Source: Flavobacterium sp. UMI-01 (GTDB lineage Bacteria; Bacteroidota; Bacteroidia; Flavobacteriales; Flavobacteriaceae). From it: a DNA stretch of 64,000 bases. Both the position numbers and the translations under genes were made by a program. Shown one piece after another: positions 1-64,000 of the stretch. Within the stretch, counting starts at the first letter, position 1; every line of letters starts with the position of its first letter. The notes under the pieces are model-generated. The model made no database searches. It saw nothing but the letters and a program-made list of their open reading frames with translations, and had not been told where the DNA came from. The DNA lies in NCBI RefSeq assembly GCF_019656315.1, contig NZ_BPLU01000019.1, forward strand, positions 1 through 64,000, read 5' to 3'.

Positions 1-108
1 TGCTCCTCAGCAGAGCCAATGTCCTCTTCAATTTGATGGTGAAATTTAATTAATCTAAAATCAAAAATCACCAACTATTTTTGACCACATTACCAACATT
101 AAAGAAAT

Positions 109-178
109 CCAAAACTGATATGCTCTTCTAAAATAAGCTTCCCAAGTCAACTACAAACTTATATGGCTTGTATGGTAA
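109..178. repeat. 70-bp direct repeat, copy 1
   Basis: A ~70-bp segment beginning ccaaaactgatatgctcttc recurs at 205-274 with a single visible substitution (g170 versus a266); the two copies are 96 bp apart start to start. It lies in the gene-free stretch at the left edge, downstream of the mtaB stop codon. No terminal inverted repeats or reading frame are visible, so it looks like a local tandem duplication rather than a mobile element. Confidence 0.85.
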
Positions 179-204
179 AAAATAAGTGAGTTATTTACAA
201 ATAC

Positions 205-274
205 CCAAAACTGATATGCTCTTCTAAAATAAGCTTCCCAAGTCAACTACAAACTTATATGGCTTATATGGTAA
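205..274. repeat. 70-bp direct repeat, copy 2
   Basis: Second copy of the repeat at 109-178, 69 of 70 positions identical by eye. The rest of the stretch 1-328 holds no gene that can be supported; both strands are open at the extreme left edge, so a gene running out of the window cannot be excluded there. Confidence 0.85.
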
Positions 275-328
275 TAGAAAATAGCTAATAAACTAACCTC
301 TCAATGGTTTTTTAAAATAAGACAATGA

Positions 329-1657
329 CTATACTAAAGCTGAAACGAACTCCATTCGTACGCTTCCATCCTCGTCAATATGGGTTAAATTGATTTCGTG
401 TAACGTATTGACTAATTCAGGATTCCAAGGTGTTTTTACTTTTACGTAATTCTCCGTAAAACCATGAATATAACCTTCTTTGTTTTCTCCCTCAAAAAGC
501 ACAGTTCTCGTCGTACCTAATTGACTTTCATAAAAAGCACGACGTTTTTTAACAGACAAACTGCGGAGCATCTTACTTCTTTTGGCACGCACATTCCCTG
601 GCACAACACCTGTCATAGCGGCTGCTTCAGTATTATCACGCTCTGAATACGTAAAAACGTGTAAATACGAAACATCCAAATCATTCAAGAAATGATAGGT
701 TTCTAAGAAATGTTCGTCTGTTTCCCCAGGAAAACCTACAATCACATCCACACCAATACAGGCATCTGGCATTACTTCACGAATTTTATTTACTCGTTCT
801 GTGTAGACTTCACGTTGATAACGACGTTTCATCAACTTCAAAATTTCATTGCTCCCTGACTGTAGCGGAATATGGAAATGCGGTACAAAAGTCCTGCTTT
901 TCGAAACAAATTCAATCGTTTCATTTTTTAACAAATTGGGTTCAATAGACGAAATTCGCAATCTTTCGATGCCTTCTACTTCATCCAACGCCTGAACCAA
1001 CTCTAAGAACGTATGTTCGTGTTTTTTGTTACCAAATTCCCCTTTACCGTAATCTCCAATATTCACTCCGGTAAGTACAATTTCTTTAATGCCTTGTTGT
1101 GAAATTTCCTTAGCGTTTTTTAACACGTTTTGCAATTCGTCACTTCGCGAAATACCTCTCGCTAACGGAATCGTACAATAGGTGCATTTATAATCGCAAC
1201 CGTCTTGCACTTTCAAGAAAGCACGGGTACGGTCGCCAATGGAGTAACTTCCCACGTAAAAATCGGCTTCGGCAATCTCACAAGAGTGCACCTCCCCCAT
1301 ATCGTTTTTAGACAAATCATTGATATAATCATTCAATTTGAATTTCTCAGTAGCTCCAAGTACCAAGTCAACCCCATCTACCGCAGCCAATTCTTCTGGT
1401 TTCAATTGAGCATAACAACCCACCGCAGCAACAAAAGCCTTATTGTTAAGCTTCATCGCTTTGCGTACTACCTGTTTAAATTGTTTATCGGCATTTTCGG
1501 TTACCGAGCACGTGTTGATGACATACATATCAGCCACTTCCTCAAAATCCACACGGTCAAAACCCTCGTCCTGTAAGTTACGGGCAATAGTTGAAGTTTC
1601 TGAAAAATTCAGTTTACAGCCTAAGGTATAGAAGGCCACTTTTTTTCTTTTTTCCAT
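329..1657 (-). CDS. mtaB: tRNA (N6-threonylcarbamoyladenosine 37-C2)-methylthiotransferase MtaB
   Basis: Radical-SAM methylthiotransferase of 442 residues, the usual family length. The N-terminal UPF0004 domain carries the expected cysteines in TLGCKLNFSET (C14), NTCSVTENADK and AVGCYAQ; the radical-SAM core has the CxxxCxxC cluster motif CDYKCTYC near residue 153; a C-terminal TRAM-like region follows. The GCKLN signature near the N-terminus points to MtaB rather than MiaB or RimO. The family converts t6A37 to ms2t6A37 in tRNAs reading ANN codons, in the cytoplasm, using two 4Fe-4S clusters. The gene stands alone on the minus strand. Confidence 0.95.
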   Translation of the reverse strand: MEKRKKVAFYTLGCKLNFSETSTIARNLQDEGFDRVDFEEVADMYVINTCSVTENADKQFKQVVRKAMKLNNKAFVAAVGCYAQLKPEELAAVDGVDLVLGATEKFKLNDYINDLSKNDMGEVHSCEIAEADFYVGSYSIGDRTRAFLKVQDGCDYKCTYCTIPLARGISRSDELQNVLKNAKEISQQGIKEIVLTGVNIGDYGKGEFGNKKHEHTFLELVQALDEVEGIERLRISSIEPNLLKNETIEFVSKSRTFVPHFHIPLQSGSNEILKLMKRRYQREVYTERVNKIREVMPDACIGVDVIVGFPGETDEHFLETYHFLNDLDVSYLHVFTYSERDNTEAAAMTGVVPGNVRAKRSKMLRSLSVKKRRAFYESQLGTTRTVLFEGENKEGYIHGFTENYVKVKTPWNPELVNTLHEINLTHIDEDGSVRMEFVSALV

Positions 1658-1766
1658 AAGTATGCGCTATCTAATGAAATCGTTGTCAAAAAAATAGCGT
1701 GTGCAAATTTACAAACAAATAAAGGAACTGTACAAGGAATTTTATTTTATTCTAATTGTAGGATTT

Positions 1767-1904
1767 GGGCGTGACCCTCCAGATGGCTTCGTCATGCTTC
1801 CTCGCCACTTTCGGGTCGGGCTGTCCGCTGTATTCCCGATTAAAAAAACTACGGCATTAGCCTTGTTTTTTAAAATCGGGAGATGTCGCTTCCATCCCTC
1901 ACGC
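1767..1904. repeat. GC-richer structured intergenic element
   Basis: The 345-bp gap between mtaB and the next gene holds a block clearly richer in GC than its surroundings. Its ends are inverted (gcgtga 1769-1774 against tcacgc 1899-1904) and an inner imperfect stem pairs cccgattaaaaaaac (1835-1849) with gttttttaaaatcggg (1865-1880). The wording (gggcgtgaccctcc, gggtcgggctgtccgct) resembles a family of dispersed intergenic repeats I associate with Flavobacterium genomes; that link is from memory. A 71-codon frame crosses it by chance and is not called. Confidence 0.55.
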
Positions 1905-2003
1905 GGTGTTGATTAATGAGGAAAATTTTATTTCAACAGAATGTTTTGTAGTTATTTATTGATATATTTGAAATGCTTTAATAATTAATTTTAGTTCAAT
2001 TCT

Positions 2004-2846
2004 ATGAAACTCATCAAATATTTAATATTAATACTTATAGTTGTAATCTCATGCAAAAAAGCAGAAGTTTCTCCTGAGGAATTAACTAAAAGCACTTTCG
2101 ATTCTCCATTCCCTAAAAACAACAAACAACTGGATAGAATTTTTGGAGAAACATTGTTAGTCAAATATTACAATGACACCTTAGTTTTAAATATTAAATC
2201 CAACAAATACACTAATCTAATAACCAATAAAATAGGAGATACAGTTTTCTATGGCAAAGTATGTAAATATAGAGACTACTACTATTTTAATCACAAAAAA
2301 AATGACACTTCCTATTGTATAAGCGCCTTCAAAATAAAAGGAAATTTAATTTATGGTTTGGATTTTGGAACCCAGTTTTTTGCTGTGGATGAAAATATTC
2401 TAAAAGGGATTTATAAAAAAGAATTGGTATCTATCAATTCAGATACAACTGTAATTAGGTTGAAAACTAACAAAGTCGAATTAAAAAAATTGTTTACAAT
2501 CATAATGAACAATACTGTTCCCGACACACTTTTAAATCCCAAATTCACCTTAAATAACATTTCAAAAAACGAACTAGTCACTGAAAAAGATGAAGATGAT
2601 CCAGACAATGTAGAATATTCTGTGAAAGCTTACCCAATTCCAGCAGTCGATTTTATCAATGTTGAAACAAATAAAAAATCTAGTTTTCAGCTAATCAATA
2701 GTTCGAATAAACTCATTTTAGAAGGGCAACTTAATGATGTAAAAAACAAAATAGATATTAGCAATCAACAATCAGGCTTGTATTTTCTCATTGTAAAAAA
2801 CATAGATAACAGTCAAACTAAAACGCTTAAAATATTAATTAAGTAA
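2004..2846 (+). CDS. lipoprotein with T9SS type A C-terminal sorting domain
   Basis: Unrecognised protein of 280 residues. It begins with a lipoprotein signal (hydrophobic LIKYLILILIVVISC, then KKAEVSP), which should anchor it to a membrane through C17. An acidic linker (EKDEDDPDNVEY) leads into a C-terminal ~70 residues starting AYPIPAVDFINVE and ending ...GLYFLIVKN...KTLKILIK, the pattern of the Por/type IX secretion type A sorting domain of Bacteroidota. The middle has no recognised domain. It is followed 33 bp later by a small membrane protein and a second lipoprotein on the same strand, suggesting a small operon for surface proteins. A lipobox together with a T9SS tail is unusual. Confidence 0.75.
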   Translation: MKLIKYLILILIVVISCKKAEVSPEELTKSTFDSPFPKNNKQLDRIFGETLLVKYYNDTLVLNIKSNKYTNLITNKIGDTVFYGKVCKYRDYYYFNHKKNDTSYCISAFKIKGNLIYGLDFGTQFFAVDENILKGIYKKELVSINSDTTVIRLKTNKVELKKLFTIIMNNTVPDTLLNPKFTLNNISKNELVTEKDEDDPDNVEYSVKAYPIPAVDFINVETNKKSSFQLINSSNKLILEGQLNDVKNKIDISNQQSGLYFLIVKNIDNSQTKTLKILIK

Positions 2847-2879
2847 TCTACAAAATGGATCATTTATTTATAAACCACT

Positions 2880-3308
2880 ATGTATTCTAAAAGATATACT
2901 CCTTTAATTTCTTTTTCTTTGTTGCTTATTTTAGCCACCCCATTTGAATCGGGTTTTACATTTCAAAGTCTCACAGGTTGGAATATGGTTATCCCAAGCA
3001 CCAGTTATTTGGAAATAATAGTTTTAATTATTGTCTCTATTATTGCTTTTATCTATTGGAGATTATTAAAAAACAAATCTAAAATTGATTTCAAACTTTT
3101 TACTCTTCATTACCTGCTAACAATTCCAATTGTACTTTGGGCACGTTTTAATTTCCCAATTAGACAATTTACTGCAAAAAATTCAACTGATATTTTTGAA
3201 ATGATTGATTTAATAAATAGAATCCTTTACACAGTTCTACTCTTATTCTCTATAGGACAAATCATTTTTGCATATTTACTTTTTAAAATACGAAAGAAAA
3301 ACAAATGA
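2880..3308 (+). CDS. small integral membrane protein of unknown function
   Basis: 142 residues with about four hydrophobic segments: near 9-28, 42-60 (IIVLIIVSIIAFIYW), 74-90 (LHYLLTIPIVLW) and 115-135 (VLLLFSIGQIIFAYLLF), with a lysine-rich C-terminus. No family recognised. Its stop codon overlaps the next start (atga at 3305-3308), implying translational coupling with the following lipoprotein, so the two probably act together. Confidence 0.6.
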   Translation: MYSKRYTPLISFSLLLILATPFESGFTFQSLTGWNMVIPSTSYLEIIVLIIVSIIAFIYWRLLKNKSKIDFKLFTLHYLLTIPIVLWARFNFPIRQFTAKNSTDIFEMIDLINRILYTVLLLFSIGQIIFAYLLFKIRKKNK

Positions 3309-3751
3309 CTAACCTTAAAAAAATGAAAACCTCTCTATTTCTTATATTATTAACTTTCATTTCTTGTAATCCATTTAATGAAAATAAGGTTTTGAAATAC
3401 AAAGATGATTTGAATAATTTAGTTTCAAAATTTGAAAAATATAATGATGGTGTTTATGATAGAGATGAATTTGATGAATTTATAATTGGTGATATTGAAC
3501 AATTAGATATTGATTTAGTAGTAAAAAATGGAAATAAAAAAAATCCAAATTATTCAGGATTTATTGAAGAGAACGATAGTTTACTAATTTTTATCAAAAA
3601 ACCCAATAGCTTATTCGACAAGGAGAAAAGAATAATTTATGACTCCACTAAAAAACCAAGAAACTTTGGAAACCGCAATATTCCTAATGCTTCATATAAG
3701 ATTAAAAAACTGGATGACAGATGGTATTATTCTGAAGAAGGATTTGATTAA
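3305..3751 (+). CDS. small lipoprotein of unknown function
   Basis: 148 residues. The signal reads LFLILLTFISC followed by NPFN, a typical lipobox. Two starts are possible: the coupled ATG at 3305 (MTNLKKMKT) and the ATG at 3323 (MKTSLFLI), which gives a more compact signal peptide. The mature part is polar and rich in Asp, Asn and Lys, with no recognised domain. It is the last gene of a three-gene cluster that ends at a strong hairpin before a converging gene. Confidence 0.6.
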   Translation: MTNLKKMKTSLFLILLTFISCNPFNENKVLKYKDDLNNLVSKFEKYNDGVYDRDEFDEFIIGDIEQLDIDLVVKNGNKKNPNYSGFIEENDSLLIFIKKPNSLFDKEKRIIYDSTKKPRNFGNRNIPNASYKIKKLDDRWYYSEEGFD

Positions 3752-3773
3752 TACAAAGGAAAATCATCACAAT

Positions 3774-3842
3774 AAAAAAACCATTAAGCAATTAAGTCTT
3801 TAAGCACAACACTTAAAATCCCTTAATTGTTTAATGGTTTTT
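3774..3842. terminator. bidirectional terminator between converging genes
   Basis: A long stem pairs aaaaccattaagcaattaag (3777-3796) with cttaattgtttaatggtttt (3822-3841, one mismatch), with an A-run on the left and a T-run on the right. It sits exactly between the converging lipoprotein and HAD phosphatase genes, so it can terminate both. Confidence 0.85.
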
Positions 3843-3858
3843 AATAGAATATAAAATC

Positions 3859-4656
3859 TTAAGCCAAAATAAAGCGTTGGATTACCTCAGCCACACCGTG
3901 GTTGTTGTTGGAAGCTACAACCACATCGCCTTTGTCTCTCAAATGTGCATCCACATTATCGACCCAAACACCTAATCCAGCATATTCAATCATCGACAAA
4001 TCGTTGCCGGCATTACCTACTGCAATTACTTCATGTTGTGCAATGTTTAATTTTTCCGCTAGGAATTTCACGCTGGCGCCTTTGTCAATTCCAGTTTGAG
4101 CGGCTTCTAAAAAGAAGGGTTTTGACATACATACACTCAAATGGGGCATTACTGCTTTTAAATCTTCTTCAACTGCTTTCAAATAACTGGGTTCTTCTAG
4201 CAAAATGCATTTTATCGCCGCTGATTGCACTCGTTCTTTAAAATTAGGCACCACCTCATGTTCTAAACCTGTAATCGTGGTTTCCACATCGATATATTCT
4301 GAACGGGTTTCACTCACTATTTTCCCGTCCAAATAAGTAATAATATGTGTTTTCTTTTGTTGGCTGTAATCATACAATATATGAATCTGCTCTTGAGTCA
4401 AACTTTGCTCAAAAATCACTTCATTAGTACTCAAATCGGTAATCACAGCACCGTTAAACGAAATCATATACGAATCCATCAACCCCAAATCTTTAGCATA
4501 TTCAATCATCGCAGGAGTTGGTCTTCCTGACGCCAAAATGATTTTCACTCCTTTTTCTTTTGCCTTGGCTAGCATGGCTCTATTTTCATCCGAAATGATA
4601 TGGTCGTCGTTCAACAAGGTATCATCCATGTCTAAAACCAGCATTTTGTATTTCAT
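3859..4656 (-). CDS. Cof-type HAD-IIB phosphatase
   Basis: 265 residues, full length for the Cof/YbjI group of sugar-phosphate and nucleotide phosphatases. Motif I is VLDMDDTLL (residues 7-15, nucleophile D9), motif II ILASGRPTP, the lysine of motif III lies in GIDKGASVKFL, and motif IV is AVGNAGNDLSMIEYAG. In motif IV the common GDxxND reads GNAGND; the second aspartate is kept. The cap between motifs II and III is the C2B type. Substrate cannot be read from sequence; family members dephosphorylate small phosphosugars or pyridoxal phosphate. A DUF2007 gene lies 18 bp upstream on the same strand. Confidence 0.9.
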   Translation of the reverse strand: MKYKMLVLDMDDTLLNDDHIISDENRAMLAKAKEKGVKIILASGRPTPAMIEYAKDLGLMDSYMISFNGAVITDLSTNEVIFEQSLTQEQIHILYDYSQQKKTHIITYLDGKIVSETRSEYIDVETTITGLEHEVVPNFKERVQSAAIKCILLEEPSYLKAVEEDLKAVMPHLSVCMSKPFFLEAAQTGIDKGASVKFLAEKLNIAQHEVIAVGNAGNDLSMIEYAGLGVWVDNVDAHLRDKGDVVVASNNNHGVAEVIQRFILA

Positions 4657-4674
4657 AATGGTTACAAAGAATAA

Positions 4675-4893
4675 TTATAAATTCATTTTAAACTCCTCGA
4701 TAATGGGATAAATTTTTCCGTATTGTGTTTCTTGCACAAACAATTCAACTGCTGACCCCATAGTTCCAAAACCCGGTAATCGCGCTGATTGAATGTTGTC
4801 TTTCATTACAACATCCACCCCTATGGCTTCTATTTTTTCCTTTAAGGCCAAAGCCAAAACTTCACTCCCCGAAAACACTTTCATCAATGCCAT
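4675..4893 (-). CDS. DUF2007-domain protein
   Basis: 72-residue cytoplasmic protein matching the DUF2007 pattern: an N-terminal MKVFSGSEVLALALKEKIE strand-helix followed by a short beta region (VDVVMKDNI, SAVELFVQE) and a final IIEEFK. The family is often labelled 'putative signal transducing protein', but its role is not established. The gene precedes the HAD phosphatase by 18 bp and is probably co-transcribed with it. Confidence 0.8.
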   Translation of the reverse strand: MALMKVFSGSEVLALALKEKIEAIGVDVVMKDNIQSARLPGFGTMGSAVELFVQETQYGKIYPIIEEFKMNL

Positions 4894-4945
4894 TATACGC
4901 TATTTTTTAAATTAATTTTCTACATTTTGCTCCACAATGTTTACA

Positions 4946-4980
4946 ACTTCGTCGAAGTGAGAGAAGGTCTCCTGACCTTC
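4946..4980. repeat. REP-like hairpin pair, 3' side of the transposase
   Basis: Two adjacent short palindromes: acttc-gtc-gaagt (4946-4958) and gaaggtc-tcct-gaccttc (4963-4980). They lie directly after the 3' end of the REP-associated transposase pseudogene. Comparable doublets lie on its other side, as expected for a RAYT with its own REP/BIME elements. Confidence 0.65.
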
Positions 4981-4989
4981 ATATTCATT

Positions 4990-5594
4990 TTACCAAATAT
5001 AATGATTAGAAATTGAGAAAGGTTTTAAAACATCAACAGCCGGATTACCTGCTTTTGTTATCGAAATAATCCCTTCATCTTTTACGTAATTAGAAGCGCT
5101 TGAATATAGATAATCTGATGCTTTTGATACGATCCCTGCTCTAACAGGATTCATATGTATGTAATCCCATTTTGACCACATAAATTTTTCAGAAAAAATC
5201 TCTTCAGGATAACTCCCATATTGCCAAAATTGGTATTTCTCATTTCGGGTATGCCTTTTACAGGCAAATTCAAATCTTTTTAACATCCAATCTGCTCTAC
5301 TTTCAACCCCATTTTCTATTTTATTCAGTATCGTTTTAGCGGTAAACTTTTTAAATCCCCTTATTAAATCAGACAATTTTCCCTCTTCAGACTGAATGAT
5401 TAAATAAATATGATTGGACATAATTACATATCCATACAAAATCATTCCTTTATTCTTTTACAAAAATCCAGACTATCAATAATACATTCCCTATATTCTT
5501 TACTTGAAAAAACATCTACCCAATCTATAACTGTTGCTGTTATAAAATGAGGTTTTTGATTGATCTCTAATAATATACCTTCTTTCGTTTTTTT
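4990..5594 (-). pseudogene. REP-associated tyrosine transposase (RAYT), frameshifted
   Basis: The open part (4990-5445, 151 residues) is the larger C-terminal part of a Y1/IS200-like RAYT: YGYVIMSNHIYLIIQ (a degenerate HUH-like motif, SNHIYLI where HIH is usual), then FKKFTAKTIL, KYQFWQYGSYPEEIF and the typical KWDYIHMNPVRAGIV. The missing N-terminus is encoded just upstream in another frame (5594 to about 5444) and reads TKEGILLEINQKPHF, ITATVIDWVDVFSSKEY..., ending KRIKE-stop. Insertion of one base near 5443-5445 would join the two into ...RIKE-L-ILYGYVIM. So the gene carries a -1 frameshift and also lacks a visible start codon. A sequencing error is possible. RAYTs mobilise REP palindromes. 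Confidence 0.8.
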
Positions 5595-5603
5595 TTATAG
5601 AGC

Positions 5604-5646
5604 CAGTCAAGGACTGAAATTCACCACCTCAAAAGTCAGAGACTTT
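5604..5646. repeat. REP-like hairpin pair, 5' side of the transposase
   Basis: Two short palindromes: cagtc-aag-gactg (5604-5616) and aaagtc-aga-gacttt (5632-5646), separated by 15 bp. They sit immediately upstream of the RAYT reading frame and mirror the doublet on its 3' side. Confidence 0.65.
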
Positions 5647-5660
5647 GCGGAGCATTTATA

Positions 5661-6323
5661 TTAATTTTCCTCGTCCCCCTCTTCTTCTTCAAAATCATCC
5701 TCCTCTTCCACTTCTTCAAAATCGAATTCGAAAGGTTCTACCAACATTTTGTCTGCCATAATGGCTACTCTTTCCGTATATTCTTCTGAAAAAATCAGTC
5801 GTTGGGTTTTAGTAATACTATCAGATATGCGCATGATTTTAGTTTCATGACGCAATTTCAACAAGCTATCTGCATCGTCCACGATAAACATTTTCAAGCG
5901 ATTGACATTATAGCCCGCTGTTGAAAACATATCGCTCAACTTGGTCGGAGTTCCTATTAAAACATCTATTCCAGTGGAAACATAATTTTTATCATAGTCC
6001 ATATCGCCTTTTTCGTGAACGCCATACACTTCTAATCCCGTATATTTTCCGAATTGCTCAAAAAGGGCTTCCATTTCTAAAACCTTAGCTTTGTCTTCCA
6101 CAAAAATTAATGCCCGTGGTGATTCTTCATTGGTTCCAGCTAATTTTTGAATTACATTCAAAACAATCGTAGTGGTTTTACCGCTTTCTTTAGGTGCAAA
6201 AATCAAACAATCAGCACCACTTTTGATTGCTGAAAACGTTTCTTTTTGAACCTCATTTGCCTCGGTCAATCCATTTTCGATTAAGGCTTGCTGCAGTTTT
6301 TCCTTTATTTTTTTTAGTTTCAT
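5661..6323 (-). CDS. DEAD-box-like protein with a single RecA domain and acidic tail
   Basis: 220 residues, about half a normal DEAD-box helicase. Only the N-terminal RecA-like domain is present: a Q-motif-like region (NGLTEANEVQKETFSAI), Walker A APKESGKTT, a motif Ib-like GTPTKL, and VDDAD in place of DEAD. Motif III (SAT) is not recognisable (LIFSEEY) and the whole helicase C domain (motifs IV-VI) is absent. The C-terminus is a highly acidic tail (EEVEEEDDFEEEEGDEEN). It may bind ATP or RNA but is unlikely to unwind on its own. The frame is clean from start to stop, so it is probably a real short form rather than a decayed gene. Confidence 0.75.
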   Translation of the reverse strand: MKLKKIKEKLQQALIENGLTEANEVQKETFSAIKSGADCLIFAPKESGKTTTIVLNVIQKLAGTNEESPRALIFVEDKAKVLEMEALFEQFGKYTGLEVYGVHEKGDMDYDKNYVSTGIDVLIGTPTKLSDMFSTAGYNVNRLKMFIVDDADSLLKLRHETKIMRISDSITKTQRLIFSEEYTERVAIMADKMLVEPFEFDFEEVEEEDDFEEEEGDEEN

Positions 6324-6335
6324 TTTTAAAATTTT

Positions 6336-6428
6336 TACACTAAGATTCGCTAAGTTTCAAGAAGATTCGCTAAATTTCAATTGTAATTCTTTTGCGTTTC
6401 TTCGTGTTTTCTCTTAGTGAATCTTTGC
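6336..6428. repeat. short degenerate inverted/direct repeats upstream of the DEAD-like gene
   Basis: The gap between two minus-strand genes repeats the phrase agattcgctaa(a/g)tttcaa twice (near 6342 and 6364) and contains a loosely inverted version (cttagtgaatctttgcgaaa, near 6414-6433). This type of 'TTAGCGAATCTT' text recurs in flavobacterial intergenic DNA. Function unknown; it is not a convincing terminator. Confidence 0.35.
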
Positions 6429-6436
6429 GAAATAGT

Positions 6437-7600
6437 TTATTTACTTGCAAACAACTTCACATCATTCTCGGAAATTTCACTTCCTCCAAGAATAATCAAG
6501 CGCTCTACTACGTTCCGTAATTCTCGTATGTTTCCTGTCCAATCGTATTCTTGTAATAACTTCACCGCATTATCAGAGAATTTCTTCACTGCTGTTCCGT
6601 TCTCCGAAGCAATTTTTTGAGCAAAATGACTAATTAAAAGTGGAATATCTTCACGACGTTCATTTAACGACGGTACTTTTATCAAAATTACCGCCAATCG
6701 ATGGTACAAATCCTCGCGGAAGCGTCCTTCTTCGATTTCTTTTTTCAAATCTTTATTCGTTGCTGCCACAACACGTACATCGACTTTGATATCCTTGTCG
6801 GCTCCTACTCGGGTAATCATATTTTCCTGTAAAGCACGCAATACTTTGGCTTGAGCGGAAAGACTCATATCGCCAATTTCATCCAAGAAAATCGTTCCTT
6901 TGTCTGCTGCTTCAAATTTACCTGCACGGTCTTTTACAGCTGATGTAAAAGCACCTTTCACATGACCAAACAACTCACTTTCTATCAATTCTGACGGAAT
7001 AGCAGCACAGTTCACCTCTATTAGCGGAAAGCTAGAACGCTCACTTTTTTCATGTAATTGATGGGCAACCAACTCTTTTCCGGTACCATTTGAACCCGTG
7101 ATAAGCACTCTAGCCTCGGTAGGCGCCACCTTATCAATCATCAATTTAATATGATTAATGGCTTCGCTCTCACCTATCATTTGGTAATTTTTAGAAACTT
7201 TTTTCTTTAGAATTTTATTTTCAACTACCAATTGTTTTCGGTCCAAAGCATTACGAACAGTATTTAACAACCTATTCAAATCAGGTGGTTTTGAAATATA
7301 ATCAAAAGCCCCCAAACGCATCGTATTAATGGCCGTTTCCATATCGCCGTGCCCTGAAATCATCACCATTGGGATTTCAGGTTTTATTTTTTTGACTTCT
7401 TCTAATACCTCAACACCGTCCATTTTGGGCATTTTGATATCACAAAGTACCAAATCATAATCGTTGTTTTTAATTTTTTCAAGACCAATAGTACCATCTT
7501 CGGCTTCTTCTACTTCGTAAGTATCATTTTCCTCAGAAAGTATTTTGGACAACACCCTGCGGATAGCAGCTTCGTCTTCTATTATTAAAATTTTAGGCAT
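6437..7600 (-). CDS. sigma-54-interacting response regulator (NtrC/AtoC type) without HTH
   Basis: 387 residues. An N-terminal receiver domain (KILIIEDEAAIRRVL; phospho-acceptor in DLVLCDIKMPKMDG, about D54; MVMISGHGD) is joined to a sigma-54 AAA+ domain: Walker A TGSNGTGKE, the GAFTGA loop as GAFTSA, Walker B GTIFLDEIGD, arginine-finger region and sensor II (GNIRELRN). The protein stops at ENDVKLFASK, just after the AAA+ fold, so the Fis-type HTH normally found in NtrC proteins is missing. It could activate sigma-54 RNA polymerase without specific DNA binding or through a partner. No sensor kinase lies next to it. Confidence 0.9.
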   Translation of the reverse strand: MPKILIIEDEAAIRRVLSKILSEENDTYEVEEAEDGTIGLEKIKNNDYDLVLCDIKMPKMDGVEVLEEVKKIKPEIPMVMISGHGDMETAINTMRLGAFDYISKPPDLNRLLNTVRNALDRKQLVVENKILKKKVSKNYQMIGESEAINHIKLMIDKVAPTEARVLITGSNGTGKELVAHQLHEKSERSSFPLIEVNCAAIPSELIESELFGHVKGAFTSAVKDRAGKFEAADKGTIFLDEIGDMSLSAQAKVLRALQENMITRVGADKDIKVDVRVVAATNKDLKKEIEEGRFREDLYHRLAVILIKVPSLNERREDIPLLISHFAQKIASENGTAVKKFSDNAVKLLQEYDWTGNIRELRNVVERLIILGGSEISENDVKLFASK

Positions 7601-7901
7601 GCTTTTTCGTTTAATCTGTTAAATGGTTTAACTGGTTATTAGGTTAATTGTTAACTTAACTTACTCAATAACCTAGTGCTTACTTTTATACCCTGATTGC
7701 TTCACTATTCCATTATTCTTCTTGATGTTCAGTGAACTTTATTTGAATCAATATTCACACCACTATAGTGGAGGAATAAAGGTCAAAGCAGGAACAATGC
7801 TTACTCTCAAAAACTAAGCCATTCGCTACTTGATTTGGCTATTTGACAAACTGTTTATTCGAAAAACCGATTGAACAGAAAATCCGTTACACTGATAATC
7901 A
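7601..7901. other. intergenic region with a 12-bp palindrome
   Basis: No gene is visible in these 301 bp between two minus-strand genes. It should hold the promoter of the response regulator's downstream neighbour-side spacer and the end of the ABC operon's leader. The only structured site is a perfect palindrome, ccactatagtgg (7760-7771), possibly an operator. No clear terminator was found. Confidence 0.3.
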
Positions 7902-9224
7902 TTAATATTTTAACCAATGATACAATTCTTTCCAACTAGGTTTTTTGCCATACATCAAAATCCCCACACGATAAATCTTTGCTGCAAACCAAACTACACC
8001 TAAAAAGGTTACTAGTAATAGGGAAACCGAAATTATAATTTGCCACAAAGGTACACCAAACGGAATTCGCATGAGCATCACAATGGGTGAAGTTAACGGA
8101 ATCATCGAAAAAGTTACCGCAATCGTACTATGAGGGTCATTGACTACACTAAAAAAACCAATATACACACTCAAAATCAACGGCATGATAATAGGTAAAA
8201 GAAACTGCTGGGAGTCGGTTTGATTATCAACAGCAGCTCCAATAGCCGCATAAAATGAACTGTACAAGAAATAACCCCCAATAAAATACACTACAAATCC
8301 TAGCAAAATAGAAACTATGGGTAATTGCCACAATTCCTTAATATACATTTGGATAGTACTTGTCATTTCAGTCGCAGAATGCTCTGCCATTGCAGGTGAA
8401 AATTGTGCTGCCGAACCCACGTTGACACCAAAAAAATATGAGGCGAATAACAGGATTGATAAGCCTAGCACAGTCCAAATAACAAATTGTAAAATCCCTG
8501 CCAAAGAAGTCCCTATGATTTTACCTATCATCAATTGAAAAGGTTTGACCGAAGATATAATAATTTCAATAATACGATTGGTTTTTTCCTCAATCACTGA
8601 ACGCATCACCATGTTGCCGTACATGATAATAAACATCATGACCAAATAACCAAATGCACCACCGATGAAAATCTTAATTTCATTAAGTCCCTTTACTGTT
8701 TCCTCTCCTGATGTTTTGGCTAAGTTAAGGACCACTTTGGCTTGTGCCTTTTGAATGGCAACAGTGTCTAAATGGGCTTTTTCAAGTTTGAGTTGGGTAA
8801 TTTTTTTTCCTATAATAGACTGAACCTTTTCAATAAAAATTAAACTAGGACTGGTGTTAGCAATGAGTTGAATTTTATTTTCTAATGTGGTTAAATCATC
8901 CGTAGGAGGAACCAATAACAAGCCCTCATAATTATGATTGGCAATGCTGTCCTTTACAAATTGGACTTCAATGGCCGATAAATCAACGTATTTATACTCT
9001 GAGTCCTTTTGATTTTGGGATACCAACTCCTTAACAAAAACTCCAGAGGGATCGTGTATGGCGATGCGTTTAGTCTCTACTTCCATCGTATTGAGGTAGC
9101 TGATAAAAATGGTAATCGCTACAAACAACAATGGACTTAAAAAGGTCATTACAATAAAAGATTTATTACGCACTTTGGCTATAAATTCTCTTTTGATAAT
9201 TAATGAAATAATACTCATTTTCAC
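7902..9224 (-). CDS. ABC-2 type transporter permease (NatB-like)
   Basis: 440 residues. There is one N-terminal membrane segment (near 23-45), a long extracytoplasmic domain rich in beta structure up to about 180, and about five membrane segments in the C-terminal half, the layout of ABC2_membrane_3/NatB permeases. The conserved GNMVMRSVIEEKTNRIIEIIISSVKPFQLMIGKIIG stretch (written here only for its EEKTNRIIE core) is typical of the family. The matching ATPase gene ends 45 bp upstream on the same strand. Family members export Na+ or small amphipathic compounds; the substrate here is unknown. Confidence 0.88.
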   Translation of the reverse strand: MKMSIISLIIKREFIAKVRNKSFIVMTFLSPLLFVAITIFISYLNTMEVETKRIAIHDPSGVFVKELVSQNQKDSEYKYVDLSAIEVQFVKDSIANHNYEGLLLVPPTDDLTTLENKIQLIANTSPSLIFIEKVQSIIGKKITQLKLEKAHLDTVAIQKAQAKVVLNLAKTSGEETVKGLNEIKIFIGGAFGYLVMMFIIMYGNMVMRSVIEEKTNRIIEIIISSVKPFQLMIGKIIGTSLAGILQFVIWTVLGLSILLFASYFFGVNVGSAAQFSPAMAEHSATEMTSTIQMYIKELWQLPIVSILLGFVVYFIGGYFLYSSFYAAIGAAVDNQTDSQQFLLPIIMPLILSVYIGFFSVVNDPHSTIAVTFSMIPLTSPIVMLMRIPFGVPLWQIIISVSLLLVTFLGVVWFAAKIYRVGILMYGKKPSWKELYHWLKY

Positions 9225-9269
9225 ATTTAAGATTAAGGATTTTTTGATTTAGGAATACCCAAATATTTA

Positions 9270-10190
9270 TTACTCGCTCACCGTTTGGATAAAAATGTCA
9301 TTTACTGACGGAATTTTTTCAACAAAGTGTGTCACCTGTCCTTTTTGCACCAATACATTCAACAATTCGTTAGGTGTGGCGTTGCCAATGTGAATCTCTA
9401 ATTTTAATTCGTTGTTCAATGACTTGAAATGCGCTGGTTTAACAGTGAATTTTTGAGTGATAGCATACATCAATCCTTCTACATCAGCACTCAAAATCCC
9501 AACTTCGTAACTATTCGTTCTGTACTGTTTTTTGACGTCGTTTACCTTGCCTTCAATCAATTTATTGGACTTGTGAATCAAAGCGATTTCATCACACAAT
9601 TCTTCCACACTCTCCATACGATGAGTAGAAAACAATATCGTGGTACCTTTTTCTTTTAAAGCTAAAATTTCGTCCTTGATTACATTAGCATTTACAGGGT
9701 CAAAACCCGAAAAAGGTTCGTCCAAAATCAATAATTTAGGCTGATGCAAGACACAAACTACAAATTGTATTTTTTGTGCCATTCCTTTGGATAACTCTTG
9801 AATTTTTTTGTTCCACCATCCTTGAATTCCCAATCGATCAAACCAAAAATCCAATTGTTTTTTGGCTTCTGACTTAGACAATCCTTTCATTTGTGCCAAA
9901 TACAAGCACTGTTCTCCCACTTTCATGCTTTGATACAAACCGCGTTCTTCGGGTAAGTAACCAATATATTGCACATGTTTGGGCTGTAACTTTTCGCCAT
10001 CCAAAATAATTTCGCCACTATCTGGCAAAGTTATTTGGTTTATAATGCGAATTAAGGAGGTTTTTCCCGCTCCATTAGGACCTAAAAGTCCGTAAATACT
10101 CCCTTTAGGCACGCTCAATGAAACTTCATTCAAGGCGGTATAGTCACCATATTGTTTGACAACTTTGTTGACTTCAAGTAAGTTATTCAT
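9270..10190 (-). CDS. ABC transporter ATP-binding protein (NatA-like)
   Basis: 306 residues. The nucleotide-binding domain shows Walker A GLLGPNGAGKTS, Q-loop near YLPEERGLY, a signature motif LSKGMAQK (S-K-G-M-A-Q in place of LSGGQ), Walker B LLILDEPFSGFD and the switch histidine FSTHRME. About 80 residues follow the ATPase core, as in NatA/YhaQ-type proteins. It is the first gene of a two-gene operon with the downstream permease and should drive export by it. The LSKGM variant is common in the ABC-2 exporter class. Confidence 0.9.
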   Translation of the reverse strand: MNNLLEVNKVVKQYGDYTALNEVSLSVPKGSIYGLLGPNGAGKTSLIRIINQITLPDSGEIILDGEKLQPKHVQYIGYLPEERGLYQSMKVGEQCLYLAQMKGLSKSEAKKQLDFWFDRLGIQGWWNKKIQELSKGMAQKIQFVVCVLHQPKLLILDEPFSGFDPVNANVIKDEILALKEKGTTILFSTHRMESVEELCDEIALIHKSNKLIEGKVNDVKKQYRTNSYEVGILSADVEGLMYAITQKFTVKPAHFKSLNNELKLEIHIGNATPNELLNVLVQKGQVTHFVEKIPSVNDIFIQTVSE

Positions 10191-10416
10191 TCTAAAATTT
10201 GAATTTGTGTAAAAGTAAATAATTCAAGGGGAAATCCTTTGATTTGTTCGATAAAAAAAGAGTCAACCTGCGTTTAAAAACAACCCAAGTTTGCTTTGAT
10301 TGTTTATTTTTTTGAACTAAATCATGATTATCATTTCTATCTCAATCGGTTTACCGGACACATGGTTCATTTCAGAAATTAGCAAATCAAAGGTAAAAGC
10401 TTGGCATCCCAGAATA

Positions 10417-10449
10417 AAAAAACCCATTCCTATTGTGATAAGAATGGGC
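10417..10449 (-). terminator. terminator downstream of dnaJ
   Basis: Reading on the minus strand, gaatggg/cccattc pair (10442-10448 with 10423-10429) around a ~12-nt loop and are followed by a run of seven T (the A-run at 10416-10422 on the plus strand). It lies 38 bp after the dnaJ stop and fits a rho-independent terminator for grpE-dnaJ. Confidence 0.75.
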
Positions 10450-10486
10450 TTTATAAGTGGTGATTTTAAATGAAACTTAGCTTCAT

Positions 10487-11602
10487 TTAAGAAAACATAT
10501 CTTTTACTTTTTCAAAAAATGACTTGTCTGATTTTTCAGGATTTGGATTGAAATTTTCGTCATCCAAGTATTTTTCAAAAAATTGTCTCTGTTCTTTATT
10601 CAACGTTTTAGGAGTCCAAACATTTACATGAACCAATAAGTCACCATTACCGTATCCATTGATACTTGGGATTCCTTTTCCTTTCAAACGCAAAATTTTT
10701 CCCGATTGGATTCCTTCTTCGAGTTTGATGCGTACTTTTCCGTTTACCGCTTCGATATCTTTGGAGACACCTAAAATCGCTTCAGGGAAACTGATGTACA
10801 AATCGTAATGAAGGTTCTCTCCTTCACGTTTTAAAAATTCGTGTTCTAACTCTTCTATCGCAACAATCAAATCTCCAGGAACACTGTTACCTGGCGCATC
10901 ATTTCCTTTACCAGAAACTTTCAATTGCATTCCGTCCACTACACCAGCAGGAATTTTGATAGAAACGGTTTCGTCTTCTAAAATCATTCCTTGCGCATCT
11001 GCTTGAGATGGTTTTTTGTCTAAAATTTGACCTGAGCCTCCACAAGCAGGACAAGTCGTAGCCGACTGCATACGTCCCAAAATAGTATTGGTCACACGCA
11101 TTACCTGCCCTTGTCCGTTACAAGTAGTACACGTTTTATAGGTTACCCCTGGCGCTTGAACTTTGCGCTTTACTTTTACTTTTTTCTCTACACCATTAGC
11201 AATTTCTTCTAAGGTGAGTTTTACTTTGATTCGAAGATTACTTCCTTTGACTCTTTGAGGACCACGTGATCCACCGCCAAATCCTCCGAAACCACCACCA
11301 AAGATGTCACCAAACTGGCTGAAAATATCGTCCATATTCATGCCACCATGTCCACCAAAACCTCCTGAACCATCAAATGCTTGGTGTCCATACTGGTCGT
11401 ATTTGGCTTTTTTGGCAGGATCTCCTAAGACCTCATAGGCTTCGGCTGCTTCTTTGAATTTTTCTTCTGCCGTTTTGTCTCCTGGATTTTTGTCAGGGTG
11501 ATATTCAATGGCTTTTTTTCGGTAGGCTTTCTTAATCGCTGCAGCATCAGCCCCTTTAGAAAGTCCTAATATTTCGTAAAAATCTTTTTTCATTGTATTC
11601 AT
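10487..11602 (-). CDS. dnaJ: chaperone protein DnaJ
   Basis: 371 residues, full length. The order is a J domain (residues 5-70, with HPDKNPGD), a Gly/Phe-rich linker (GGHGGMNMDD...GGFGGFGGG), a zinc-binding region and the C-terminal substrate-binding domains. The zinc region is reduced: CxxCxGxG repeats are visible as CTTCNGQG and CPACGGSG, that is two repeats where E. coli DnaJ has four, as seen in some Bacteroidota. It stimulates DnaK ATPase and delivers unfolded clients in the cytoplasm. The gene follows grpE directly, the same operon order as in many Bacteroidota. Confidence 0.95.
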   Translation of the reverse strand: MNTMKKDFYEILGLSKGADAAAIKKAYRKKAIEYHPDKNPGDKTAEEKFKEAAEAYEVLGDPAKKAKYDQYGHQAFDGSGGFGGHGGMNMDDIFSQFGDIFGGGFGGFGGGSRGPQRVKGSNLRIKVKLTLEEIANGVEKKVKVKRKVQAPGVTYKTCTTCNGQGQVMRVTNTILGRMQSATTCPACGGSGQILDKKPSQADAQGMILEDETVSIKIPAGVVDGMQLKVSGKGNDAPGNSVPGDLIVAIEELEHEFLKREGENLHYDLYISFPEAILGVSKDIEAVNGKVRIKLEEGIQSGKILRLKGKGIPSINGYGNGDLLVHVNVWTPKTLNKEQRQFFEKYLDDENFNPNPEKSDKSFFEKVKDMFS

Positions 11603-11640
11603 TTAGGTTGAAAATTACAGCAGTGCGTAGTTACGCTTAT

Positions 11641-12201
11641 TTATTGCCCAATTACAACTTTAGGAAAACGAATAATTTTATCTCCTAATTTGTATCCTTT
11701 TTCAAGAACATCCACAATTTTACCTTTCATATCGTCAGACGGGGCAGGTATTTGTGTAATCGCTTCAGCAAAATCAGCATTAAAAGCATCTCCTGCATTT
11801 ACCTCCACTAACTCTAATCCTTTAGCGTTCAAAGTACTTTTTAATTTTTCATGTATCAATTCCACGCCTTTAGAAACTGCTTCATTTTCTGATTTAGCAA
11901 TTTCCACCACCGCTCTGTCAAAATCATCTAAAACAGGTAACAAAGCTTGCAACACATCTTGATTAGCTGTTTTGAATAACTCGATACGTTCTTTAGTAGT
12001 TCGTCTTTTGTAATTTTCAAATTCAGCAAATAATCTCAAAAATTTATCTTTTTCATTTGCCAAGTCTTTTGCTAATTGCTCTTCAACACTTAATTCCTCA
12101 GCATTTGTCTCTTCAGCTGCAACTTGTTCTCCACCAACATTGTTATTTTCCAATGCTCCATCGGCTACTTTTTGATCGATCTCTGTATTTTCAGTAGTCA
12201 T
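11641..12201 (-). CDS. grpE: nucleotide exchange factor GrpE
   Basis: Co-chaperone that releases ADP from DnaK. A disordered acidic N-terminus (NNNVGGEQVAAEETNAEEL) precedes a long coiled coil (QLAKDLANEKDKFLRLFAEFENYKRR) and the C-terminal beta domain ending GYKLGDKIIRFPKVVIGQ, with the typical LLPVLDDFDRA core. The start is uncertain: ATG at 12201 (MTTENTE) has an aaagg box 5 bp upstream and is chosen here; ATG at 12234 (MFKNIFK) would add 11 residues; an upstream GTG at 12279 follows a stop directly and seems unlikely. It lies 38 bp before dnaJ. Confidence 0.93.
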   Translation of the reverse strand: MTTENTEIDQKVADGALENNNVGGEQVAAEETNAEELSVEEQLAKDLANEKDKFLRLFAEFENYKRRTTKERIELFKTANQDVLQALLPVLDDFDRAVVEIAKSENEAVSKGVELIHEKLKSTLNAKGLELVEVNAGDAFNADFAEAITQIPAPSDDMKGKIVDVLEKGYKLGDKIIRFPKVVIGQ

Positions 12202-12541
12202 ATTACCTTTATTTTTAAAAATATTCTTAAACATATTTTGAACTTTCTTTTGGAAAGCAAAAGTACTGCCAAAACGCACTAAACGTCAAATTGTCAGTCC
12301 GATTTTTGAAAAATCCAAAATCGGCTGTTATTTTTTCATTATTAATTTAAATTTTAATACAATTTTATGAATTATATCAATTGTTTTATTTATGTTTGTA
12401 ATCTATTCTCCTTCATTAGGGACTCTAAGGTTATTTACTATATTATTAATTCACTATACCTTATATCAAAAAAAAGCTTTGTTTTATAAAACAAAGCTTT
12501 TTTTATACCTATTAAATTGAGACCATCCAAGACTTAAACTC
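12202..12541. other. grpE leader and hisS downstream region
   Basis: No gene is visible here apart from the alternative grpE starts at 12234 and 12279. The right part contains a strong terminator (12469-12504). The left part should carry the grpE-dnaJ promoter; no clear CIRCE-type inverted repeat was found. Confidence 0.4.
12469..12504. terminator. near-perfect palindromic terminator after hisS
   Basis: The sequence is symmetric around 12486/12487 (gttttataaaac at its centre), with arms aaaaaagcttt and aaagctttttt. It has an A-run on one side and a T-run on the other, so it can act on both strands. It lies 38 bp beyond the hisS stop. Confidence 0.88.
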
Positions 12542-13915
12542 TTACGCTAACAAACTTTTTTTCAATCCTTCCAAATCAACTAAAATCTGCTCGCCTGTGG
12601 TTAGGTTTTTAAGAGCATACTGACCTGTTTTCATCTCTTCGTCACCTACAATTACGGCGTACGGAATATGACGTTTGTCAGCATGTTGAAATTGTTTTCC
12701 CAACTTTACATTATCAGGATACATTTCGACTTTTATACCTGAGGCTCTCAATTCTTTAATAGCACTCATCGCGTACAAGGCTTCATTTTCGCCATAATTA
12801 AGAAATAACGCCTTAGTGGATATGGTAACTGTTTTGGGAAACAAATCCAATTCTTCAATAACTAAATAGATACGGTCTAATCCAAAAGAAATCCCAACAC
12901 CACTCATGTTTTTTAATCCAAAAATCCCTGTCAAATCATCATAACGGCCACCGCCTCCAATTGAACCCATCGTTACTCCTTTGGGCGCAGCTACTTCAAA
13001 AATAGCCCCTGTATAATAATTTAACCCTCTTGCCAAAGTCACATCCAAATCCAAAATAACAGTGGCTAAACCTAATTCCAATACCTTGTCACATATAAAA
13101 CGCAACTCGGCTATTCCTTTCATTCCTTCTTGAGATTCAGCCAACAATTGGGATAGCTTCTCCAGTTTCTCGGTGATGGTGCCAGTAAAATTAAATAGAG
13201 GTTGTACTTTTTGGATGGCAGTTTCAGTAATTCCTTTATCCATCATTTCTTTTTTAACTCCTTCCTCACCTATTTTGTCCAGTTTATCCAAAGCTACTGT
13301 GAAATCAATCAATTTATCCGAAGCGCCGATTACTTCTGCTATTCCAGACAAAATCTTGCGATTGTTGATTTTTACTGTAGCACCATTCAATCCTAAATCA
13401 GTAAAAACAGCATCATATAATTGGACCAATTCAACTTCTTGCCAAAGCGATTGAGACCCTACGACATCGGCATCACATTGAAAAAATTCTCTAAAACGCC
13501 CTTTTTGAGGTCGATCCGCACGCCAAACAGGTTGGATTTGGTATCGTTTAAAAGGGAATTCAATCTCGTTTTGGTGTTGCACTACATAACGAGCAAAAGG
13601 AACAGTCAAATCATAACGCAAGGCTTTTTCAGAAATACTAGCAGTGAGTTTTGTACTGTCTTTGGCTTCTAAATGAGTCGCATTGGCTTTAGCCAAATAA
13701 TCCCCTGAGTTTAATATTTTAAAAATCAAACGATCGCCTTCTTCTCCATATTTCCCCATTAAGGTTTCAGAGTTTTCAAATGAAGGAGTTTCTATGGGTT
13801 GGAAACCAAATTTCTCAAAATTGGTTCTTATAGTTTGGATAATGTATTGTCTTTTTGCCACCTCAACTGGTGAAAAATCTCTAGTTCCTTTAGGAATACT
13901 GGGTTTTGATGCCAT
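12542..13915 (-). CDS. hisS: histidine--tRNA ligase
   Basis: 457 residues, class II aminoacyl-tRNA synthetase. Visible motifs are GTRDFSP at the N-terminus, [12 protein letters not shown], motif 2 in [19 protein letters not shown] (quoted in part: [11 protein letters not shown]), the histidine-A signature [10 protein letters not shown], the GGGGRYDDL loop and motif 3 [11 protein letters not shown]. The C-terminal anticodon-binding domain runs from about residue 360. It charges tRNA-His in the cytoplasm. The gene stands alone; a terminator follows it, and a repeat-rich stretch precedes it. Confidence 0.97.
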
Positions 13916-14011
13916 TATAATTATTTAAAAAAAATTGGTGATTATGGATTAACCCAAAATCTTTGCAAATATCTTATTTTTAAAATAAATCTGTTTACTA
14001 ATTGTAGTTTT

Positions 14012-14032
14012 TTAAACATATAAGTCATTTAT
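14012..14032. repeat. partial copy of the 155-bp repeat head
   Basis: The phrase aaacatataagtcat, the start of each unit of the tandem array that follows, also occurs here about 80 bp before the array. The sequence after it is diverged, so this is a fragment rather than a fifth copy. Confidence 0.5.
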
Positions 14033-14095
14033 GTTTTTTTTTTAAAACCATTTAAGAAATATAAGAACATTTAAGCTTTGTGGTAAAAATATTGA

Positions 14096-14714
14096 AACAT
14101 ATAAGTCATGTAAGTTATTTGCTTTGACTGGTTTTTAAAACTCTTAAAAAAAGAAGCGCATATCAGTAGGGACTCGTCCCTTGCGATGAATCTTAAGTCC
14201 TGAAATTTGGATTTCTTTAATTTTTAAAATCTGTGTCCAAAAAAAAAAAAAAAATAACACATAAGTCATATAAGTTATTTGCTTTGACTGGTTTTTAAAA
14301 CTCTTAAAAAAAGGAGCGCATATCAGTAGGGACTCGTCCCTTGCGATGAATCTTAAGTCCTGAAATTTGAATTTCTTTAATTTCTAAAATTTGTGTTCCA
14401 AAAAAAATTAACATATAAGTCATGTAAGTTATTTGCTTTAACTGGTTTTTAAAACTCATTAAAAAAAGAAACGCATATCAGTAAGGACTCGTCCCTGACA
14501 GTGAATCTTAAGTCGTGAAATTTGGATTTCTCTAATTTCTAAAATCTGTGTTCCAAAAAAAAATTAACATATAAGTCATGTAAGTTATTTGCTTTGATTG
14601 GTTTTTAAAACTCTTAAAAAAAAGCGCATATCAGTAGGGACTCGTCCCTTGCGATGAATCTTAAGTCGTGAAATTTGAATTTCTCTAATTTCTAAAATCT
14701 GTGTTCCAAAAAAA
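14096..14714. repeat. tandem array of four ~155-bp repeats
   Basis: Four consecutive units start with aacatataagtcat(g/a)taag at 14096, 14256, 14410 and 14566 (periods 160, 154, 156). Each contains ttatttgcttt(g/a)a(c/t)tgg, a short hairpin centred on (g/a)ggactcgtccc (14169-14180 in unit 1), then gaatcttaagtc and ends ctgtgttcc plus an A-run of variable length. Differences between units are scattered substitutions and A-run length changes. No reading frame spans the array. It fills most of the ~935-bp gap between hisS and a divergently placed ABC permease; the rest of the gap looks empty. Confidence 0.92.
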
Positions 14715-14851
14715 TCAAACAGCCAAGTTATCTACTACACCTCCTTTCAAAAAATCTTTAAAAGCTTATATGACTAATATTGTTAAAAAAAATCGTTCTT
14801 ATTTGTCTAACTGGAATTGCTACAAAAAATGTACTTTAGTATCAAATTAAA

Positions 14852-16096
14852 ATGATGTTACAATTATTTAAAGAAAACATTCGCATTGCTATAGGTTCTA
14901 TACGTACCCAAATCTTGCGCACCATTTTGACGGTAATTATTATCGCTATCGGAATCACCGCCTTAGTAGGAATATTAACAGTAGTATCAGCTTTGGAGAA
15001 CACCATTTCATCCGACTTTACTTCGATGGGCGCTAATACTTTTTCCATTAAACAATACGAAAATGTACTGCGAAAACGCCACGGAGAAACTCGAAAAATT
15101 ACAAATCCTGTGATTTCCTATCCAGAAGCCCTCGCTTTTAAAAACAAATTTGATTACCCGCTCACCCAAACGTCATTGTCTTTCAGAGCCACAGGAACCG
15201 CAGAAGTAAAATTTAATACCGAAAAAACAGACCCCGAAATCACCATTATGGGTGTCGATGAATTTTTCCTGACTAACTCAGGTTTAGAGACTAAAATAGG
15301 CAGGAATTTCAATCGTTTTGACATTAGCAACAACAGCCATAGTTGCATTGTAGGTTCCGATTTTGAAAAAGGCCTTCTAAAAGATGTCAATCCTATTGGA
15401 AAAACAATTTCGATTCGGGGGGCGCGATTTAAGGTTATCGGTGTTTTAAAAGAAAAAGGAGCTACTTTTGAGAACAATCAAGATTTACGAGTGTTGATTC
15501 CTATTCAATTGGCTAGGTCTCTTTTTACAGCACCAAACATCAATTATTCCATCAGTATCTTAACGCAAAAAAACGAACTTCTTGACCAAGCTATCGACCA
15601 AGCTATTAGTACGATGAGGAAAATCAGAAAATTAAGCCCGGTAGAGGAAAACAATTTTGGTGTCATTCGTTCAGATGACTTGATTAATAAAATTCTTGGT
15701 ATTACAAAATACTTAGGATTGGCCTCTTGGGGTATAGGTGTGGTTACTATTTTAGGATCTTCGATTGCACTAATGAACATTATGATTGTTTCGGTAACAG
15801 AACGCACAAGGGAAATTGGGGTCAGAAAAGCGTTAGGAGCCAAAAAAACAACGGTAGCAATTCAATTTTTTATCGAGACCCTACTTATTGGACAATTAGG
15901 CGGAATCATTGGGATTGTATTAGGAATACTCATCGGTTTTGGAATTGCCTCTGCAATGCAATTTGATTTTGTTATTCCGTGGCTTGCCATATTTGCCGCT
16001 TTTATGACAAGTTTTATTGTGGCCATACTCTCTGGGTTATACCCAGCTATCAAAGCTTCAAAGCTAGACCCTATTGAAGCATTACGATATGAATAA
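14852..16096 (+). CDS. MacB/FtsX-type ABC transporter permease
   Basis: 414 residues. An N-terminal membrane segment (about 20-45, TILTVIIIAIGITALVGIL) is followed by a MacB periplasmic core domain and a C-terminal FtsX domain with three membrane segments and the family phrase TERTREIGVRKALGAKK. It ends LYPAIKASKLDPIEALRYE, typical of MacB-like permeases. Such proteins work mechanically in the inner membrane with a LolD/MacB-type ATPase, in lipoprotein transport or efflux. No ATPase gene lies beside it. An ATG two codons upstream (14849 or so) cannot be excluded. Confidence 0.9.
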   Translation: MMLQLFKENIRIAIGSIRTQILRTILTVIIIAIGITALVGILTVVSALENTISSDFTSMGANTFSIKQYENVLRKRHGETRKITNPVISYPEALAFKNKFDYPLTQTSLSFRATGTAEVKFNTEKTDPEITIMGVDEFFLTNSGLETKIGRNFNRFDISNNSHSCIVGSDFEKGLLKDVNPIGKTISIRGARFKVIGVLKEKGATFENNQDLRVLIPIQLARSLFTAPNINYSISILTQKNELLDQAIDQAISTMRKIRKLSPVEENNFGVIRSDDLINKILGITKYLGLASWGIGVVTILGSSIALMNIMIVSVTERTREIGVRKALGAKKTTVAIQFFIETLLIGQLGGIIGIVLGILIGFGIASAMQFDFVIPWLAIFAAFMTSFIVAILSGLYPAIKASKLDPIEALRYE

Positions 16097-16122
16097 TCAG
16101 AAGTTAGAGATTTAAAGATACC

Positions 16123-16216
16123 AATTAAACAATTAAACAATTAAACAATTAAACAATTAAACAATTAAACAATTAAACAATTAAACAATTAAACAATTAA
16201 ACAATTAAACAATTAA
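16123..16216. repeat. 8-bp microsatellite, (aattaaac) x 11
   Basis: Eleven perfect copies of aattaaac run from 16123 to 16210, with a partial twelfth to 16216. The array fills the space between two converging genes and touches the prmC stop codon (16217-16219), so copy-number changes would not alter either protein. Such arrays arise by strand slippage. Confidence 0.97.
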
Positions 16217-17065
16217 CTAAACACTACACCCAATCATCCTATCATTTCCATAAATATCTTTTCTCAATTCGATATTATTAAAATGCAATTGTTGCAACAA
16301 AGTGATCATTTCTTGCCCTAAATATTGATTAATTTCAAAAAACAATTGCCCTCCTACCACAACATTTTTTTGAGCGAGTTGTGCAATTTTAGTATAAAAA
16401 ACCAAAGCATTATCATCTGCTACAAAAAGCGCCAAATGAGGCTCATACTCTAAAACATTTTTCTTAATTTCCTGTTTTTCTAAATTTCGGACATAGGGTG
16501 GATTTGACACAATAACATCAAACAGTTGACCTAAATCAGTTGTTTCAAGAATGTTTTGTTTAATAAATTGGACGTAAACATCGTTTTTTAGGGCATTCCT
16601 TTGAGCAGTTTCCAAGGCTCCTTCTGACACATCGATAGCATACACCTCAGCATGGGGAAGTTTTTTAGCCAAGGTGATAGCAATACAACCCGAGCCAGTA
16701 CCAATATCGAGAATTTTTATCTTATGTGCTGTCTTTTGATTTTTAGAAACAATCCAATCCACTAGCTCCTCAGTTTCGGGACGCGGAATTAACACATTGG
16801 AGTTTACTTCAAACTCTAACCCATAAAAAGAGGTTGTTCCTAATAGATATTGAATAGGAATTTCCTGCTGAAGCTTTTGAAGAATATCATTCCAAAAAAC
16901 CAACTCTGTTTCGGAAAATACTAAATTAGGCTGCAAGGCTACATCCACACGCCTGAGTTGCCGCTGTTTTTCTAAAATTAAATAAAAAAAGCTTGCTGCC
17001 TCATCTGCATCATACTGCGAGCTTAACTCTTGAACAAAACGATCTCGATAGTTTCTAATTGTCAT
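16217..17065 (-). CDS. prmC: peptide chain release factor N5-glutamine methyltransferase PrmC
   Basis: Methylates the GGQ glutamine of release factors RF1 and RF2. From the ATG at 17065 (MTIRNYRDRF) the protein has 282 residues, the normal length; a further upstream ATG at 17128 would add 21 atypical residues. An N-terminal helical domain precedes a Rossmann methyltransferase with the SAM loop ILDIGTGSGCIAITLA and the substrate-binding motif VSNPPYV. The C-terminus reads FNNIELRKDIYGNDRMIGC, as in other PrmC proteins. Its divergent neighbour is ribD. Confidence 0.95.
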   Translation of the reverse strand: MTIRNYRDRFVQELSSQYDADEAASFFYLILEKQRQLRRVDVALQPNLVFSETELVFWNDILQKLQQEIPIQYLLGTTSFYGLEFEVNSNVLIPRPETEELVDWIVSKNQKTAHKIKILDIGTGSGCIAITLAKKLPHAEVYAIDVSEGALETAQRNALKNDVYVQFIKQNILETTDLGQLFDVIVSNPPYVRNLEKQEIKKNVLEYEPHLALFVADDNALVFYTKIAQLAQKNVVVGGQLFFEINQYLGQEMITLLQQLHFNNIELRKDIYGNDRMIGCSV

Positions 17066-17176
17066 AATTGATTTTCCCTCCCAATTTTCTTGAAAAGAAG
17101 TCACAAAAGTAACAATAGTTGTTTGCAAATTGTATTTTTATCCTCAAAACCAAAACCAAAATAGTATTTTTGCGGT

Positions 17177-18220
17177 ATGAACACCAATGAAAAGTACCTT
17201 CAGCGTTGCATTGACCTTGCTCGAAATGGCTTAGGAAAAACTTATCCTAATCCCATGGTAGGAAGCGTTATTGTTTACAACGACCAAATCATTGGTGAAG
17301 GTTGGCATCAAAAAGCAGGCGAAGGCCATGCCGAGGTGAATGCGATTAATTCTGTTAAAGACAAATCATTACTTCCCAAATCCACCATTTATGTAAGCCT
17401 AGAACCTTGCAGTCATTTTGGAAAAACGCCTCCTTGTTGTGATTTGATTATCAAAAACCAAATTCCCAAAGTGGTCATTGGTACTATTGACCCCCATAGC
17501 AAAGTGGCCGGAAACGGTATCAAACGCTTAATAGAAGCTGGCATTGATGTTACCGTAGGTGTTTTGGAAAAGGAATGTTATGAACTCAACAAACGTTTTT
17601 TTACTTTTCATCAAAAAAAACGTCCTTATATCATTCTTAAATGGGCCGAAACTCAAGACGGATATATTGCGCCTAGGGAACGAGAGGAACAAAAACCTGT
17701 TTGGATTACCTCAAAATACTCTCGCCAATGGGTACACAAATGGCGCAGTGAAGAACAAGCCATTCTTGTAGGAACTCAAACCGTACTTGATGACAACCCT
17801 CAATTAGACGTAAGAGACTGGACAGGAAATCATCCTACACGAATTGTAATTGACCGCAAAAACCGAATCCCTAGGAGCTGTGCTGTTTTTAACAATCACG
17901 TTAAAACTATTGTAATTTGCGAAACAATCACTGAAAAAAATACAGAAAATTGTATCTTTGAAAGTATTGACTTTGAAAACGAAATAACAATTCAAATTAT
18001 AAAAGTACTGTACAAACACGAAATTCAATCGGTACTTATTGAGGGAGGCCAACGTACGCTACAATCTTTCATTGACACCAATTTATGGGATGAAGCACTT
18101 GTTTTTAAAGGAGCAGCATTTTTTAACAATGGAACAAAAGCCCCTACAATATCTCAAAGCTATTTTTCTAAAAAACAACTCAGACAAGACGAACTTAAAC
18201 GATATACAAACCATGATTGA
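17177..18220 (+). CDS. ribD: bifunctional riboflavin biosynthesis protein RibD
   Basis: 347 residues. The N-terminal zinc deaminase domain has HAEVNAI (about residue 55) and EPCSHFGKTPPCCD; the C-terminal reductase domain follows from about 150 (RPYILLKWAETQDG is read here as RPYIILKWAETQDG). It deaminates 2,5-diamino-6-(5-phosphoribosylamino)pyrimidinone and reduces the ribose side chain with NADPH, steps two and three of riboflavin synthesis. The next gene, a HAD hydrolase, overlaps its end by 8 bp. Since the 5-amino-6-ribitylamino-uracil phosphatase of this pathway is a HAD enzyme, the overlap suggests a pathway link. Confidence 0.95.
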   Translation: MNTNEKYLQRCIDLARNGLGKTYPNPMVGSVIVYNDQIIGEGWHQKAGEGHAEVNAINSVKDKSLLPKSTIYVSLEPCSHFGKTPPCCDLIIKNQIPKVVIGTIDPHSKVAGNGIKRLIEAGIDVTVGVLEKECYELNKRFFTFHQKKRPYIILKWAETQDGYIAPREREEQKPVWITSKYSRQWVHKWRSEEQAILVGTQTVLDDNPQLDVRDWTGNHPTRIVIDRKNRIPRSCAVFNNHVKTIVICETITEKNTENCIFESIDFENEITIQIIKVLYKHEIQSVLIEGGQRTLQSFIDTNLWDEALVFKGAAFFNNGTKAPTISQSYFSKKQLRQDELKRYTNHD

Positions 18221-18815
18221 TGCTATTATTTTTGATTTTGGTGATATTTTCATCAACCTAGACAAACCCGCAACTTTTGAAGGATTAAAAAAATTAGGTC
18301 TTTCAGAATGGAATGACGATTTAGACCATTTGAATCATCAATTTGAAATGGGCAAAATTTCGCAAGACGCTTTTTTACAGGGCATCCAAAAACATTGTCC
18401 TCAAGCTAGCATAGATGAAATTTTAAAAACTTGGAATGCAATTTTATTAGACTTCCCATTATACCGTTTGGAGTTTTTACAAATGCTTTCCCAAAAATAC
18501 CGTCTTTTTTTACTGAGCAACACAGACGCTATTCACATTGAACGCTTTCAGAAAAAAGCTGGAGAAACTTTTTATACCGATTTTTACCGTTGTTTTGAAC
18601 ATGTCTATTTCTCTTATGAAATTGGAATGCGCAAACCCAATGTAGAAATTTATGAATATGTACTAAGCAATCACCACCTCACCGCTTCCAAAACGCTATT
18701 TGTGGATGATAAAAAAGAAAATACGGACGCAGCAAAATCTATTGGGTTACACGTTTGGAACCTTCAAGTGGGTGAAGAAGATGTTGTAGAATTATTTGAA
18801 AAAAAGATAATTTAA
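18213..18815 (+). CDS. HAD family hydrolase, possible riboflavin-pathway phosphatase
   Basis: 200 residues from the ATG at 18213 (MIDAIIFDFGD), which overlaps the end of ribD; an upstream in-frame start at 18039 would run through ribD and is rejected. Motif I is IFDFGDIFINLD, motif II FLLSNTD, motif III the lysine in GMRKPN, and motif IV LFVDDKKENTDAA. This is the YihX/GmhB-like class I HAD pattern. Translational coupling to ribD makes dephosphorylation of 5-amino-6-(5-phosphoribitylamino)uracil a reasonable guess, but this is inference from position only. Confidence 0.88.
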   Translation: MIDAIIFDFGDIFINLDKPATFEGLKKLGLSEWNDDLDHLNHQFEMGKISQDAFLQGIQKHCPQASIDEILKTWNAILLDFPLYRLEFLQMLSQKYRLFLLSNTDAIHIERFQKKAGETFYTDFYRCFEHVYFSYEIGMRKPNVEIYEYVLSNHHLTASKTLFVDDKKENTDAAKSIGLHVWNLQVGEEDVVELFEKKII

Positions 18816-18821
18816 TTTTTC

Positions 18822-19454
18822 TTGAACACCCAAGACACTTACAAAACCATTGACCGAGCTACTGAAGAAATACTGTTTAAAGAAAAAGGCAGTAAATTTT
18901 TAGGCTATGCTTATCCAATACGTTGTGAAGAAGAAGTCAAACCTCTTATTGAAACCTTACGCAAAGTTCATCCCAACGCACGGCATCATTGTTATGCCTT
19001 TCAAATAGGTGCCGAAAAAATTTACTACAGAACTAACGACGATGGGGAACCCAACAATACTGCTGGCACTCCTATTTACGGACAAATACAATCTTTTGGG
19101 CTTACCAACATATTAGTTGTAGTCGTTCGGTATTTTGGGGGGACTAAATTAGGGGTTGGCGGTCTAATTGCCGCTTATAAAACTACCGCTCAAGCCACCC
19201 TGGATTCCTGTAACATCATTGAAAAAACAGTAGATGTTTCTTTTTTAATTTCATTTGACTATCAAAACATGAATAAAGCCATGCGAATTATTAAAGAAAA
19301 AAAACTCGAAATTGTACATCAACAGATGGAAATACATCCTGAATCAGAACTTCCCATAGGGAAAATAGAATTTAAAACCCGAAAAAAAAATGCCGAGATA
19401 ATATTCGACATTTTTAATTCTCACCACGAAATTAACATTCAAATTATAGAATAA
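18822..19454 (+). CDS. YigZ/IMPACT (UPF0029) family protein
   Basis: 210 residues with the UPF0029 core: KGSKFLGYAYPI, HHCYAFQIG, the signature DDGEPNNTAGTPIYGQ, and VVVVRYFGGTKLGVGGL, then a DUF1949-like C-terminal ferredoxin fold. The start appears to be TTG at 18822, six bp after the preceding stop; no ATG is available before the conserved region. The eukaryotic homologue IMPACT regulates GCN2; the bacterial role is not settled. It is probably co-transcribed with ribD and the HAD gene. Confidence 0.87.
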   Translation: MNTQDTYKTIDRATEEILFKEKGSKFLGYAYPIRCEEEVKPLIETLRKVHPNARHHCYAFQIGAEKIYYRTNDDGEPNNTAGTPIYGQIQSFGLTNILVVVVRYFGGTKLGVGGLIAAYKTTAQATLDSCNIIEKTVDVSFLISFDYQNMNKAMRIIKEKKLEIVHQQMEIHPESELPIGKIEFKTRKKNAEIIFDIFNSHHEINIQIIE

Positions 19455-19477
19455 ATCAATTCCTTCTTACTTCATTT

Positions 19478-19879
19478 TCATATCATCAACAAACGCTCTT
19501 TTACATACTCTGGAGGAGTTCTCGGACGACCAGTTTTCATGTCCACAAAAACCAAAATTGAATTCGCAATTGTTAACAACTCCATCTCTTCATTATAAAT
19601 CTCATAGTCAAATTCTATCTTGACAGAAGTTTGACTTTTCAAAATAGTTTTAACAGTCAATAAATCGTCATAACGTGCTGGTTTTTTATATTGCACACTT
19701 AAAGAAACCACCGGAAGCATTACTCCATTTTCTTCCATCCATTTATAAGAAACCCCCATATTTCTTAGCCATTCCACACGTCCCATCTCAAAATACTGAG
19801 CATAATTGCCATGATACACCACTCCCATTTGGTCCGTTTCGGAATACCTCACACGCACTTTTAAATCGAATTCTTTCAT
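19478..19879 (-). CDS. acyl-CoA thioesterase, YbgC/4HBT family
   Basis: 133 residues forming a single hot-dog fold. The catalytic region reads RYSETDQMGVVYHGNYAQYFE (key residues D17 and the YHGNY turn), followed by RVEWLR. This is the 4-hydroxybenzoyl-CoA thioesterase/YbgC pattern. YbgC-type enzymes hydrolyse short to medium acyl-CoA and in proteobacteria associate with phospholipid synthesis and Tol-Pal. Here it converges with the YigZ gene and lies back to back with dnaA, 199 bp away. Confidence 0.88.
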   Translation of the reverse strand: MKEFDLKVRVRYSETDQMGVVYHGNYAQYFEMGRVEWLRNMGVSYKWMEENGVMLPVVSLSVQYKKPARYDDLLTVKTILKSQTSVKIEFDYEIYNEEMELLTIANSILVFVDMKTGRPRTPPEYVKERLLMI

Positions 19880-20078
19880 TTACCTATACCTTAATTTTAA
19901 CATTATTTTATCTATCATTCAACCATCACTTACAACAATATTTTTACAAATTCAACCCCCAATAATTTTTTTTTAAAGAAAATTGTTCACATATTTGTTA
20001 ACCCAAAAGAAAGCTTAAAACAACATTGCTTTTTCTATAAAGTAACCCGATTACAATTAAAATAATTTACTAGAATTT

Positions 20079-21506
20079 ATGAACAAAACTGCACAATCAG
20101 TATGGGAAAACTGTCTGTCCTTTATAAAGGACAACATTCAAGACCAAGCCTACAAAACTTGGTTTGAACCAATTAAGTCAGTTGAACTTACCGATAACGC
20201 ACTTTACATTCAAGTTCCTAGTAAATTCTTCTACGAATGGCTAGAAGAACATTATGTAAAACTATTAAAAGTGGCGTTGACCAAAGAACTTGGAAAAAAC
20301 GCAAAGTTACTTTATAAAATTAAGATGGAAAACACTTATGGTAACAAACAACCTTTTACAGAACAGTTACCTAGTGCAAATCGAGTGGCAGTAAAACCAC
20401 AAGATGTAGATGCTCCATTAAAAAACTTAAATCCAGAATTAAAAAATCCATTTGTTATTCCTGGAATTCGTAATTTAAAAATCGAATCCCAATTGAATTC
20501 CAATTATAGTTTTGACAACTTCCTTGAAGGTGACTCTAACCGATTGGCACGTTCTGCTGGTATGGCTGTAGCCAATAAACCTGGCGGAACCTCATTCAAT
20601 CCTTTGTTGATTTTTGGAGGAGTTGGATTAGGTAAAACGCATTTGGCCCATGCGATTGGAGTTGAAATCAAAGAAAAATATCCTGAAAAAACTGTATTGT
20701 ATATCTCGGCTGAAATTTTCACCCAACAATATATAGATTCCGTTAAAAAGAACAATAGAAATGATTTTATTCATTTTTACCAACTTATTGACGTATTAAT
20801 CATTGACGATGTACAGTTCTTATCTGGAAAATCAGGAACTCAAGACGTGTTTTTCCACATATTCAATTATTTACACCAAAACGGAAAACAGGTTATCCTT
20901 ACTTCCGACAAGGCTCCAGTGGACATGCAAGATATCGAACAACGTTTGTTATCTCGTTTCAAATGGGGACTGTCAGCAGAGCTACACCAACCCGATTACG
21001 AAACTCGAATTTCTATCCTTAAAAACATTCTTTACCGTGATGGTGTTGAAATGCCTGAAGACATTATCGAGTATGTCGCTCGCAACATCAAAACCAACGT
21101 TAGAGAACTAGAAGGCGCTATTATTTCATTGATTGCACAATCTTCTTTTAACAAAAAAGAAGTTACCATTGAACTAGCCAAGAGTGTCGTAGAAAAATTC
21201 GTTAAGAATGTAAAAAGAGAGATTTCAATAGACTACATTCAAAAAATTGTTTCTGATTATTTCCAATTGGACATCGAAACATTACAATCCAAAACCAGAA
21301 AAAGACACGTTGTACAAGCCAGGCAATTAGCCATGTTTTTTGCTAAAAAATTTACCAAAGCTTCTTTGGCTAATATTGGTTCACAAATAGGTGATCGCGA
21401 CCATGCTACCGTGTTACACGCCTGTAAAACTGTTGACAATTTGGTCACTACTGACAAACAGTTTAAAAAATTTGTTGACGACATCCATAAAAAGTTAACT
21501 TTATAA
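20079..21506 (+). CDS. dnaA: chromosomal replication initiator DnaA
   Basis: 475 residues with all four domains. Domain I begins SVWENCLSFIKDNI; a linker follows; the AAA+ domain has Walker A FGGVGLGKTHLAHAIG, Walker B VLIIDDVQFLSGK and the sensor regions; domain IV ends with the DnaA-box-binding HTH, GDRDHATVLHACKTV. It opens oriC at the start of replication. The 199 bp upstream contain no cluster of recognisable DnaA boxes. The next gene, a low-molecular-weight phosphatase, starts 6 bp later. Confidence 0.97.
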   Translation: MNKTAQSVWENCLSFIKDNIQDQAYKTWFEPIKSVELTDNALYIQVPSKFFYEWLEEHYVKLLKVALTKELGKNAKLLYKIKMENTYGNKQPFTEQLPSANRVAVKPQDVDAPLKNLNPELKNPFVIPGIRNLKIESQLNSNYSFDNFLEGDSNRLARSAGMAVANKPGGTSFNPLLIFGGVGLGKTHLAHAIGVEIKEKYPEKTVLYISAEIFTQQYIDSVKKNNRNDFIHFYQLIDVLIIDDVQFLSGKSGTQDVFFHIFNYLHQNGKQVILTSDKAPVDMQDIEQRLLSRFKWGLSAELHQPDYETRISILKNILYRDGVEMPEDIIEYVARNIKTNVRELEGAIISLIAQSSFNKKEVTIELAKSVVEKFVKNVKREISIDYIQKIVSDYFQLDIETLQSKTRKRHVVQARQLAMFFAKKFTKASLANIGSQIGDRDHATVLHACKTVDNLVTTDKQFKKFVDDIHKKLTL

Positions 21507-21512
21507 AATACA

Positions 21513-21980
21513 ATGGCAATTAAAATTTTAATGGTTTGTTTGGGAAACATTTGCCGTTCCCCATTGGCTGAAGGCATTTTAGCATCAAAACTACCCCCAA
21601 ACAAATTCAAAGTAGATTCTGCTGGTACAGGCTCTTGGCATATAGGCCACTCCCCTGACAAACGCTCCATAGCAGTTGCCCAAAAAAACAATCTTGATAT
21701 CTCCAAACAAAAAGGACGGCAATTTAAACCCGAAGATTTTGATCAATTTGATTACATCTATGTAATGGACAGCTCCAATCACGAAGATGTACTTTCATTA
21801 TCACAAAAACCAGAGCATATAGCAAAAGTTCAAATGATTTTAGACGAACTTTTCCCAAACGAAAAAGTGGATGTCCCAGATCCTTATTACGGCACCTCGG
21901 ACGGTTTTGATTTAGTCTATAAAATGCTCGACCAAGCTTGTGATTCCATTGCTCAAAAACTAATTGACCGACACAAATAA
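21513..21980 (+). CDS. low-molecular-weight protein-tyrosine phosphatase
   Basis: 155 residues. The P-loop CLGNICRSP (nucleophile C9) sits at the N-terminus, and the general-acid aspartate in VPDPYYG lies near residue 128. These cytoplasmic enzymes dephosphorylate phosphotyrosine or arginine-phosphate proteins. The gene follows dnaA by 6 bp and ends at a clear terminator. A SAM methyltransferase that probably once followed it directly now lies 1.7 kb away, behind the GH16 gene. Confidence 0.93.
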   Translation: MAIKILMVCLGNICRSPLAEGILASKLPPNKFKVDSAGTGSWHIGHSPDKRSIAVAQKNNLDISKQKGRQFKPEDFDQFDYIYVMDSSNHEDVLSLSQKPEHIAKVQMILDELFPNEKVDVPDPYYGTSDGFDLVYKMLDQACDSIAQKLIDRHK

Positions 21981-22006
21981 ATCCCTTTTTCAGAGGGATT
22001 TTTTTA
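21980..22006 (+). terminator. rho-independent terminator after the dnaA operon
   Basis: Stem aatccct (21980-21986) pairs with agggatt (21994-22000) around a 7-nt loop, followed by a T-run to about 22006. It overlaps the end of the phosphatase gene's stop region and ends the dnaA-phosphatase transcript. Confidence 0.88.
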
Positions 22007-22268
22007 TATTATTAGTTGAACATTCTTTCAAAAAACAAAGAATATTCGTATATAATTATTTTTTAACCAATAAAATTTTACAAAAAACACAAAACTCTTC
22101 TTTTGTCTAGTTTTTATCTATATAAATTGCCTTCCAAATAGAACAGAATAACAACTTATTAACAAGTATCAAAAAAGTTATAGAATTAACTTTGTTTTAA
22201 ACCATTCTTAATAATCAAAGACGACTAAGAATGTACTATTAAACCAAAATACTTATAAATTTATTAAG

Positions 22269-23327
22269 ATGAAAAAGATTGCAGCACTATTGTTCCTATT
22301 AGGATTATGTTTTAGTTTTAGTTTTTGCTCGAGTGATACCCCAGAGCAAGCTACAGTGATTCCTCCAGCGACCACACCTCCAACAACAACACCTGAAATA
22401 ACAGATTATAAATTAATTCCCGTACCAGCCAATGCTGGAACAGGTAAAAAATGGGAGTTTCAAACGGACATGTCGGATGATTTTGACTATAATTATACCC
22501 CTTCAACTACTAAAACCACCTTTGGAAACGGAAAATGGACAAATTTTTACCATAATTCATGGGAAGGGCCAGGATTGACCAAATGGAAATATGAAAATGT
22601 TATTATTGAAGATGGTATCCTTAAATTAATTACAACTCGTGTAGAAGGAGAAACCAAAAGTTACGATTACGGAGGCAAAACATTAACAGGAAAAGCGACA
22701 AGACTTGGTGCCGTAGTATCTAACAAACAAATTGTATATCCCGTATATATCGAAAGTCGCATCAAAATCGCTAACAGCGTCAGTACATCCGGAGCGTGGA
22801 TGTTAAGTCCTGACGACACACAAGAAATAGATTTCATGGAAGCTTGGGGCGGTAAAGCTGCAAGAAACAATGTTACAGGTGGCAGACAATTTTCTAAAAC
22901 CATACACTTGAGCCATCATGTATTTATCAGAAATCCCTTCCAAGATTACCAACCAGCTGACAACACCACTTGGTACACTGACAGTAAAGTAGGTGATTGG
23001 TGTGATGCGTACCACCGTTATGGTGTTTACTGGAAAAGTCCAACGGAATTAGAATATTATATTGATGGAAAGTTGGTACGTTCTACAAATAATTTAGATA
23101 CCGCTGGAGGAAAAGACGGAATTGACCCATACAGTTTCACTTCACCTACCAAAGATCCTTCCACCAGAACAGGCCTTAACAAACCAATGGACATCCTATT
23201 AACTATGGAAGACCAAAACTGGAGAGCAGGAATTGGATGCACCCCGACCGATGAAGAAATAAAAGACAAAGAGGGGCATACCATGAAAATTGACTGGGTA
23301 CGTATTTTCAAACCTGTTAACAACTAA
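22269..23327 (+). CDS. GH16 endo-hydrolase lipoprotein, beta-agarase/porphyranase-like
   Basis: 352 residues. A lipoprotein signal (LFLLGLCFSFSFC, then SSDTPEQ) and a Thr/Pro linker (PPATTPPTTTPE) precede a GH16 jelly roll. The catalytic motif is EIDFMEAWG with E186 (nucleophile), D188 and E191 (acid/base), the E-x-D-x-x-E form of clan GH-B. The C-terminal text LLTMEDQNWR...TPTDEE...IDWVRIFKP resembles agarases and porphyranases rather than laminarinases. It should cut a galactan at the cell surface. It has no SusCD partner nearby and sits between dnaA-operon genes and a methyltransferase, a likely insertion. Exact substrate is not readable from sequence. Confidence 0.85.
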   Translation: MKKIAALLFLLGLCFSFSFCSSDTPEQATVIPPATTPPTTTPEITDYKLIPVPANAGTGKKWEFQTDMSDDFDYNYTPSTTKTTFGNGKWTNFYHNSWEGPGLTKWKYENVIIEDGILKLITTRVEGETKSYDYGGKTLTGKATRLGAVVSNKQIVYPVYIESRIKIANSVSTSGAWMLSPDDTQEIDFMEAWGGKAARNNVTGGRQFSKTIHLSHHVFIRNPFQDYQPADNTTWYTDSKVGDWCDAYHRYGVYWKSPTELEYYIDGKLVRSTNNLDTAGGKDGIDPYSFTSPTKDPSTRTGLNKPMDILLTMEDQNWRAGIGCTPTDEEIKDKEGHTMKIDWVRIFKPVNN

Positions 23328-23468
23328 TTTTTTTAACCCAAATGATACAATAGTCTTCATAGGAAAACGAAATTTTTTAATACTTTCGAGTGCACACGGA
23401 AATTTTTTAAAAAAAGGAATAGCAAACTATTTGCTTCGCCAGTTCGAGCAAAGCTCTCGGGCCAATGA

Positions 23469-23681
23469 TTAAATTTTGAGAAAGAATCTGAATTTGAAGA
23501 AAAAAAAGTTGAGTATATTCCTATTGCATCATTTAGGTTAGAAATCATTCCTACTGCAAATCCTATTTGGTACAACCCAGATAGGATTTATTATTTAGGA
23601 GTTATTGCTAATCGTGATATAATTCCGTTATTTGTATTCAATTACAGAAAAACTACAGCAAAATGGCTATCACTACTTTAG
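23469..23681 (+). pseudogene. C-terminal remnant of an unidentified gene
   Basis: A frame without a start codon stays open for 70 codons and has protein-like composition: EKESEFEEKKVEYIPIASF, then RLEIIPTANPIWYNPDRIYY, then LGVIANRDIIPLFVFNY, ending WLSLL. It runs 19 bp into the following methyltransferase gene. Nothing recognisable precedes it except an AT-rich stretch, so the 5' part seems deleted, possibly when the GH16 gene arrived. No family recognised. Confidence 0.45.
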
Positions 23682-24382
23682 GGAAACTCTATCTTATCCC
23701 AACCACCATGGGAGATTGCGACCCCATGGATGTTTTACCCCAAACCATCCAACGTGCTATTGATTTAATCGACTTCTATATTGTAGAAAATGAAAAAACG
23801 GCTCGAAAATCAATCAAACAAGTACAACCTGAAAAAAAACAATCTGAATTAGTTCTATTTGCACTAAACAAACATACTGAACCCCAGGAACATCTTAAGT
23901 TTATCAACCCTTTATTAGAAGGTAAAAATATGGGATTAATGAGTGAAGCAGGTTGTCCCGGTGTCGCAGATCCGGGTGCCGAAATTGTCAAAATAGCCCA
24001 TGAAAAAGGGATTCAAGTAGTTCCTCTAGTAGGACCTTCCTCTATATTATTAGCCATGATGGCTTCTGGCATGAATGGGCAAAGTTTTACTTTTCACGGC
24101 TATTTACCTATCGAAAAAGAAGATAAAAAAGCCCGTTTTAAAAGTTTAGAACGCACCTCGTTTGAAAAAAATCAATCTCAAATATTTATTGAAACCCCCT
24201 ATCGAAATAATAAATTACTTGAAGATTTAATTCAAACTTTACATCCCGAAACACATTTGTGTATAGCTACAGACATTACGTTACCTACTGAATACATTAA
24301 AACCAAAAAAATTGCAGCTTGGAAAAAAGAAAAGGTAGATTTACACAAACGCCCAACCATTTTTATCATTCATAAAATGTAA
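23663..24382 (+). CDS. SAM-dependent methyltransferase, RsmI/tetrapyrrole methylase family
   Basis: 239 residues of the TP_methylase fold. Visible are GKLYLIPTTMGD at the N-terminus, GLMSEAGCPGVADPGAEIV (family phrase SEAGxPGxADPG) and PLVGPSSILLAMMASG. RsmI 2'-O-methylates C1402 of 16S rRNA, but this shorter form is closer to the 'SAM-dependent methyltransferase' group common in Bacteroidota, whose target is not proven. A downstream aminotransferase gene starts 14 bp later on the same strand. Confidence 0.88.
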   Translation: MAITTLGKLYLIPTTMGDCDPMDVLPQTIQRAIDLIDFYIVENEKTARKSIKQVQPEKKQSELVLFALNKHTEPQEHLKFINPLLEGKNMGLMSEAGCPGVADPGAEIVKIAHEKGIQVVPLVGPSSILLAMMASGMNGQSFTFHGYLPIEKEDKKARFKSLERTSFEKNQSQIFIETPYRNNKLLEDLIQTLHPETHLCIATDITLPTEYIKTKKIAAWKKEKVDLHKRPTIFIIHKM

Positions 24383-24396
24383 TTTTTAGTATTGTA

Positions 24397-25524
24397 ATGA
24401 GTAAACTTCCTAACGTTGGCACTAGTATTTTTTCTATAATGTCACAATTGGCAACAGCGCATCAAGCCATTAATTTATCACAAGGTTTTCCTGATTTTCC
24501 TGTTAATGAAAAGCTTTTAGAAATTACTGCAAAACTCACCCAGACTGATGTTCACCAATACACTCCTATGGCGGGTTATCCCCCATTATTGGATAAAATT
24601 GCACAAATAACATCTAAACAATACAACCGAAACGTTGACCCTAATACTGAAATTCTTGTTACTACTGGTGCCACCCAAGGTATTTTTACTGCTATTCAGG
24701 CTTTCATCAAAACAGGAGACCAAGTAATCCTACTGGATCCCAGTTATGATTCCTACGAACCATCAATAACTTTATGTCAAGGTACAGCTATTCGTATCCC
24801 TCTTAATGACGATTATACAGTAAATTGGGAGGCTGTAGCACAAGCTTGTAATCCAAAAACAAGACTCATTATTATCAATAATCCTCATAATCCAACGGGA
24901 AAAATAGTAAACACCAAAGACATTGAAGCCCTTGAGAATATTTTGGAAAACAACCCTAATATGTTGCTATTGGCTGATGAAGTCTATGAGTACATTACTT
25001 TTGAACAAAAACACATATCAGCCAACAGCAGGCCTAAATTAATATCTCGAAGTATTATTGCCTCCTCATTTGGGAAATCATTCCATATCACAGGATGGAA
25101 AGTTGGTTACCTCATCGCACCTTCTCATTTGATGCAAGAAATCAAAAAGGTCCATCAATTCTTGGTTTTCAGCGTTAATAGTCTTTCACAAGCTGCTATC
25201 GCATCCTATTTAGAGGATGTCAATTTGGACGAAATCAGCACTTTTTACCTAAAAAAGAGGGATTATTTTAGAACACTCCTTAGTACAACCCGATTTAAAC
25301 TCCTTCCATGTGAAGGCACCTATTTTCAAGTTGTCTCTTATGCCGCAATATCCGATGAAAATGATGTCGATTTTTGCAAAAGATTAATTCGAGAATATGG
25401 TGTTGCAGCCATACCTATCTCTACATTTTATGCCAATGGCAAAGACCTTAAACTCATCCGTTTTTGTTTTGCTAAAAATGATGCAACACTAAAAGCTGCT
25501 GCTCAAAAACTGAGTTATTTATAA
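24397..25524 (+). CDS. PLP-dependent aminotransferase, methionine aminotransferase-like (YbdL)
   Basis: 375 residues, class I/II fold type I. Recognised segments are AINLSQGFPDFP, PTGKIV in NNPHNPTGKIV, LLADEVYEYITFE and the PLP-lysine region SSFGKSFHITGWKVGY, ending LIRFCFAKNDATL. The QGFPDF opening and GKSFHITGWK are typical of the YbdL/kynurenine aminotransferase group, which transaminates methionine and aromatic amino acids. Methionine salvage is a plausible role. It follows the methyltransferase by 14 bp. Confidence 0.88.
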   Translation: MSKLPNVGTSIFSIMSQLATAHQAINLSQGFPDFPVNEKLLEITAKLTQTDVHQYTPMAGYPPLLDKIAQITSKQYNRNVDPNTEILVTTGATQGIFTAIQAFIKTGDQVILLDPSYDSYEPSITLCQGTAIRIPLNDDYTVNWEAVAQACNPKTRLIIINNPHNPTGKIVNTKDIEALENILENNPNMLLLADEVYEYITFEQKHISANSRPKLISRSIIASSFGKSFHITGWKVGYLIAPSHLMQEIKKVHQFLVFSVNSLSQAAIASYLEDVNLDEISTFYLKKRDYFRTLLSTTRFKLLPCEGTYFQVVSYAAISDENDVDFCKRLIREYGVAAIPISTFYANGKDLKLIRFCFAKNDATLKAAAQKLSYL

Positions 25525-25597
25525 ATTAACATAAATTTATTTTTTATTATGCGTGCATAGTATTTAATTTTCCTATATTTACTAAAAAGCGAATACT

Positions 25598-26479
25598 ATG
25601 GATTTTAAAAACAAGATGTTACGAGATGGAGCTTTGCAAGATAAAGTAATTGTAGTGACAGGTGGCGGTAGCGGGCTAGGCAAAGCCATGACACACTATT
25701 TTCTTGAATTAGGAGCTAAAGTAGCCATCACATCCCGAGATTTAGACAAATTGAAGAATACGGCACGAGAACTAGAGCAATCTACCGGTGGTACTTGTTT
25801 GCCCGTTTCATGTGATGTTAGGCATTATGAACAAGTCGAAGAAATGCTTAACCAAGTAATTGACACTTTTGGGAAAGTAGATGTTTTACTTAATAATGCC
25901 GCAGGAAATTTTATATCCCCTACTGAAAGATTATCAGCGAATGCTTTTGACACCATCATAGACATCGTATTAAAAGGAACCAAAAACTGTACCCTTGCAT
26001 TTGGGAAACACTGGATTGACAGCAAACAACCGCAGGCAACAGTATTAAATATTGTAACCACCTATGCTTGGACGGGTTCGGCTTACGTTGTACCTAGTGC
26101 GACTGCCAAAGCGGGTGTATTGGCAATGACCCGCAGTTTAGCAGTAGAATGGGCAAAATACGGAATTCGCACCAATGCCATTGCGCCCGGTCCCTTTCCT
26201 ACCAAAGGCGCTTGGGAACGTTTACTACCAGGTGATTTAGCCGCTCAATTTGACTTATCCAAAAAAGTTCCGTTGCAGAGAGTGGGTGATCATCAAGAAT
26301 TAGCGAATCTTGCGGCTTATTTAGTATCTGATTTTTCAGCCTACATCAACGGAGAAGTTATTGTAATTGATGGAGGAGAATGGCTTAAAGGAGCAGGTCA
26401 ATTTAATCTATTAGAAGCAATACCAGAAGCTCTTTGGGATCAACTTGAGGCTGCAATTAAAGCGAAGAAAAACAAATAA
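25598..26479 (+). CDS. short-chain dehydrogenase, 2,4-dienoyl-CoA reductase-like
   Basis: 293 residues. The Rossmann motif TGGGSGLGKAM and NNAAGNFISPTERL mark a classical SDR. In place of YxxxK the catalytic region reads TYAWTGSAYVVPSATAKAG, the arrangement of the 2,4-dienoyl-CoA reductase subfamily where the usual Tyr is displaced and the Lys retained. It ends WLKGAGQFNLLE. Such enzymes reduce dienoyl-CoA esters with NADPH during breakdown of unsaturated fatty acids. It is the last core-type gene before the accessory island. Confidence 0.88.
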   Translation: MDFKNKMLRDGALQDKVIVVTGGGSGLGKAMTHYFLELGAKVAITSRDLDKLKNTARELEQSTGGTCLPVSCDVRHYEQVEEMLNQVIDTFGKVDVLLNNAAGNFISPTERLSANAFDTIIDIVLKGTKNCTLAFGKHWIDSKQPQATVLNIVTTYAWTGSAYVVPSATAKAGVLAMTRSLAVEWAKYGIRTNAIAPGPFPTKGAWERLLPGDLAAQFDLSKKVPLQRVGDHQELANLAAYLVSDFSAYINGEVIVIDGGEWLKGAGQFNLLEAIPEALWDQLEAAIKAKKNK

Positions 26480-26498
26480 CTTTGAAGTACCAAATAAC

Positions 26499-26625
26499 GA
26501 GACTGTCCAAAAAGACCCAAAAACAATACGCTTTCATCATTCTAAAAACTATCCTATTAAGAATTTAAATTTACCCTTGATAGACAACCCGTGCACTAAT
26601 GATGTTACTTTTTTTGAACAGTCTC
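26499..26625. mobile_element. MITE-like element with ~16-bp terminal inverted repeats
   Basis: The left end gagactgtccaaaaag (26499-26514) is inverted at the right end, where cttttttttgaacagtctc ends at 26625 (8 bp perfect at the tips, then one substitution and extra T). The 127 bp between have no coding capacity. The tips resemble terminal repeats of IS1182/IS5-type insertion sequences, so this may be a non-autonomous remnant. A target duplication is not evident. It lies 20 bp after the SDR gene. Confidence 0.55.
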
Positions 26626-26631
26626 ACGATT

Positions 26632-26787
26632 TTAAAACCTTCTTTTTGTACCAATACGTAACTTCAATAACCTATTGATGGCTTTTTGCACCAAAGGTTT
26701 CCTCACTTTATACCCTTCTAAATTGGGATGTACGGTATCACGACCGTATTCTGTTTCAAACCTTTTTCCTCGTTAGCAAAGCCGAAT
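26632..26787 (-). pseudogene. C-terminal remnant of an SGNH/GDSL hydrolase (paralogue of 30272-31252)
   Basis: On the minus strand this encodes ETEYGRDTVHPNLEGYKV, then a diverged tail ending at TAA 26632-26634. The same text, EYGRDTVHPNLEGYKVMEP, is the C-terminal catalytic Asp-His block of the intact SGNH gene at 30272-31252, and nucleotide similarity extends over ~115 bp (26671-26787 against 30317-30437). A one-base deletion near 26757 shifts the frame just before this block (NEEKGLK then EYGRD). Similarity stops abruptly at 26787, where a truncated SMI1/KNR4 frame begins. Confidence 0.85.
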
Positions 26788-26950
26788 TTCGGTCAGTTTT
26801 GTCCAAAAATGGATATAGCTCAAACTCTTCCGAAATCAATAACTCGCCACCATTTGATTTTATCATTCGGTTTTTAAATTCAGATGGGAATTTTACATTT
26901 AATTCCGATTCCGTTTCAGCTATATATTTTTGGTCTAATGGAAATGGCAT
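26756..26950 (-). pseudogene. truncated SMI1/KNR4 (SUKH) family gene
   Basis: The first ~53 residues (MPFPLDQKYIAETESEL..., ELNVKFPSEFKNRMIKSNGG, FELYPFLDKTDR) are the N-terminal half of a SUKH-1 domain. The remaining residues NSALLTRKKV come from reading the adjacent SGNH remnant in the wrong frame, and a stop follows. A complete SUKH protein is ~120-160 residues, so the domain is cut in half at 26787/26788. SUKH proteins are immunity proteins against secreted or contact-dependent toxins; no toxin gene is present. A product from this frame is unlikely to be functional. Confidence 0.7.
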
Positions 26951-26957
26951 TTTGAAG

Positions 26958-27096
26958 TTCGGTTAAATTATGCACAACGGTTTGCAGCGATAAGAAGTTG
27001 GCGACTTCGAAGCACAAAACTGCCAACCTGCACGAAAGTTTGATTGAAAAACTGCCGTTGAATTTAACACTGAACCCGCTATTTTGCCAAACGCTA
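26958..27096. repeat. cassette-type imperfect palindrome, spacer 1
   Basis: The spacer before the RloB gene's end begins ttatgcacaacgg (26968-26980) and ends aacgctagttatgcc (about 27090-27104). Inner arms are similar but interrupted (gtttgcagcg against cgc...ttgccaaacgct inverted). The layout, with inverted ends of gcataac/gcacaac type and an imperfect stem, matches the next two spacers in the island. Confidence 0.45.
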
Positions 27097-27103
27097 GTTA
27101 TGC

Positions 27104-27757
27104 CTAGTGTTTTTTGAGCTTTTCTACAACTTTATAAATGTGTGTACCTAATTTTTCAGGATATTCATCATTGTTTTTGTCTAATTTCTTTGCTTGTTCA
27201 ATTGCAAAATCAACGGTAGGAAAAAATAATTCTGGCTTAGGGTTACTCTTATTGTATGAACCTAAAATTTCCGCTATTTTAGAATCAATATAATTTTTCT
27301 TATTACTTACTTTTGCGTTTTTTAGAATTAAAGCAAGTTCATTTTCATCATAATCTGCTATATCCTTAATGTGTAAAAGCAACCAAAATTCAAAGCAAGG
27401 ATTACTTACAGCAACAAACATATTTGAGAGTTTTTTACATTCTGAAATTATTTCAGGAATGTTCTTCCATCTATCTGTGTCGATGATCATCCAAAGCTCA
27501 TCAGTATCTTTAAAATTATACTCATCTTTCGCCTCCTTTTTCAGTTTCCTAAAAACGTGATTTGGCGCACTATTGGTGTCAGTTTTAGGTCTTTTTAAAA
27601 GATGTAAAAAAATCAAAGCGTCATCAAATATTTCTGAGCTCTTAAATTCTTCAAAATAAATTTCTTCCGTATCGTTACCTTCAAAAGCTAATACTATTAT
27701 TTTTTCTTTCTCTAGAGAATTACTTTCTCTAAATAACTCTTCTCTTTCTCTTGGCAT
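27104..27757 (-). CDS. RloB family protein (TOPRIM-like, defence)
   Basis: 217 residues. Recognised by the RloB pattern: VLAFEGNDTEEIYFEEF near the N-terminus (catalytic-type Glu), WMIIDTDRW near residue 95 and SNPCFEFWLLLH near 120, the acidic metal-binding residues of a TOPRIM-like nuclease fold. It begins 3 bp after an AAA ATPase gene, so the two are translationally linked. In lactococcal AbiL and related systems an AAA-15 ATPase is paired with an RloB protein and blocks phage growth; PARIS pairs a similar ATPase with another TOPRIM protein. A phage-defence role is inferred from that pairing. Confidence 0.85.
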   Translation of the reverse strand: MPREREELFRESNSLEKEKIIVLAFEGNDTEEIYFEEFKSSEIFDDALIFLHLLKRPKTDTNSAPNHVFRKLKKEAKDEYNFKDTDELWMIIDTDRWKNIPEIISECKKLSNMFVAVSNPCFEFWLLLHIKDIADYDENELALILKNAKVSNKKNYIDSKIAEILGSYNKSNPKPELFFPTVDFAIEQAKKLDKNNDEYPEKLGTHIYKVVEKLKKH

Positions 27758-27760
27758 AAC

Positions 27761-29140
27761 TTACAATGGATTATGATTTAAAATTGTAAGTTTGTTCCTG
27801 TTACCTATTCGAGGTATTGCCTTAAACCTTCCTAACAAATAATCTTTTCTAATTTCTTTGTCAAATCTTACATTGTAATCTTCGAGCGAATGAAGTCTAC
27901 TTGCACCGAATTTATCTTTTACCACAAACCAAACTTCATCTTTACGTAATAATTTTTGAGTTAATAAAGATGATTCGTGACTAGCTAAAATAAGTTGACT
28001 ATTAATATTAGTAGCTTTTGAAATAAATAAATCTATTAAATCATACATAAGATTAGGGTGTAAGCTTCTTTCCATTTCATCAATGATAAACACGTTATCA
28101 CCTTTTAACAAGTCCATTAAGAGTGGGATGAAATCCATTATTCTATTAGTTCCGTCTGATTCATCACTTGTATCAAACTTTTCCAATTCTGTTTGTCCAT
28201 TGACGGAATGTTTAGTCATAAATTTTTCTACAACTAAATCCTTTTCTTTAATAGAAAGAAAATATGTTGTGTTTCTGCTTGATAGAATTGATGCTCTAAC
28301 ACTTTCTGACTTTTTACTCAATAAATCTTCTTTAATTTTATTTAAAATAGATTTGGGTATATCAACACTTTCAAAATCAATCTTCTCAAGACAAACGCCA
28401 TTAATTCCAGTGTCAAAATATTTTAAAAACTGCTCAAATGTTGTTAATAATTCTTCATCTTGATTCAATTCAAATTTTAATCCTTCATTGTATTTGTCGT
28501 CTGGAAATATAACTTTTAAAGAATTTTGAAACCAATCTATAACATTTAATATGTCTTCAATTTTTGAAACATTTTCTTTGACTTTTCGAGTTCTAATTTC
28601 GTTTAAGAATAGTTGATTATTAGGTGTGCCTTTTGCAGTAAATTTTAAAAATTGCTTTTCTTCTTCAGATTTGATATTTTTCACAATATTATCTAAATCA
28701 TATATTTGGCTACTATTAATGTTTCTTTCAAATATTTTTACTTCTGTCTTTTGCGTGATTTCAAATAACCACTCTTCCTTTATAGTAATTGAATCGAAAA
28801 CAAATCCATAAGCATAATTTTTCCCATTATGCTGAATAACATATTCTATTCTAGAATCCTTATCATTAGAGTCTTTGTCTAATCTGAATTTTTGATAGTC
28901 TATAATAGATTCAGATTTTGTACCTCTCAACACTAATCTTTTCCCAAATTCGATAGCTTTAATAAGATTTGATTTTCCAGAGGCATTTGCACCAAATAAT
29001 ACTGATGTTTTAAGAACAGAAATACCTTTAATCTTTTTTGTCTTATGCTCACCCTTTAAGACCCCTTTGCCTGGTAATAATGAAAAATTTTGCCTGTCAT
29101 TAAACGACGAAAAATTCTCAACTGAAAACTTGATTAACAT
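27761..29140 (-). CDS. AAA-15/AAA-21 family ATPase, partner of RloB
   Basis: 459 residues from ATG 29140 (MLIKFSVENFSSFNDR), the typical beginning of these ATPases; an in-frame ATG 24 codons upstream gives an atypical N-terminus that lies in the palindromic spacer. ABC/SMC-like features: Walker A VLFGANASGKSNLIKAI, a long helical middle, Walker B NVFIIDEMERSLHP and the switch ILASHESSLL. The family (OLD-, RloA-, AbiLi- and AriA-like) senses phage or DNA ends and controls an attached effector. Here the effector would be RloB. Full length and intact. Confidence 0.88.
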   Translation of the reverse strand: MLIKFSVENFSSFNDRQNFSLLPGKGVLKGEHKTKKIKGISVLKTSVLFGANASGKSNLIKAIEFGKRLVLRGTKSESIIDYQKFRLDKDSNDKDSRIEYVIQHNGKNYAYGFVFDSITIKEEWLFEITQKTEVKIFERNINSSQIYDLDNIVKNIKSEEEKQFLKFTAKGTPNNQLFLNEIRTRKVKENVSKIEDILNVIDWFQNSLKVIFPDDKYNEGLKFELNQDEELLTTFEQFLKYFDTGINGVCLEKIDFESVDIPKSILNKIKEDLLSKKSESVRASILSSRNTTYFLSIKEKDLVVEKFMTKHSVNGQTELEKFDTSDESDGTNRIMDFIPLLMDLLKGDNVFIIDEMERSLHPNLMYDLIDLFISKATNINSQLILASHESSLLTQKLLRKDEVWFVVKDKFGASRLHSLEDYNVRFDKEIRKDYLLGRFKAIPRIGNRNKLTILNHNPL

Positions 29141-29215
29141 AATTTCGAGTTTGTTTACTGCAAATGTAGTGATTTTTTCACAAGAACCAATCTTTGTCGT
29201 CGGTTTTAACATTAG

Positions 29216-29345
29216 ATATAACGCTATGCCACTTTGAGATGGCTGGAAATTCGTAACCGCTCAATTTTCGGCTTAACGAAAACTTGATGCGAAACGATAA
29301 TTCCACTAAATTCCAGCTAGCCCAAAATGGCGGTTATGTGCAGTA
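29216..29345. repeat. cassette-type imperfect palindrome, spacer 2
   Basis: Between the ATPase and DUF4145 genes. Ends: tataacgctatgcc (29217-29230) and ggcggttatgtgcagt (about 29329-29344). Inner arms pair closely when inverted: gccactttgagatggctgg (29228-29246) against ccagctagcccaaaatggc, i.e. gccattttgggctagctgg in reverse complement. This is the best preserved of the three island spacers. Confidence 0.55.
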
Positions 29346-29348
29346 TTG

Positions 29349-29993
29349 CTACTTTCCGTCACGTTTACTTATTCCATCTAATTTCGACTTTGGTAACGAA
29401 CCGTATAAGTCGTCAATTTCTTTTGGCTCTGTGATTAATTTGGTTGCGATGAAGTTTACCAGTTTAAATAACTTATTTGCAATTTCTCTATTGTCGTTCA
29501 AGTTTAATTCTCCTGGATGAACAGACTCATTCCCGATAACTCTTACACTGTCTAACGCTTCTTGCACTTTTGGTGGTAAACCTTTCGATACTAAGTTCTT
29601 AATGTCTTTGTTTATGTCCTTCCCTGATTCACCAAGAAATTTACATAACTTCTGAATTGAAAGCCTCAGGAGTGCGGCTGAACTTCTTGGTGATAAATTT
29701 AATACCATGGCAGCTTCGTTGTAGTCTTCAATAATGTCTTGGGGCAAGTCTGGATTTGCAGGTTCAACTATTGAATTTTGAGGGAAAATAATGTTTTGTC
29801 CAAACCATATTGTATTACCGCCACAACGTTCGCAATACGAAACTTTAAACTTCTTGTCACTATGTTGTCTCCCATAACCTCCTGCATTTTCACTTGCCTG
29901 CAAATAATACCAGTCCTGATGAGAATAAACATGGCAATGAGGACAATTAAAGGCTTTTAAGTCAAGTTCGGGTGATATATATTGTCCTTTCAT
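29349..29993 (-). CDS. zinc-ribbon DUF4145-domain protein
   Basis: 214 residues from ATG 29993 (MKGQYISPELDLKAFNCPHC); a GTG at 30029 would read through the palindromic spacer and is rejected. The N-terminal zinc ribbon has FNCPHC and YCERCGG. The helical DUF4145 domain follows (ALLRLSIQKLCKFLGE, IKNLVSKGLPPKVQEAL, RVIGNESVHPGEL). DUF4145 is HEPN-like; some members have an Arg...His RNase motif, and R-x7-H is present here (RVIGNESVH), though spacing differs from canonical RxxxxH. These proteins often occur in defence and restriction loci. Function unproven. Confidence 0.75.
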   Translation of the reverse strand: MKGQYISPELDLKAFNCPHCHVYSHQDWYYLQASENAGGYGRQHSDKKFKVSYCERCGGNTIWFGQNIIFPQNSIVEPANPDLPQDIIEDYNEAAMVLNLSPRSSAALLRLSIQKLCKFLGESGKDINKDIKNLVSKGLPPKVQEALDSVRVIGNESVHPGELNLNDNREIANKLFKLVNFIATKLITEPKEIDDLYGSLPKSKLDGISKRDGK

Positions 29994-30014
29994 TTTTTGT
30001 CGTGTTGTTAAATA

Positions 30015-30103
30015 TTGCACATAACTCACTTAAACCCGCTAAAAACTAGCGCCTATCCACCCAAATTTGGCTGTATAGGCGCTATTCGGCAGCGTATTAG
30101 CTT
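30015..30103. repeat. cassette-type imperfect palindrome, spacer 3
   Basis: Upstream of DUF4145. It begins ttgcacataactc (30015-30027), has a perfect 10-bp stem tagcgcctat (30047-30056) with ataggcgcta (30075-30084), and ends ggcagcgtattagc. The gcacataac end is the inverted match of the gttatgtgc end of spacer 2. The remaining DNA up to the SGNH gene (about 30104-30271) looks empty. Confidence 0.5.
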
Positions 30104-30271
30104 CAAATATAAAACTAATATTTTTACTACATATCATTAAAAAGACATTTATTACTCCAATTAAGAATCGATTGCTATCAGCAAAACCAATCTAGCTGAA
30201 ATCATAACAAGCAGTTGTTCCATAAAAACAAATAAAACGTCCATCAACAGCACTTTATTTTTAAAACAGTA

Positions 30272-31252
30272 CTATTTGATACTAAAATCCCTCGGCTTTT
30301 TATTTTTTCCTAAAGCCTTATTGATGGCTGCTTTCGCCAAAGGTTCCATCACTTTATACCCTTCTAAATTGGGATGCACGGTATCGCGACCGTATTCTTT
30401 TTTCAAACCTTTTTCCTCATTAACTAAAGCCGAATAATAATCCAAATACAGGATTCCATTGTTACGGGCATAATTTTGAAGCAAACTATTTAGCTCCGTG
30501 ATTTTCGCAATGGGTTCAATAGAAGGACTCCAAGAATAACTACTCGCTGGTAAGACCGATGCTAATATGACTTTTATGTTATGGGCTTTGGCCAATTCCG
30601 CCATAGAAAAAATATTTTCGGCAATTTCAGCTATGCTGATTGGTCCTGTATTGCCTGCAATATCGTTGGTTCCGGCATGAATGACCACTATTTTCGGATG
30701 CAATTGAACCACATCTTGTTTGAATCGCAACAACATTTGAGAAGTCGTTTGCCCACTTATACCACGACCAATATAATTGTTTTGAGTAAAAAAATCAGGA
30801 TCAAAATCGACCCATCTTTCGGTAATGGAATTCCCCATAAAAACCACTCTATTTTCTTTTTTCCCTAGAGCTTTAAGTTCGCTATTGGCTTTTTTGTATT
30901 TATTCAAATTAGCCCAATCGTCATTTGGAATTAGTTGAATTTTAACCACCGTAGTTTCTGAACTCGGTGCTTTTTCAGGTAAAAAGATGGTCAGTTTCCC
31001 ATCGATTAAAACTGTTTTTAGTTTTTTAGTGGGTTCAGTTAGCAAAGTTGCTTGTCGGGGTTTTATCGCTCTATCAATCACCAGTTTGCCATCTCCTGGC
31101 CAATGATTAACATGCGCCAACACAAAACCATCTTCGGTTGTGGAATAGCTTCCCCAGTCGGGTTTTGCATAAGTGATATGCTGTGCCAATGTAGCATTTA
31201 TATGAAATACAAAGCCAATGGCAATCATTAAAAATTTCTTGTAAATTTTCAT
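30272..31252 (-). CDS. SGNH/GDSL hydrolase fused to a GH29-type C-terminal domain
   Basis: 326 residues with a signal peptide ending LAQ. Residues ~27-110 (KPDWGSYSTTEDGFVLAHV, WPGDGKL, VVKIQL) match the C-terminal beta-sandwich of the GH29 fucosidases in this locus (WGRYTKKDNVIYAHVFDWP). The SGNH esterase domain follows: block I VFMGNSITERW (catalytic Ser), block II GRGISGQTT, block III HAGTNDI and block V DTVHPNLEGY (Asp and His). It probably removes ester groups, such as acetyl, from the glycan. It is the last gene of the PUL, separated by a terminator from GH29. A broken paralogue remnant lies 3.5 kb away at 26632-26787. Confidence 0.88.
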   Translation of the reverse strand: MKIYKKFLMIAIGFVFHINATLAQHITYAKPDWGSYSTTEDGFVLAHVNHWPGDGKLVIDRAIKPRQATLLTEPTKKLKTVLIDGKLTIFLPEKAPSSETTVVKIQLIPNDDWANLNKYKKANSELKALGKKENRVVFMGNSITERWVDFDPDFFTQNNYIGRGISGQTTSQMLLRFKQDVVQLHPKIVVIHAGTNDIAGNTGPISIAEIAENIFSMAELAKAHNIKVILASVLPASSYSWSPSIEPIAKITELNSLLQNYARNNGILYLDYYSALVNEEKGLKKEYGRDTVHPNLEGYKVMEPLAKAAINKALGKNKKPRDFSIK

Positions 31253-31327
31253 ATTGTATAGTGTATTGGTTGAAGCTACAGAAAGTGGTTTGACAAAGTA
31301 AATGAATAAAATTTATAAATTACAATC

Positions 31328-31395
31328 TGCTAAAATCTGCCAAATCTGTGTGCTATTTTTTTTCACGCAGATTTATGCAGATTAAAATGATTTTT
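31328..31395. repeat. short degenerate atctg repeats
   Basis: The spacer repeats aaatctgc/aaatctgtg three times and then the related cacgcagatttatgcagatt (31364-31383), partly inverted. Text of this kind is frequent in flavobacterial intergenic DNA; no function known. It overlaps the leader of the SGNH gene. Confidence 0.35.
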
Positions 31396-31466
31396 TTTGA
31401 TTGATTTCAAGAAAAAAATCTATGCTTAACCAGATCTCACCCAATCTTAGATAAACCTCATTTGGT

Positions 31467-31504
31467 AAAAAAGGCAAACAACTCCATCGCTGTTTGCCTT
31501 TTTT
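31467..31504. terminator. terminator between GH29 and SGNH genes
   Basis: A perfect 14-bp stem, aaaaaaggcaaaca (31467-31480) with tgtttgcctttttt (31491-31504), and a 10-nt loop. On the minus strand it follows the GH29 stop by 20 bp. It should end the long PUL transcript before the SGNH gene, which therefore may have its own promoter. Confidence 0.93.
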
Positions 31505-31523
31505 AAGCTATCTAATACTATGC

Positions 31524-32897
31524 TTATTTAGCCAACTCAATTTTCACTACCGTAACGGGAGCGTCTGGAGCTATCATCGGAACATCAACTAATACTTCAC
31601 TGGATGTTTTCAACGCTTTTAATTCTACTCCTGGATTAGTTAACAAAGTCACTTTTTTAAACTTAATGTCTTTATTTAACTTTAGCAATCCGTCTTTTGG
31701 CCAATCAAAAACATGAGCATAAATTACGTTGTCTTTTTTAGTATAACGACCCCATTTTGGTTTTTCGTACGGACTTGCTTTAGCACCATAAATTGCTTCC
31801 GCATTTTTCTTAGTCCATTGTCCCATTGCCTCTAAACGACGAATACTTTCAGCTGGAAATCTTCCGAAACCGTCAGGACCTATGTTCAATAAAAAGTTAC
31901 CCCCTTTAGAAACAATATCTACTAATTTTTCAATTAAATCTTCACTACTTTTCCAGTTCGTATCTGATGGTTTATAGCCCCAAGTGCCATTCATTGTCAT
32001 ACACGCTTCCCAATCGGTAGCAATTCCTGTATCTGGAATTTCTTGCTCAGGCGTACCAAAATCCCCTGCAAAGTTACCTTCGGCATTCATCCCTTCCATC
32101 CCTTTTCTACCTTTATCAACTCTATTGTTTACAATTGTATTGGGTTGAATCTCACGAATGAAATTGTATAGCTCTTTCCCCATCTCGGTCGTATAATCTG
32201 AAATCCAATCCCCATCAAACCAAACCACACCAATATCACCATAATTTGTCAATAATTCTTTGACCTGTGGCTTCATATAGTTTTTGAAATATTGAGGAAA
32301 TTCTGGGTTCACCACAGATGGATCATCGTGTTGTGCAATATTGTAATTTGGGTACAAATTCCCTTGCGCTTGTGGATGGTGCCAATCTACAATAGAATAG
32401 TACACACAAAATACAATCCCTGCTTTTTTACAAGCTACAGACAATTCTTTAATCACATCACGTTTGAAGGGTGAAGTATCCATCACATCATAATTAGATA
32501 CTTTAGAATCCCACAAACTGAAACCTTCGTGGTGTTTAGACGTAATAACAATATACTTCATCCCAGCATCTTTGGCCATTTTTACCCAAGCGTCAGCATC
32601 AAACAAAGTAGGATTAAACATTTTTGGAAATTGTTCGTAATCCTTCACGGTATAATCCAATTTATCCATCGCCCACTCTGCTCCGCCGCCTGCTATTTTA
32701 GTACCGCGTTCTCCTCCAATAATAGAATATGCTCCCCAGTGGATAAACATCCCAAATTTAGCATCACGCCACCACGCCATACGCTCGTCATCAGACAGTT
32801 TTTTTACTTTTGATTTACTTTGAGCAACTCCCGTATTTACATTTAATAGTGTTACTAATACAAGGACCAATAATCGCCTAACTATTTTCATTTTCAT
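31524..32897 (-). CDS. GH29 alpha-L-fucosidase (fucosidase 1)
   Basis: 457 residues, signal peptide ending VAQ. The (beta/alpha)8 catalytic domain begins WWRDAKFGMFIHWGAYSI and contains SKHHEGFSLWDS. The nucleophile is D228 in VVWFDGDW; a candidate acid/base is the Glu in GDFGTPEQEIP. The C-terminal sandwich (KWGRYTKKDNVIYAHVFDWP) is complete. Retaining exo-fucosidase of the periplasm or surface, freeing L-fucose from glycan side chains. Translated 22 bp after the GH141-like gene, as the last gene before a terminator. Confidence 0.93.
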   Translation of the reverse strand: MKMKIVRRLLVLVLVTLLNVNTGVAQSKSKVKKLSDDERMAWWRDAKFGMFIHWGAYSIIGGERGTKIAGGGAEWAMDKLDYTVKDYEQFPKMFNPTLFDADAWVKMAKDAGMKYIVITSKHHEGFSLWDSKVSNYDVMDTSPFKRDVIKELSVACKKAGIVFCVYYSIVDWHHPQAQGNLYPNYNIAQHDDPSVVNPEFPQYFKNYMKPQVKELLTNYGDIGVVWFDGDWISDYTTEMGKELYNFIREIQPNTIVNNRVDKGRKGMEGMNAEGNFAGDFGTPEQEIPDTGIATDWEACMTMNGTWGYKPSDTNWKSSEDLIEKLVDIVSKGGNFLLNIGPDGFGRFPAESIRRLEAMGQWTKKNAEAIYGAKASPYEKPKWGRYTKKDNVIYAHVFDWPKDGLLKLNKDIKFKKVTLLTNPGVELKALKTSSEVLVDVPMIAPDAPVTVVKIELAK

Positions 32898-32919
32898 CTG
32901 TTTTTAATTGATTCTATTT

Positions 32920-35280
32920 TTATTTTGTTTTAATTGTGATTTGTTTTTCGGCTTGATTTCGCATCACGACCAATGCCAATTCGTCTGTTTTGTTTTCCAA
33001 ATTAATTTTGAAAAAATCTTGGACGTTTTTGACTTTTTTTCCTGCCGCTTGTAAAATTACATCGCCTTTTTTGATGCCATTATTTTGTACCGCAGGACTT
33101 TGATTCCAAATGCGCAACACAATTACCCCTTCAGGCGAATTTAATCCATAAGCCGATTGTTCTTGTTCTGAATCAACACTTTTAATATTGTTACGCAACC
33201 AAGCCACCTCCGGACTGCTTTTCTTTTCAGATGGGTCTTTGATTACAGGAACTTCAGGTGTTTTGGCTATTTTTTTAAAGGCTTTTTTTTGAACACCAAA
33301 CTTATCCATTGGGAAGTTTTTGAAACCTATTTTTAATGCTGGTGAATTATCTGCTACGCTAAAATCCATTTGGGCTGGATTTTTAAACATCGGGTCGCCA
33401 TAAGCACTGTTTTTATCTCTGTCATACACTTGAGGTTTCATCATCGCTACTTCGTTTGGAAAGAAATTATAATCCATTTCTTTTCCCCAACCTAACAAAC
33501 CTACGTCTTGATAGGTATCCCCCACGATGTTGTGTTTGAACACATCTTCGCTTTTGGCAAACCATACATGCGGATGTAACGAATTGTTGACCATGATATT
33601 ATTTTCGGCCACACGGTAAAAACCTTCTCTTAATTTCAATCCGCTATTCAACAATAAATTGTTGTAAATATGATAATTAGACGAACCATCATCTAAATCA
33701 ATATCCCAACCGTGGTCACAACGAAAACGGTTGTTGCGGATAATCGTTGTTTTAATCGCATCCCATTTCGGCATCGTAGGAATGGCGGTAGTTAAACTAT
33801 CCATCACATTGCGTTTGGGGTGCCAAAAACGGTCTCTACCCCAAGAATTAAACGAACCGTGATCGCTGGTTTCCAATACCGTATTGAACACATCATTAAA
33901 TTCTAAAATATGACCTCCCCAGGTGCCATCACCAATGTTAATCCCTGCTCTAGGCACATCGTAAATACTGTTGTGGCTTACGGTAATGTCCATTGCCATC
34001 GAAATTTGAACCCCTGCCGTTTGTTTTTCGGTTCTACCAATGCGGTGAATTAAATTGTCTTTGACCAAGCATTCACGCGGATACAATTCGTTTTTAGGTC
34101 CAGGAAGGGTGTCCATTTTGGCCAAAGGCACAAATTTTCCATAATTGAACGAAGGCGAACGCACTGCCGAAGCATCCCCGACAAACGAAACCGCACTAGC
34201 ACCATTATCGTGAATATGGTTTCCTGTAATTTGCAATCCTTTGTTGTACTTGCTTGCCATGATGACATTTCCTCCTAAATAAGCAAATTCGCTATCCTTA
34301 ACCACACAGTTTTCTGTTCCTTCAAAAAACAACACACTCCCGCGATAAATAGACCAATCGCTACGCAATAAAGGCTCAAAGGTTTCCATAAAGGTACGCT
34401 GCGTATGACTAAAGGTAATTCCGCTGATGGTTACATCTTTCACTGGATTTTCTAAACTTCCTTTTAGTTGAACCAAATCTTTCAGTACAGCCACTTCCAC
34501 TTTCGCATCCGAAAGCGCCACAGCTTTTGTAGGCCAATAATACAATTGATGGTTTTGTTTATCCAAAAACCATTCGCCAGGGCTGTCTAACTCTTCAAAA
34601 ACATTCTCCACCATACGGTATTCTTCGTGTGGTTTAGAACCTCTGTTGTTTTGGTGACCTCCTTCTAAAATAGGTTCGCCTTTCGCATTCACACCTGTGA
34701 TTACCCAGTGAAAACCACCCCATTTACCGCTATGCAGCGCATGAAAGAAAGCGCCTTTTGGATTTTTCCAACTGGCGATGCGTTCTTTCGAAATAGCATC
34801 AGCAGCAAAACCTTGCCAATACTGCGCTTTTTCATTGTAATTAGGATAACGTGCTAAAATTTGGGGTTTGCCATTGATAACCAATTGATCAAAATTTACA
34901 TTTTCAGGAACTGAAGTTACATAGATGTTTTCGTTGTATTTTTTCCATTTAGCATTCAACACTACCGAACCTTTGATACTCACTTCAGAAGCTTGGGTTC
35001 CTTGTATCGTCAATCCGCTTAAGGAAGCAGGAATCAGGATGGCTTCTGTCAATCGGTATTCTCCTGGTAAAATGTTAATTACAATTGCCGTATTATTATT
35101 CTTTGCTTTCAGCTGAGAGGCTTTCGAAATGGCTGCTTTGATAGTCGCAAAAGGTTTCGCTTTGGAACCATCTCCATTGGCAGTGCTTTTTTGTGACACA
35201 TAAATCGCAACCGCAGTGGGTGGCATGGCGTATGAAAAACACAGGCTTAAAAAAGCAATTAGGATACTTAATCGTTTCAT
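32920..35280 (-). CDS. right-handed beta-helix enzyme, GH141-like, with C-terminal PDZ domain
   Basis: 786 residues, signal peptide ending near AVA. The N-terminus (YVSQKSTANGDGSKAKPFATIKAAI) is the usual opening of parallel beta-helix hydrolases. Helix rungs carry repeated N-x-I/H-x-x-x-G text (LQITGNHIHDNGASAVSF, ITVSHNSIYDVPRAGINI). The segment GGHILEFNDVFNT...SDHGSFNSWGRDRFW resembles GH141 fucosidase/xylanase-like proteins. After ~residue 690 a PDZ-like domain follows (GVIVLRIWNQSPAVQNNGIKKGD, IKTK end). A PDZ on a secreted carbohydrate enzyme is uncommon. Family assignment is from memory of the pattern; another beta-helix family is possible. Confidence 0.75.
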   Translation of the reverse strand: MKRLSILIAFLSLCFSYAMPPTAVAIYVSQKSTANGDGSKAKPFATIKAAISKASQLKAKNNNTAIVINILPGEYRLTEAILIPASLSGLTIQGTQASEVSIKGSVVLNAKWKKYNENIYVTSVPENVNFDQLVINGKPQILARYPNYNEKAQYWQGFAADAISKERIASWKNPKGAFFHALHSGKWGGFHWVITGVNAKGEPILEGGHQNNRGSKPHEEYRMVENVFEELDSPGEWFLDKQNHQLYYWPTKAVALSDAKVEVAVLKDLVQLKGSLENPVKDVTISGITFSHTQRTFMETFEPLLRSDWSIYRGSVLFFEGTENCVVKDSEFAYLGGNVIMASKYNKGLQITGNHIHDNGASAVSFVGDASAVRSPSFNYGKFVPLAKMDTLPGPKNELYPRECLVKDNLIHRIGRTEKQTAGVQISMAMDITVSHNSIYDVPRAGINIGDGTWGGHILEFNDVFNTVLETSDHGSFNSWGRDRFWHPKRNVMDSLTTAIPTMPKWDAIKTTIIRNNRFRCDHGWDIDLDDGSSNYHIYNNLLLNSGLKLREGFYRVAENNIMVNNSLHPHVWFAKSEDVFKHNIVGDTYQDVGLLGWGKEMDYNFFPNEVAMMKPQVYDRDKNSAYGDPMFKNPAQMDFSVADNSPALKIGFKNFPMDKFGVQKKAFKKIAKTPEVPVIKDPSEKKSSPEVAWLRNNIKSVDSEQEQSAYGLNSPEGVIVLRIWNQSPAVQNNGIKKGDVILQAAGKKVKNVQDFFKINLENKTDELALVVMRNQAEKQITIKTK

Positions 35281-35334
35281 TATTTTATTCTTGGTTGGTT
35301 ACTCTTTATTATTTTGAAAAATGATTTAAAAAAT

Positions 35335-38118
35335 TTAGAAGACAATCACCGCTTTTTTAGTGGCTTTAGACAACCTAAATTCCAGTTGCTCTGGATTGGC
35401 TCTGTTGATTTGCCCTTCTCTGGTATCGACTACTGTATCATTTTCATACACATTGATTTTTGCTAATTTTTTTCCTTCTAAAAACGGAACTTGCAACAAC
35501 ACAGGTCCATCGCTTTCTATAACGAAGGAATTCTCTGAGCGTTCAATCGATACCGAAACAGCTTCGCCTGAAGCCGTAATGCCCCAACCGTTTTGTTCGA
35601 ACTTATACATGCCAGAAACAAACAAATAACTGATAGCCGTAGCCTCTTTCGCCTTTCTAACAATAGAAAAAAGTCCTTTTTGATAACCTTTTTCTTCTGC
35701 TACTATCGTTTTATCATTGGCATTTAATATGATCGTATCAATTGTTTTCTTATCATCTAATACGACTTCAATCAGTTGTGTACTCGGATTATCTTTAAGC
35801 GAACTGTATTTTACCTCCGCAATCGGATTTTTTTCTCCCTCAATATACGGATTATACACCATTGCAAAAGGATTTTCCCAAGCCGAAGCTTCACGTTTTA
35901 CAATCAATGTTTGCATCGGGTCATCCAATATCGCTGCTGGAGCAGTTCCTTTGCTAATCGCATTGGATTTGGGTGCCAAGGCCGTATAGATGCTTTGATT
36001 TTCACTGCCTTTTATCCACAGTTTCATCAAATTATCTGCTTGTCCTTTAGTTTTTAGTCTAAAAAGAGCTTGTACATCCTTATTTGTTTCGATTTTCTTT
36101 TTTTCCTTCAAATAATCGTATGCTTTTAAATCGCCTTTTTTAGAACCAAAATCATCTGTATTGGTCAAGCTAATCGCTTTTGAATTACTATCTAATATTT
36201 CAAGTGTTTGCCCTAAATTATGGTAAAAATAATCGTGTCTTTGTTTGCCGTCACTTTGTTTTTTAGACCTAAAAACATCTACAATATATGATTGATTGGT
36301 GTTCGATTTGATTATCGCCGTAAAGCGCTGTTGATCTGCCTTGGCTTTGGGTTCAAAAAAAGATACATTGGCAAAGGTTAATTTATCAAAAGCAGGAATC
36401 TCGCCTACTTTAGGAAAACAATTTTCTAATTTAAACGGATGCGAACCTCTCATCGCTCCATAATCTGAAATTCCATCGACCACTACGGTGTTGTGCGCTG
36501 GAAATCTCGAATAGTAATCTCTGTGATCAATGTGCCAATAACTAGGTCCTTTGCCAGCGTCTGGGCCTAAAACATATTGATTGGCGTACAACTCCATCGA
36601 AATTCCGTTTACATGAGAATGATTTCCGTAAGAACCCACAGTCGAAACCATCGCAGCGGCTTTTCCAGCACCTAATCTTTGGTTGAACATACTCACATTC
36701 GACGCATAAAAAGTTGGCGTGGTCAATTCGGCTAAACCGTCTTTTGAGCTAGTCGCTTTTAAATTGTCCACATAAAAAAACAACTCAAAAAAATCATCTG
36801 CTTTACGTTTGTATTCGCCATTGGCAATCATTTGCTGTAGCAAACCGGATAGCAATGTTTCTTTTTCTTCATCTTTATACTTTCGATAATTTGAAATTAA
36901 CAATTCGAAATTTTCAGGAGGCAAGGGTTTGTGACTCGAATCACCAAAACCTACCATATATCCATTGGGAAATAAATATTGGAACGAAGCCAAAGCAGCT
37001 TTTTCGACAATAGGATATTGCGACAATTCATTGTTATTAGTATAATGATCCAATAAGGTAAAAATATCCAATAGCGACTGAATCACATGCACCGAATAGC
37101 CTGAACATTCTGGCCACATCCCGTTTTCTTGGTCGTAAACCAACAAGGATTCCTTAATAGACAACTGTCTTTCAGTAGAGGTCGTAAAGGTATGGTCTAA
37201 AAAATATTCACGACCTTTGCCGTTTTTATACTGGCTATTATCCTCTAACGCCAACGCCACATACATCAAAAAACGCGCTTGAAAAAGGTTCCAATTGTTG
37301 TCTGGAATTCCGTTCACGATAATTTGGTCTCCCCATTTTTGAAAAACGGCTTCACAATGCGGAATATTGACTTTTTCTTTTTTTATAAAATCATACAAAA
37401 AGTCGTAAGTCGTGGCCAATTTCACCAATATTCCTTCGTGAATCACTTCAAAAGTGGTTAAACCCGATATGCGTTGTTGGGTTCCGTTTTCCAAATCAAC
37501 AGGCGCTTCCAGATAATACATCCCTTCCATATAGGTCTCGAAAACCGGTTTGGCAAAACGAGCGTATTTTTCGTCACCCGTAACCCAATACAAGAAAGCG
37601 GCATCGGCTGCCAAATCCATAATTTGTTCATTGATTTTTTCAATGGTAAAACCCACTTTTGACGGATGAACCCATTCTTTTACCTTTTTTTTGTTTTCTA
37701 AAAAAAGACCTCTCGGGTCGTCTAAATACGGAATGACGTCTTCCAACTTGGGACGTGCGTAATCCGAAGCCCAATCTCTTGTTCCTGAAAAACGAACCGT
37801 AGGCACAGGAGCTTTTCCTGCGGAATGGTCAAATTTTCCACCCTTTAAAAATATTTTGCTGTGCTTGGTCTTCCAGTTCATTTGCAAGCGCGACACCAAC
37901 CAGCTAGGGTCTTTTTCGCAAAAGGCAATGTATTTTTCAACTTTGGCTTTTTTAGATTCCACTAAGCTGTTTTTCCAAGACACTGTTTTTAAGGTTTCTA
38001 AAAACTGTGGTTTATCGGCATTGGTGGTGAAAATTCTAGGATGCGTGGTTGTTTGTCCAATAGAAATAATGGGACTCAACAGCAATAATACTCCTAAAAA
38101 GGGCAATAATTTCTTCAT
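35335..38118 (-). CDS. heparinase II/III-type polysaccharide lyase 1
   Basis: 927 residues, signal peptide ending SIGQ. The N-terminal alpha/alpha toroid begins HPRIFTTNADKPQF and includes NNWNLFQARFLMYVALALED and WPECSGYSVHVIQS. The heparinase II/III beta-sandwich follows, with the His-containing GNHSHVNGISMELYAN and YYSRFPAHNTVVVDG. It is a distant paralogue of the next gene: both have SRLxMxWK, AP(V/I)PTVR and HNL-type blocks in the same order. Such enzymes cleave uronate-containing glycans by beta-elimination and leave an unsaturated end for GH88. The PL number (PL37/PL40-like size) is not assigned. Confidence 0.85.
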   Translation of the reverse strand: MKKLLPFLGVLLLLSPIISIGQTTTHPRIFTTNADKPQFLETLKTVSWKNSLVESKKAKVEKYIAFCEKDPSWLVSRLQMNWKTKHSKIFLKGGKFDHSAGKAPVPTVRFSGTRDWASDYARPKLEDVIPYLDDPRGLFLENKKKVKEWVHPSKVGFTIEKINEQIMDLAADAAFLYWVTGDEKYARFAKPVFETYMEGMYYLEAPVDLENGTQQRISGLTTFEVIHEGILVKLATTYDFLYDFIKKEKVNIPHCEAVFQKWGDQIIVNGIPDNNWNLFQARFLMYVALALEDNSQYKNGKGREYFLDHTFTTSTERQLSIKESLLVYDQENGMWPECSGYSVHVIQSLLDIFTLLDHYTNNNELSQYPIVEKAALASFQYLFPNGYMVGFGDSSHKPLPPENFELLISNYRKYKDEEKETLLSGLLQQMIANGEYKRKADDFFELFFYVDNLKATSSKDGLAELTTPTFYASNVSMFNQRLGAGKAAAMVSTVGSYGNHSHVNGISMELYANQYVLGPDAGKGPSYWHIDHRDYYSRFPAHNTVVVDGISDYGAMRGSHPFKLENCFPKVGEIPAFDKLTFANVSFFEPKAKADQQRFTAIIKSNTNQSYIVDVFRSKKQSDGKQRHDYFYHNLGQTLEILDSNSKAISLTNTDDFGSKKGDLKAYDYLKEKKKIETNKDVQALFRLKTKGQADNLMKLWIKGSENQSIYTALAPKSNAISKGTAPAAILDDPMQTLIVKREASAWENPFAMVYNPYIEGEKNPIAEVKYSSLKDNPSTQLIEVVLDDKKTIDTIILNANDKTIVAEEKGYQKGLFSIVRKAKEATAISYLFVSGMYKFEQNGWGITASGEAVSVSIERSENSFVIESDGPVLLQVPFLEGKKLAKINVYENDTVVDTREGQINRANPEQLEFRLSKATKKAVIVF

Positions 38119-38503
38119 TTTTATTTTAACATTAACCCGTGGGTAATTATTATTTATAATTTAATTGTACCTCTAGTGTCACATTGAGCCTGTCGAAATG
38201 CATTTTAAAAAGGTTTTCGACTCCCGACGCTTCGGGACAGACTGACATTGCTACTCTAATTCACTTTTAACCCATTGGGTGTAATTAGTTTTTGATGATG
38301 TTTCTTCGTCAGTTCGAGTAAATTTTCAGAAAATGCGAATAGCTTTTTCAGAAAATTTGTATCGAGAACAAGAAAAATAGCAGCAAAAACGGTTCTCGAT
38401 ACACGTCACTTCGAGTGCGAAGCGTATCGAGAAGTTTTGTTCCGTTTCTCTCCACAAAAAACACTCGAACTGACGTTTTTAATAATTACACCCAACCCGT
38501 CAC
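38119..38503. other. gene-free spacer between the two lyase genes
   Basis: 385 bp without a gene inside an otherwise tight operon. It carries text common in flavobacterial intergenic DNA (cattgagcctgtcgaaatg; cccgacgcttcggg, a near palindrome at 38223-38236) and a larger nested inverted repeat at 38275-38495, listed separately. Confidence 0.6.
38275..38495. mobile_element. 221-bp nested inverted-repeat element (MITE- or BIME-like)
   Basis: Three nested inverted pairs: ttgggtgtaatta (38275-38287) with taattacacccaa (38483-38495); cgtcagttcgagt (38307-38319) with actcgaactgacg (38463-38475); and ttctcgatac (38392-38401) with gtatcgagaa (38424-38433). The first two are perfect 13-bp matches. 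No open frame inside. It separates two co-directional lyase genes. A dispersed non-autonomous element is likely; a role as transcription attenuator is possible. Confidence 0.7.
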
Positions 38504-41176
38504 TTATTTAATTTCAATATGATATCCCGCTGGATATTCTTTGGCTTTACCTTTTTTCAACTGAATCAAAACCGCTTGGTCCGCTGAATAATAGTATTTA
38601 CCATTTTCAAACACTAATTCAGCGGAAACCGTATCGTTAACCGCTTCTAGTTTGAAACCGTCTTTTTCTAATGCTTTTCCTTTTCCTAAATACAAATACT
38701 GGAATTTTCCGTTTTCCTCAGAAGCAATTCCAAAAGTACCTTGAAATTTTAACCCTTTAGTAGGCTGATACAATTGGTTGTCAATCGCATTGCAAATGAA
38801 TTGCATACTATTTTTTGAAGTCACTGCGATACTCACAAATTTTTCTGAGGTAGCAATTTTTTCGATTTTATCAATGGCTTTTTCGCCTTCATTGTAATTT
38901 TCAAAAACAGCGACAAAAGGATTTTTTTCGCCATTATTATTGTTTTGACGCACGATTAACGTGGGTGTTGGTTCAGGACTTTTGTTCACTTGTCCAGGCG
39001 TAACATTGGACAGTAAGGTTGTAGGTGGTGCATCAACCAGATACAATTCTCTATTGTTTTGTCCCATCATCCACATACTCGTGTGTAAGGCAGGTGAAAC
39101 CGTTTTAGTGGTCCAAGTAGCGTTGAAATCATTCGAATAAGCCGCTTTTTGTTGGTTCGTAAAAAACGAATATTCTTTGGCATATTTGGTTCCTAAATCA
39201 TTTGTTTTTTGCAAAGCTAGGGGTGTATTTTCGGCTGTTTGCAAGACTGCCGAATTCCCTAAATTATGATGGATGTAATCATTATCTGCTTGATTACTTC
39301 TAAAGATATCTACATAATAACCCGTAGTTTCAGAAGTACGCACCATAGCGACCAAACGGCGTTTTTCGCTAGCCGAAACATCTGCAAACGAACAATGATT
39401 GGAGGTGGTTACACTATTGTAAAAAGAACCTTTATCGGTTTTAGGATCCATCGCATTGATGGTAATGTCCCCTTCGGCATAACCCGGTACAATAGTATTC
39501 GAACCTAAAATTCCACGATGATACGGTGCATCCGAAGACCAATAGGATTCGTAAGCTGAAGCATCGGGCGCCATAGCCCAACCTTTGCCATAAAACTGCA
39601 TCGCTAAGCCATTTGCCGTAAGGTGTGATTTGTTTTTTCCACCGTATAAGGTAAACATCAAACCATTTTTTTCGTCATTGCCATTACGCAAGATTAAATG
39701 CTTATGAAACTCCGAATAGGCAGCATTGTGGTACGGTAAATCACTTGGAGATTCGGGTAAACTTTGGTTTAAAACAATCCCTCTCCAATCGGATTTATTA
39801 CGGTCGTATTGCCCTGAGGCGATGCTTTTGCGAATAACGGTTGCCACTGTTTTAGCCGTTTCAGGGTCTTTTTCCCAAGTCGAATACGTCAATAGCGATT
39901 CAAAAGAAGACATATCGGCCGCACCCCCACGCATATCGCCAAAGACGACCAAATTTCCGCGAGCGTCCAACCAACCTAAATTAGCCATAGCGGCTTTCAA
40001 TATAATAGGATTTCCTGCGAGTGTATTCACTCCTGCGCGATACAATTGCAATCCCATATCCAAAACCGTAGGAATCATGCCCGTAGCATAACCCGGTGAT
40101 TCGGGCCACAAACCGGTTTCTTTATTATAGAAATCCATAATAACAGGCAAACCGGCAAAATTATCCGAAGGTCGGTTTTCGGTATAAAACGGGATGTAAT
40201 ATTCTTTTCCTTTTTTGTCCGCATAAAAATCATTGGACTCCAAAACGAGCATGCTTCCGATGATGTTTTTGTAACGATTCACGTTCCAGTTTCCTACCTT
40301 ACCACCACGAATCAAATCGATTTCGATAAAACGTTTGAAAACCGTTCCCGCCACATCTTCGGTCGATTTTTGCATCGATTTCAAATGCGGATGCGGATGT
40401 TGCACCATATAATCGTGTACAAAATCATAGATGGCCGCTGCTGGAATTTGTCGGTCGTCATGAATCACTTCGTAATCGTAATACCCTAAAATTCCACCTT
40501 TTTCATAACCGCCACGACCACCCGAAGATTTTTGCGGGTCAAGTGGTGGATTCATATAATAGGTCCCTAGCAACCAAGTCCATAAAATATCGGCTGAGAA
40601 TTTAGCGTATTTTTCTTCTTGGGTAACGAAATAAGCAAAAGAAGCTTTTTCAGCCAATTGCAAAATCTCCATATTATTGGCACGTATCATGTGTCCCGTT
40701 TCTTTGTACGGAATCAAAACCGGTGTTTTATCGCTTTTAGAACGACTGATACCTAACAAATCGCCAGTTTCATTATACGGAATTCGGTCTTCCAAAGGCA
40801 CATTCACATAATCGTTCCAAGTACGCATACCAGGTAGTCGCACTGTAGGAATAGGTGCGTTGCCTTCTCCGTAATCCCAATTTTGATTTTTAATATAACA
40901 TTGGGTGTAATGTTCCCCTTTTTTCCAATACATCGCCAATCGCGAAACAATCCACTCGGGATCATTCACATGACGGTTGACATATGGATTAATTTCGGAT
41001 AATAATTTTTCCCATGATTTTTTAGCCCATTCTTCTGTTTCTATTTTTTGCAATACAGCGGGTCTATCCTTTTGTTCCACAAACAAACGCGGATGACTGC
41101 CTACTTTTTGAGCGTGGCTGTTGGCTGTTATAAAAAACAGGGTACAAAGGAAACTAGCTAGTTTTATCAATCTCAT
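38504..41176 (-). CDS. heparinase II/III-type polysaccharide lyase 2
   Basis: 890 residues, signal peptide ending SHAQ. The order of blocks matches lyase 1: HPRLFVEQKDRPAVL, WIVSRLAMYWKKGEH, NAPIPTVRLPGMRTW, GNWNVNRYKNIIGSM, LWPESPGYATG, then the sandwich KNKSHLTANGLAMQFYG and YHRGILGSNTIVPG. Where lyase 1 has NHSHVNG and AHNTVVVDG, this protein has KSHLTANG and GSNTIVPG, so the second His is absent and the catalytic details probably differ. The two paralogues may cut different linkages. It follows the sulfatase gene by 31 bp. Confidence 0.85.
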   Translation of the reverse strand: MRLIKLASFLCTLFFITANSHAQKVGSHPRLFVEQKDRPAVLQKIETEEWAKKSWEKLLSEINPYVNRHVNDPEWIVSRLAMYWKKGEHYTQCYIKNQNWDYGEGNAPIPTVRLPGMRTWNDYVNVPLEDRIPYNETGDLLGISRSKSDKTPVLIPYKETGHMIRANNMEILQLAEKASFAYFVTQEEKYAKFSADILWTWLLGTYYMNPPLDPQKSSGGRGGYEKGGILGYYDYEVIHDDRQIPAAAIYDFVHDYMVQHPHPHLKSMQKSTEDVAGTVFKRFIEIDLIRGGKVGNWNVNRYKNIIGSMLVLESNDFYADKKGKEYYIPFYTENRPSDNFAGLPVIMDFYNKETGLWPESPGYATGMIPTVLDMGLQLYRAGVNTLAGNPIILKAAMANLGWLDARGNLVVFGDMRGGAADMSSFESLLTYSTWEKDPETAKTVATVIRKSIASGQYDRNKSDWRGIVLNQSLPESPSDLPYHNAAYSEFHKHLILRNGNDEKNGLMFTLYGGKNKSHLTANGLAMQFYGKGWAMAPDASAYESYWSSDAPYHRGILGSNTIVPGYAEGDITINAMDPKTDKGSFYNSVTTSNHCSFADVSASEKRRLVAMVRTSETTGYYVDIFRSNQADNDYIHHNLGNSAVLQTAENTPLALQKTNDLGTKYAKEYSFFTNQQKAAYSNDFNATWTTKTVSPALHTSMWMMGQNNRELYLVDAPPTTLLSNVTPGQVNKSPEPTPTLIVRQNNNNGEKNPFVAVFENYNEGEKAIDKIEKIATSEKFVSIAVTSKNSMQFICNAIDNQLYQPTKGLKFQGTFGIASEENGKFQYLYLGKGKALEKDGFKLEAVNDTVSAELVFENGKYYYSADQAVLIQLKKGKAKEYPAGYHIEIK

Positions 41177-41207
41177 GGGGGTAATAATTATCTTTTATTC
41201 TTAAAAA

Positions 41208-42725
41208 TTAATATTGGTTAGGGTGTTCGTAATCTCCAATTCTATGGAACACATTGCGTTTCAACGGAATTTGCATTCCATTAGTGTCTTCTAACCAATC
41301 GTATAAACTATTGGCAAACTCTTTAATCAGCGGCTGTAATTCAGGCTTGTCAATTAAGTTTACTATTTCGTTTGGATCGTTTTCTAAATCATACAATTCA
41401 TTGGTATCCCAAATTCCGTTGTAACGGATGTATTTGTACTTATCGGTACGAACACCGAAAACAGTTGGCGTCATTGGGAAATCATATTCAAAATAATATT
41501 CGTAAAAAATCTTGTCTCTCCAATTCGACTCATCTCCTTTTAACAACTGTACAAAAGATTTTCCAGGCATGTATTTTGGTTTTTCTAAACCAGCACATTC
41601 TAGGATTGTTGGCGCAATATCCACGTTTTGCACCATTCTTTGGATGGTTTTTCCACCTTCAAAAATTTCAGGACAACGCACTAACATCGGTACTTTTACT
41701 GATTCTTCGTAAAAATGACGTTTGTCAATTAATCCGTGTTCTCCCCAGCTAAATCCATTATCACCCATATAAATCACCATGGTATCTTCATCTAGACCAT
41801 TGGCTTTCAACCAGTCCAAAACCGTTCCTACGCTGTCATCTACTCCCATCAGAGTTTCGCAATAGCGTTGTACCAAGTCGTCAAAAGTTCCGTCTGCAGT
41901 TCCGTGGTACATATAATCCACACCGTGCCAACTATCACGCTGTCTTTTTACCCAATCCGGCCAGTTTAATTTTTTATATTCAGAACCAATCGTTTGGGTG
42001 TAGCTATCTGGTTTATCAATCTTTTTCCCTGCATACATGCCGTTATGACGTTTGGCTGGGAAAAACATCGCGTGAACCGCTTTGTGTGATAAATACATAA
42101 AGAACGGTTTTTCTTTATCTCTTTTATCCAACCATTCTACCGCATGATCTGTCAATAAATCCGTTACATAAGTTTGGTCATCGTACTGAATATTTTTTCC
42201 GTTGATGTTCAAATTAGGCGCATAATAATCGCCTTGTCCTGCAAAACTTTCCCAATGATTAAAGCCTGGACGCGGTTTGTCGTTATGGTCACCCATGTGC
42301 CATTTCCCAAAGAAAGCCGTTTGATAACCTGCTTTTTGCAAATACTGTGGAAAATACGCTAAATTTCCTGGGTCTGGCGCCACATTATCCACGATAGTAT
42401 GCACGTGAGAATACTGTCCGGTTAAAATACTGGCACGGCTTGGCGAACATAAAGAAGTGGTTACAAAGGCATTTTTCATGTGCGCTCCTTCTTTGGCCAT
42501 TCTATCTAAATTTGGTGTTTTCAACCAAGGCACTTTTCCAGTAAACCCCATAAAATCGTAGCGATGGTCATCGGTTAAAATGAAAATCACGTTGCGTTTT
42601 TTGGTTCCTTTAATTTCTTTTAATTTTAAGTCTATTGCTTTTTTATTTTGAGCGTTTGTTAGGTGGTTCACTCCCAATAAACTCAAGCTTAAAACGGCGG
42701 CGGTTACAATATTCTTTATTTTCAT
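41208..42725 (-). CDS. S1 family sulfatase 1
   Basis: 505 residues from ATG 42725 (MKIKNIVTAAVLS, signal peptide ending TNAQ); an upstream ATG at 42779 would add 18 polar residues before the signal and is rejected. Formylglycine signature CSPSR with C93, preceded by VIFILTDDHRYD (metal-binding Asp pair) and followed by GKWHMGDH; the second metal site is in YMGDNGFSWGEHG. It hydrolyses sulfate esters from the glycan in the periplasm or at the surface and needs Cys-to-formylglycine conversion by an enzyme encoded elsewhere. The two sulfatases of this PUL are only distantly alike. Confidence 0.93.
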   Translation of the reverse strand: MKIKNIVTAAVLSLSLLGVNHLTNAQNKKAIDLKLKEIKGTKKRNVIFILTDDHRYDFMGFTGKVPWLKTPNLDRMAKEGAHMKNAFVTTSLCSPSRASILTGQYSHVHTIVDNVAPDPGNLAYFPQYLQKAGYQTAFFGKWHMGDHNDKPRPGFNHWESFAGQGDYYAPNLNINGKNIQYDDQTYVTDLLTDHAVEWLDKRDKEKPFFMYLSHKAVHAMFFPAKRHNGMYAGKKIDKPDSYTQTIGSEYKKLNWPDWVKRQRDSWHGVDYMYHGTADGTFDDLVQRYCETLMGVDDSVGTVLDWLKANGLDEDTMVIYMGDNGFSWGEHGLIDKRHFYEESVKVPMLVRCPEIFEGGKTIQRMVQNVDIAPTILECAGLEKPKYMPGKSFVQLLKGDESNWRDKIFYEYYFEYDFPMTPTVFGVRTDKYKYIRYNGIWDTNELYDLENDPNEIVNLIDKPELQPLIKEFANSLYDWLEDTNGMQIPLKRNVFHRIGDYEHPNQY

Positions 42726-42845
42726 ATGTTGATATTTATTGTTTTTTTTATCGGTCATATGTAATTCGCATATCATCATTGGTGTTTGCGACCAAATTTT
42801 GAGTCATGCTCATTTCATACTCTTATTAAATTATCAATCTTTAAT

Positions 42846-44837
42846 TTATTTTTTAATTAATCGCATCACAAAACCATTGTTGCTTTTCAAGGCTAGGTCT
42901 AGGTTGGACGTTTTGGTCAACTCTTTTTCTTCAATTTTGACATGCGTTCTGGTTTTTACGGTTTCATCATCAGTATAAAGAGTTGTTTGATAAACCGCAT
43001 TGGCATCCAAAAATGAAAAATCTAAACTAAGATTCGATGCCGTTTTCCCGTTGATTCCACCGATATACCAATCGGTTCCTTTTCTGCGAGCGATAACTCC
43101 TAATTCGCCAATTTTATCAACCAATACTTTGGTTTCGTCCCAAGTAGTTGGTACGTTATTGAAAAACTCTAATTCGGGTTCGTTGCCAATGTGTTTGGTA
43201 TCGCCCCAAAGTCCGTCTAATTTTTCAGGAGAGGCCGCTGGTTTATCGTACCAATACAAATGCTGCAACGGACTAAACAAACAAATGGTTTTGGCCAATT
43301 GCGAAGCATTCGAACCCATCGCTTTCACTTTTGGACTATAATAACAAACGGTATTATCAGCCGCTCCGGCTAACATACGGGTAAACATCGTGATTAAAGT
43401 ATGTTCGTTAGGAACGGTTTCCTCATCTCCTCTAATTCCTTCTTGCGTCAATAAATTAGGATAGGTTCTGGAAAATCCAGTAGGTCGGTATTCGTCGTGA
43501 ATGTCTAATACCATTCCGTATTGGGCTGCTTTTTTTACGGCTTCGTGTAGCCATTTGGTCGCGTCTTGGTCGCCTACTCTCACAAAACCATATTTGATTC
43601 CGGCTACACCCCATTTTTTGTATAAAGGTAAAATTTCGTCCAATTGTTTTTCTAAGGCTCTGCGGTTCACATACAAAATGATTCCCACTCCTTTTTCTTT
43701 GGCATATTTGGTAATTGTCTCAATTTCGAAAGGTCCTTTGGAACGTTTTGGGTCTAAAGTAACCGTAGTCGCATTCGATTTATCATCCATTTCGCTACCG
43801 TACCAACCCGCATCAAACAACACATATTGCATATTATGACTGGCCACAAAATCGATGGCTGCCAATCCCCCTTGAGTAGTTAAGGTCGTTTCACGAAGTA
43901 CTTTACCTGGTTTAATCCAAGATTCATCGGCAATTTGAGAAGGATCGTTTAGATTTTGAAGGATATAATTGTTTTCCAACAATTCGCCCCTGCTTTTGCC
44001 CATCATAATCACACGCCAAGGCGATTGAAAAGGCAATGTTTTATACACTTTATTCCCATCTTTTTTAGCTTCCGAAATCACCGCTCCTGTAATCGTGTCT
44101 TGTTTTGCTTTACCCATGACACCATCCAGCGTAGATACAATACTGTATTTAGAAGCCGAACTTTTATTGTAACTCAAACGAGCATAATCAACTAATTTGG
44201 CTTCTGCCAAAGCCACTTTTAGCTTGTCGCCCATTTCAATCAACAAAGGACGTTCAGCGCCTTCTTCCAATTGTGTCATTGGAATTTTTCGGTATTTTCC
44301 TTGAGCAGTTAGCACCGCTTTTTCTCTTTTTGGTGTGGACCAAACTGGATAATCCTCTTTAAAGTTGTAATAAATATTTTCGCTCAGGCCAATTTGAGTA
44401 AGATTTTGCTGTTTTGGAATCTCATACGAAAAAGCAATTCCTTCGTTATAAGCTCTCGCAATCACCGTCAATTGGGTTTCCCCTAATTTTACCGCTATTT
44501 TTATTTGATTGTAGTGGTCTGGAATCGTACTCAGTTCGCTAAAACGGGAATTCCAATTCTCGTTAACCGTAGATTTTTCTACGCTTAAAATGGTACATTT
44601 TCCTTTAAAATTCAATTCGGTTGAAATCAATTCCAGTATCGAAGGCAAAAGCACTTCTTGCTTTCCATAGTTTACTGAAAATTGGATTCCGTTTTCATTT
44701 TTGGATTGATAAAAAGTAATTTTTTTATCGGTATCTGGGGATTTTAATTCAATAGTATCCGAAGCCGTTTTACAACTATTGAACACCACCATAGTCAACA
44801 TACTTAGGACACTATATTTTAGGAAACTTTTATTCAT
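42846..44837 (-). CDS. GH97 family glycoside hydrolase lipoprotein
   Basis: 663 residues with a lipoprotein signal (MVVFNSC, then KTASD). The three-part GH97 layout is seen: N-terminal sandwich, (beta/alpha)8 barrel (YVLFDAGWYGSEMDD, HDEYRPTGFSRTYPNL, RGDEETVPNEHT) and a C-terminal sandwich. E449 in HDEYRPTG is at the base position of inverting members. At the position of the Asp nucleophile of retaining GH97 enzymes this protein has G417 (GIKYGFV). From family knowledge a Gly there goes with inverting alpha-glucosidase-type enzymes. Substrate is not determined; it probably trims an alpha-linked hexose. Confidence 0.9.
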   Translation of the reverse strand: MNKSFLKYSVLSMLTMVVFNSCKTASDTIELKSPDTDKKITFYQSKNENGIQFSVNYGKQEVLLPSILELISTELNFKGKCTILSVEKSTVNENWNSRFSELSTIPDHYNQIKIAVKLGETQLTVIARAYNEGIAFSYEIPKQQNLTQIGLSENIYYNFKEDYPVWSTPKREKAVLTAQGKYRKIPMTQLEEGAERPLLIEMGDKLKVALAEAKLVDYARLSYNKSSASKYSIVSTLDGVMGKAKQDTITGAVISEAKKDGNKVYKTLPFQSPWRVIMMGKSRGELLENNYILQNLNDPSQIADESWIKPGKVLRETTLTTQGGLAAIDFVASHNMQYVLFDAGWYGSEMDDKSNATTVTLDPKRSKGPFEIETITKYAKEKGVGIILYVNRRALEKQLDEILPLYKKWGVAGIKYGFVRVGDQDATKWLHEAVKKAAQYGMVLDIHDEYRPTGFSRTYPNLLTQEGIRGDEETVPNEHTLITMFTRMLAGAADNTVCYYSPKVKAMGSNASQLAKTICLFSPLQHLYWYDKPAASPEKLDGLWGDTKHIGNEPELEFFNNVPTTWDETKVLVDKIGELGVIARRKGTDWYIGGINGKTASNLSLDFSFLDANAVYQTTLYTDDETVKTRTHVKIEEKELTKTSNLDLALKSNNGFVMRLIKK

Positions 44838-44885
44838 TTTAAATTGTTTTTGAAAGCGAGCTTGTTATTGGATTGTTCTTACTAT

Positions 44886-46349
44886 TTATTCTTTACGCAC
44901 CCAATAATGGCTTTCGTTTACTAAATCTTTGTATTGTTTTTCTACTTCTTTTTTCATTTCTGCAAAAACCTTGGTTTCTTTCGAAGATACATCTTCAGAT
45001 TCACTTATGTCTTTTTTCAAATTAAACAATACAAAATCGGTAAGCTTGGCATTTTTCATTAAAGCCTCATTTCCATCGTATAAATTATGGATGTTCGGTA
45101 ATGGTTTTCCATCAGCTTCAATACGAGCCATGATTTTCCAGTCGCCTTTTCTCATCGCTACCTTATGATCATTTGTAGCATCATAAAAAGCCCAAATAAG
45201 CGGTTTGGTACGGTTAAAATCACCATTTTTCAAAAGTGAAGTAAAGGATTCTCCGTCTAAGGTTCTGTTTGGCAATTTGGCTCCAGCCAGTTCCGCAAAA
45301 GTGGGTAAAAAGTCTAAGGCAGAAACCACCTTATCCGAAGTTCCCGTAAAAGTTTTATTCCCTATCCAGTTGATGATTCCCGGTACTCTAAAACCAGCTT
45401 CATTGGTCCATAATTTCATCCCTTTTAATGCCCCTGGCGAGCCATAAGAATGTTTGGCTTTGTCGCCATAACGTCTTAAAGTTTCCGGACCATTATCCGA
45501 ACTGAACACAATTAAAGTATTTGTAATCTTATTTTTTTCGAAATAAGCAAGCAAACGACCTACTGCGATATCTACATTTTCAACATTGGCAAAATACTCC
45601 GCTTGTTCTCTCGTCTTAGCAAAAGGCAAATATTTTTGCACCAAATCTTCTGGTGAAGCTATGGGTTCATGCGGTTCATGAAAAGTCACTTCTAAGAAAA
45701 AAGGTTTGTTGTCCTTTTTGTTATCCAGCCATTTGATAGCTTCGCTAACTATAATTTGGCTGCTAAAACCTTCTATTTCGCCCACTTCTTTGCCATTGCG
45801 AATAAAATTGTTGGGGTTTTTATGACTTGGAACCGCATTGTTATGAGTTGCCATCCAATAATCAAAACCAAAATCGTTAGGTTGTGGTTGTGCTTTTGAA
45901 TTAAATTTTGAATTACAATGCCATTTCCCCACCAAACAAGTGGCATATCCTACACTTTTAAGCATCGCTGGAATGGTTTGTTCGTGCGCTTGAAGATGTA
46001 CTAAGTCTCTATTGTCTTCACTCTTTTTGCCTCCTGGAATAAAGTCATACACCCCCGCTTTATTTGGACTTCTACCGGTAAGCAATCCCACTCTTGAAGG
46101 AGAACATACAGGAGCTGTAGAATAAAAGTTGCTTAACTTAATCCCCGTTTGAGCTAGCTTATCCAAATTAGGTGTTTTGATAATAGGATGTCCAAAAGAA
46201 GACAAATCTCCATATCCTAAATCATCACATAACAAGACTACAATATTGGGTTGTTTTGAAGTTGTTTCAATATTAGCTATTGGTTTCGTTGTTTTACAAG
46301 AAACCAAAACTACCATCATGGCAAAAAATTTAATTATTCGAAAATTCAT
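44886..46349 (-). CDS. S1 family sulfatase 2 (lipoprotein)
   Basis: 487 residues with a lipoprotein signal (MMVVLVSC, then KTTKP). Signature CSPSR with C82 (TAPVCSPSRVGLLTG), metal Asp pair in VVLLCDDLGYGD, GKWHCNSKF and FSSDNGPET. The GYGDLSSFGHP opening resembles arylsulfatase A/ choline-sulfatase-like S1 groups, unlike sulfatase 1 of this locus, so the pair may remove sulfates at different positions. It lies 8 bp after the esterase gene. Confidence 0.92.
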   Translation of the reverse strand: MNFRIIKFFAMMVVLVSCKTTKPIANIETTSKQPNIVVLLCDDLGYGDLSSFGHPIIKTPNLDKLAQTGIKLSNFYSTAPVCSPSRVGLLTGRSPNKAGVYDFIPGGKKSEDNRDLVHLQAHEQTIPAMLKSVGYATCLVGKWHCNSKFNSKAQPQPNDFGFDYWMATHNNAVPSHKNPNNFIRNGKEVGEIEGFSSQIIVSEAIKWLDNKKDNKPFFLEVTFHEPHEPIASPEDLVQKYLPFAKTREQAEYFANVENVDIAVGRLLAYFEKNKITNTLIVFSSDNGPETLRRYGDKAKHSYGSPGALKGMKLWTNEAGFRVPGIINWIGNKTFTGTSDKVVSALDFLPTFAELAGAKLPNRTLDGESFTSLLKNGDFNRTKPLIWAFYDATNDHKVAMRKGDWKIMARIEADGKPLPNIHNLYDGNEALMKNAKLTDFVLFNLKKDISESEDVSSKETKVFAEMKKEVEKQYKDLVNESHYWVRKE

Positions 46350-46357
46350 TCTGTTCT

Positions 46358-47167
46358 TTATTTAAAAAATTCGCTAAAAAATAGCATTTGATATTTAATG
46401 GAATTGCTCCAATAGGCATTGGTATGTCCGCCGGGTCTTTCGATATAATCATGCGGAATGTTACGCTCAACTAACTTAAGATGCAATCGTTTATTGGCAT
46501 CATAAAAAAAATCATCCACACCACAATCAAAAAGGAACTTCAAATTTTTACCGTTTAACAAATGAACCAGATTGATTACGGTATTGTTTTCCCAGTTTTC
46601 TTTATGTTCCGCATAAGAACCCAATCTTTTGGCAATATCCCAACCCAAAGGAAAGGATCGGATATCCACACCACCGCTCATACTAGCGGCTACACCCCAT
46701 ACATCAGGATGTTTAAACGCTAGTGACAAAGCGCCATGACCTCCCATGCTATAACCTGTAATGGCTCTGTTTTTAGTATTGGCAATTGTAGCATAGGTTT
46801 TATCCACATGTGCTACCAGTTCTTTTGAAATATAGGTTTCATATCGCATCGCATTATCCACCGGACTGTCAAAATACCAACTGGTTTTATCACCATCCGG
46901 ACATACTAAAACCACATCGTATTCATCCGCATATTTCTTAATCTCGGGTGCTTTAGACAGCCACGCTTTGTGATCGCCACCCGCGCCATGCAGTAAATAC
47001 ACTACGGAATAGTTTTTCCCTTTTTGTTGGTACGAATCAGGTAGAATAACCACGTTCTTTATGTTTTTGTTCATGGACTTGCTATAAACCACTAGGGTAT
47101 CTACAGTCGATGCAAAAGCAGTAAAGACAACATTCAAACACAATAAAAAGGGAAACCATTTTTTCAT
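46358..47167 (-). CDS. CE1-like alpha/beta-hydrolase esterase
   Basis: 269 residues with a signal peptide ending AFA. Family features are VVYLLHGAGGDHKAW (oxyanion region), the nucleophile elbow GYSMGGHGA, the acid in FDCGVDDFF and the catalytic His in PGGHTNAYW. This matches the esterase D/CE1 group, which removes acetyl or feruloyl esters. In a PUL with sulfatases and lyases, deacetylation of the glycan before cutting is the likely role. Confidence 0.88.
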   Translation of the reverse strand: MKKWFPFLLCLNVVFTAFASTVDTLVVYSKSMNKNIKNVVILPDSYQQKGKNYSVVYLLHGAGGDHKAWLSKAPEIKKYADEYDVVLVCPDGDKTSWYFDSPVDNAMRYETYISKELVAHVDKTYATIANTKNRAITGYSMGGHGALSLAFKHPDVWGVAASMSGGVDIRSFPLGWDIAKRLGSYAEHKENWENNTVINLVHLLNGKNLKFLFDCGVDDFFYDANKRLHLKLVERNIPHDYIERPGGHTNAYWSNSIKYQMLFFSEFFK

Positions 47168-47185
47168 TTCAGAAAGAACTTTCTA

Positions 47186-48520
47186 TTATTTTTTCAACAT
47201 AATTTCTTCTAATTCTTCTAATGTTTTCCCTTTTGTTTCTGGCATCATGAAAGCCACGAACAACAATTGAAGTACCATCATTAATGCAAAGAATAAAAAT
47301 ACCATTCCTGCTCCAATCATCGGATGGTTAAATAAAAACGGAATTAACGAAGGAATGATGGCTGCCAAAACCCAGTGTGTCGAACTTCCGAAAGCTTGTC
47401 CCGAAGCACGTAAATGGTTTGGAAATATTTCAGAAATAAATACCCAAATAACAGCACCTTGACCAATAGCGTGAGCAGCAATAAACAAGAATAAGAAAAT
47501 AGGCACAGCCATTCCTGTCCACCCTTGGAAAAACGCAGCGGACACCAACCCAAGGGAAATGATATACCCCACAGAACCGATGTACATTAATGTTTTTCTA
47601 CCTAATTTATCAATCAAAAACACCCCTACCAAAGTAAAGATAAGATTTGTGATTCCAATACCAATACTACTCAACAAAGCGGTACTTTCTCCTAAACCAG
47701 CTTCTTCAAAAATACGAGGAGCATAATACAAGAAAGCGTTAATCCCTGACAACTGATTGAAAAAGGCCAATAAGAAAGCCAATAACAATGGAAATCTATA
47801 TTTTTTCATGAAAATATTTTCCGAATGGTCACTTTGGTCGTGATGATTTTGATACTCACTTATAATTTCATTAATCTGAGCATCATTCATCTCTGGGTTG
47901 ATAAGTTGCAACACTTCTTTAGCTTCCTCATTTCGAGATTGTGACAACAACCATCTTGGGCTTTTAGGTACACGCAACGCAAATATGATGTACAATACCG
48001 CTGGAATGGCCTCAACCCCTAACATCCATCTCCAAGCATTTTCTCCAATTCCACTCAAAAGATAATTGGATAAAAAAGCAATCAAAATTCCAAAAACGAT
48101 ATTAAACTGGTATAACGCTACTAAACGCCCTCTATCCTTTGCAGGTGCAATCTCAGAGATGTAAGCTGGCGCTGCAATTGTCGATGCACCTACACCGATA
48201 CCACCAATAAATCGAGCGATAGCAAAAAACCAAGGTCCTGTAGCGATACCTGATCCAACCGCAGATACAGCAAATAAAATTCCGATAGCAATCAAGGTAT
48301 TTTTACGACCATACTTATTGGTAGGAATACCTCCTAAAAGAGCTCCTACAACAGTACCCCAAAGTGCCATACCCATTACAACCCAACCATGAAAAGAATC
48401 CGAAGATTGCCATATCGATTGTAATTTTTTATCCGCTCCAGAGATAACCACCACATCGAAGCCAAATAAAAATCCTGCAAGAGCTGCAGTAATAGACCAA
48501 AGTATTATTTTTTTATTCAT
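47186..48520 (-). CDS. MFS sugar porter (sugar/H+ symporter)
   Basis: 444 residues with 12 predicted membrane segments. Sugar-porter signatures: GFLFGFDVVVISGA in helix 1, the GRK loop (NKYGRKN), FIGGIGVGAS, ISEIAPAKDRGRLV after helix 4, RVPKSPRWLLSQ before the central loop, the second DKLGRKT and PETKGKTLEELEE at the end. This is the XylE/AraE type inner-membrane symporter. It probably imports the monosaccharide freed by the locus, possibly L-fucose or another sugar; specificity cannot be read. Confidence 0.93.
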   Translation of the reverse strand: MNKKIILWSITAALAGFLFGFDVVVISGADKKLQSIWQSSDSFHGWVVMGMALWGTVVGALLGGIPTNKYGRKNTLIAIGILFAVSAVGSGIATGPWFFAIARFIGGIGVGASTIAAPAYISEIAPAKDRGRLVALYQFNIVFGILIAFLSNYLLSGIGENAWRWMLGVEAIPAVLYIIFALRVPKSPRWLLSQSRNEEAKEVLQLINPEMNDAQINEIISEYQNHHDQSDHSENIFMKKYRFPLLLAFLLAFFNQLSGINAFLYYAPRIFEEAGLGESTALLSSIGIGITNLIFTLVGVFLIDKLGRKTLMYIGSVGYIISLGLVSAAFFQGWTGMAVPIFLFLFIAAHAIGQGAVIWVFISEIFPNHLRASGQAFGSSTHWVLAAIIPSLIPFLFNHPMIGAGMVFLFFALMMVLQLLFVAFMMPETKGKTLEELEEIMLKK

Positions 48521-48548
48521 TATTTAATTATGTATTTAGTTAGTTAAA

Positions 48549-49637
48549 TTACTTTTTCAAAGGAATAACCATATTCCATGTTTTTGTACCGTTCCCAAAA
48601 CCTCCTGAACCATCCATGGTGGCAAAAAAAATGTGAGTAGGTTTTCCGTTTTCAACCAAAACAAAAGGGCGTTCCAATTGTCCTTGCACGATTGTTTTGC
48701 CATTATTCCATTTTACCGTTTTGGTATAAGCTTTTGGATTTTTATCAATCACCCAATTAATTCCATCTTTCGAATGTGCCAAAAGTCCGTCGCCATGTCC
48801 TCCCGTGATAGCTCCTCGTTGATCTTTAGCTACCATGTGATAGCCTTTTTTGTCACTCCACAAATGTGGGTCTTCAATTTCACCAAATTTATCTATTGAA
48901 AAAAGCGGCTTGTCTCCTACCACTGTGTATTTTCCATCATAAGAAGGAGCAGTTGCCACTCCAATACTCATGTCACTGTTTGAAATTCCGTCTTCTTTAT
49001 AAGAGCGACCTTTGAAAAGCAAAACTACAGAACCGTCTTCTTTGATTAAAGGCGAAGGATTTGAGGTTAAAAAACTATAATAAGAATTCGGTTTCACATC
49101 CAAAATGGGATTATCCAATCGCTTCCAAGGGCCATTTGGACTTTTGGAAGTAGCGATTCCGATGCGTTTTCCCCAGCGTCCTGCAATACACCACTTGCTT
49201 TGCAAATCAAAGGCTGCTACATTTTGCTTGGTTACCTCTTCAAAAGGATGTGTCGAACCCATATAATATAAAATATAGGTATCCTTGTATTTGACAATTT
49301 TAGGATTATGGCACGAACGACCGTCCCAATATTGTGCTCCTCTAGCCCCTAAAGCCACATCTTGAAACTGATAAGGGCCTTGTGGTGTTTTGGAAGTGGC
49401 ATGAACAATTTCTGACGCAATCATCCAACCGGGATGAAAAGGCAAAAACTTGGGCCATCGAGAGGCATACATGTGATAATTTCCATCCTCTCCTTTTATA
49501 ACAGAACTTCCCCAAACCCAATAATCTGCCATCTGAAGTCCACCATCAACGGGTGCCTCTCCTAAATTATCAAAAATAGGATTCTGGGCAGAGCTTGACA
49601 TGATGCATCCAAGAATTAAGAGAATTACATATTTCAT
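48549..49637 (-). CDS. five-bladed beta-propeller glycoside hydrolase, GH43/GH117-like fold
   Basis: 362 residues with a signal peptide ending SAQ. Propeller blades show repeated D-G-x-Y-x-M/Y and S-x-x-x-x-G-P-W/Y phrases: EDGNYHMYAS, SKTPQGPYQF, SKSPNGPWKR, KDGINWV, EDPHLW and the closing HIFFATMDGSGGF. The acidic residues of GH43-type enzymes (D near the start, EDPH in the middle) are in suitable places. I do not recognise a precise family. In this operon it probably removes a terminal sugar. It follows the GH29 gene by 12 bp. Confidence 0.7.
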   Translation of the reverse strand: MKYVILLILGCIMSSSAQNPIFDNLGEAPVDGGLQMADYWVWGSSVIKGEDGNYHMYASRWPKFLPFHPGWMIASEIVHATSKTPQGPYQFQDVALGARGAQYWDGRSCHNPKIVKYKDTYILYYMGSTHPFEEVTKQNVAAFDLQSKWCIAGRWGKRIGIATSKSPNGPWKRLDNPILDVKPNSYYSFLTSNPSPLIKEDGSVVLLFKGRSYKEDGISNSDMSIGVATAPSYDGKYTVVGDKPLFSIDKFGEIEDPHLWSDKKGYHMVAKDQRGAITGGHGDGLLAHSKDGINWVIDKNPKAYTKTVKWNNGKTIVQGQLERPFVLVENGKPTHIFFATMDGSGGFGNGTKTWNMVIPLKK

Positions 49638-49649
49638 GCTTTTGATGAT

Positions 49650-51404
49650 TTATTTTGTAGGCTCTAATTTTACTTCTTTCAATCCTACAGCTTTCCAATT
49701 ATTTGCTACAGGCATAAATGATACCTCGTATTTACCTGCTTTAGTTATCTCAAATGTATGAAGTGCTATATTTTTAAATCTTTTAGGATTGTCCCCTGTA
49801 GTAGGAATCTTCACTGTTTGCGTTTGACCGTTTAGAGTTACTTTGATTTCCGTATCGGACATCGCTGAAAAAGCTCCTATCAAATTAAAAGTTCCTGGTT
49901 TTGCCACTTCAAATGACCAATACACTCTAGCTGTCTCGCTATCCCAACTTCCTACACAATCCAAATGATCGTCATACTGAGCCCCTGGTCCTTGTAAGTT
50001 TTCGTATTGAGCTCTAACTGCTGGCAAGGTTACCACCCCTGCCTTATCCTGTGTCAATGGCAATTGCGGTAAAGCATTTGGCATTTCTTTTAATTTCAAA
50101 ACAATTACTGAGGCTACTGCATCAGGTGCTTCACCTTTTAATTGCACTTGCAATCCATCGGCCACTGCTTTGGTTTCAAATGTTCTTTTTTTGTCAGTTA
50201 ATAAATAACAAGCTTCTACAGTGTTTTTAAGTCTAATAGGAAGTGTTGCACCATCTTTCCAATCATACACGTGCAAGTACAGCAATCCTGCGTTGTTTAC
50301 TGTTTTCATGGTAATTCTACCCCAAGCAGGTTCAGTAGTTGTAGGACTGGCTTGAGTACCGTAGATGGCTTCTTTGTTTTTACTCATCCAAACACCAATA
50401 GCTTTCATGCGCTCTGTAGCTTCTGGTCTTAGAATCCCTTCATGAGTAGGACTCACATTCAGTAAAAAGTTTCCACCCTTACTGCTTTGATTAATTAAAT
50501 CCTGAATTAAGGTTTTAACCGAATTAAAGTTATTATCGTCAGAACGGTAGCCCCAGCTTCCGCTGATAGGTTTACACAGTTCCCAATATTTTGCTTCAGG
50601 CTGGTATCTTGGTCCGTTTCTTTCAAACGTTTTATGGTCACCTGGATAATCATCTCCCAAACGATCATTGGTGATAATTTTTGGTTGTAAAGCTCTCGTA
50701 ATATGATGCAAACTATCAACAACTGATTTTGTCATTTGTCTTGGCGTATCCCACCAAAAAATAGCAATTGGACCATACTCTGTCAATAATTGTTTTACTT
50801 CAGGTAAGGCTTTTTGGTACACATATTCATCACTGCTCACTCGCTTAATTGTAGGATCCCAGTTATTTCCTAATCCTCCTGGATGATGCCAGTCTTGTGC
50901 TTGCGAATAATAAAACCCAAATTTAATTCCTTGCTCTTGACAAGCTTTGGCCAATTCTTTTAAAACATCACGTTTAAACGGCGTAGCATCAACAATATTA
51001 TATTCACTTGCTTTAGAATCAAACATCGAAAAACCATCATGATGCTTGGCTGTAATGACCATGTATTTCATTCCTGCTTCTTTGGCCAAGGCCACAAACT
51101 CCTTTGCGTTGAATTTAGACGGGTTAAATTGCGCTGCAAATTGTTCATATTCAGCAACGGGAATTTTCCCTTTGTTCATAATCCATTCCCCACTATTGGT
51201 TTGTGCCACACCTTTATAAAAACCAGCAGGAACAGTGTAAATCCCCCAATGGATAAACATTCCAAAACGAGCTTCTTCCCACCATGCCATGCGTTCTTCC
51301 AAAGTCATTTCCTTTGCTTTAATCGCTTTGGATTTTACCGCATTTTGAGCGGATGCTCCACTCAATACTAAAAGCGCAATAGCTCCTAAAATTATTCTTT
51401 TCAT
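49650..51404 (-). CDS. GH29 alpha-L-fucosidase with C-terminal extension (fucosidase 2)
   Basis: 584 residues, signal peptide ending ASAQ. Catalytic domain with WWEEARFGMFIHWGIYTV, AKHHDGFSMFDS and nucleophile D219 in FWWDTPRQM. The acid/base is not obvious from pattern. A fucosidase C-terminal sandwich (AWGRITMKTVNNAG, LYLHVYDW) is followed by a further ~120 residues (VRAQYENLQGPGAQYDDHLD to the end, with IGAFSAMSDTEIKV) that look like an extra CBM-like sandwich missing in the other two GH29. First gene of a tight run of at least six genes; a repeated motif lies ~110-150 bp upstream. Confidence 0.92.
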   Translation of the reverse strand: MKRIILGAIALLVLSGASAQNAVKSKAIKAKEMTLEERMAWWEEARFGMFIHWGIYTVPAGFYKGVAQTNSGEWIMNKGKIPVAEYEQFAAQFNPSKFNAKEFVALAKEAGMKYMVITAKHHDGFSMFDSKASEYNIVDATPFKRDVLKELAKACQEQGIKFGFYYSQAQDWHHPGGLGNNWDPTIKRVSSDEYVYQKALPEVKQLLTEYGPIAIFWWDTPRQMTKSVVDSLHHITRALQPKIITNDRLGDDYPGDHKTFERNGPRYQPEAKYWELCKPISGSWGYRSDDNNFNSVKTLIQDLINQSSKGGNFLLNVSPTHEGILRPEATERMKAIGVWMSKNKEAIYGTQASPTTTEPAWGRITMKTVNNAGLLYLHVYDWKDGATLPIRLKNTVEACYLLTDKKRTFETKAVADGLQVQLKGEAPDAVASVIVLKLKEMPNALPQLPLTQDKAGVVTLPAVRAQYENLQGPGAQYDDHLDCVGSWDSETARVYWSFEVAKPGTFNLIGAFSAMSDTEIKVTLNGQTQTVKIPTTGDNPKRFKNIALHTFEITKAGKYEVSFMPVANNWKAVGLKEVKLEPTK

Positions 51405-51514
51405 AGTATCTACTTAAACTTTCTCTTTTCAACCCAAACCCTCTAGGCAAAAAGAAATTGTATTTTTAAAATTAATTACCTGATACAATTTTAAAAACAA
51501 TTCCTGTCATAGCC

Positions 51515-51552
51515 TATAAATTATAATTCATTCCATATAAACTATAGTTCAT
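51515..51552 (-). promoter_or_regulatory. AraC-type tandem operator, upstream of fucosidase 2
   Basis: On the plus strand tataaattataattcat (51515-51531) is followed after 4 bp by tataaactatagttcat (51536-51552): 15 of 17 positions agree, and the repeat period is 21 bp. AraC-family regulators such as the HTCS proteins bind two 17-bp direct half-sites at that spacing. It lies 111-148 bp upstream of the start codon. A related pair precedes the GH88 gene. Confidence 0.5.
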
Positions 51553-51663
51553 TTGGTATTGTATTTCAAAAGAGCGAGCAAAGTCCTTTATATATTGACA
51601 AAAAGCCTTAATTAACGGGTTTTAACAATGTCCTTTACCTGCTTAACGATACGTCTTTTATTC

Positions 51664-52977
51664 CTATTTTTTAGTTTCTGTAAACTCTACATTGGTCACT
51701 TTTACAACGATAGCATTAGGCCAAATTTTATCATTGTAAAGTCTTTGCGCTCTACTTACAGATAATTCCAATCGGTCAGCGTGTTGTGTGAAAGTCGTTT
51801 TAGGATTGTTCTCCGGCCAGTATTCTACAACCAAATCATTTTGACCTAAAACTGAGACTGTCGTTTCTTTTGTAGCCCTAATATTTTTAATCAAAAAGTT
51901 TCTTCGAAACCCCTTGAACCAGTCTTTTTGTTCGGTTATGAAAACATAAGCCGTATTCTCTTTTTTATCTTTGGTAAACCACACATCACCATCCCTTATA
52001 AGTCCTGGCACCGACCTAACATTCTTCACTCCTTCATAATTTACAAACATCCATAGTGCTACTTCACGCAAACGTTCTTCTTGTTCAATGGGGATTTCTC
52101 CATTGGGTTTTGGCCCTATGTTAAGTAAAAAGTTTCCACCCTTGGCTCTGATTTCGATTAATTTATTGATTACTTCTTTACCGCTTTTATACACCTCATT
52201 GGTTGGTTTGTACGCCCATTGCGTCCCCATAGTCATACAGGTTTCCCAAGGTCCTGGCATGGCTACATCTGGGATTTTTTGCTCTGGTGTTTGTATCTCA
52301 CCACGAGTGACCATAATATTGGGATCTTTGGCATGAACATATTGTACTAAGTCTCCTTTTTTGAAAGAATCAAAAAACATCACATCAATAGGACTGTATT
52401 TGGCAATCAATTCATCAATTTGTCGTTTGTCATAGGCTAACAATTCTGGGTTGTCCGTCACCTGACTTTCTTTAGTATTACGAGAAATCAAATTGCCTTG
52501 TTTGTGCAAAATGCTAAAATCTTCTGGCGAAAAATAAATCCCTACTTTCAGTCCTTGTTTGCGCAAGGCTTTTACCAGTTCCCCTACGATATCCTTCTTA
52601 TAAGGTGTGTTCATAATATTGAAAGGAGTCGTCTTGGTATCCCACATACAAAAACCATTATGGTGTTTGGCAGTAAAAACCACGTATTCGGCACCGGCAA
52701 CTTTAAACAATCTTGCCCATTCGTCTGGGTCAAATTTATCTGGGTAAAAAGTTTTAGGAAGTTCATTCATGTACCTTTTTACATAATCTTCAGAAGCTCC
52801 CACCATCGAATGGCTAATCACACTACCCAATTGAGAGTCTAAACTCCAATGCACAAAAATACCAAATCCCATATCCATAAAATTTTCCACCTTTTCGGGT
52901 TTGTTTTTCAGTTGGGCCAATGCGGTAAAACTCATTGTCAATAAGGATACAATGATAAGGGTTAACTTTGATTTCAT
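51664..52977 (-). CDS. GH29 alpha-L-fucosidase (fucosidase 3)
   Basis: 437 residues with a signal peptide ending LAQ. The barrel starts FMDMGFGIFVHWSLDSQ and has TAKHHNGFCMWD; the nucleophile is D203 in VMFFDSFKK and a candidate acid/base is E in RGEIQTPEQKIP. The C-terminal sandwich is diverged from fucosidases 1 and 2 (DGDVWFTKDKKENTAYVFI). The lack of close similarity among the three suggests that they attack different fucose linkages. It stands between two gaps (379 bp upstream) and may have its own promoter. Confidence 0.92.
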   Translation of the reverse strand: MKSKLTLIIVSLLTMSFTALAQLKNKPEKVENFMDMGFGIFVHWSLDSQLGSVISHSMVGASEDYVKRYMNELPKTFYPDKFDPDEWARLFKVAGAEYVVFTAKHHNGFCMWDTKTTPFNIMNTPYKKDIVGELVKALRKQGLKVGIYFSPEDFSILHKQGNLISRNTKESQVTDNPELLAYDKRQIDELIAKYSPIDVMFFDSFKKGDLVQYVHAKDPNIMVTRGEIQTPEQKIPDVAMPGPWETCMTMGTQWAYKPTNEVYKSGKEVINKLIEIRAKGGNFLLNIGPKPNGEIPIEQEERLREVALWMFVNYEGVKNVRSVPGLIRDGDVWFTKDKKENTAYVFITEQKDWFKGFRRNFLIKNIRATKETTVSVLGQNDLVVEYWPENNPKTTFTQHADRLELSVSRAQRLYNDKIWPNAIVVKVTNVEFTETKK

Positions 52978-53356
52978 AACAAAAGTTTTTTTTAGTTTGT
53001 TGTTTAATAATTTTGGTTTCTTAAAATGATTTCTATTCTATTTTAAATGAAGCTAAATTAACTCTAAACCCCAATACTACTATGAATAGGTTCGTCAAAA
53101 ATCAGGACATATTCTTCAAAAACAGGATTTCTTCAACAAAACCCATTGAATAGTACTGCAAAAGTCGTATTCCGCCAAGGAAAACATCCAAATACAGCTT
53201 TATTTAGTAACCTCAGTATTGGATTGTTATTTAGAAAAAATTAAATTTCTTATTGATTCTTCTGGTTACTATATTCCTTAAAAAACAGAATCGACTATGG
53301 AAAACCATAATCGACTCTATTCACTTACTACAAACTAATTCGTAACTAACAACCTT
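52978..53356. other. spacer between GH88 and fucosidase 3
   Basis: 379 bp with no gene. A short hairpin tatgg-aaaa-ccata and the duplicated tcgact around it (about 53292-53320) are the only structured text. It should contain the fucosidase 3 promoter. No match to the 21-bp-spaced operator was seen here. Confidence 0.4.
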
Positions 53357-54592
53357 TTATTTCATTACTGCTGAAGTACTCTTGCTGCTTAGATTTTTCA
53401 TTTTATTTAAACGAATCAAAGCTTCCATATAGTAATAATCAGCATAAATGATAGGCACATCAATCTCTGAACCTTTTGGATGATGTCCTGTAGAATGTAA
53501 CAACAAAGCTTGATTAGTGTCTCCACTCAAATATTTATCACTTGATAATATGTCCACATAAGATGCCGCTGCATTATAATACTTTTGCTTCAACGCTTCG
53601 TCTTTAACCAATTGAGATAATTCCAACATTCCGCAAGCTACAACACCAGCTGCCGAAGCATCCTTAGGCGCGTTTGGAATTTTAGGGTCATCAAAATCCC
53701 AGTATGGAATTCCATCTTTTGGCAATCTATTCATATAATGGTCTGCCAATTTAATAGAGGTATCTAAGAATGCTTTTTCTCCTGTTTCTCTGTAAGCCAT
53801 TGCAAAACCATAAATTCCCCAACCTTGACCTCTTGCCCACATGGATTCATCTGCATATCCTTGATGTGTGTAACCTCTCAAAAATTTTCCTGTTTTTAAA
53901 TCAAATGACCCTACATGATAAACAGCACCATCTTTTCTTACAATGTGTTGCATCGTTTTTTCAGCATGACTTTTGGCGATATCATATAATTTTTTATCTC
54001 CACCATTTTTAGCAGCCCAAAAAAGCAATTCCAAATTCATCATATTATCGATAATCGTATTGTGCTGGAATTTCTTCACCTGTACTGGCCAAGACAAAAT
54101 GGTTCCCGCTTTTGGATTATACAATGTAGCTAAGGTATCAGCTGCAGCCAATATTACCTTTTTGTATTCTTTATTGCCTGTTAATCTATAACCGTTACCA
54201 TAACTACAAAATACTTGGAATCCTATATCGTGATCTAGTGCAGGTGTATATCCTATCACTTTAAGAGGAGCTGTAAATCTTTGCGCTTCTTTAAGAATCT
54301 CTTTATCACCAGAGGCTTCATAGGCATACCAAAGTACTCCTGGCCAAAATCCGCTACACCAATCGGCTACATCTACGAACTTCCAGTTCTTGGTATTCTT
54401 TTTTACATTTCTAGGAAAGCTGTCAACATACTTTAAACTTTGTGCAACGGTTTTTATTTTATCGACATTCTTTTGTAATACCAAATCAGTTTTAGTTTCT
54501 GATTTAGTAATTTTTAAATTTTCTTTTTTTGCTGAATTACAGGATAACAATAAAGATAAACCTAAAATTAAACACGGCTTGATTACACTCAT
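53357..54592 (-). CDS. GH88 unsaturated glucuronyl hydrolase (lipoprotein)
   Basis: 411 residues with a lipoprotein signal (LGLSLLLSC, then NSAKK). The alpha6/alpha6 barrel has the family residues D122 in HDIGFQVF and D182 in IIDNMMNLELLFWA, 60 residues apart as in characterised GH88 enzymes (88 and 149 in Bacillus UGL), plus WARGQGWGIYGF. It removes 4,5-unsaturated uronic acid from the ends of oligosaccharides made by polysaccharide lyases. This fits the two heparinase-type lyases of the locus. It has its own upstream region with an operator-like repeat. Confidence 0.93.
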   Translation of the reverse strand: MSVIKPCLILGLSLLLSCNSAKKENLKITKSETKTDLVLQKNVDKIKTVAQSLKYVDSFPRNVKKNTKNWKFVDVADWCSGFWPGVLWYAYEASGDKEILKEAQRFTAPLKVIGYTPALDHDIGFQVFCSYGNGYRLTGNKEYKKVILAAADTLATLYNPKAGTILSWPVQVKKFQHNTIIDNMMNLELLFWAAKNGGDKKLYDIAKSHAEKTMQHIVRKDGAVYHVGSFDLKTGKFLRGYTHQGYADESMWARGQGWGIYGFAMAYRETGEKAFLDTSIKLADHYMNRLPKDGIPYWDFDDPKIPNAPKDASAAGVVACGMLELSQLVKDEALKQKYYNAAASYVDILSSDKYLSGDTNQALLLHSTGHHPKGSEIDVPIIYADYYYMEALIRLNKMKNLSSKSTSAVMK

Positions 54593-54738
54593 TATAATTG
54601 AATTAATATTTTTATAAAAAAATCAACTTAATAAAACTAGAACTTCTTATTTTAATTAATTTGATATTCCTTGAAAACAACTAATATTATTAGACTTTGT
54701 TTACAATTACAAGTTTAAGGATATCACACCAGACCCTT

Positions 54739-54776
54739 ATTAAATTATTAACCAAAGACTATAAACTATTATTCTT
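54739..54776 (-). promoter_or_regulatory. AraC-type tandem operator, upstream of GH88
   Basis: Plus-strand tataaactattattctt (54760-54776) matches the distal half-site upstream of fucosidase 2 at 14 of 17 positions. Twenty-one bp before it, attaaattattaaccaa (54739-54755) matches the proximal half-site at 11 of 17. The pair has the same order and spacing and lies 147-184 bp upstream of the start. Support is moderate because all sites are AT-rich. Confidence 0.4.
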
Positions 54777-54916
54777 TTAGCCCCTTATCGCTTGCTGTTT
54801 CTTGGCTTTGACCGATTTCAGCATTATTTTATTAAAAAAAATAAAAGATTTTACGTTTAACAGCTTTACCTATCCTTCCCTTCTTAGGCGCGTCATTATT
54901 TCTATTTAATAATCTT

Positions 54917-54943
54917 AAAAAAGCGACTTAAAATCGCTTTTTT
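54917..54943. terminator. perfect 10-bp hairpin with A/T tails
   Basis: aaaaaagcga (54917-54926) pairs perfectly with tcgctttttt (54934-54943) across a 7-nt loop. It works in either direction. On the minus strand it would stop read-through from the SusCD operon toward GH88. Confidence 0.8.
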
Positions 54944-55465
54944 ATAAAACTTTTCTTCAAAAAAATTAAATAAACAGAAGCTACAAACTTAAGATAATTT
55001 GTACAAAAAACTTTCATTCCAATAAAATTACCTCATAAAAACAACTAGACATTATATAGACAAAGACATCAGTGACCTTTTTAGAATCGTCATTAAACAA
55101 GAAGAGTTCCATTAAATTAAACCCAAATTACGCAGTATAACTCTACTCAACTTTATTTTTTTTCAAATTCAGGCACTTACTCAAAATGAATAAAACATAC
55201 TTCATTCACTCAACAACTTTTTCATTAATTGTATGAATTAATTTTGAAATTGCCACAATGTGGTATGAAGACCAAAGCATTCCCATTAAGTAAGCAAAAA
55301 AACTAACTTAAATTACCCAGAAGCCATTTTATTTTGGCAAAAAACACTGTTTAATATGTTTCCGTTTTATCAATCATTTTTACTCTTATCATTTTTAAAC
55401 TTTTACTCTCAAAAAAAAAACTCGAGACTCGAAAACGATAAGAAAAACTAGCATCCAACACTCAG

Positions 55466-55503
55466 ATGAATTATAATTTATACTCATGAGGCATTAATTT
55501 ATA
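55466..55503. promoter_or_regulatory. third operator-like motif copy, in the PUL gap
   Basis: atgaattataatttata (55466-55482) is the exact reverse complement of the half-site at 51515-51531. About 21 bp further, atgaggcattaatttata (55486-55503) shares the last nine bases. Orientation is opposite to the other two pairs, and no gene starts close by, so this could be a remote site or chance. Confidence 0.3.
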
Positions 55504-55850
55504 CCTAATAAAAATTTAATCTTTTAATATTGTAGTACAAATAACAAAATGCATGTTTTACTTGTAAAAAAGTAACTGAATAGGTAGAAAAACAATCCTT
55601 AAGGACTAGTAATTAAAATCCATAAGAAATCAGGATTCCCATTAGGACTCCTTTATTTTAGAACAAATACCTATTCTTATTTAGGAATTTCTAACCCAAT
55701 GGTTATGTCTTGGTTTAAATTACTGAAAAACTATTGTTATTGATAAGGCATTCCAAATGATGAAAATAAATCCTGTCCGGACACAAAATCTAGGGAGGTA
55801 ATACAAATAAATTCTTTGTTAGAAATTTAGTTAGTTTGATTGGTTTTTTG

Positions 55851-55889
55851 AAAGCGGCAGTAAATTTAATTATTTACTGTCGCTTTTGT
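55851..55889. terminator. hairpin followed by a T-rich tract
   Basis: aaagcggcagtaaat (55851-55865) pairs with atttactgtcgcttt (55872-55886, one mismatch), followed by tgtttta. It lies in the PUL gap with no gene directly upstream on either strand, so what it terminates is unclear. Confidence 0.65.
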
Positions 55890-56190
55890 TTTATTCAAAA
55901 CCGAATTCAATTAAACTCAACAGGCATTACTTTACTTCATTTGAATTCTTTCAATCGGAAAACCAGTTCATTTCATTCCAAATCCCAAACGAAGACATAC
56001 GGATTGATTTTGCTTCAATAGAGGCACTTTTATAACCTTTCACAACAACTAATATACTTTTATTTAAATAACCGCAAAAAAACCCTTATTTGCAGTCTAA
56101 AAGAACACAAATACTTTAACTATTGCATGTAGAGAATTGTAGCTAATAAAAAAAAATTGGATTAACTAAATTCTAAATTACGTTTACACC

Positions 56191-56231
56191 AAAAAAAGAA
56201 AGAGAGGCTATCTATTACTAGACAACCTCTC
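56191..56231 (-). terminator. terminator of the fasciclin-SusC-SusD-DUF5017 operon
   Basis: gagagg (56202-56207) pairs with cctctc (56226-56231) around an 18-nt loop, with a plus-strand A-run before it that becomes a T-run on the minus strand. It starts 23 bp after the DUF5017 stop. Confidence 0.7.
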
Positions 56232-56253
56232 CTCAAATCAAAAAACAATAAAA

Positions 56254-57165
56254 TTATTCTACTACGATTGTAAACTCAGTAACTTTATCTTTTCTACCTT
56301 GTGATGTAGCATTTACAGCTGCAACAGTAGCTTTATAAGTCCCTGGAGTTTGATACACATATTCAAAAGAACTTGGTGTAAATCCAGTATTAAGTGTTCT
56401 TAGCGTAACAACTCCTGTTGCATCACCGATGGCTGTTTTTAAATTAATAGCCGAAGAGATAACCCAGTCATCATCATCTAAATTTCCTGCAGCAAGACCC
56501 ACATGTGTCAACGAAGCACTGTTTACAGTCCATTGGGTTGCATTCTCATCAAAAGTTACATTAGTAAACGTAGCGTTACTAACACTTGTAGCATTAACAT
56601 AAACTTCACCATCAGCATGTTTTGTTTTGAACGAGAAAGCACCAATAGTCCACGTTCTTTGAGCGGTTGTTTGAGTATTACTACCTACATATCGATACGC
56701 AATAAACAACGGTTTCCCCTCAGCTTGGTAAGGTGATAAGTCAACCACACCCGAGGCAACATTGGTAGTCGTTGTTCCCAAAACTACTTTGTCTGTGATA
56801 TCAACCCATGTAGCATTTTGCACATTTGTCTTATCGTAAACACTGTTAAAATCATTAGAAACTAATACTCTTATGTTGTTTACCCCAACAGTACCGCCAC
56901 TTACGTTACTATTAAAAGAAAATTCAGCATTTCCATTAACGTCATTTTCAAAAATAGAACGCTTGCTGTATTCTTTACCTAATTCACCTGAAAAGAAATA
57001 CAAATAATCGGTTTTACCTGAAAAAGAAAACCTAACCGTATCACCTGCTTTATAATTTAATTTATCTAATCTGGCCTCAAAAGATGGAGTTTCTACCTCA
57101 ATATCACTACAAGAAGTTGCAATGATACCTAACATCATTATCGTAAAAATTATTTTTTTCATCAT
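56254..57165 (-). CDS. DUF5017-domain lipoprotein (SusE/F-like surface glycan-binding)
   Basis: 303 residues with a lipoprotein signal (MLGIIATSC, then SDIEVE). The first ~130 residues (FEARLDKLNYKAGDTVRFSF, DYLYFFSGELGKEYSKR) match DUF5017, followed by a beta-rich domain (WTIGAFSFKTKHADGEVYV, VYQTPGTYKATVAAVNA). Such lipoproteins follow SusD in many Bacteroidota PULs and are thought to bind the glycan at the surface. Stands 13 bp after SusD, last gene of that operon. Confidence 0.85.
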   Translation of the reverse strand: MMKKIIFTIMMLGIIATSCSDIEVETPSFEARLDKLNYKAGDTVRFSFSGKTDYLYFFSGELGKEYSKRSIFENDVNGNAEFSFNSNVSGGTVGVNNIRVLVSNDFNSVYDKTNVQNATWVDITDKVVLGTTTTNVASGVVDLSPYQAEGKPLFIAYRYVGSNTQTTAQRTWTIGAFSFKTKHADGEVYVNATSVSNATFTNVTFDENATQWTVNSASLTHVGLAAGNLDDDDWVISSAINLKTAIGDATGVVTLRTLNTGFTPSSFEYVYQTPGTYKATVAAVNATSQGRKDKVTEFTIVVE

Positions 57166-57178
57166 ATTTTATTTTTAA

Positions 57179-59257
57179 TTATTGAAAACCTGGATTTTGT
57201 TTAGCCAATCTATTGTTCGAAATTTCATCCAATGGTATTGGCAATAAATTCCATCTATCACTAATGTTTTTACCAGAGTTTGCAGCAATATCTCTAAGAG
57301 ATCCACTATTAGAAGCAATATGAATGATTTGGTTACCATTCGGGAATCTTTCCAAACTTCCATTAACCGCTAGATCTCCCATTTCCTTCACTTTTTGAAC
57401 TAACATTCCCCAACGAATTAAATCTCTTTTTCTAAATCCTTCATAACACAATTCACGCATACGCTCATCTTGTATTACTTTTCTAAATTCATCTTTATTC
57501 GCTGTTTGAGCGGAAGTCAAAGCTCCTGTCATTTTAACCGCTGTAGCTGTTGCAGCCACACCAATATACGTAAACACAGCACCAGTTGAAGCAGCAGCAG
57601 AAGCACCAGAGGTATGTGTAGGAGCTACAGAAGTAGAAGTTCCAGCTGTGGTTACTCTATACAATAATCCATTTGCTGGATTTACAACGTTTGTGTTTAC
57701 AAGAAACGCTTTGTTAGCCTCCCATTGAGTACCTAAATAAATAGTGGTCGGTAAAGAAGCATAAGCGCCTGGGTTACTCATCGTAAGAGATGTTACAGCA
57801 CCTCCAGCAATAGTTGAACCAATAGTTGCTTTTACACTAGAAGAACCACCTACTGTAGTAATTTCTGTTGGAGCAATGGTATAACCACTACCACCTGATG
57901 TTAACGTAAGTACAATACTATTAGTAGATGTCAACGAACCGTATGCTCTTGCTCTAATTTGATTAACCAATTCAATTGATTGAGGTGTTGGTCCGTTGAT
58001 TTCGTTATCAGCTTCAGCATACATCAACAAAACGTCAGCATAACGTAGAATAGGCCAGTTTTGTGGCGAACCATTGTTTTCTTTAACAAATTCATTTTCT
58101 CTTTTCCATTTACCAGGCCATCTACCCCACCAAACATTCCAAGCAACAGGATTTTTAACCGCATCTGTAGTTAAATTACCTCCTGAATAACTCCAAGGAT
58201 TTACACAAATATCTCTTCTTTTGTCTGGAGACAAATCAGTAGAACGTGTCGGATTGTAAAAAGACTCATAACTTCTATACAATACAGCAGTTGTTAACAC
58301 TTGGCATAATCCTTTACCCATACTAGGTGTTTGACCATTATATTGTGGGCATAACATTGCATTAGCATTCAATGCCTCTCTAAGGTCAGGGTTATTAGGA
58401 TCTGCTTTAAACTCAACTTCCCACATACTTTCTTTGAAAGCTACATCGTAAAGATCTTGTGAGTGATTGATAAAAATTTGCTCAAAATTTGGATTTAACT
58501 TATGAAATCCAGAAGCGATTACTTTTTGAGCCCAAGCTTTTGCTTCAGCATAACGTTTTGTATCGTTAAGAGGATTTCCTGCCGCATACAAACACGCCCT
58601 TGCTAAAATTCCTTGTACAGTAGTATTGGTAATTCTACCACTTTGATAAGGTACAATAGTTGCTGGAGTTTGCTTGCTCAAAAGTTGTTCCGCAGCAGTC
58701 ATTTCAGCAATTACAAAATCATACACTTCTTTTTGAGGTGTAAAAGCAAAATGTGTATCCTGAGGTGTTTTAACCGATTTGGTTCTCAAAGGAACATCTC
58801 CATACCATTGGGTAGCTAAAAACAAATAATATGCTCTTAAAAAACGAGTTTCTCCCAAAAATATATTTTTACGCTCTGGAGTCAAATTAGGCACTTTGTC
58901 AATATTCTCCAATACCGTATTCGCTCTATTAATACCTATATACAAGCTGTTCCAAAAACTACTATTGGCTCCATCTGATGGTAAACCTGTATAAGTACCC
59001 ATTGTAGTTGCATTTAATCCTGAACGGTTATAGGCCTCATCAGTACTTTGAGCAGTAATCATTTGATAACCCGAAGAATAAAAGTTAGCTTGATTCATCG
59101 CGTCATAAACACTATTTAAATACGTATTTAATTCGGCTTCGTTATTAAAATACGTTTCTAATGTGTTTGTTGTTGGTTTGGTGTCCAAAAAATCTGTGCA
59201 TGAGCTGATGCTTAAAATACCGCTAAAAGCTATTAATGCTAATATTTTCTTTTTCAT
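57179..59257 (-). CDS. SusD/RagB family lipoprotein with internal insertion
   Basis: 692 residues, well above the usual 500-550. Lipoprotein signal ILSISSC, then TDFLD. The N-terminal TPR region (ETRFLRAYYLFLATQWYG DVPL read without break) and PILRYADVLLMYAEADNE followed by ELVNQIRARAYG are typical. Then residues ~440-585 form an insertion rich in Gly/Ser/Thr (TSGGSGYTIAPTEI, GGSSSVKATIG, THTSGASAAAS). The normal SusD text resumes at DEFRKVIQDERMRELCYEG. SusD caps the SusC channel and binds oligosaccharide. The insertion would add a separate beta-rich domain or loop at the outer face. Follows SusC by 12 bp. Confidence 0.9.
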   Translation of the reverse strand: MKKKILALIAFSGILSISSCTDFLDTKPTTNTLETYFNNEAELNTYLNSVYDAMNQANFYSSGYQMITAQSTDEAYNRSGLNATTMGTYTGLPSDGANSSFWNSLYIGINRANTVLENIDKVPNLTPERKNIFLGETRFLRAYYLFLATQWYGDVPLRTKSVKTPQDTHFAFTPQKEVYDFVIAEMTAAEQLLSKQTPATIVPYQSGRITNTTVQGILARACLYAAGNPLNDTKRYAEAKAWAQKVIASGFHKLNPNFEQIFINHSQDLYDVAFKESMWEVEFKADPNNPDLREALNANAMLCPQYNGQTPSMGKGLCQVLTTAVLYRSYESFYNPTRSTDLSPDKRRDICVNPWSYSGGNLTTDAVKNPVAWNVWWGRWPGKWKRENEFVKENNGSPQNWPILRYADVLLMYAEADNEINGPTPQSIELVNQIRARAYGSLTSTNSIVLTLTSGGSGYTIAPTEITTVGGSSSVKATIGSTIAGGAVTSLTMSNPGAYASLPTTIYLGTQWEANKAFLVNTNVVNPANGLLYRVTTAGTSTSVAPTHTSGASAAASTGAVFTYIGVAATATAVKMTGALTSAQTANKDEFRKVIQDERMRELCYEGFRKRDLIRWGMLVQKVKEMGDLAVNGSLERFPNGNQIIHIASNSGSLRDIAANSGKNISDRWNLLPIPLDEISNNRLAKQNPGFQ

Positions 59258-59269
59258 TGTGATTTGTTA

Positions 59270-62200
59270 TTAAAATGAAAGATTAAAACCTGCTGTTACA
59301 GTTAATGCTCTTGGATAAGCAGAGAAATCATAACCTGCAGTAAGTGTATTACCTTTGGTTGAATTTTCAGGGTCAGTAGAAGAATAATTGGTCCAAGTAA
59401 TCAAGTTCTGAGCTGACACATACATTCTTAATGATTTCAATCCTAATTTTGAGCTAATCTCAGGTGTAAAATTGTATCCTAATTGAACCGTTTTCAATCT
59501 TATAAATGAAGCATCTTCAACAAAACGTGTTGAATACACCCTTACACCAGTTGCGTTTGTTCTGAACATCGTATTACTTCTGTTCTCCTCTGTCCATCGG
59601 TCAGCATACGAAGCAAATTGATTCGTATTTAATCCTACTACAGTACCTCCTTCAAGATATAATCTATTGGCATTGTACGTATCATTACCATAAGACCATT
59701 GCATGAAAACATTCAAATCAAATTGTTTGTATCTGAAATTATTACTAAGTCCTCCAATATGTACTGGGAAAGGATTACCAATAATCGTTTTATCATCGTT
59801 GTTAACCAAACCATCACCATTTACATCTCTATACTTTGGATCTCCAGGTTGTACTCCTGTAGCAGTTTGACCAATTTCCCCTCCAATTCCATAAGGAATA
59901 TTTGGTTTCAAAAGATAAGTACCATTTGGTTGAATGTTAAAGTCTTCTACTTGGTAATTTCCTTCATATACAAATCCATACATAGCTGTAATAGGCTTAC
60001 CAATTTGAGAAATATACCCAACAACTGTATTCATGGCATTACCTGCTCCAGGAACATTTCTTTGTAAATAATCATCTCCACCACTCAAAGCTTCAATACG
60101 GTTACGGTTGAATGAAATATTGAAGTTCGTACTCCAGTTAAAATCTTTTGTTTTAATATTTGTAGTATTAAGAGTAAACTCAAGACCAGTATTACTGATC
60201 GAACCAATATTGTCAATAATATTTGCTGGAGTCCCCACACTAGGTGCTAATCTAGAATTCAATAACAAATCGAAAGTGGTCTTTTTATAATAATCTACCT
60301 CTAACAAGAAACGATCTTTATAGAATCCTATTTCCAATCCTGCATCTACTTGTCTAGTGCTTTCCCATTTTACTTTTTCATTCCCTAATGAATTGATAAA
60401 ATAAGAAAGATTTGCGCTGCTGATATCACCTCCAAAACCATAGTATTGTGGTCTTCCACCAGCTAATTGAGTGATTGAAGAAACATAAGCAAAATCATTA
60501 ACTCTATTGTTACCTACTACACCATAACTGGCTCTTAATTTACCCGTAGATAACCATTTTTTGTTTTTCAAGAATTTTTCTTGACTAAATCTCCAAGCAG
60601 CCGAACCAGATGGAAAAATACCAAAACGGTTTTCTGGTGCAAATTTAGAAGAACCATCCGCACGTACGGTTCCTCCTAAGATGTATTTACCACCTGCTAA
60701 TTGATAACTTGCTCGAGCGGCATAAGACAACAATCTGTAAGTAGAACTATTAGAATAGGTTTGAGAATACACATTCAATACCCCACCTAGAGCCGCCATA
60801 CCCAAATTTTCATTTTGTACATTGGTCGCGCTATAGCCATAACCTGATCTTTCGTTGATTTGGAATGTATAAACTCCAGTCAATGTCAAGCGATGGTTTC
60901 TGTTAAACGCCTTATCAAAAGTCAATACATTATCCACAGAATAATCTACTCTTTCTCCAAAACCAATACTACCATTCACTCCATTTACAGGGCTAGTTCC
61001 TCTACGTGTTTTTGAATTATAAAATTGCTCATTTCTTGAATTTCCAATATTAACAGCTCCTGTCACCCTGTACTTTAACGCTTTATTAAACTGATACTCC
61101 GCATATAAGTTACCTGTAAAACTGTTACTAAAAGAAGCTTTGTACTCATTTTGAAACGATGCGGTTGGATTAACCAATGTACGCGTTAATTCTCCCGGGT
61201 CTAATAATTCTTCATCAATAAAATCATCGTACAAATCAGTCACATCCAATGTTGCCCCTGTAATAGGACGGTATGCCCAAATTTGATACATCAAGTTGAA
61301 CTCCACATTGTTTCCTCCATCATTATTTTGATCACGAGGAGTTTGCCCAAAAGATCTACTAGAGGCATAATTAATGTTACTTCCTACTTTTAATTTTTCA
61401 TTCACTTGCTGGTCCAGTGTAGCTCTTCCTTGGTAACGTTTGAATCCACTATTGATAATGATACCATCTTGGTCAGTAATCGAACCCGAAAGACTATAAC
61501 GGGTATCTTTAGTACCACCTGTCATCGACAAATAATGATTTTGAAAAGCAGCTGGTCTAAAAACTTTAGTTTGGAAATCAGCTCCTTCAACTCCTCTATA
61601 CGACTCTAGAGTTTTCCCATCTTTAAAATAAGTGTTTGCTGCAACAGTTGGATTAATATCCGCTTGCAACCTCACAAATTCATAAGGATTCATCAAATCA
61701 ACATTTCTATTAATCCTATTAAAACCATAATATTGGTTATAGGTGATAGTAGGCGCACCCACTTTACCTCTTTTAGTAGTAATTACAATTACCCCATTTG
61801 CTCCACGCGAACCGTAAATAGAAGTAGCCGAAGCATCTTTCAGAATATCGATTGTTTCAATCTCAGCTGGGTTGATTGCATTGTTGTCTGGATCCTCGAT
61901 TGGAAAACCATCAATTACATACAACGGTGAGTTGTCATTGTTAATCGAGTTATTCCCTCTAATCACAATATTCAAAGCGTCCCCTGGTTGACCATCACCT
62001 GCAATTACTTGAACTCCAGCAACCCTTCCAGCAAGTGCTTCTTCAAAAGAACGTACTGGAGCTTTTTGCAAATCAACTACATTTACAGATGATACTGACC
62101 CTGCCAAATCCATTTTTTTGGTTGTCCCGTACCCTGTTTGAATCACCACCTCATTAAGATTTGTAGATTCTTCTTCCAAAGTCACGTTAATAGACGTTTT

Positions 62201-62518
62201 ATTTCCAACTGTAACTTCTTTGGTTACAAAACCAACAAATGAAAATTGCAACACCGAATTATTATCCGCTTTTATACTGTACTTTCCGTCCATTGAAGTA
62301 GCGGCATATTTGGTTGTTTTTTTCACCTTTACCCCTGCACCAGGAATAGGCTGACCTGTATTGTCCACCACAATCCCTGTTATTGTCTTTTCCTGTGCTA
62401 CTGCATTATTGATATTAAAAAACACCAACATAAAAAGAACAATCAATTTGTAATATCGAGAAGCAACCTGCACTTCCTCATTACTCGTTTTATATCTTTT
62501 GTTTATAATCATCTCCAT
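59270..62518 (-). CDS. SusC/RagA family TonB-linked outer-membrane transporter
   Basis: 1082 residues. Signal peptide ending NAVAQ, then a carboxypeptidase-D-like regulatory domain (ITGIVVDNTGQPIPGAGVKV, NVTLEEES), a TonB-box-like ESTNLNEVVIQTGYG and the plug (LAGSVSSVNVVDLQKAPVRS). The barrel begins near IYGSRGANGVIVITTKRG and ends with an aromatic residue (TVTAGFNLSF). It imports oligosaccharides across the outer membrane, driven by TonB. Fasciclin protein upstream (5 bp), SusD downstream (12 bp): clearly one transcript. Confidence 0.95.
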   Translation of the reverse strand: MEMIINKRYKTSNEEVQVASRYYKLIVLFMLVFFNINNAVAQEKTITGIVVDNTGQPIPGAGVKVKKTTKYAATSMDGKYSIKADNNSVLQFSFVGFVTKEVTVGNKTSINVTLEEESTNLNEVVIQTGYGTTKKMDLAGSVSSVNVVDLQKAPVRSFEEALAGRVAGVQVIAGDGQPGDALNIVIRGNNSINNDNSPLYVIDGFPIEDPDNNAINPAEIETIDILKDASATSIYGSRGANGVIVITTKRGKVGAPTITYNQYYGFNRINRNVDLMNPYEFVRLQADINPTVAANTYFKDGKTLESYRGVEGADFQTKVFRPAAFQNHYLSMTGGTKDTRYSLSGSITDQDGIIINSGFKRYQGRATLDQQVNEKLKVGSNINYASSRSFGQTPRDQNNDGGNNVEFNLMYQIWAYRPITGATLDVTDLYDDFIDEELLDPGELTRTLVNPTASFQNEYKASFSNSFTGNLYAEYQFNKALKYRVTGAVNIGNSRNEQFYNSKTRRGTSPVNGVNGSIGFGERVDYSVDNVLTFDKAFNRNHRLTLTGVYTFQINERSGYGYSATNVQNENLGMAALGGVLNVYSQTYSNSSTYRLLSYAARASYQLAGGKYILGGTVRADGSSKFAPENRFGIFPSGSAAWRFSQEKFLKNKKWLSTGKLRASYGVVGNNRVNDFAYVSSITQLAGGRPQYYGFGGDISSANLSYFINSLGNEKVKWESTRQVDAGLEIGFYKDRFLLEVDYYKKTTFDLLLNSRLAPSVGTPANIIDNIGSISNTGLEFTLNTTNIKTKDFNWSTNFNISFNRNRIEALSGGDDYLQRNVPGAGNAMNTVVGYISQIGKPITAMYGFVYEGNYQVEDFNIQPNGTYLLKPNIPYGIGGEIGQTATGVQPGDPKYRDVNGDGLVNNDDKTIIGNPFPVHIGGLSNNFRYKQFDLNVFMQWSYGNDTYNANRLYLEGGTVVGLNTNQFASYADRWTEENRSNTMFRTNATGVRVYSTRFVEDASFIRLKTVQLGYNFTPEISSKLGLKSLRMYVSAQNLITWTNYSSTDPENSTKGNTLTAGYDFSAYPRALTVTAGFNLSF

Positions 62519-62523
62519 TTATG

Positions 62524-63957
62524 CTATTTAATAACTTGGTTAATAATATTTAAAACACCATTCTTTCTGATCTCATTTCTAGTCGAAATAGTTCCAGGCG
62601 CTGTATTGAGTGGTCCTTTAGCTGTGTAGAGTGTCGTATTGTCAAATTCTACATCAGTTCCGCCTATACTTAAAAGATTAAACGTTCCTACTGGATATGA
62701 ATTAGAATAAAATGACCCTTCAAAAAAGTGTTTGCTCAAAAGCTGTATTAAAATACTTGGACTAGCTGTATTAACCACATCAATTGTTTCATATCCTTCA
62801 TCTCTAAAAGCTTGATTGCTTGGTGCAAAAATGGTATAGTCACTTGTTCCAGATAGCATTCCGCTAAAGTCAACTCCTCCAGTACTAGCTCTATCTACTG
62901 CTGCCACGAAAAAAGTTAAGTTACTATTTGCTCTAGCTGCATCTGAAAGGGTTAACGAAGAAGGAAGAGCAAAAACAGCACCTACACCATTCACAAAACC
63001 ATTCGTAGCCATCGCATTAGCCAAACTACGTGTCACCGCACCACCATTCACCACTGTATTATAACCCGCAATAGCATTAGGTGCATTATATGTAAAGGTC
63101 TTACTGATGGTAAGCCTTGAACTATTTAATGATAAAGAAATAAAAGGTAATTTGTATGTAAAATAAGCATTATTAATAATGTGGTTACCTACTAATTCAT
63201 CTGCGACCGTTTGAGGAGGCGTATTATTTATTGAAGTAGTCGAATTATATTTTCCCCCCATAAACTCAGCAAAAGCTGCATTTACAGGTGCAAAAACAGT
63301 AAATTGACTCGAAGAAGCTAGCTCAGCAGCATAATTTCTAGAACCTAAACTCGCTCTATTGATGGCAGCAAGAAATAGAGAATAATTAGAATTCTCCGCT
63401 AGGATATTCATAATGTTTTTGTTCGTTTTTGGAACCAATACTTTATTAATGGTTTGAACATTCCCATTTGTACCGTTCACATCTCTAGATAAAATATCAG
63501 CACCATTAGCAAAAAATACAGAAATCTCCCCCGTTCTTATTAAAATTTTTATTCTATCCAACGTGATTTCGTTCCCATCAAGCGCTGTAACTGTTACTTC
63601 TCCAGCAATAGGTTTGACCAATATCTTATTCTCAATAATATGATATTTCAATATTTTTTCCAATACAACTGGATCAGCTGTTTTAACAGATAACAAATTA
63701 GGAAAACCTGCATCTATAAAAGCTTGATTAATAGGAGCAAAAATTGTAAAATCACGCTCGTTACTTTCAAAAAAACTTCGCATACCCGCTCTGTCAATCG
63801 CAGCACTTAGATAACTATAGTTACCTGTATCATCCTTCAAAATCCTATAAACACTTACAGAACTTGGAGTTTCACGTTTGTCCTCATCACACCCCAGAAG
63901 CAATAAGGAAACCACAAAACATATTAGCTGTGGAATTTTTAATTTAAGTTTAAACAT
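62524..63957 (-). CDS. lipoprotein with three fasciclin (FAS1) domains
   Basis: 477 residues with a lipoprotein signal (FVVSLLLLGC, then DEDKRE). Three FAS1 repeats begin near YLSAAIDRAG, SLFLAAINRAS and TFFVAAVDRAS; each contains the family phrase F(T/Q/D)(I/V)FAP(I/V/S)N(Q/A)AF (e.g. TIFAPINQAFIDAGF, TVFAPVNAAFAEF, TIFAPSNQAF). Fasciclin domains act in adhesion; bacterial PUL examples are thought to hold glycan or matrix at the surface. As first gene of the SusC-SusD operon it probably serves as an accessory surface glycan-binding protein. Upstream promoter region is outside or at the edge (63958-64000). Confidence 0.88.
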   Translation of the reverse strand: MFKLKLKIPQLICFVVSLLLLGCDEDKRETPSSVSVYRILKDDTGNYSYLSAAIDRAGMRSFFESNERDFTIFAPINQAFIDAGFPNLLSVKTADPVVLEKILKYHIIENKILVKPIAGEVTVTALDGNEITLDRIKILIRTGEISVFFANGADILSRDVNGTNGNVQTINKVLVPKTNKNIMNILAENSNYSLFLAAINRASLGSRNYAAELASSSQFTVFAPVNAAFAEFMGGKYNSTTSINNTPPQTVADELVGNHIINNAYFTYKLPFISLSLNSSRLTISKTFTYNAPNAIAGYNTVVNGGAVTRSLANAMATNGFVNGVGAVFALPSSLTLSDAARANSNLTFFVAAVDRASTGGVDFSGMLSGTSDYTIFAPSNQAFRDEGYETIDVVNTASPSILIQLLSKHFFEGSFYSNSYPVGTFNLLSIGGTDVEFDNTTLYTAKGPLNTAPGTISTRNEIRKNGVLNIINQVIK

Positions 63958-64000
63958 ACTGATAGATAATAAAATTAAATGTTGATAATTGATTAGTTTC

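Follow-up and report, generated by a model that had tools for sequence, protein, structure and literature searches.

The region 30272-63957 of the 64,000-nucleotide stretch of DNA analysed here (the window), from Flavobacterium sp. UMI-01, holds 18 genes, all on the minus strand, which form a polysaccharide utilization locus (PUL) that we read, with moderate confidence, as directed at a sulfated, fucose-containing polysaccharide of brown algae whose backbone is built on 4-linked glucuronate; sulfated fucoglucuronomannan (SFGM) is the likeliest candidate. Brown-algal polysaccharides of this class are abundant and slow to degrade, and the cleavage of fucans has already been studied; among the literature matches listed, we found no description of the steps that follow the lyase cut on the fucosylated glucuronate/mannose type. 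The cluster is of a known kind, to which we add a more precise substrate assignment and a set of uncharacterised lyase clades, and it offers a testable list of enzymes for the SFGM pathway on a named substrate. Automatic annotation may label these lyase clades 'ulvan lyase'; if our reading is right, ulvan use by marine genomes may be overestimated from PL40 matches. That the enzyme cluster travels with relatives of the lyase FdlA is new here.

Gene content and conservation

As in a Sus-like PUL, an adjacent SusC/SusD pair has carbohydrate enzymes beside it in the same direction. The locus further encodes two lipoproteins, two large lyases, two S1 sulfatases, two esterases and an MFS porter, together with three GH29 enzymes, one GH88, one GH97, a GH117-like propeller and a GH141-like protein that carries a PDZ domain. 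Profile or solved-structure searches recovered, in this range and on this strand, every family that a sequence-only reading had named. No Rfam family or tRNA was found in the window. Just beyond the window edge is a gene read by eye as a hybrid two-component sensor (contig C19:65017-69210), so the cluster continues past that edge. Genes named by eye as xylose/glucuronate catabolic (C19:71190-84322) fit a uronate glycan, and we keep them out of the evidence because they have their own regulators nearby. The host is a relative of seaweed-degrading marine bacteria.

The SusC/SusD group comprises a fasciclin-domain (FAS1) protein (62524-63957, 477 aa, lipoprotein-like by eye, PF02469 in three stretches), a SusC-like TonB-dependent transporter (59270-62518, 1082 aa, TIGR04056 E 4e-262), a SusD-like lipoprotein (57179-59257, 692 aa, PF07980/PF14322) and a DUF5017 lipoprotein (56254-57165, 303 aa, PF16409 E 5e-50, lipobox-like). 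Between the last of these and the GH88 gene lies a 1.66-kb gap (54593-56253) with no ORF longer than 61 aa, and a terminator-like hairpin on the minus strand (56199-56234; a stem of 16 pairs, five being G-C, with a T run after it) follows the DUF5017 gene. Given this gap and hairpin, SusC/SusD/DUF5017 and the enzymes are probably two transcription units. Such hairpins occur at four sites in the region against 1.8 expected, and a promoter scan of the gap found 24 against 19.7 expected, which is near chance. Short repeats inside the gap are also chance-like.

Counts of each enzyme gene in 36 named related loci are lower bounds, since each locus extends no more than 10 kb to either side. GH88 (53357-54592, 411 aa) resembles the unsaturated glucuronyl hydrolases (3wiw E 3e-90; UGL 1vd5 E 4e-69), and the Asp residues in HDxGF and IIDNMMN, which we take to be catalytic, are kept in 9/9. 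The three GH29 proteins differ in spread: GH29 a, an alpha-L-fucosidase (31524-32897, 457 aa, PF01120 E 4e-102), occurs in 28/36 loci at a median identity of 82%, GH29 b with DUF5077 (49650-51404, 584 aa, E 2e-89) in 5/36, and GH29 c (51664-52977, 437 aa, E 1e-73) is matched at 50% identity in none of the 36. The Asp at what is presumably the GH29 nucleophile position is conserved in 31/31 and 7/7 sequences and in the single GH29 c. Both S1 sulfatases carry the CSPSR motif; S1 b (44886-46349, 487 aa, lipobox-like N terminus, PF00884 E 2e-58) is found in 20/36 loci, and S1 a (41208-42779, 523 aa, PF00884 E 2e-60, best PDB match 7p24) reaches 50% identity in only 3/36, with a more distant S1 at the same place in many others. 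The esterases are a GDSL protein with a probable deacylation role (30272-31252, 326 aa, PF13472 E 1e-25, 23/36) and a PF00756-type carbohydrate esterase (46358-47167, 269 aa, E 5e-32, 17/36).

GH97 (42846-44837, 663 aa, PF10566/PF14508/PF14509, lipoprotein-like N terminus by eye) and the Sugar_tr-type MFS porter (47186-48520, 444 aa, PF00083 E 1e-113, median identity 83%) each occur in 22/36 loci. The GH141-like parallel beta-helix protein (32920-35280, 786 aa, C-terminal PDZ by PF13180) occurs in 27/36; it matches 9rx2 (E 2e-24) and 5mqp (E 7e-16) and scores 26.3 bits against PF21231, just below the Pfam cut-off of 27. For the GH117-like propeller (48549-49637, 362 aa), which is 77-83% identical to ten relatives, phmmer gave E 6e-4; GH117 structures rank top against its AlphaFold2 model (pTM 0.85, pLDDT 79), with Z 27.9-29.0 at 16-23% identity, and other propeller families reach Z 26.8.

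Gene order is conserved beyond chance, being the same as in the window in 28 of the 30 loci in which at least five of the 14 enzyme/porter genes are present; the other six of the 36 hold one or none and are uninformative on order. The window's SusC and SusD do not travel with the enzyme genes in these 36 loci and 30 genomes. At E ≤ 1e-60, SusD has a full-length match only in F. fluviatile (79%) among the 30 genomes, in a search that scored 38 candidates in 12 of them and may therefore miss weaker matches; this ortholog sits between FdlA copies, 58 kb from PLa. The genome search took 31 of the 36 named loci; L044 is absent from the data, and L058, L059, L065, L069 and L071, from MAGs or short contigs, were omitted.

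PL40-like lyases apart from the ulvan lyase clade

The two large lyases, PLa (35335-38118, 927 aa) and PLb (38504-41176, 890 aa), had been called heparinase-type from the sequence. Two lyases are indeed present, but the family name does not hold: both are PL40-like, matching the ulvan lyase Uly1040 at E 9e-45 and 2e-34, respectively, and Hepar_II_III_C gave a weak profile match in PLa only. Similarity to characterised PL40 enzymes extends to the fold for PLb, whose predicted model aligns with 9vtk at Z 38.9 (3.5 Å over 701 residues; next entry Z 28.4).

Identity to Uly1040 of Alteromonas macleodii is only 24-26% for both proteins. In a tree that took in 671 of its 856 residues, Uly1040 falls into a group with 14 further sequences (support 0.99), apart from PLa, PLb and a third lyase type, PLc. 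The clades used for residue counts were delimited through cut-offs on identity and score and afterwards checked by this tree, in which support for PLa is only 0.55 and PLc forms no clade separate from PLa. Seven Uly1040 site residues (N245, W246, E301, Y305, D358, H485 and Y511) are kept in PLa (40/40), PLb (21/21) and PLc (24/24). At the metal ligand H487, PLa-clade members always have His, so that all eight compared positions are conserved in 40/40, whereas none of the 21 PLb sequences does (T6, A9, S3, G3). The available text of the Uly1040 paper reports R, T or N as rare at this position and the metal-bound histidine as essential (PMC12915356). By sequence comparison, PLa and PLb appear as uncharacterised lyase clades related to the known green-seaweed ulvan lyase yet distinct from it. 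Genomically, 34 of 35 PLc copies lie within 50 kb of PLa, in 28 genomes.

Association with FdlA-type lyases

FdlA of Flavobacterium sp. SA-0082 is reported to cleave SFGM, whose repeat is -4GlcA-beta-1,2-[Fuc3S-alpha-1,3]-Man-alpha-1- (PMC9410043, partial text). At E ≤ 1e-40, the FdlA family occurs in 25 of the 30 PLa-bearing named genomes, and in 25/25 the copy closest to PLa shares its contig; relatives lie within 50 kb of PLa in 23/30 genomes, against 1.9 expected under random placement. Copies at least 44% identical are found in 23/30 genomes, in 21 of them within 50 kb (1.1 expected). As a control, none of 113 PL7 alginate lyases, present in all 30 genomes, lies within 50 kb on the PLa contig. 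For draft genomes, distances are defined only within one contig. GH88 matches at E ≤ 1e-100 occur in 30/30 genomes and lie within 50 kb of PLa in 25 (42 of 44 matches used, the other two lying on contigs other than that of PLa). GH88 and FdlA are neighbours at less than 5 kb in at least five genomes, a minimum that takes in a minority of the FdlA matches; three of the five FdlA copies are only 34-35% identical.

Among 299 genomes sampled from the family, FdlA is present in 5/8 genomes with PLa orthologs compared to 2/291 others, and in 5/5 with PLb orthologs compared to 2/294. These searches scored at most two (PLa), three (PLb) and five (FdlA) candidates per genome, the co-occurrence tests ignore relatedness among genomes, and the sample overlaps with the 30 named genomes (G002 and L051, for instance, denote one and the same Flavicella contig). 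Of the six FdlA-positive genomes in the sample with PLa or PLb orthologs, two (G014 and G236) have FdlA 1.4 and 3.3 Mb away.

Five of the 30 named genomes with PLa have no FdlA match (both Aureibaculum, isolate 2-961, Flexithrix and Arenibacter), and both Maribacter genomes have copies only under 44% identity. Many family matches are only 31-36% identical and, at that level, may have other activities. The UMI-01 genome has at least five FdlA-family matches, the best 55% identical; those scored are all on contig C37, and none lies inside 30272-63957. In Flavicella sediminum, the second gene past GDSL encodes an FdlA homologue (7xza E 2e-238) that also carries fucolectin-like and type IX sorting domains. 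A ManA gene directly follows an FdlA copy in Flavicella. UMI-01 has one ManA match, beside the sensor gene, and ManA lies within 50 kb of PLa in only 1/30 other genomes; we set it aside as proof of mannose, and its proximity to the cluster is weak support for SFGM.

Proposed substrate, pathway and alternatives

From the enzyme families, gene order and FdlA association observed here we infer each substrate assignment, and we read the cluster as the oligosaccharide-processing part of a system for fucoglucuronomannan or a close fucose/uronate glycan. Secreted FdlA-type endo-lyases, encoded elsewhere in the genome, would cut the polymer, and SusC/SusD, clear members of their families, would import the oligosaccharides. 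In the periplasm, acyl groups would be stripped by the two esterases, sulfate by the pair of S1 sulfatases and fucose by two or three of the GH29 enzymes, while PLa and PLb would cleave by beta-elimination the Man-alpha-1,4-GlcA bonds still present and GH88 would take off the unsaturated uronate. The MFS porter would take up the sugars. Further branches would fall to GH97, the GH117-like propeller and the GH141-like protein. A precedent for placing PLa and PLb behind a secreted lyase is the ulvan pathway of Formosa agariphila, in which a secreted endo-lyase is followed by a PL40 suggested to act on oligosaccharides and then by GH88/GH105, although its backbone is rhamnose-based, with no fucose (PMC8360166, partial text).

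The SFGM reading is favoured because the enzyme set fits these steps and FdlA relatives, but not PL7 controls, lie near the cluster; GH88 and the lyases point independently to a uronate open to elimination. This supports and sharpens the sequence-only proposal of an algal glycan with backbone uronate, fucose branches, sulfate and acyl esters. Against SFGM stand GH97, GH141 and GH117-like enzymes that its simple repeat does not need, SusC/SusD not conserved with the enzymes, and the absence of FdlA from the window and from five of the 30 genomes. The FdlA/FdlB lyases of SA-0082, whose relatives are encoded near the same cluster in related genomes, would act on the same glycan as the cluster; FdlA is a beta-helix lyase of another fold than PLa/PLb (PMC9410043, PMC6267234, both partial text). 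More tentatively, the locus and FdlA-type lyases elsewhere may make up a complete, widely shared SFGM pathway, with PLa, PLb and PLc as new lyase families or subfamilies acting on the SFGM backbone, not ulvan, and PLb working without a metal-bound histidine.

The earlier statement that no described PUL matches is only partly right, as a similar family list is in print for Maribacter dokdonensis 62-1: a pair of PL40 sharing about 30% identity, along with GH29, GH97, GH117, GH141 and sulfatases, but also PL33, GH95 and GH28, with 'GH88' absent from the paper; its ulvan/fucoidan assignment is likewise inferred (PMC8072126). In the accessible part of a North Sea Flavobacteriia study, GH29, GH97 and GH117 mark predicted PULs for fucose-containing sulfated polysaccharides, and GH88 a separate, sulfatase-rich type for which glucuronomannan is proposed on GH92 with GH2 and GH3, absent from the window; no lyase is named there for either (PMC6298971).

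That fucoidan-type list gives substance to a general fucoidan PUL, in which the lyases and GH88 would remove minor uronate side chains from a sulfated fucan or galactofucan. GH141, some members of which are endo-fucanases, is listed for most identified fucoidan PULs (PMC12786026, partial text), there are 14 matches to GH29 and 68 to sulfatase domains across the UMI-01 genome, and FdlA co-location could instead reflect large fucoidan islands. Nor need FdlA mean SFGM, because recombinant FdlA/FdlB are reported to degrade fucoidans not known to hold a GlcA-Man backbone, with no A232 signal, in a paper that calls the lyase activity of FdlA into question (PMC6267234, partial text). Two lyases and GH88 in one cluster, and PLc so consistently near PLa, suggest instead that uronate is a main chain component, and we hold this alternative to be rather unlikely. 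Ulvan is very improbable: the nearest solved relative of PLa/PLb is an ulvan lyase and a similar PL40 locus was read as ulvan-directed (PMC8072126, partial text), but Uly1040 falls in a separate tree group, on which we set ulvan aside, and none of the 18 proteins matches a rhamnosidase profile. To our knowledge, fucosidases are not expected for ulvan either. Fucosylated chondroitin sulfate, an earlier candidate, or another animal or bacterial uronate-fucose glycan would suit GH88 (related in the PDB to, among others, an unsaturated chondroitin disaccharide hydrolase), GH29, S1 and lyases; it gained nothing here and is hardly plausible, since 0/18 proteins match hexosaminidase or chondroitin AC/ABC-type lyase profiles and the FdlA association points to brown algae. 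A search on ascophyllan lyase, among the literature matches listed, yielded nothing useful and was dropped.

A different possibility, which we entertain without favouring it, is that the SusC/SusD/DUF5017/FAS1 operon serves another glycan than the GH88-to-GDSL enzyme operon. The gap and hairpin, the conservation of enzymes without the window's SusC/SusD and the distance of the F. fluviatile SusD ortholog from PLa speak for such neighbouring units; the single strand of all genes, and the position of that ortholog still among FdlA copies, speak against them. Two units are compatible with the SFGM reading of the enzymes.

Gene content and borders of the cluster

The segment at 30272-63957 holds 18 ORFs on the minus strand, and the plus-strand ORFs listed there are short and overlap those 18. 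Each family that the sequence-only reading had assigned to it is borne out by Pfam, NCBIfam and PDB sequence searches. The CSPSR motif is intact in both S1 sulfatases (S1a and S1b), the motif Asp residues of GH88 are intact, and all three GH29 enzymes keep theirs; we take these Asp residues to be those of the active sites. The genome comprises 4.02 Mb in 76 contigs, with 68 matches to sulfatase domains and 14 to GH29. Because DUF5017 is followed by a 16-bp terminator-like hairpin and then by 1.66 kb without a long ORF, the SusC/SusD genes and the enzyme genes are, judging by sequence, probably separate transcripts.

Beyond the window edge, inspection by eye of the same contig (C19) gives a hybrid two-component sensor (C19:65017-69210), then genes for a mannose-6-phosphate isomerase and for the catabolism of glucuronate and xylose; the stretch beside the locus (C19:69350-84322, L001 and L002) comprises, again by eye, ManA, XylA, XylB, UxuA, UxaC, SDR and hexuronate-transporter-like genes. 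Downstream, the GDSL gene is immediately followed by a block of AAA ATPase, RloB-like and DUF4145 genes (27104-30029). At this position the cluster carries on in several relatives, and the block is possibly an inserted module tied to a split of the cluster. About 9 kb separates dnaA (20079-21506) from the cluster, which may place the locus near the replication origin.

In the GH97 group, Gly is invariant in the K(Y/F)GF motif (24 of 24), at what is presumably the site of the Asp nucleophile of retaining GH97 members. The predicted model of the propeller enzyme (pTM 0.85) is nearest to GH117 (Z 27.9-29.0), yet at just 16-23% identity. At its C terminus the GH141-like enzyme (32920-35280) has a PDZ domain (residues 712-785), an arrangement that strikes us as unusual for a glycosidase.

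The two PL40-like lyases

PLa (35335-38118) and PLb (38504-41176) share 28% identity. In sequence searches each of them hits Uly1040, a PL40 ulvan lyase, to which PLa is 26% and PLb 24% identical. The predicted PLb model (pTM 0.82) aligns with the Uly1040 structure (9vtk) with Z 38.9 and 3.5 Å across 701 residues; the second-best structure is the alginate lyase Dp0100 (Z 28.4). Eight site residues of Uly1040 described in PMC12915356 were checked across 101 sequences. All eight are kept in the PLa clade (40/40) and in PLc, a third lyase group outside the window (24/24). The PLb clade keeps seven in 21 of 21 sequences and has T (6), A (9), S (3) or G (3) at the metal ligand H487, whose replacement by Ala abolished Uly1040 activity according to the same paper. 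In the remaining 16 sequences variation is chiefly at W246 (H in 11). Uly1040 groups with 14 of these 16 (support 0.99), apart from PLa, PLb and PLc, and median identity to it is 38% for the 16 and 22-24% for the three groups; tree support is 1.0 for the PLb clade and 0.55 for the PLa clade.

Conservation and linkage to the FdlA family

Searching for relatives of PLa yielded 36 named loci from 16 named genera, most of them presumably Flavobacteriaceae, plus MAGs. Of the named relatives found, Flavobacterium fluviatile is the closest, its PLa being 92% identical to that of the window. Counting neighbours with at least 50% identity to a window gene inside 10-kb flanks of PLa, we found GH29a in 28 of the 36 loci, GH141 in 27, GDSL in 23, GH97 and the MFS porter in 22 each, S1b in 20, PLb in 18, the PF00756 esterase in 17, the propeller enzyme and GH88 in nine each, GH29b in five and S1a in three, all on PLa's strand; by this measure GH29c and SusC/SusD/DUF5017/FAS1 occur in none. 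The window's gene order recurs in 28 of the 30 loci with at least five of the 14 enzyme and porter genes. Across 30 genomes, the window's SusD gave a single full-length match at E ≤ 1e-60; it belongs to F. fluviatile, where it lies 58 kb from PLa. Maribacter luteus contributes one further match, partial and at 38% identity. Five genomes (those of L037, L038, L040, L041 and L049) each have one GH88-like match with one in-frame stop, which may be a decayed duplicate or a stop close to the match end. Two further proteins, one heparinase II/III-like (L109:9278-11581) and one of 650 aa that has no Pfam match (L109:13689-15641), turn up repeatedly close to the cluster, in several genera.

Two genes past GDSL, Flavicella sediminum encodes a protein that resembles FdlA (E 2e-238 to 7xza) and bears a domain of the fucolectin type as well as a type IX sorting tail. 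According to PMC9410043, FdlA is a lyase that breaks sulfated fucoglucuronomannan (SFGM) down to trisaccharides. This genome has three FdlA-family copies, one of which (G312:C1:133361-135718) is followed after about 90 bp by a ManA-like gene. FdlA-family matches (E ≤ 1e-40) occur in 25 of the 30 PLa-bearing named genomes searched; the nearest copy shares the PLa contig in 25/25 and lies within 50 kb of PLa in 23 (expected, 1.9). With a 44% identity floor the family is found in 23 of the 30, within 50 kb in 21 (expected, 1.1). The control, PL7 alginate lyases, has 113 copies in 30/30 genomes, none of them on the PLa contig at a distance of 50 kb or less. In a 299-genome sample, FdlA is present in 5/8 genomes with PLa orthologues (≥60%) versus 2/291 without (Fisher 6e-8), and in 5/5 with PLb orthologues (≥68%) versus 2/294 without (Fisher 1e-9). 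Six FdlA-positive genomes of this sample have PLa or PLb: FdlA lies at 7, 11 and 32 kb in three and at 1.4 Mb and 3.3 Mb in two, and the sixth, the window's own, has it on a separate contig.

Probable substrate and a possible second site

β-Elimination requires a 4-linked uronate, in keeping with the SFGM backbone, which the lyases would cut before GH88 takes off the unsaturated residue. A secreted endo-lyase might act first and the PL40-type enzyme next, on oligosaccharides, as PMC8360166 suggests for ulvan. The earlier proposal of a sulfated, fucosylated, uronate-containing glycan holds in outline and is sharpened here: the target is very probably some fucose-containing sulfated uronate glycan, and we favour SFGM with moderate confidence. 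Against SFGM, the cluster occurs without an FdlA match in five of the 30 genomes searched, three cluster enzymes are unaccounted for by the simple repeat, and FdlA and FdlB are reported in PMC6267234 to degrade other fucoidans with no unsaturated product. Nor is co-location with FdlA proof, because fucoidan islands are large.

Among the papers listed by full-text searches, one describes a closely similar set of gene families, the locus of Maribacter dokdonensis 62-1. Also listed are a PUL type with GH92 and GH88, for which glucuronomannan was proposed as the target (PMC6298971), and a Zobellia transcriptome in which fresh macroalgae induce a GH88 of a predicted PUL for fucose-containing sulfated polysaccharides (PMC9296495). 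None of the papers listed, from a collection with few subscription journals, links such a locus with fucoglucuronomannan.

The window's genome has five FdlA-family matches, all on contig C37; the best shows 55% identity, where FdlA and FdlB share 56% with each other (PMC9410043). There, a large sulfatase-rich cluster (C37:600001-680000, L102-L105; genes at 600-664 kb) includes PLc, GH141-like, GH95-like (by eye), GH31, GH116, GH29 and FdlA-like genes. Two proteins at its end (660316 and 662289) share about 62% identity with Flavicella proteins near GDSL. The cluster stops at 664.6 kb with a heparinase-like protein whose relative in Flavicella comes after GDSL. In F. fluviatile, PLa and PLc lie 11 kb apart on a single contig. 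The system thus seems to be divided between two places in the window's genome.
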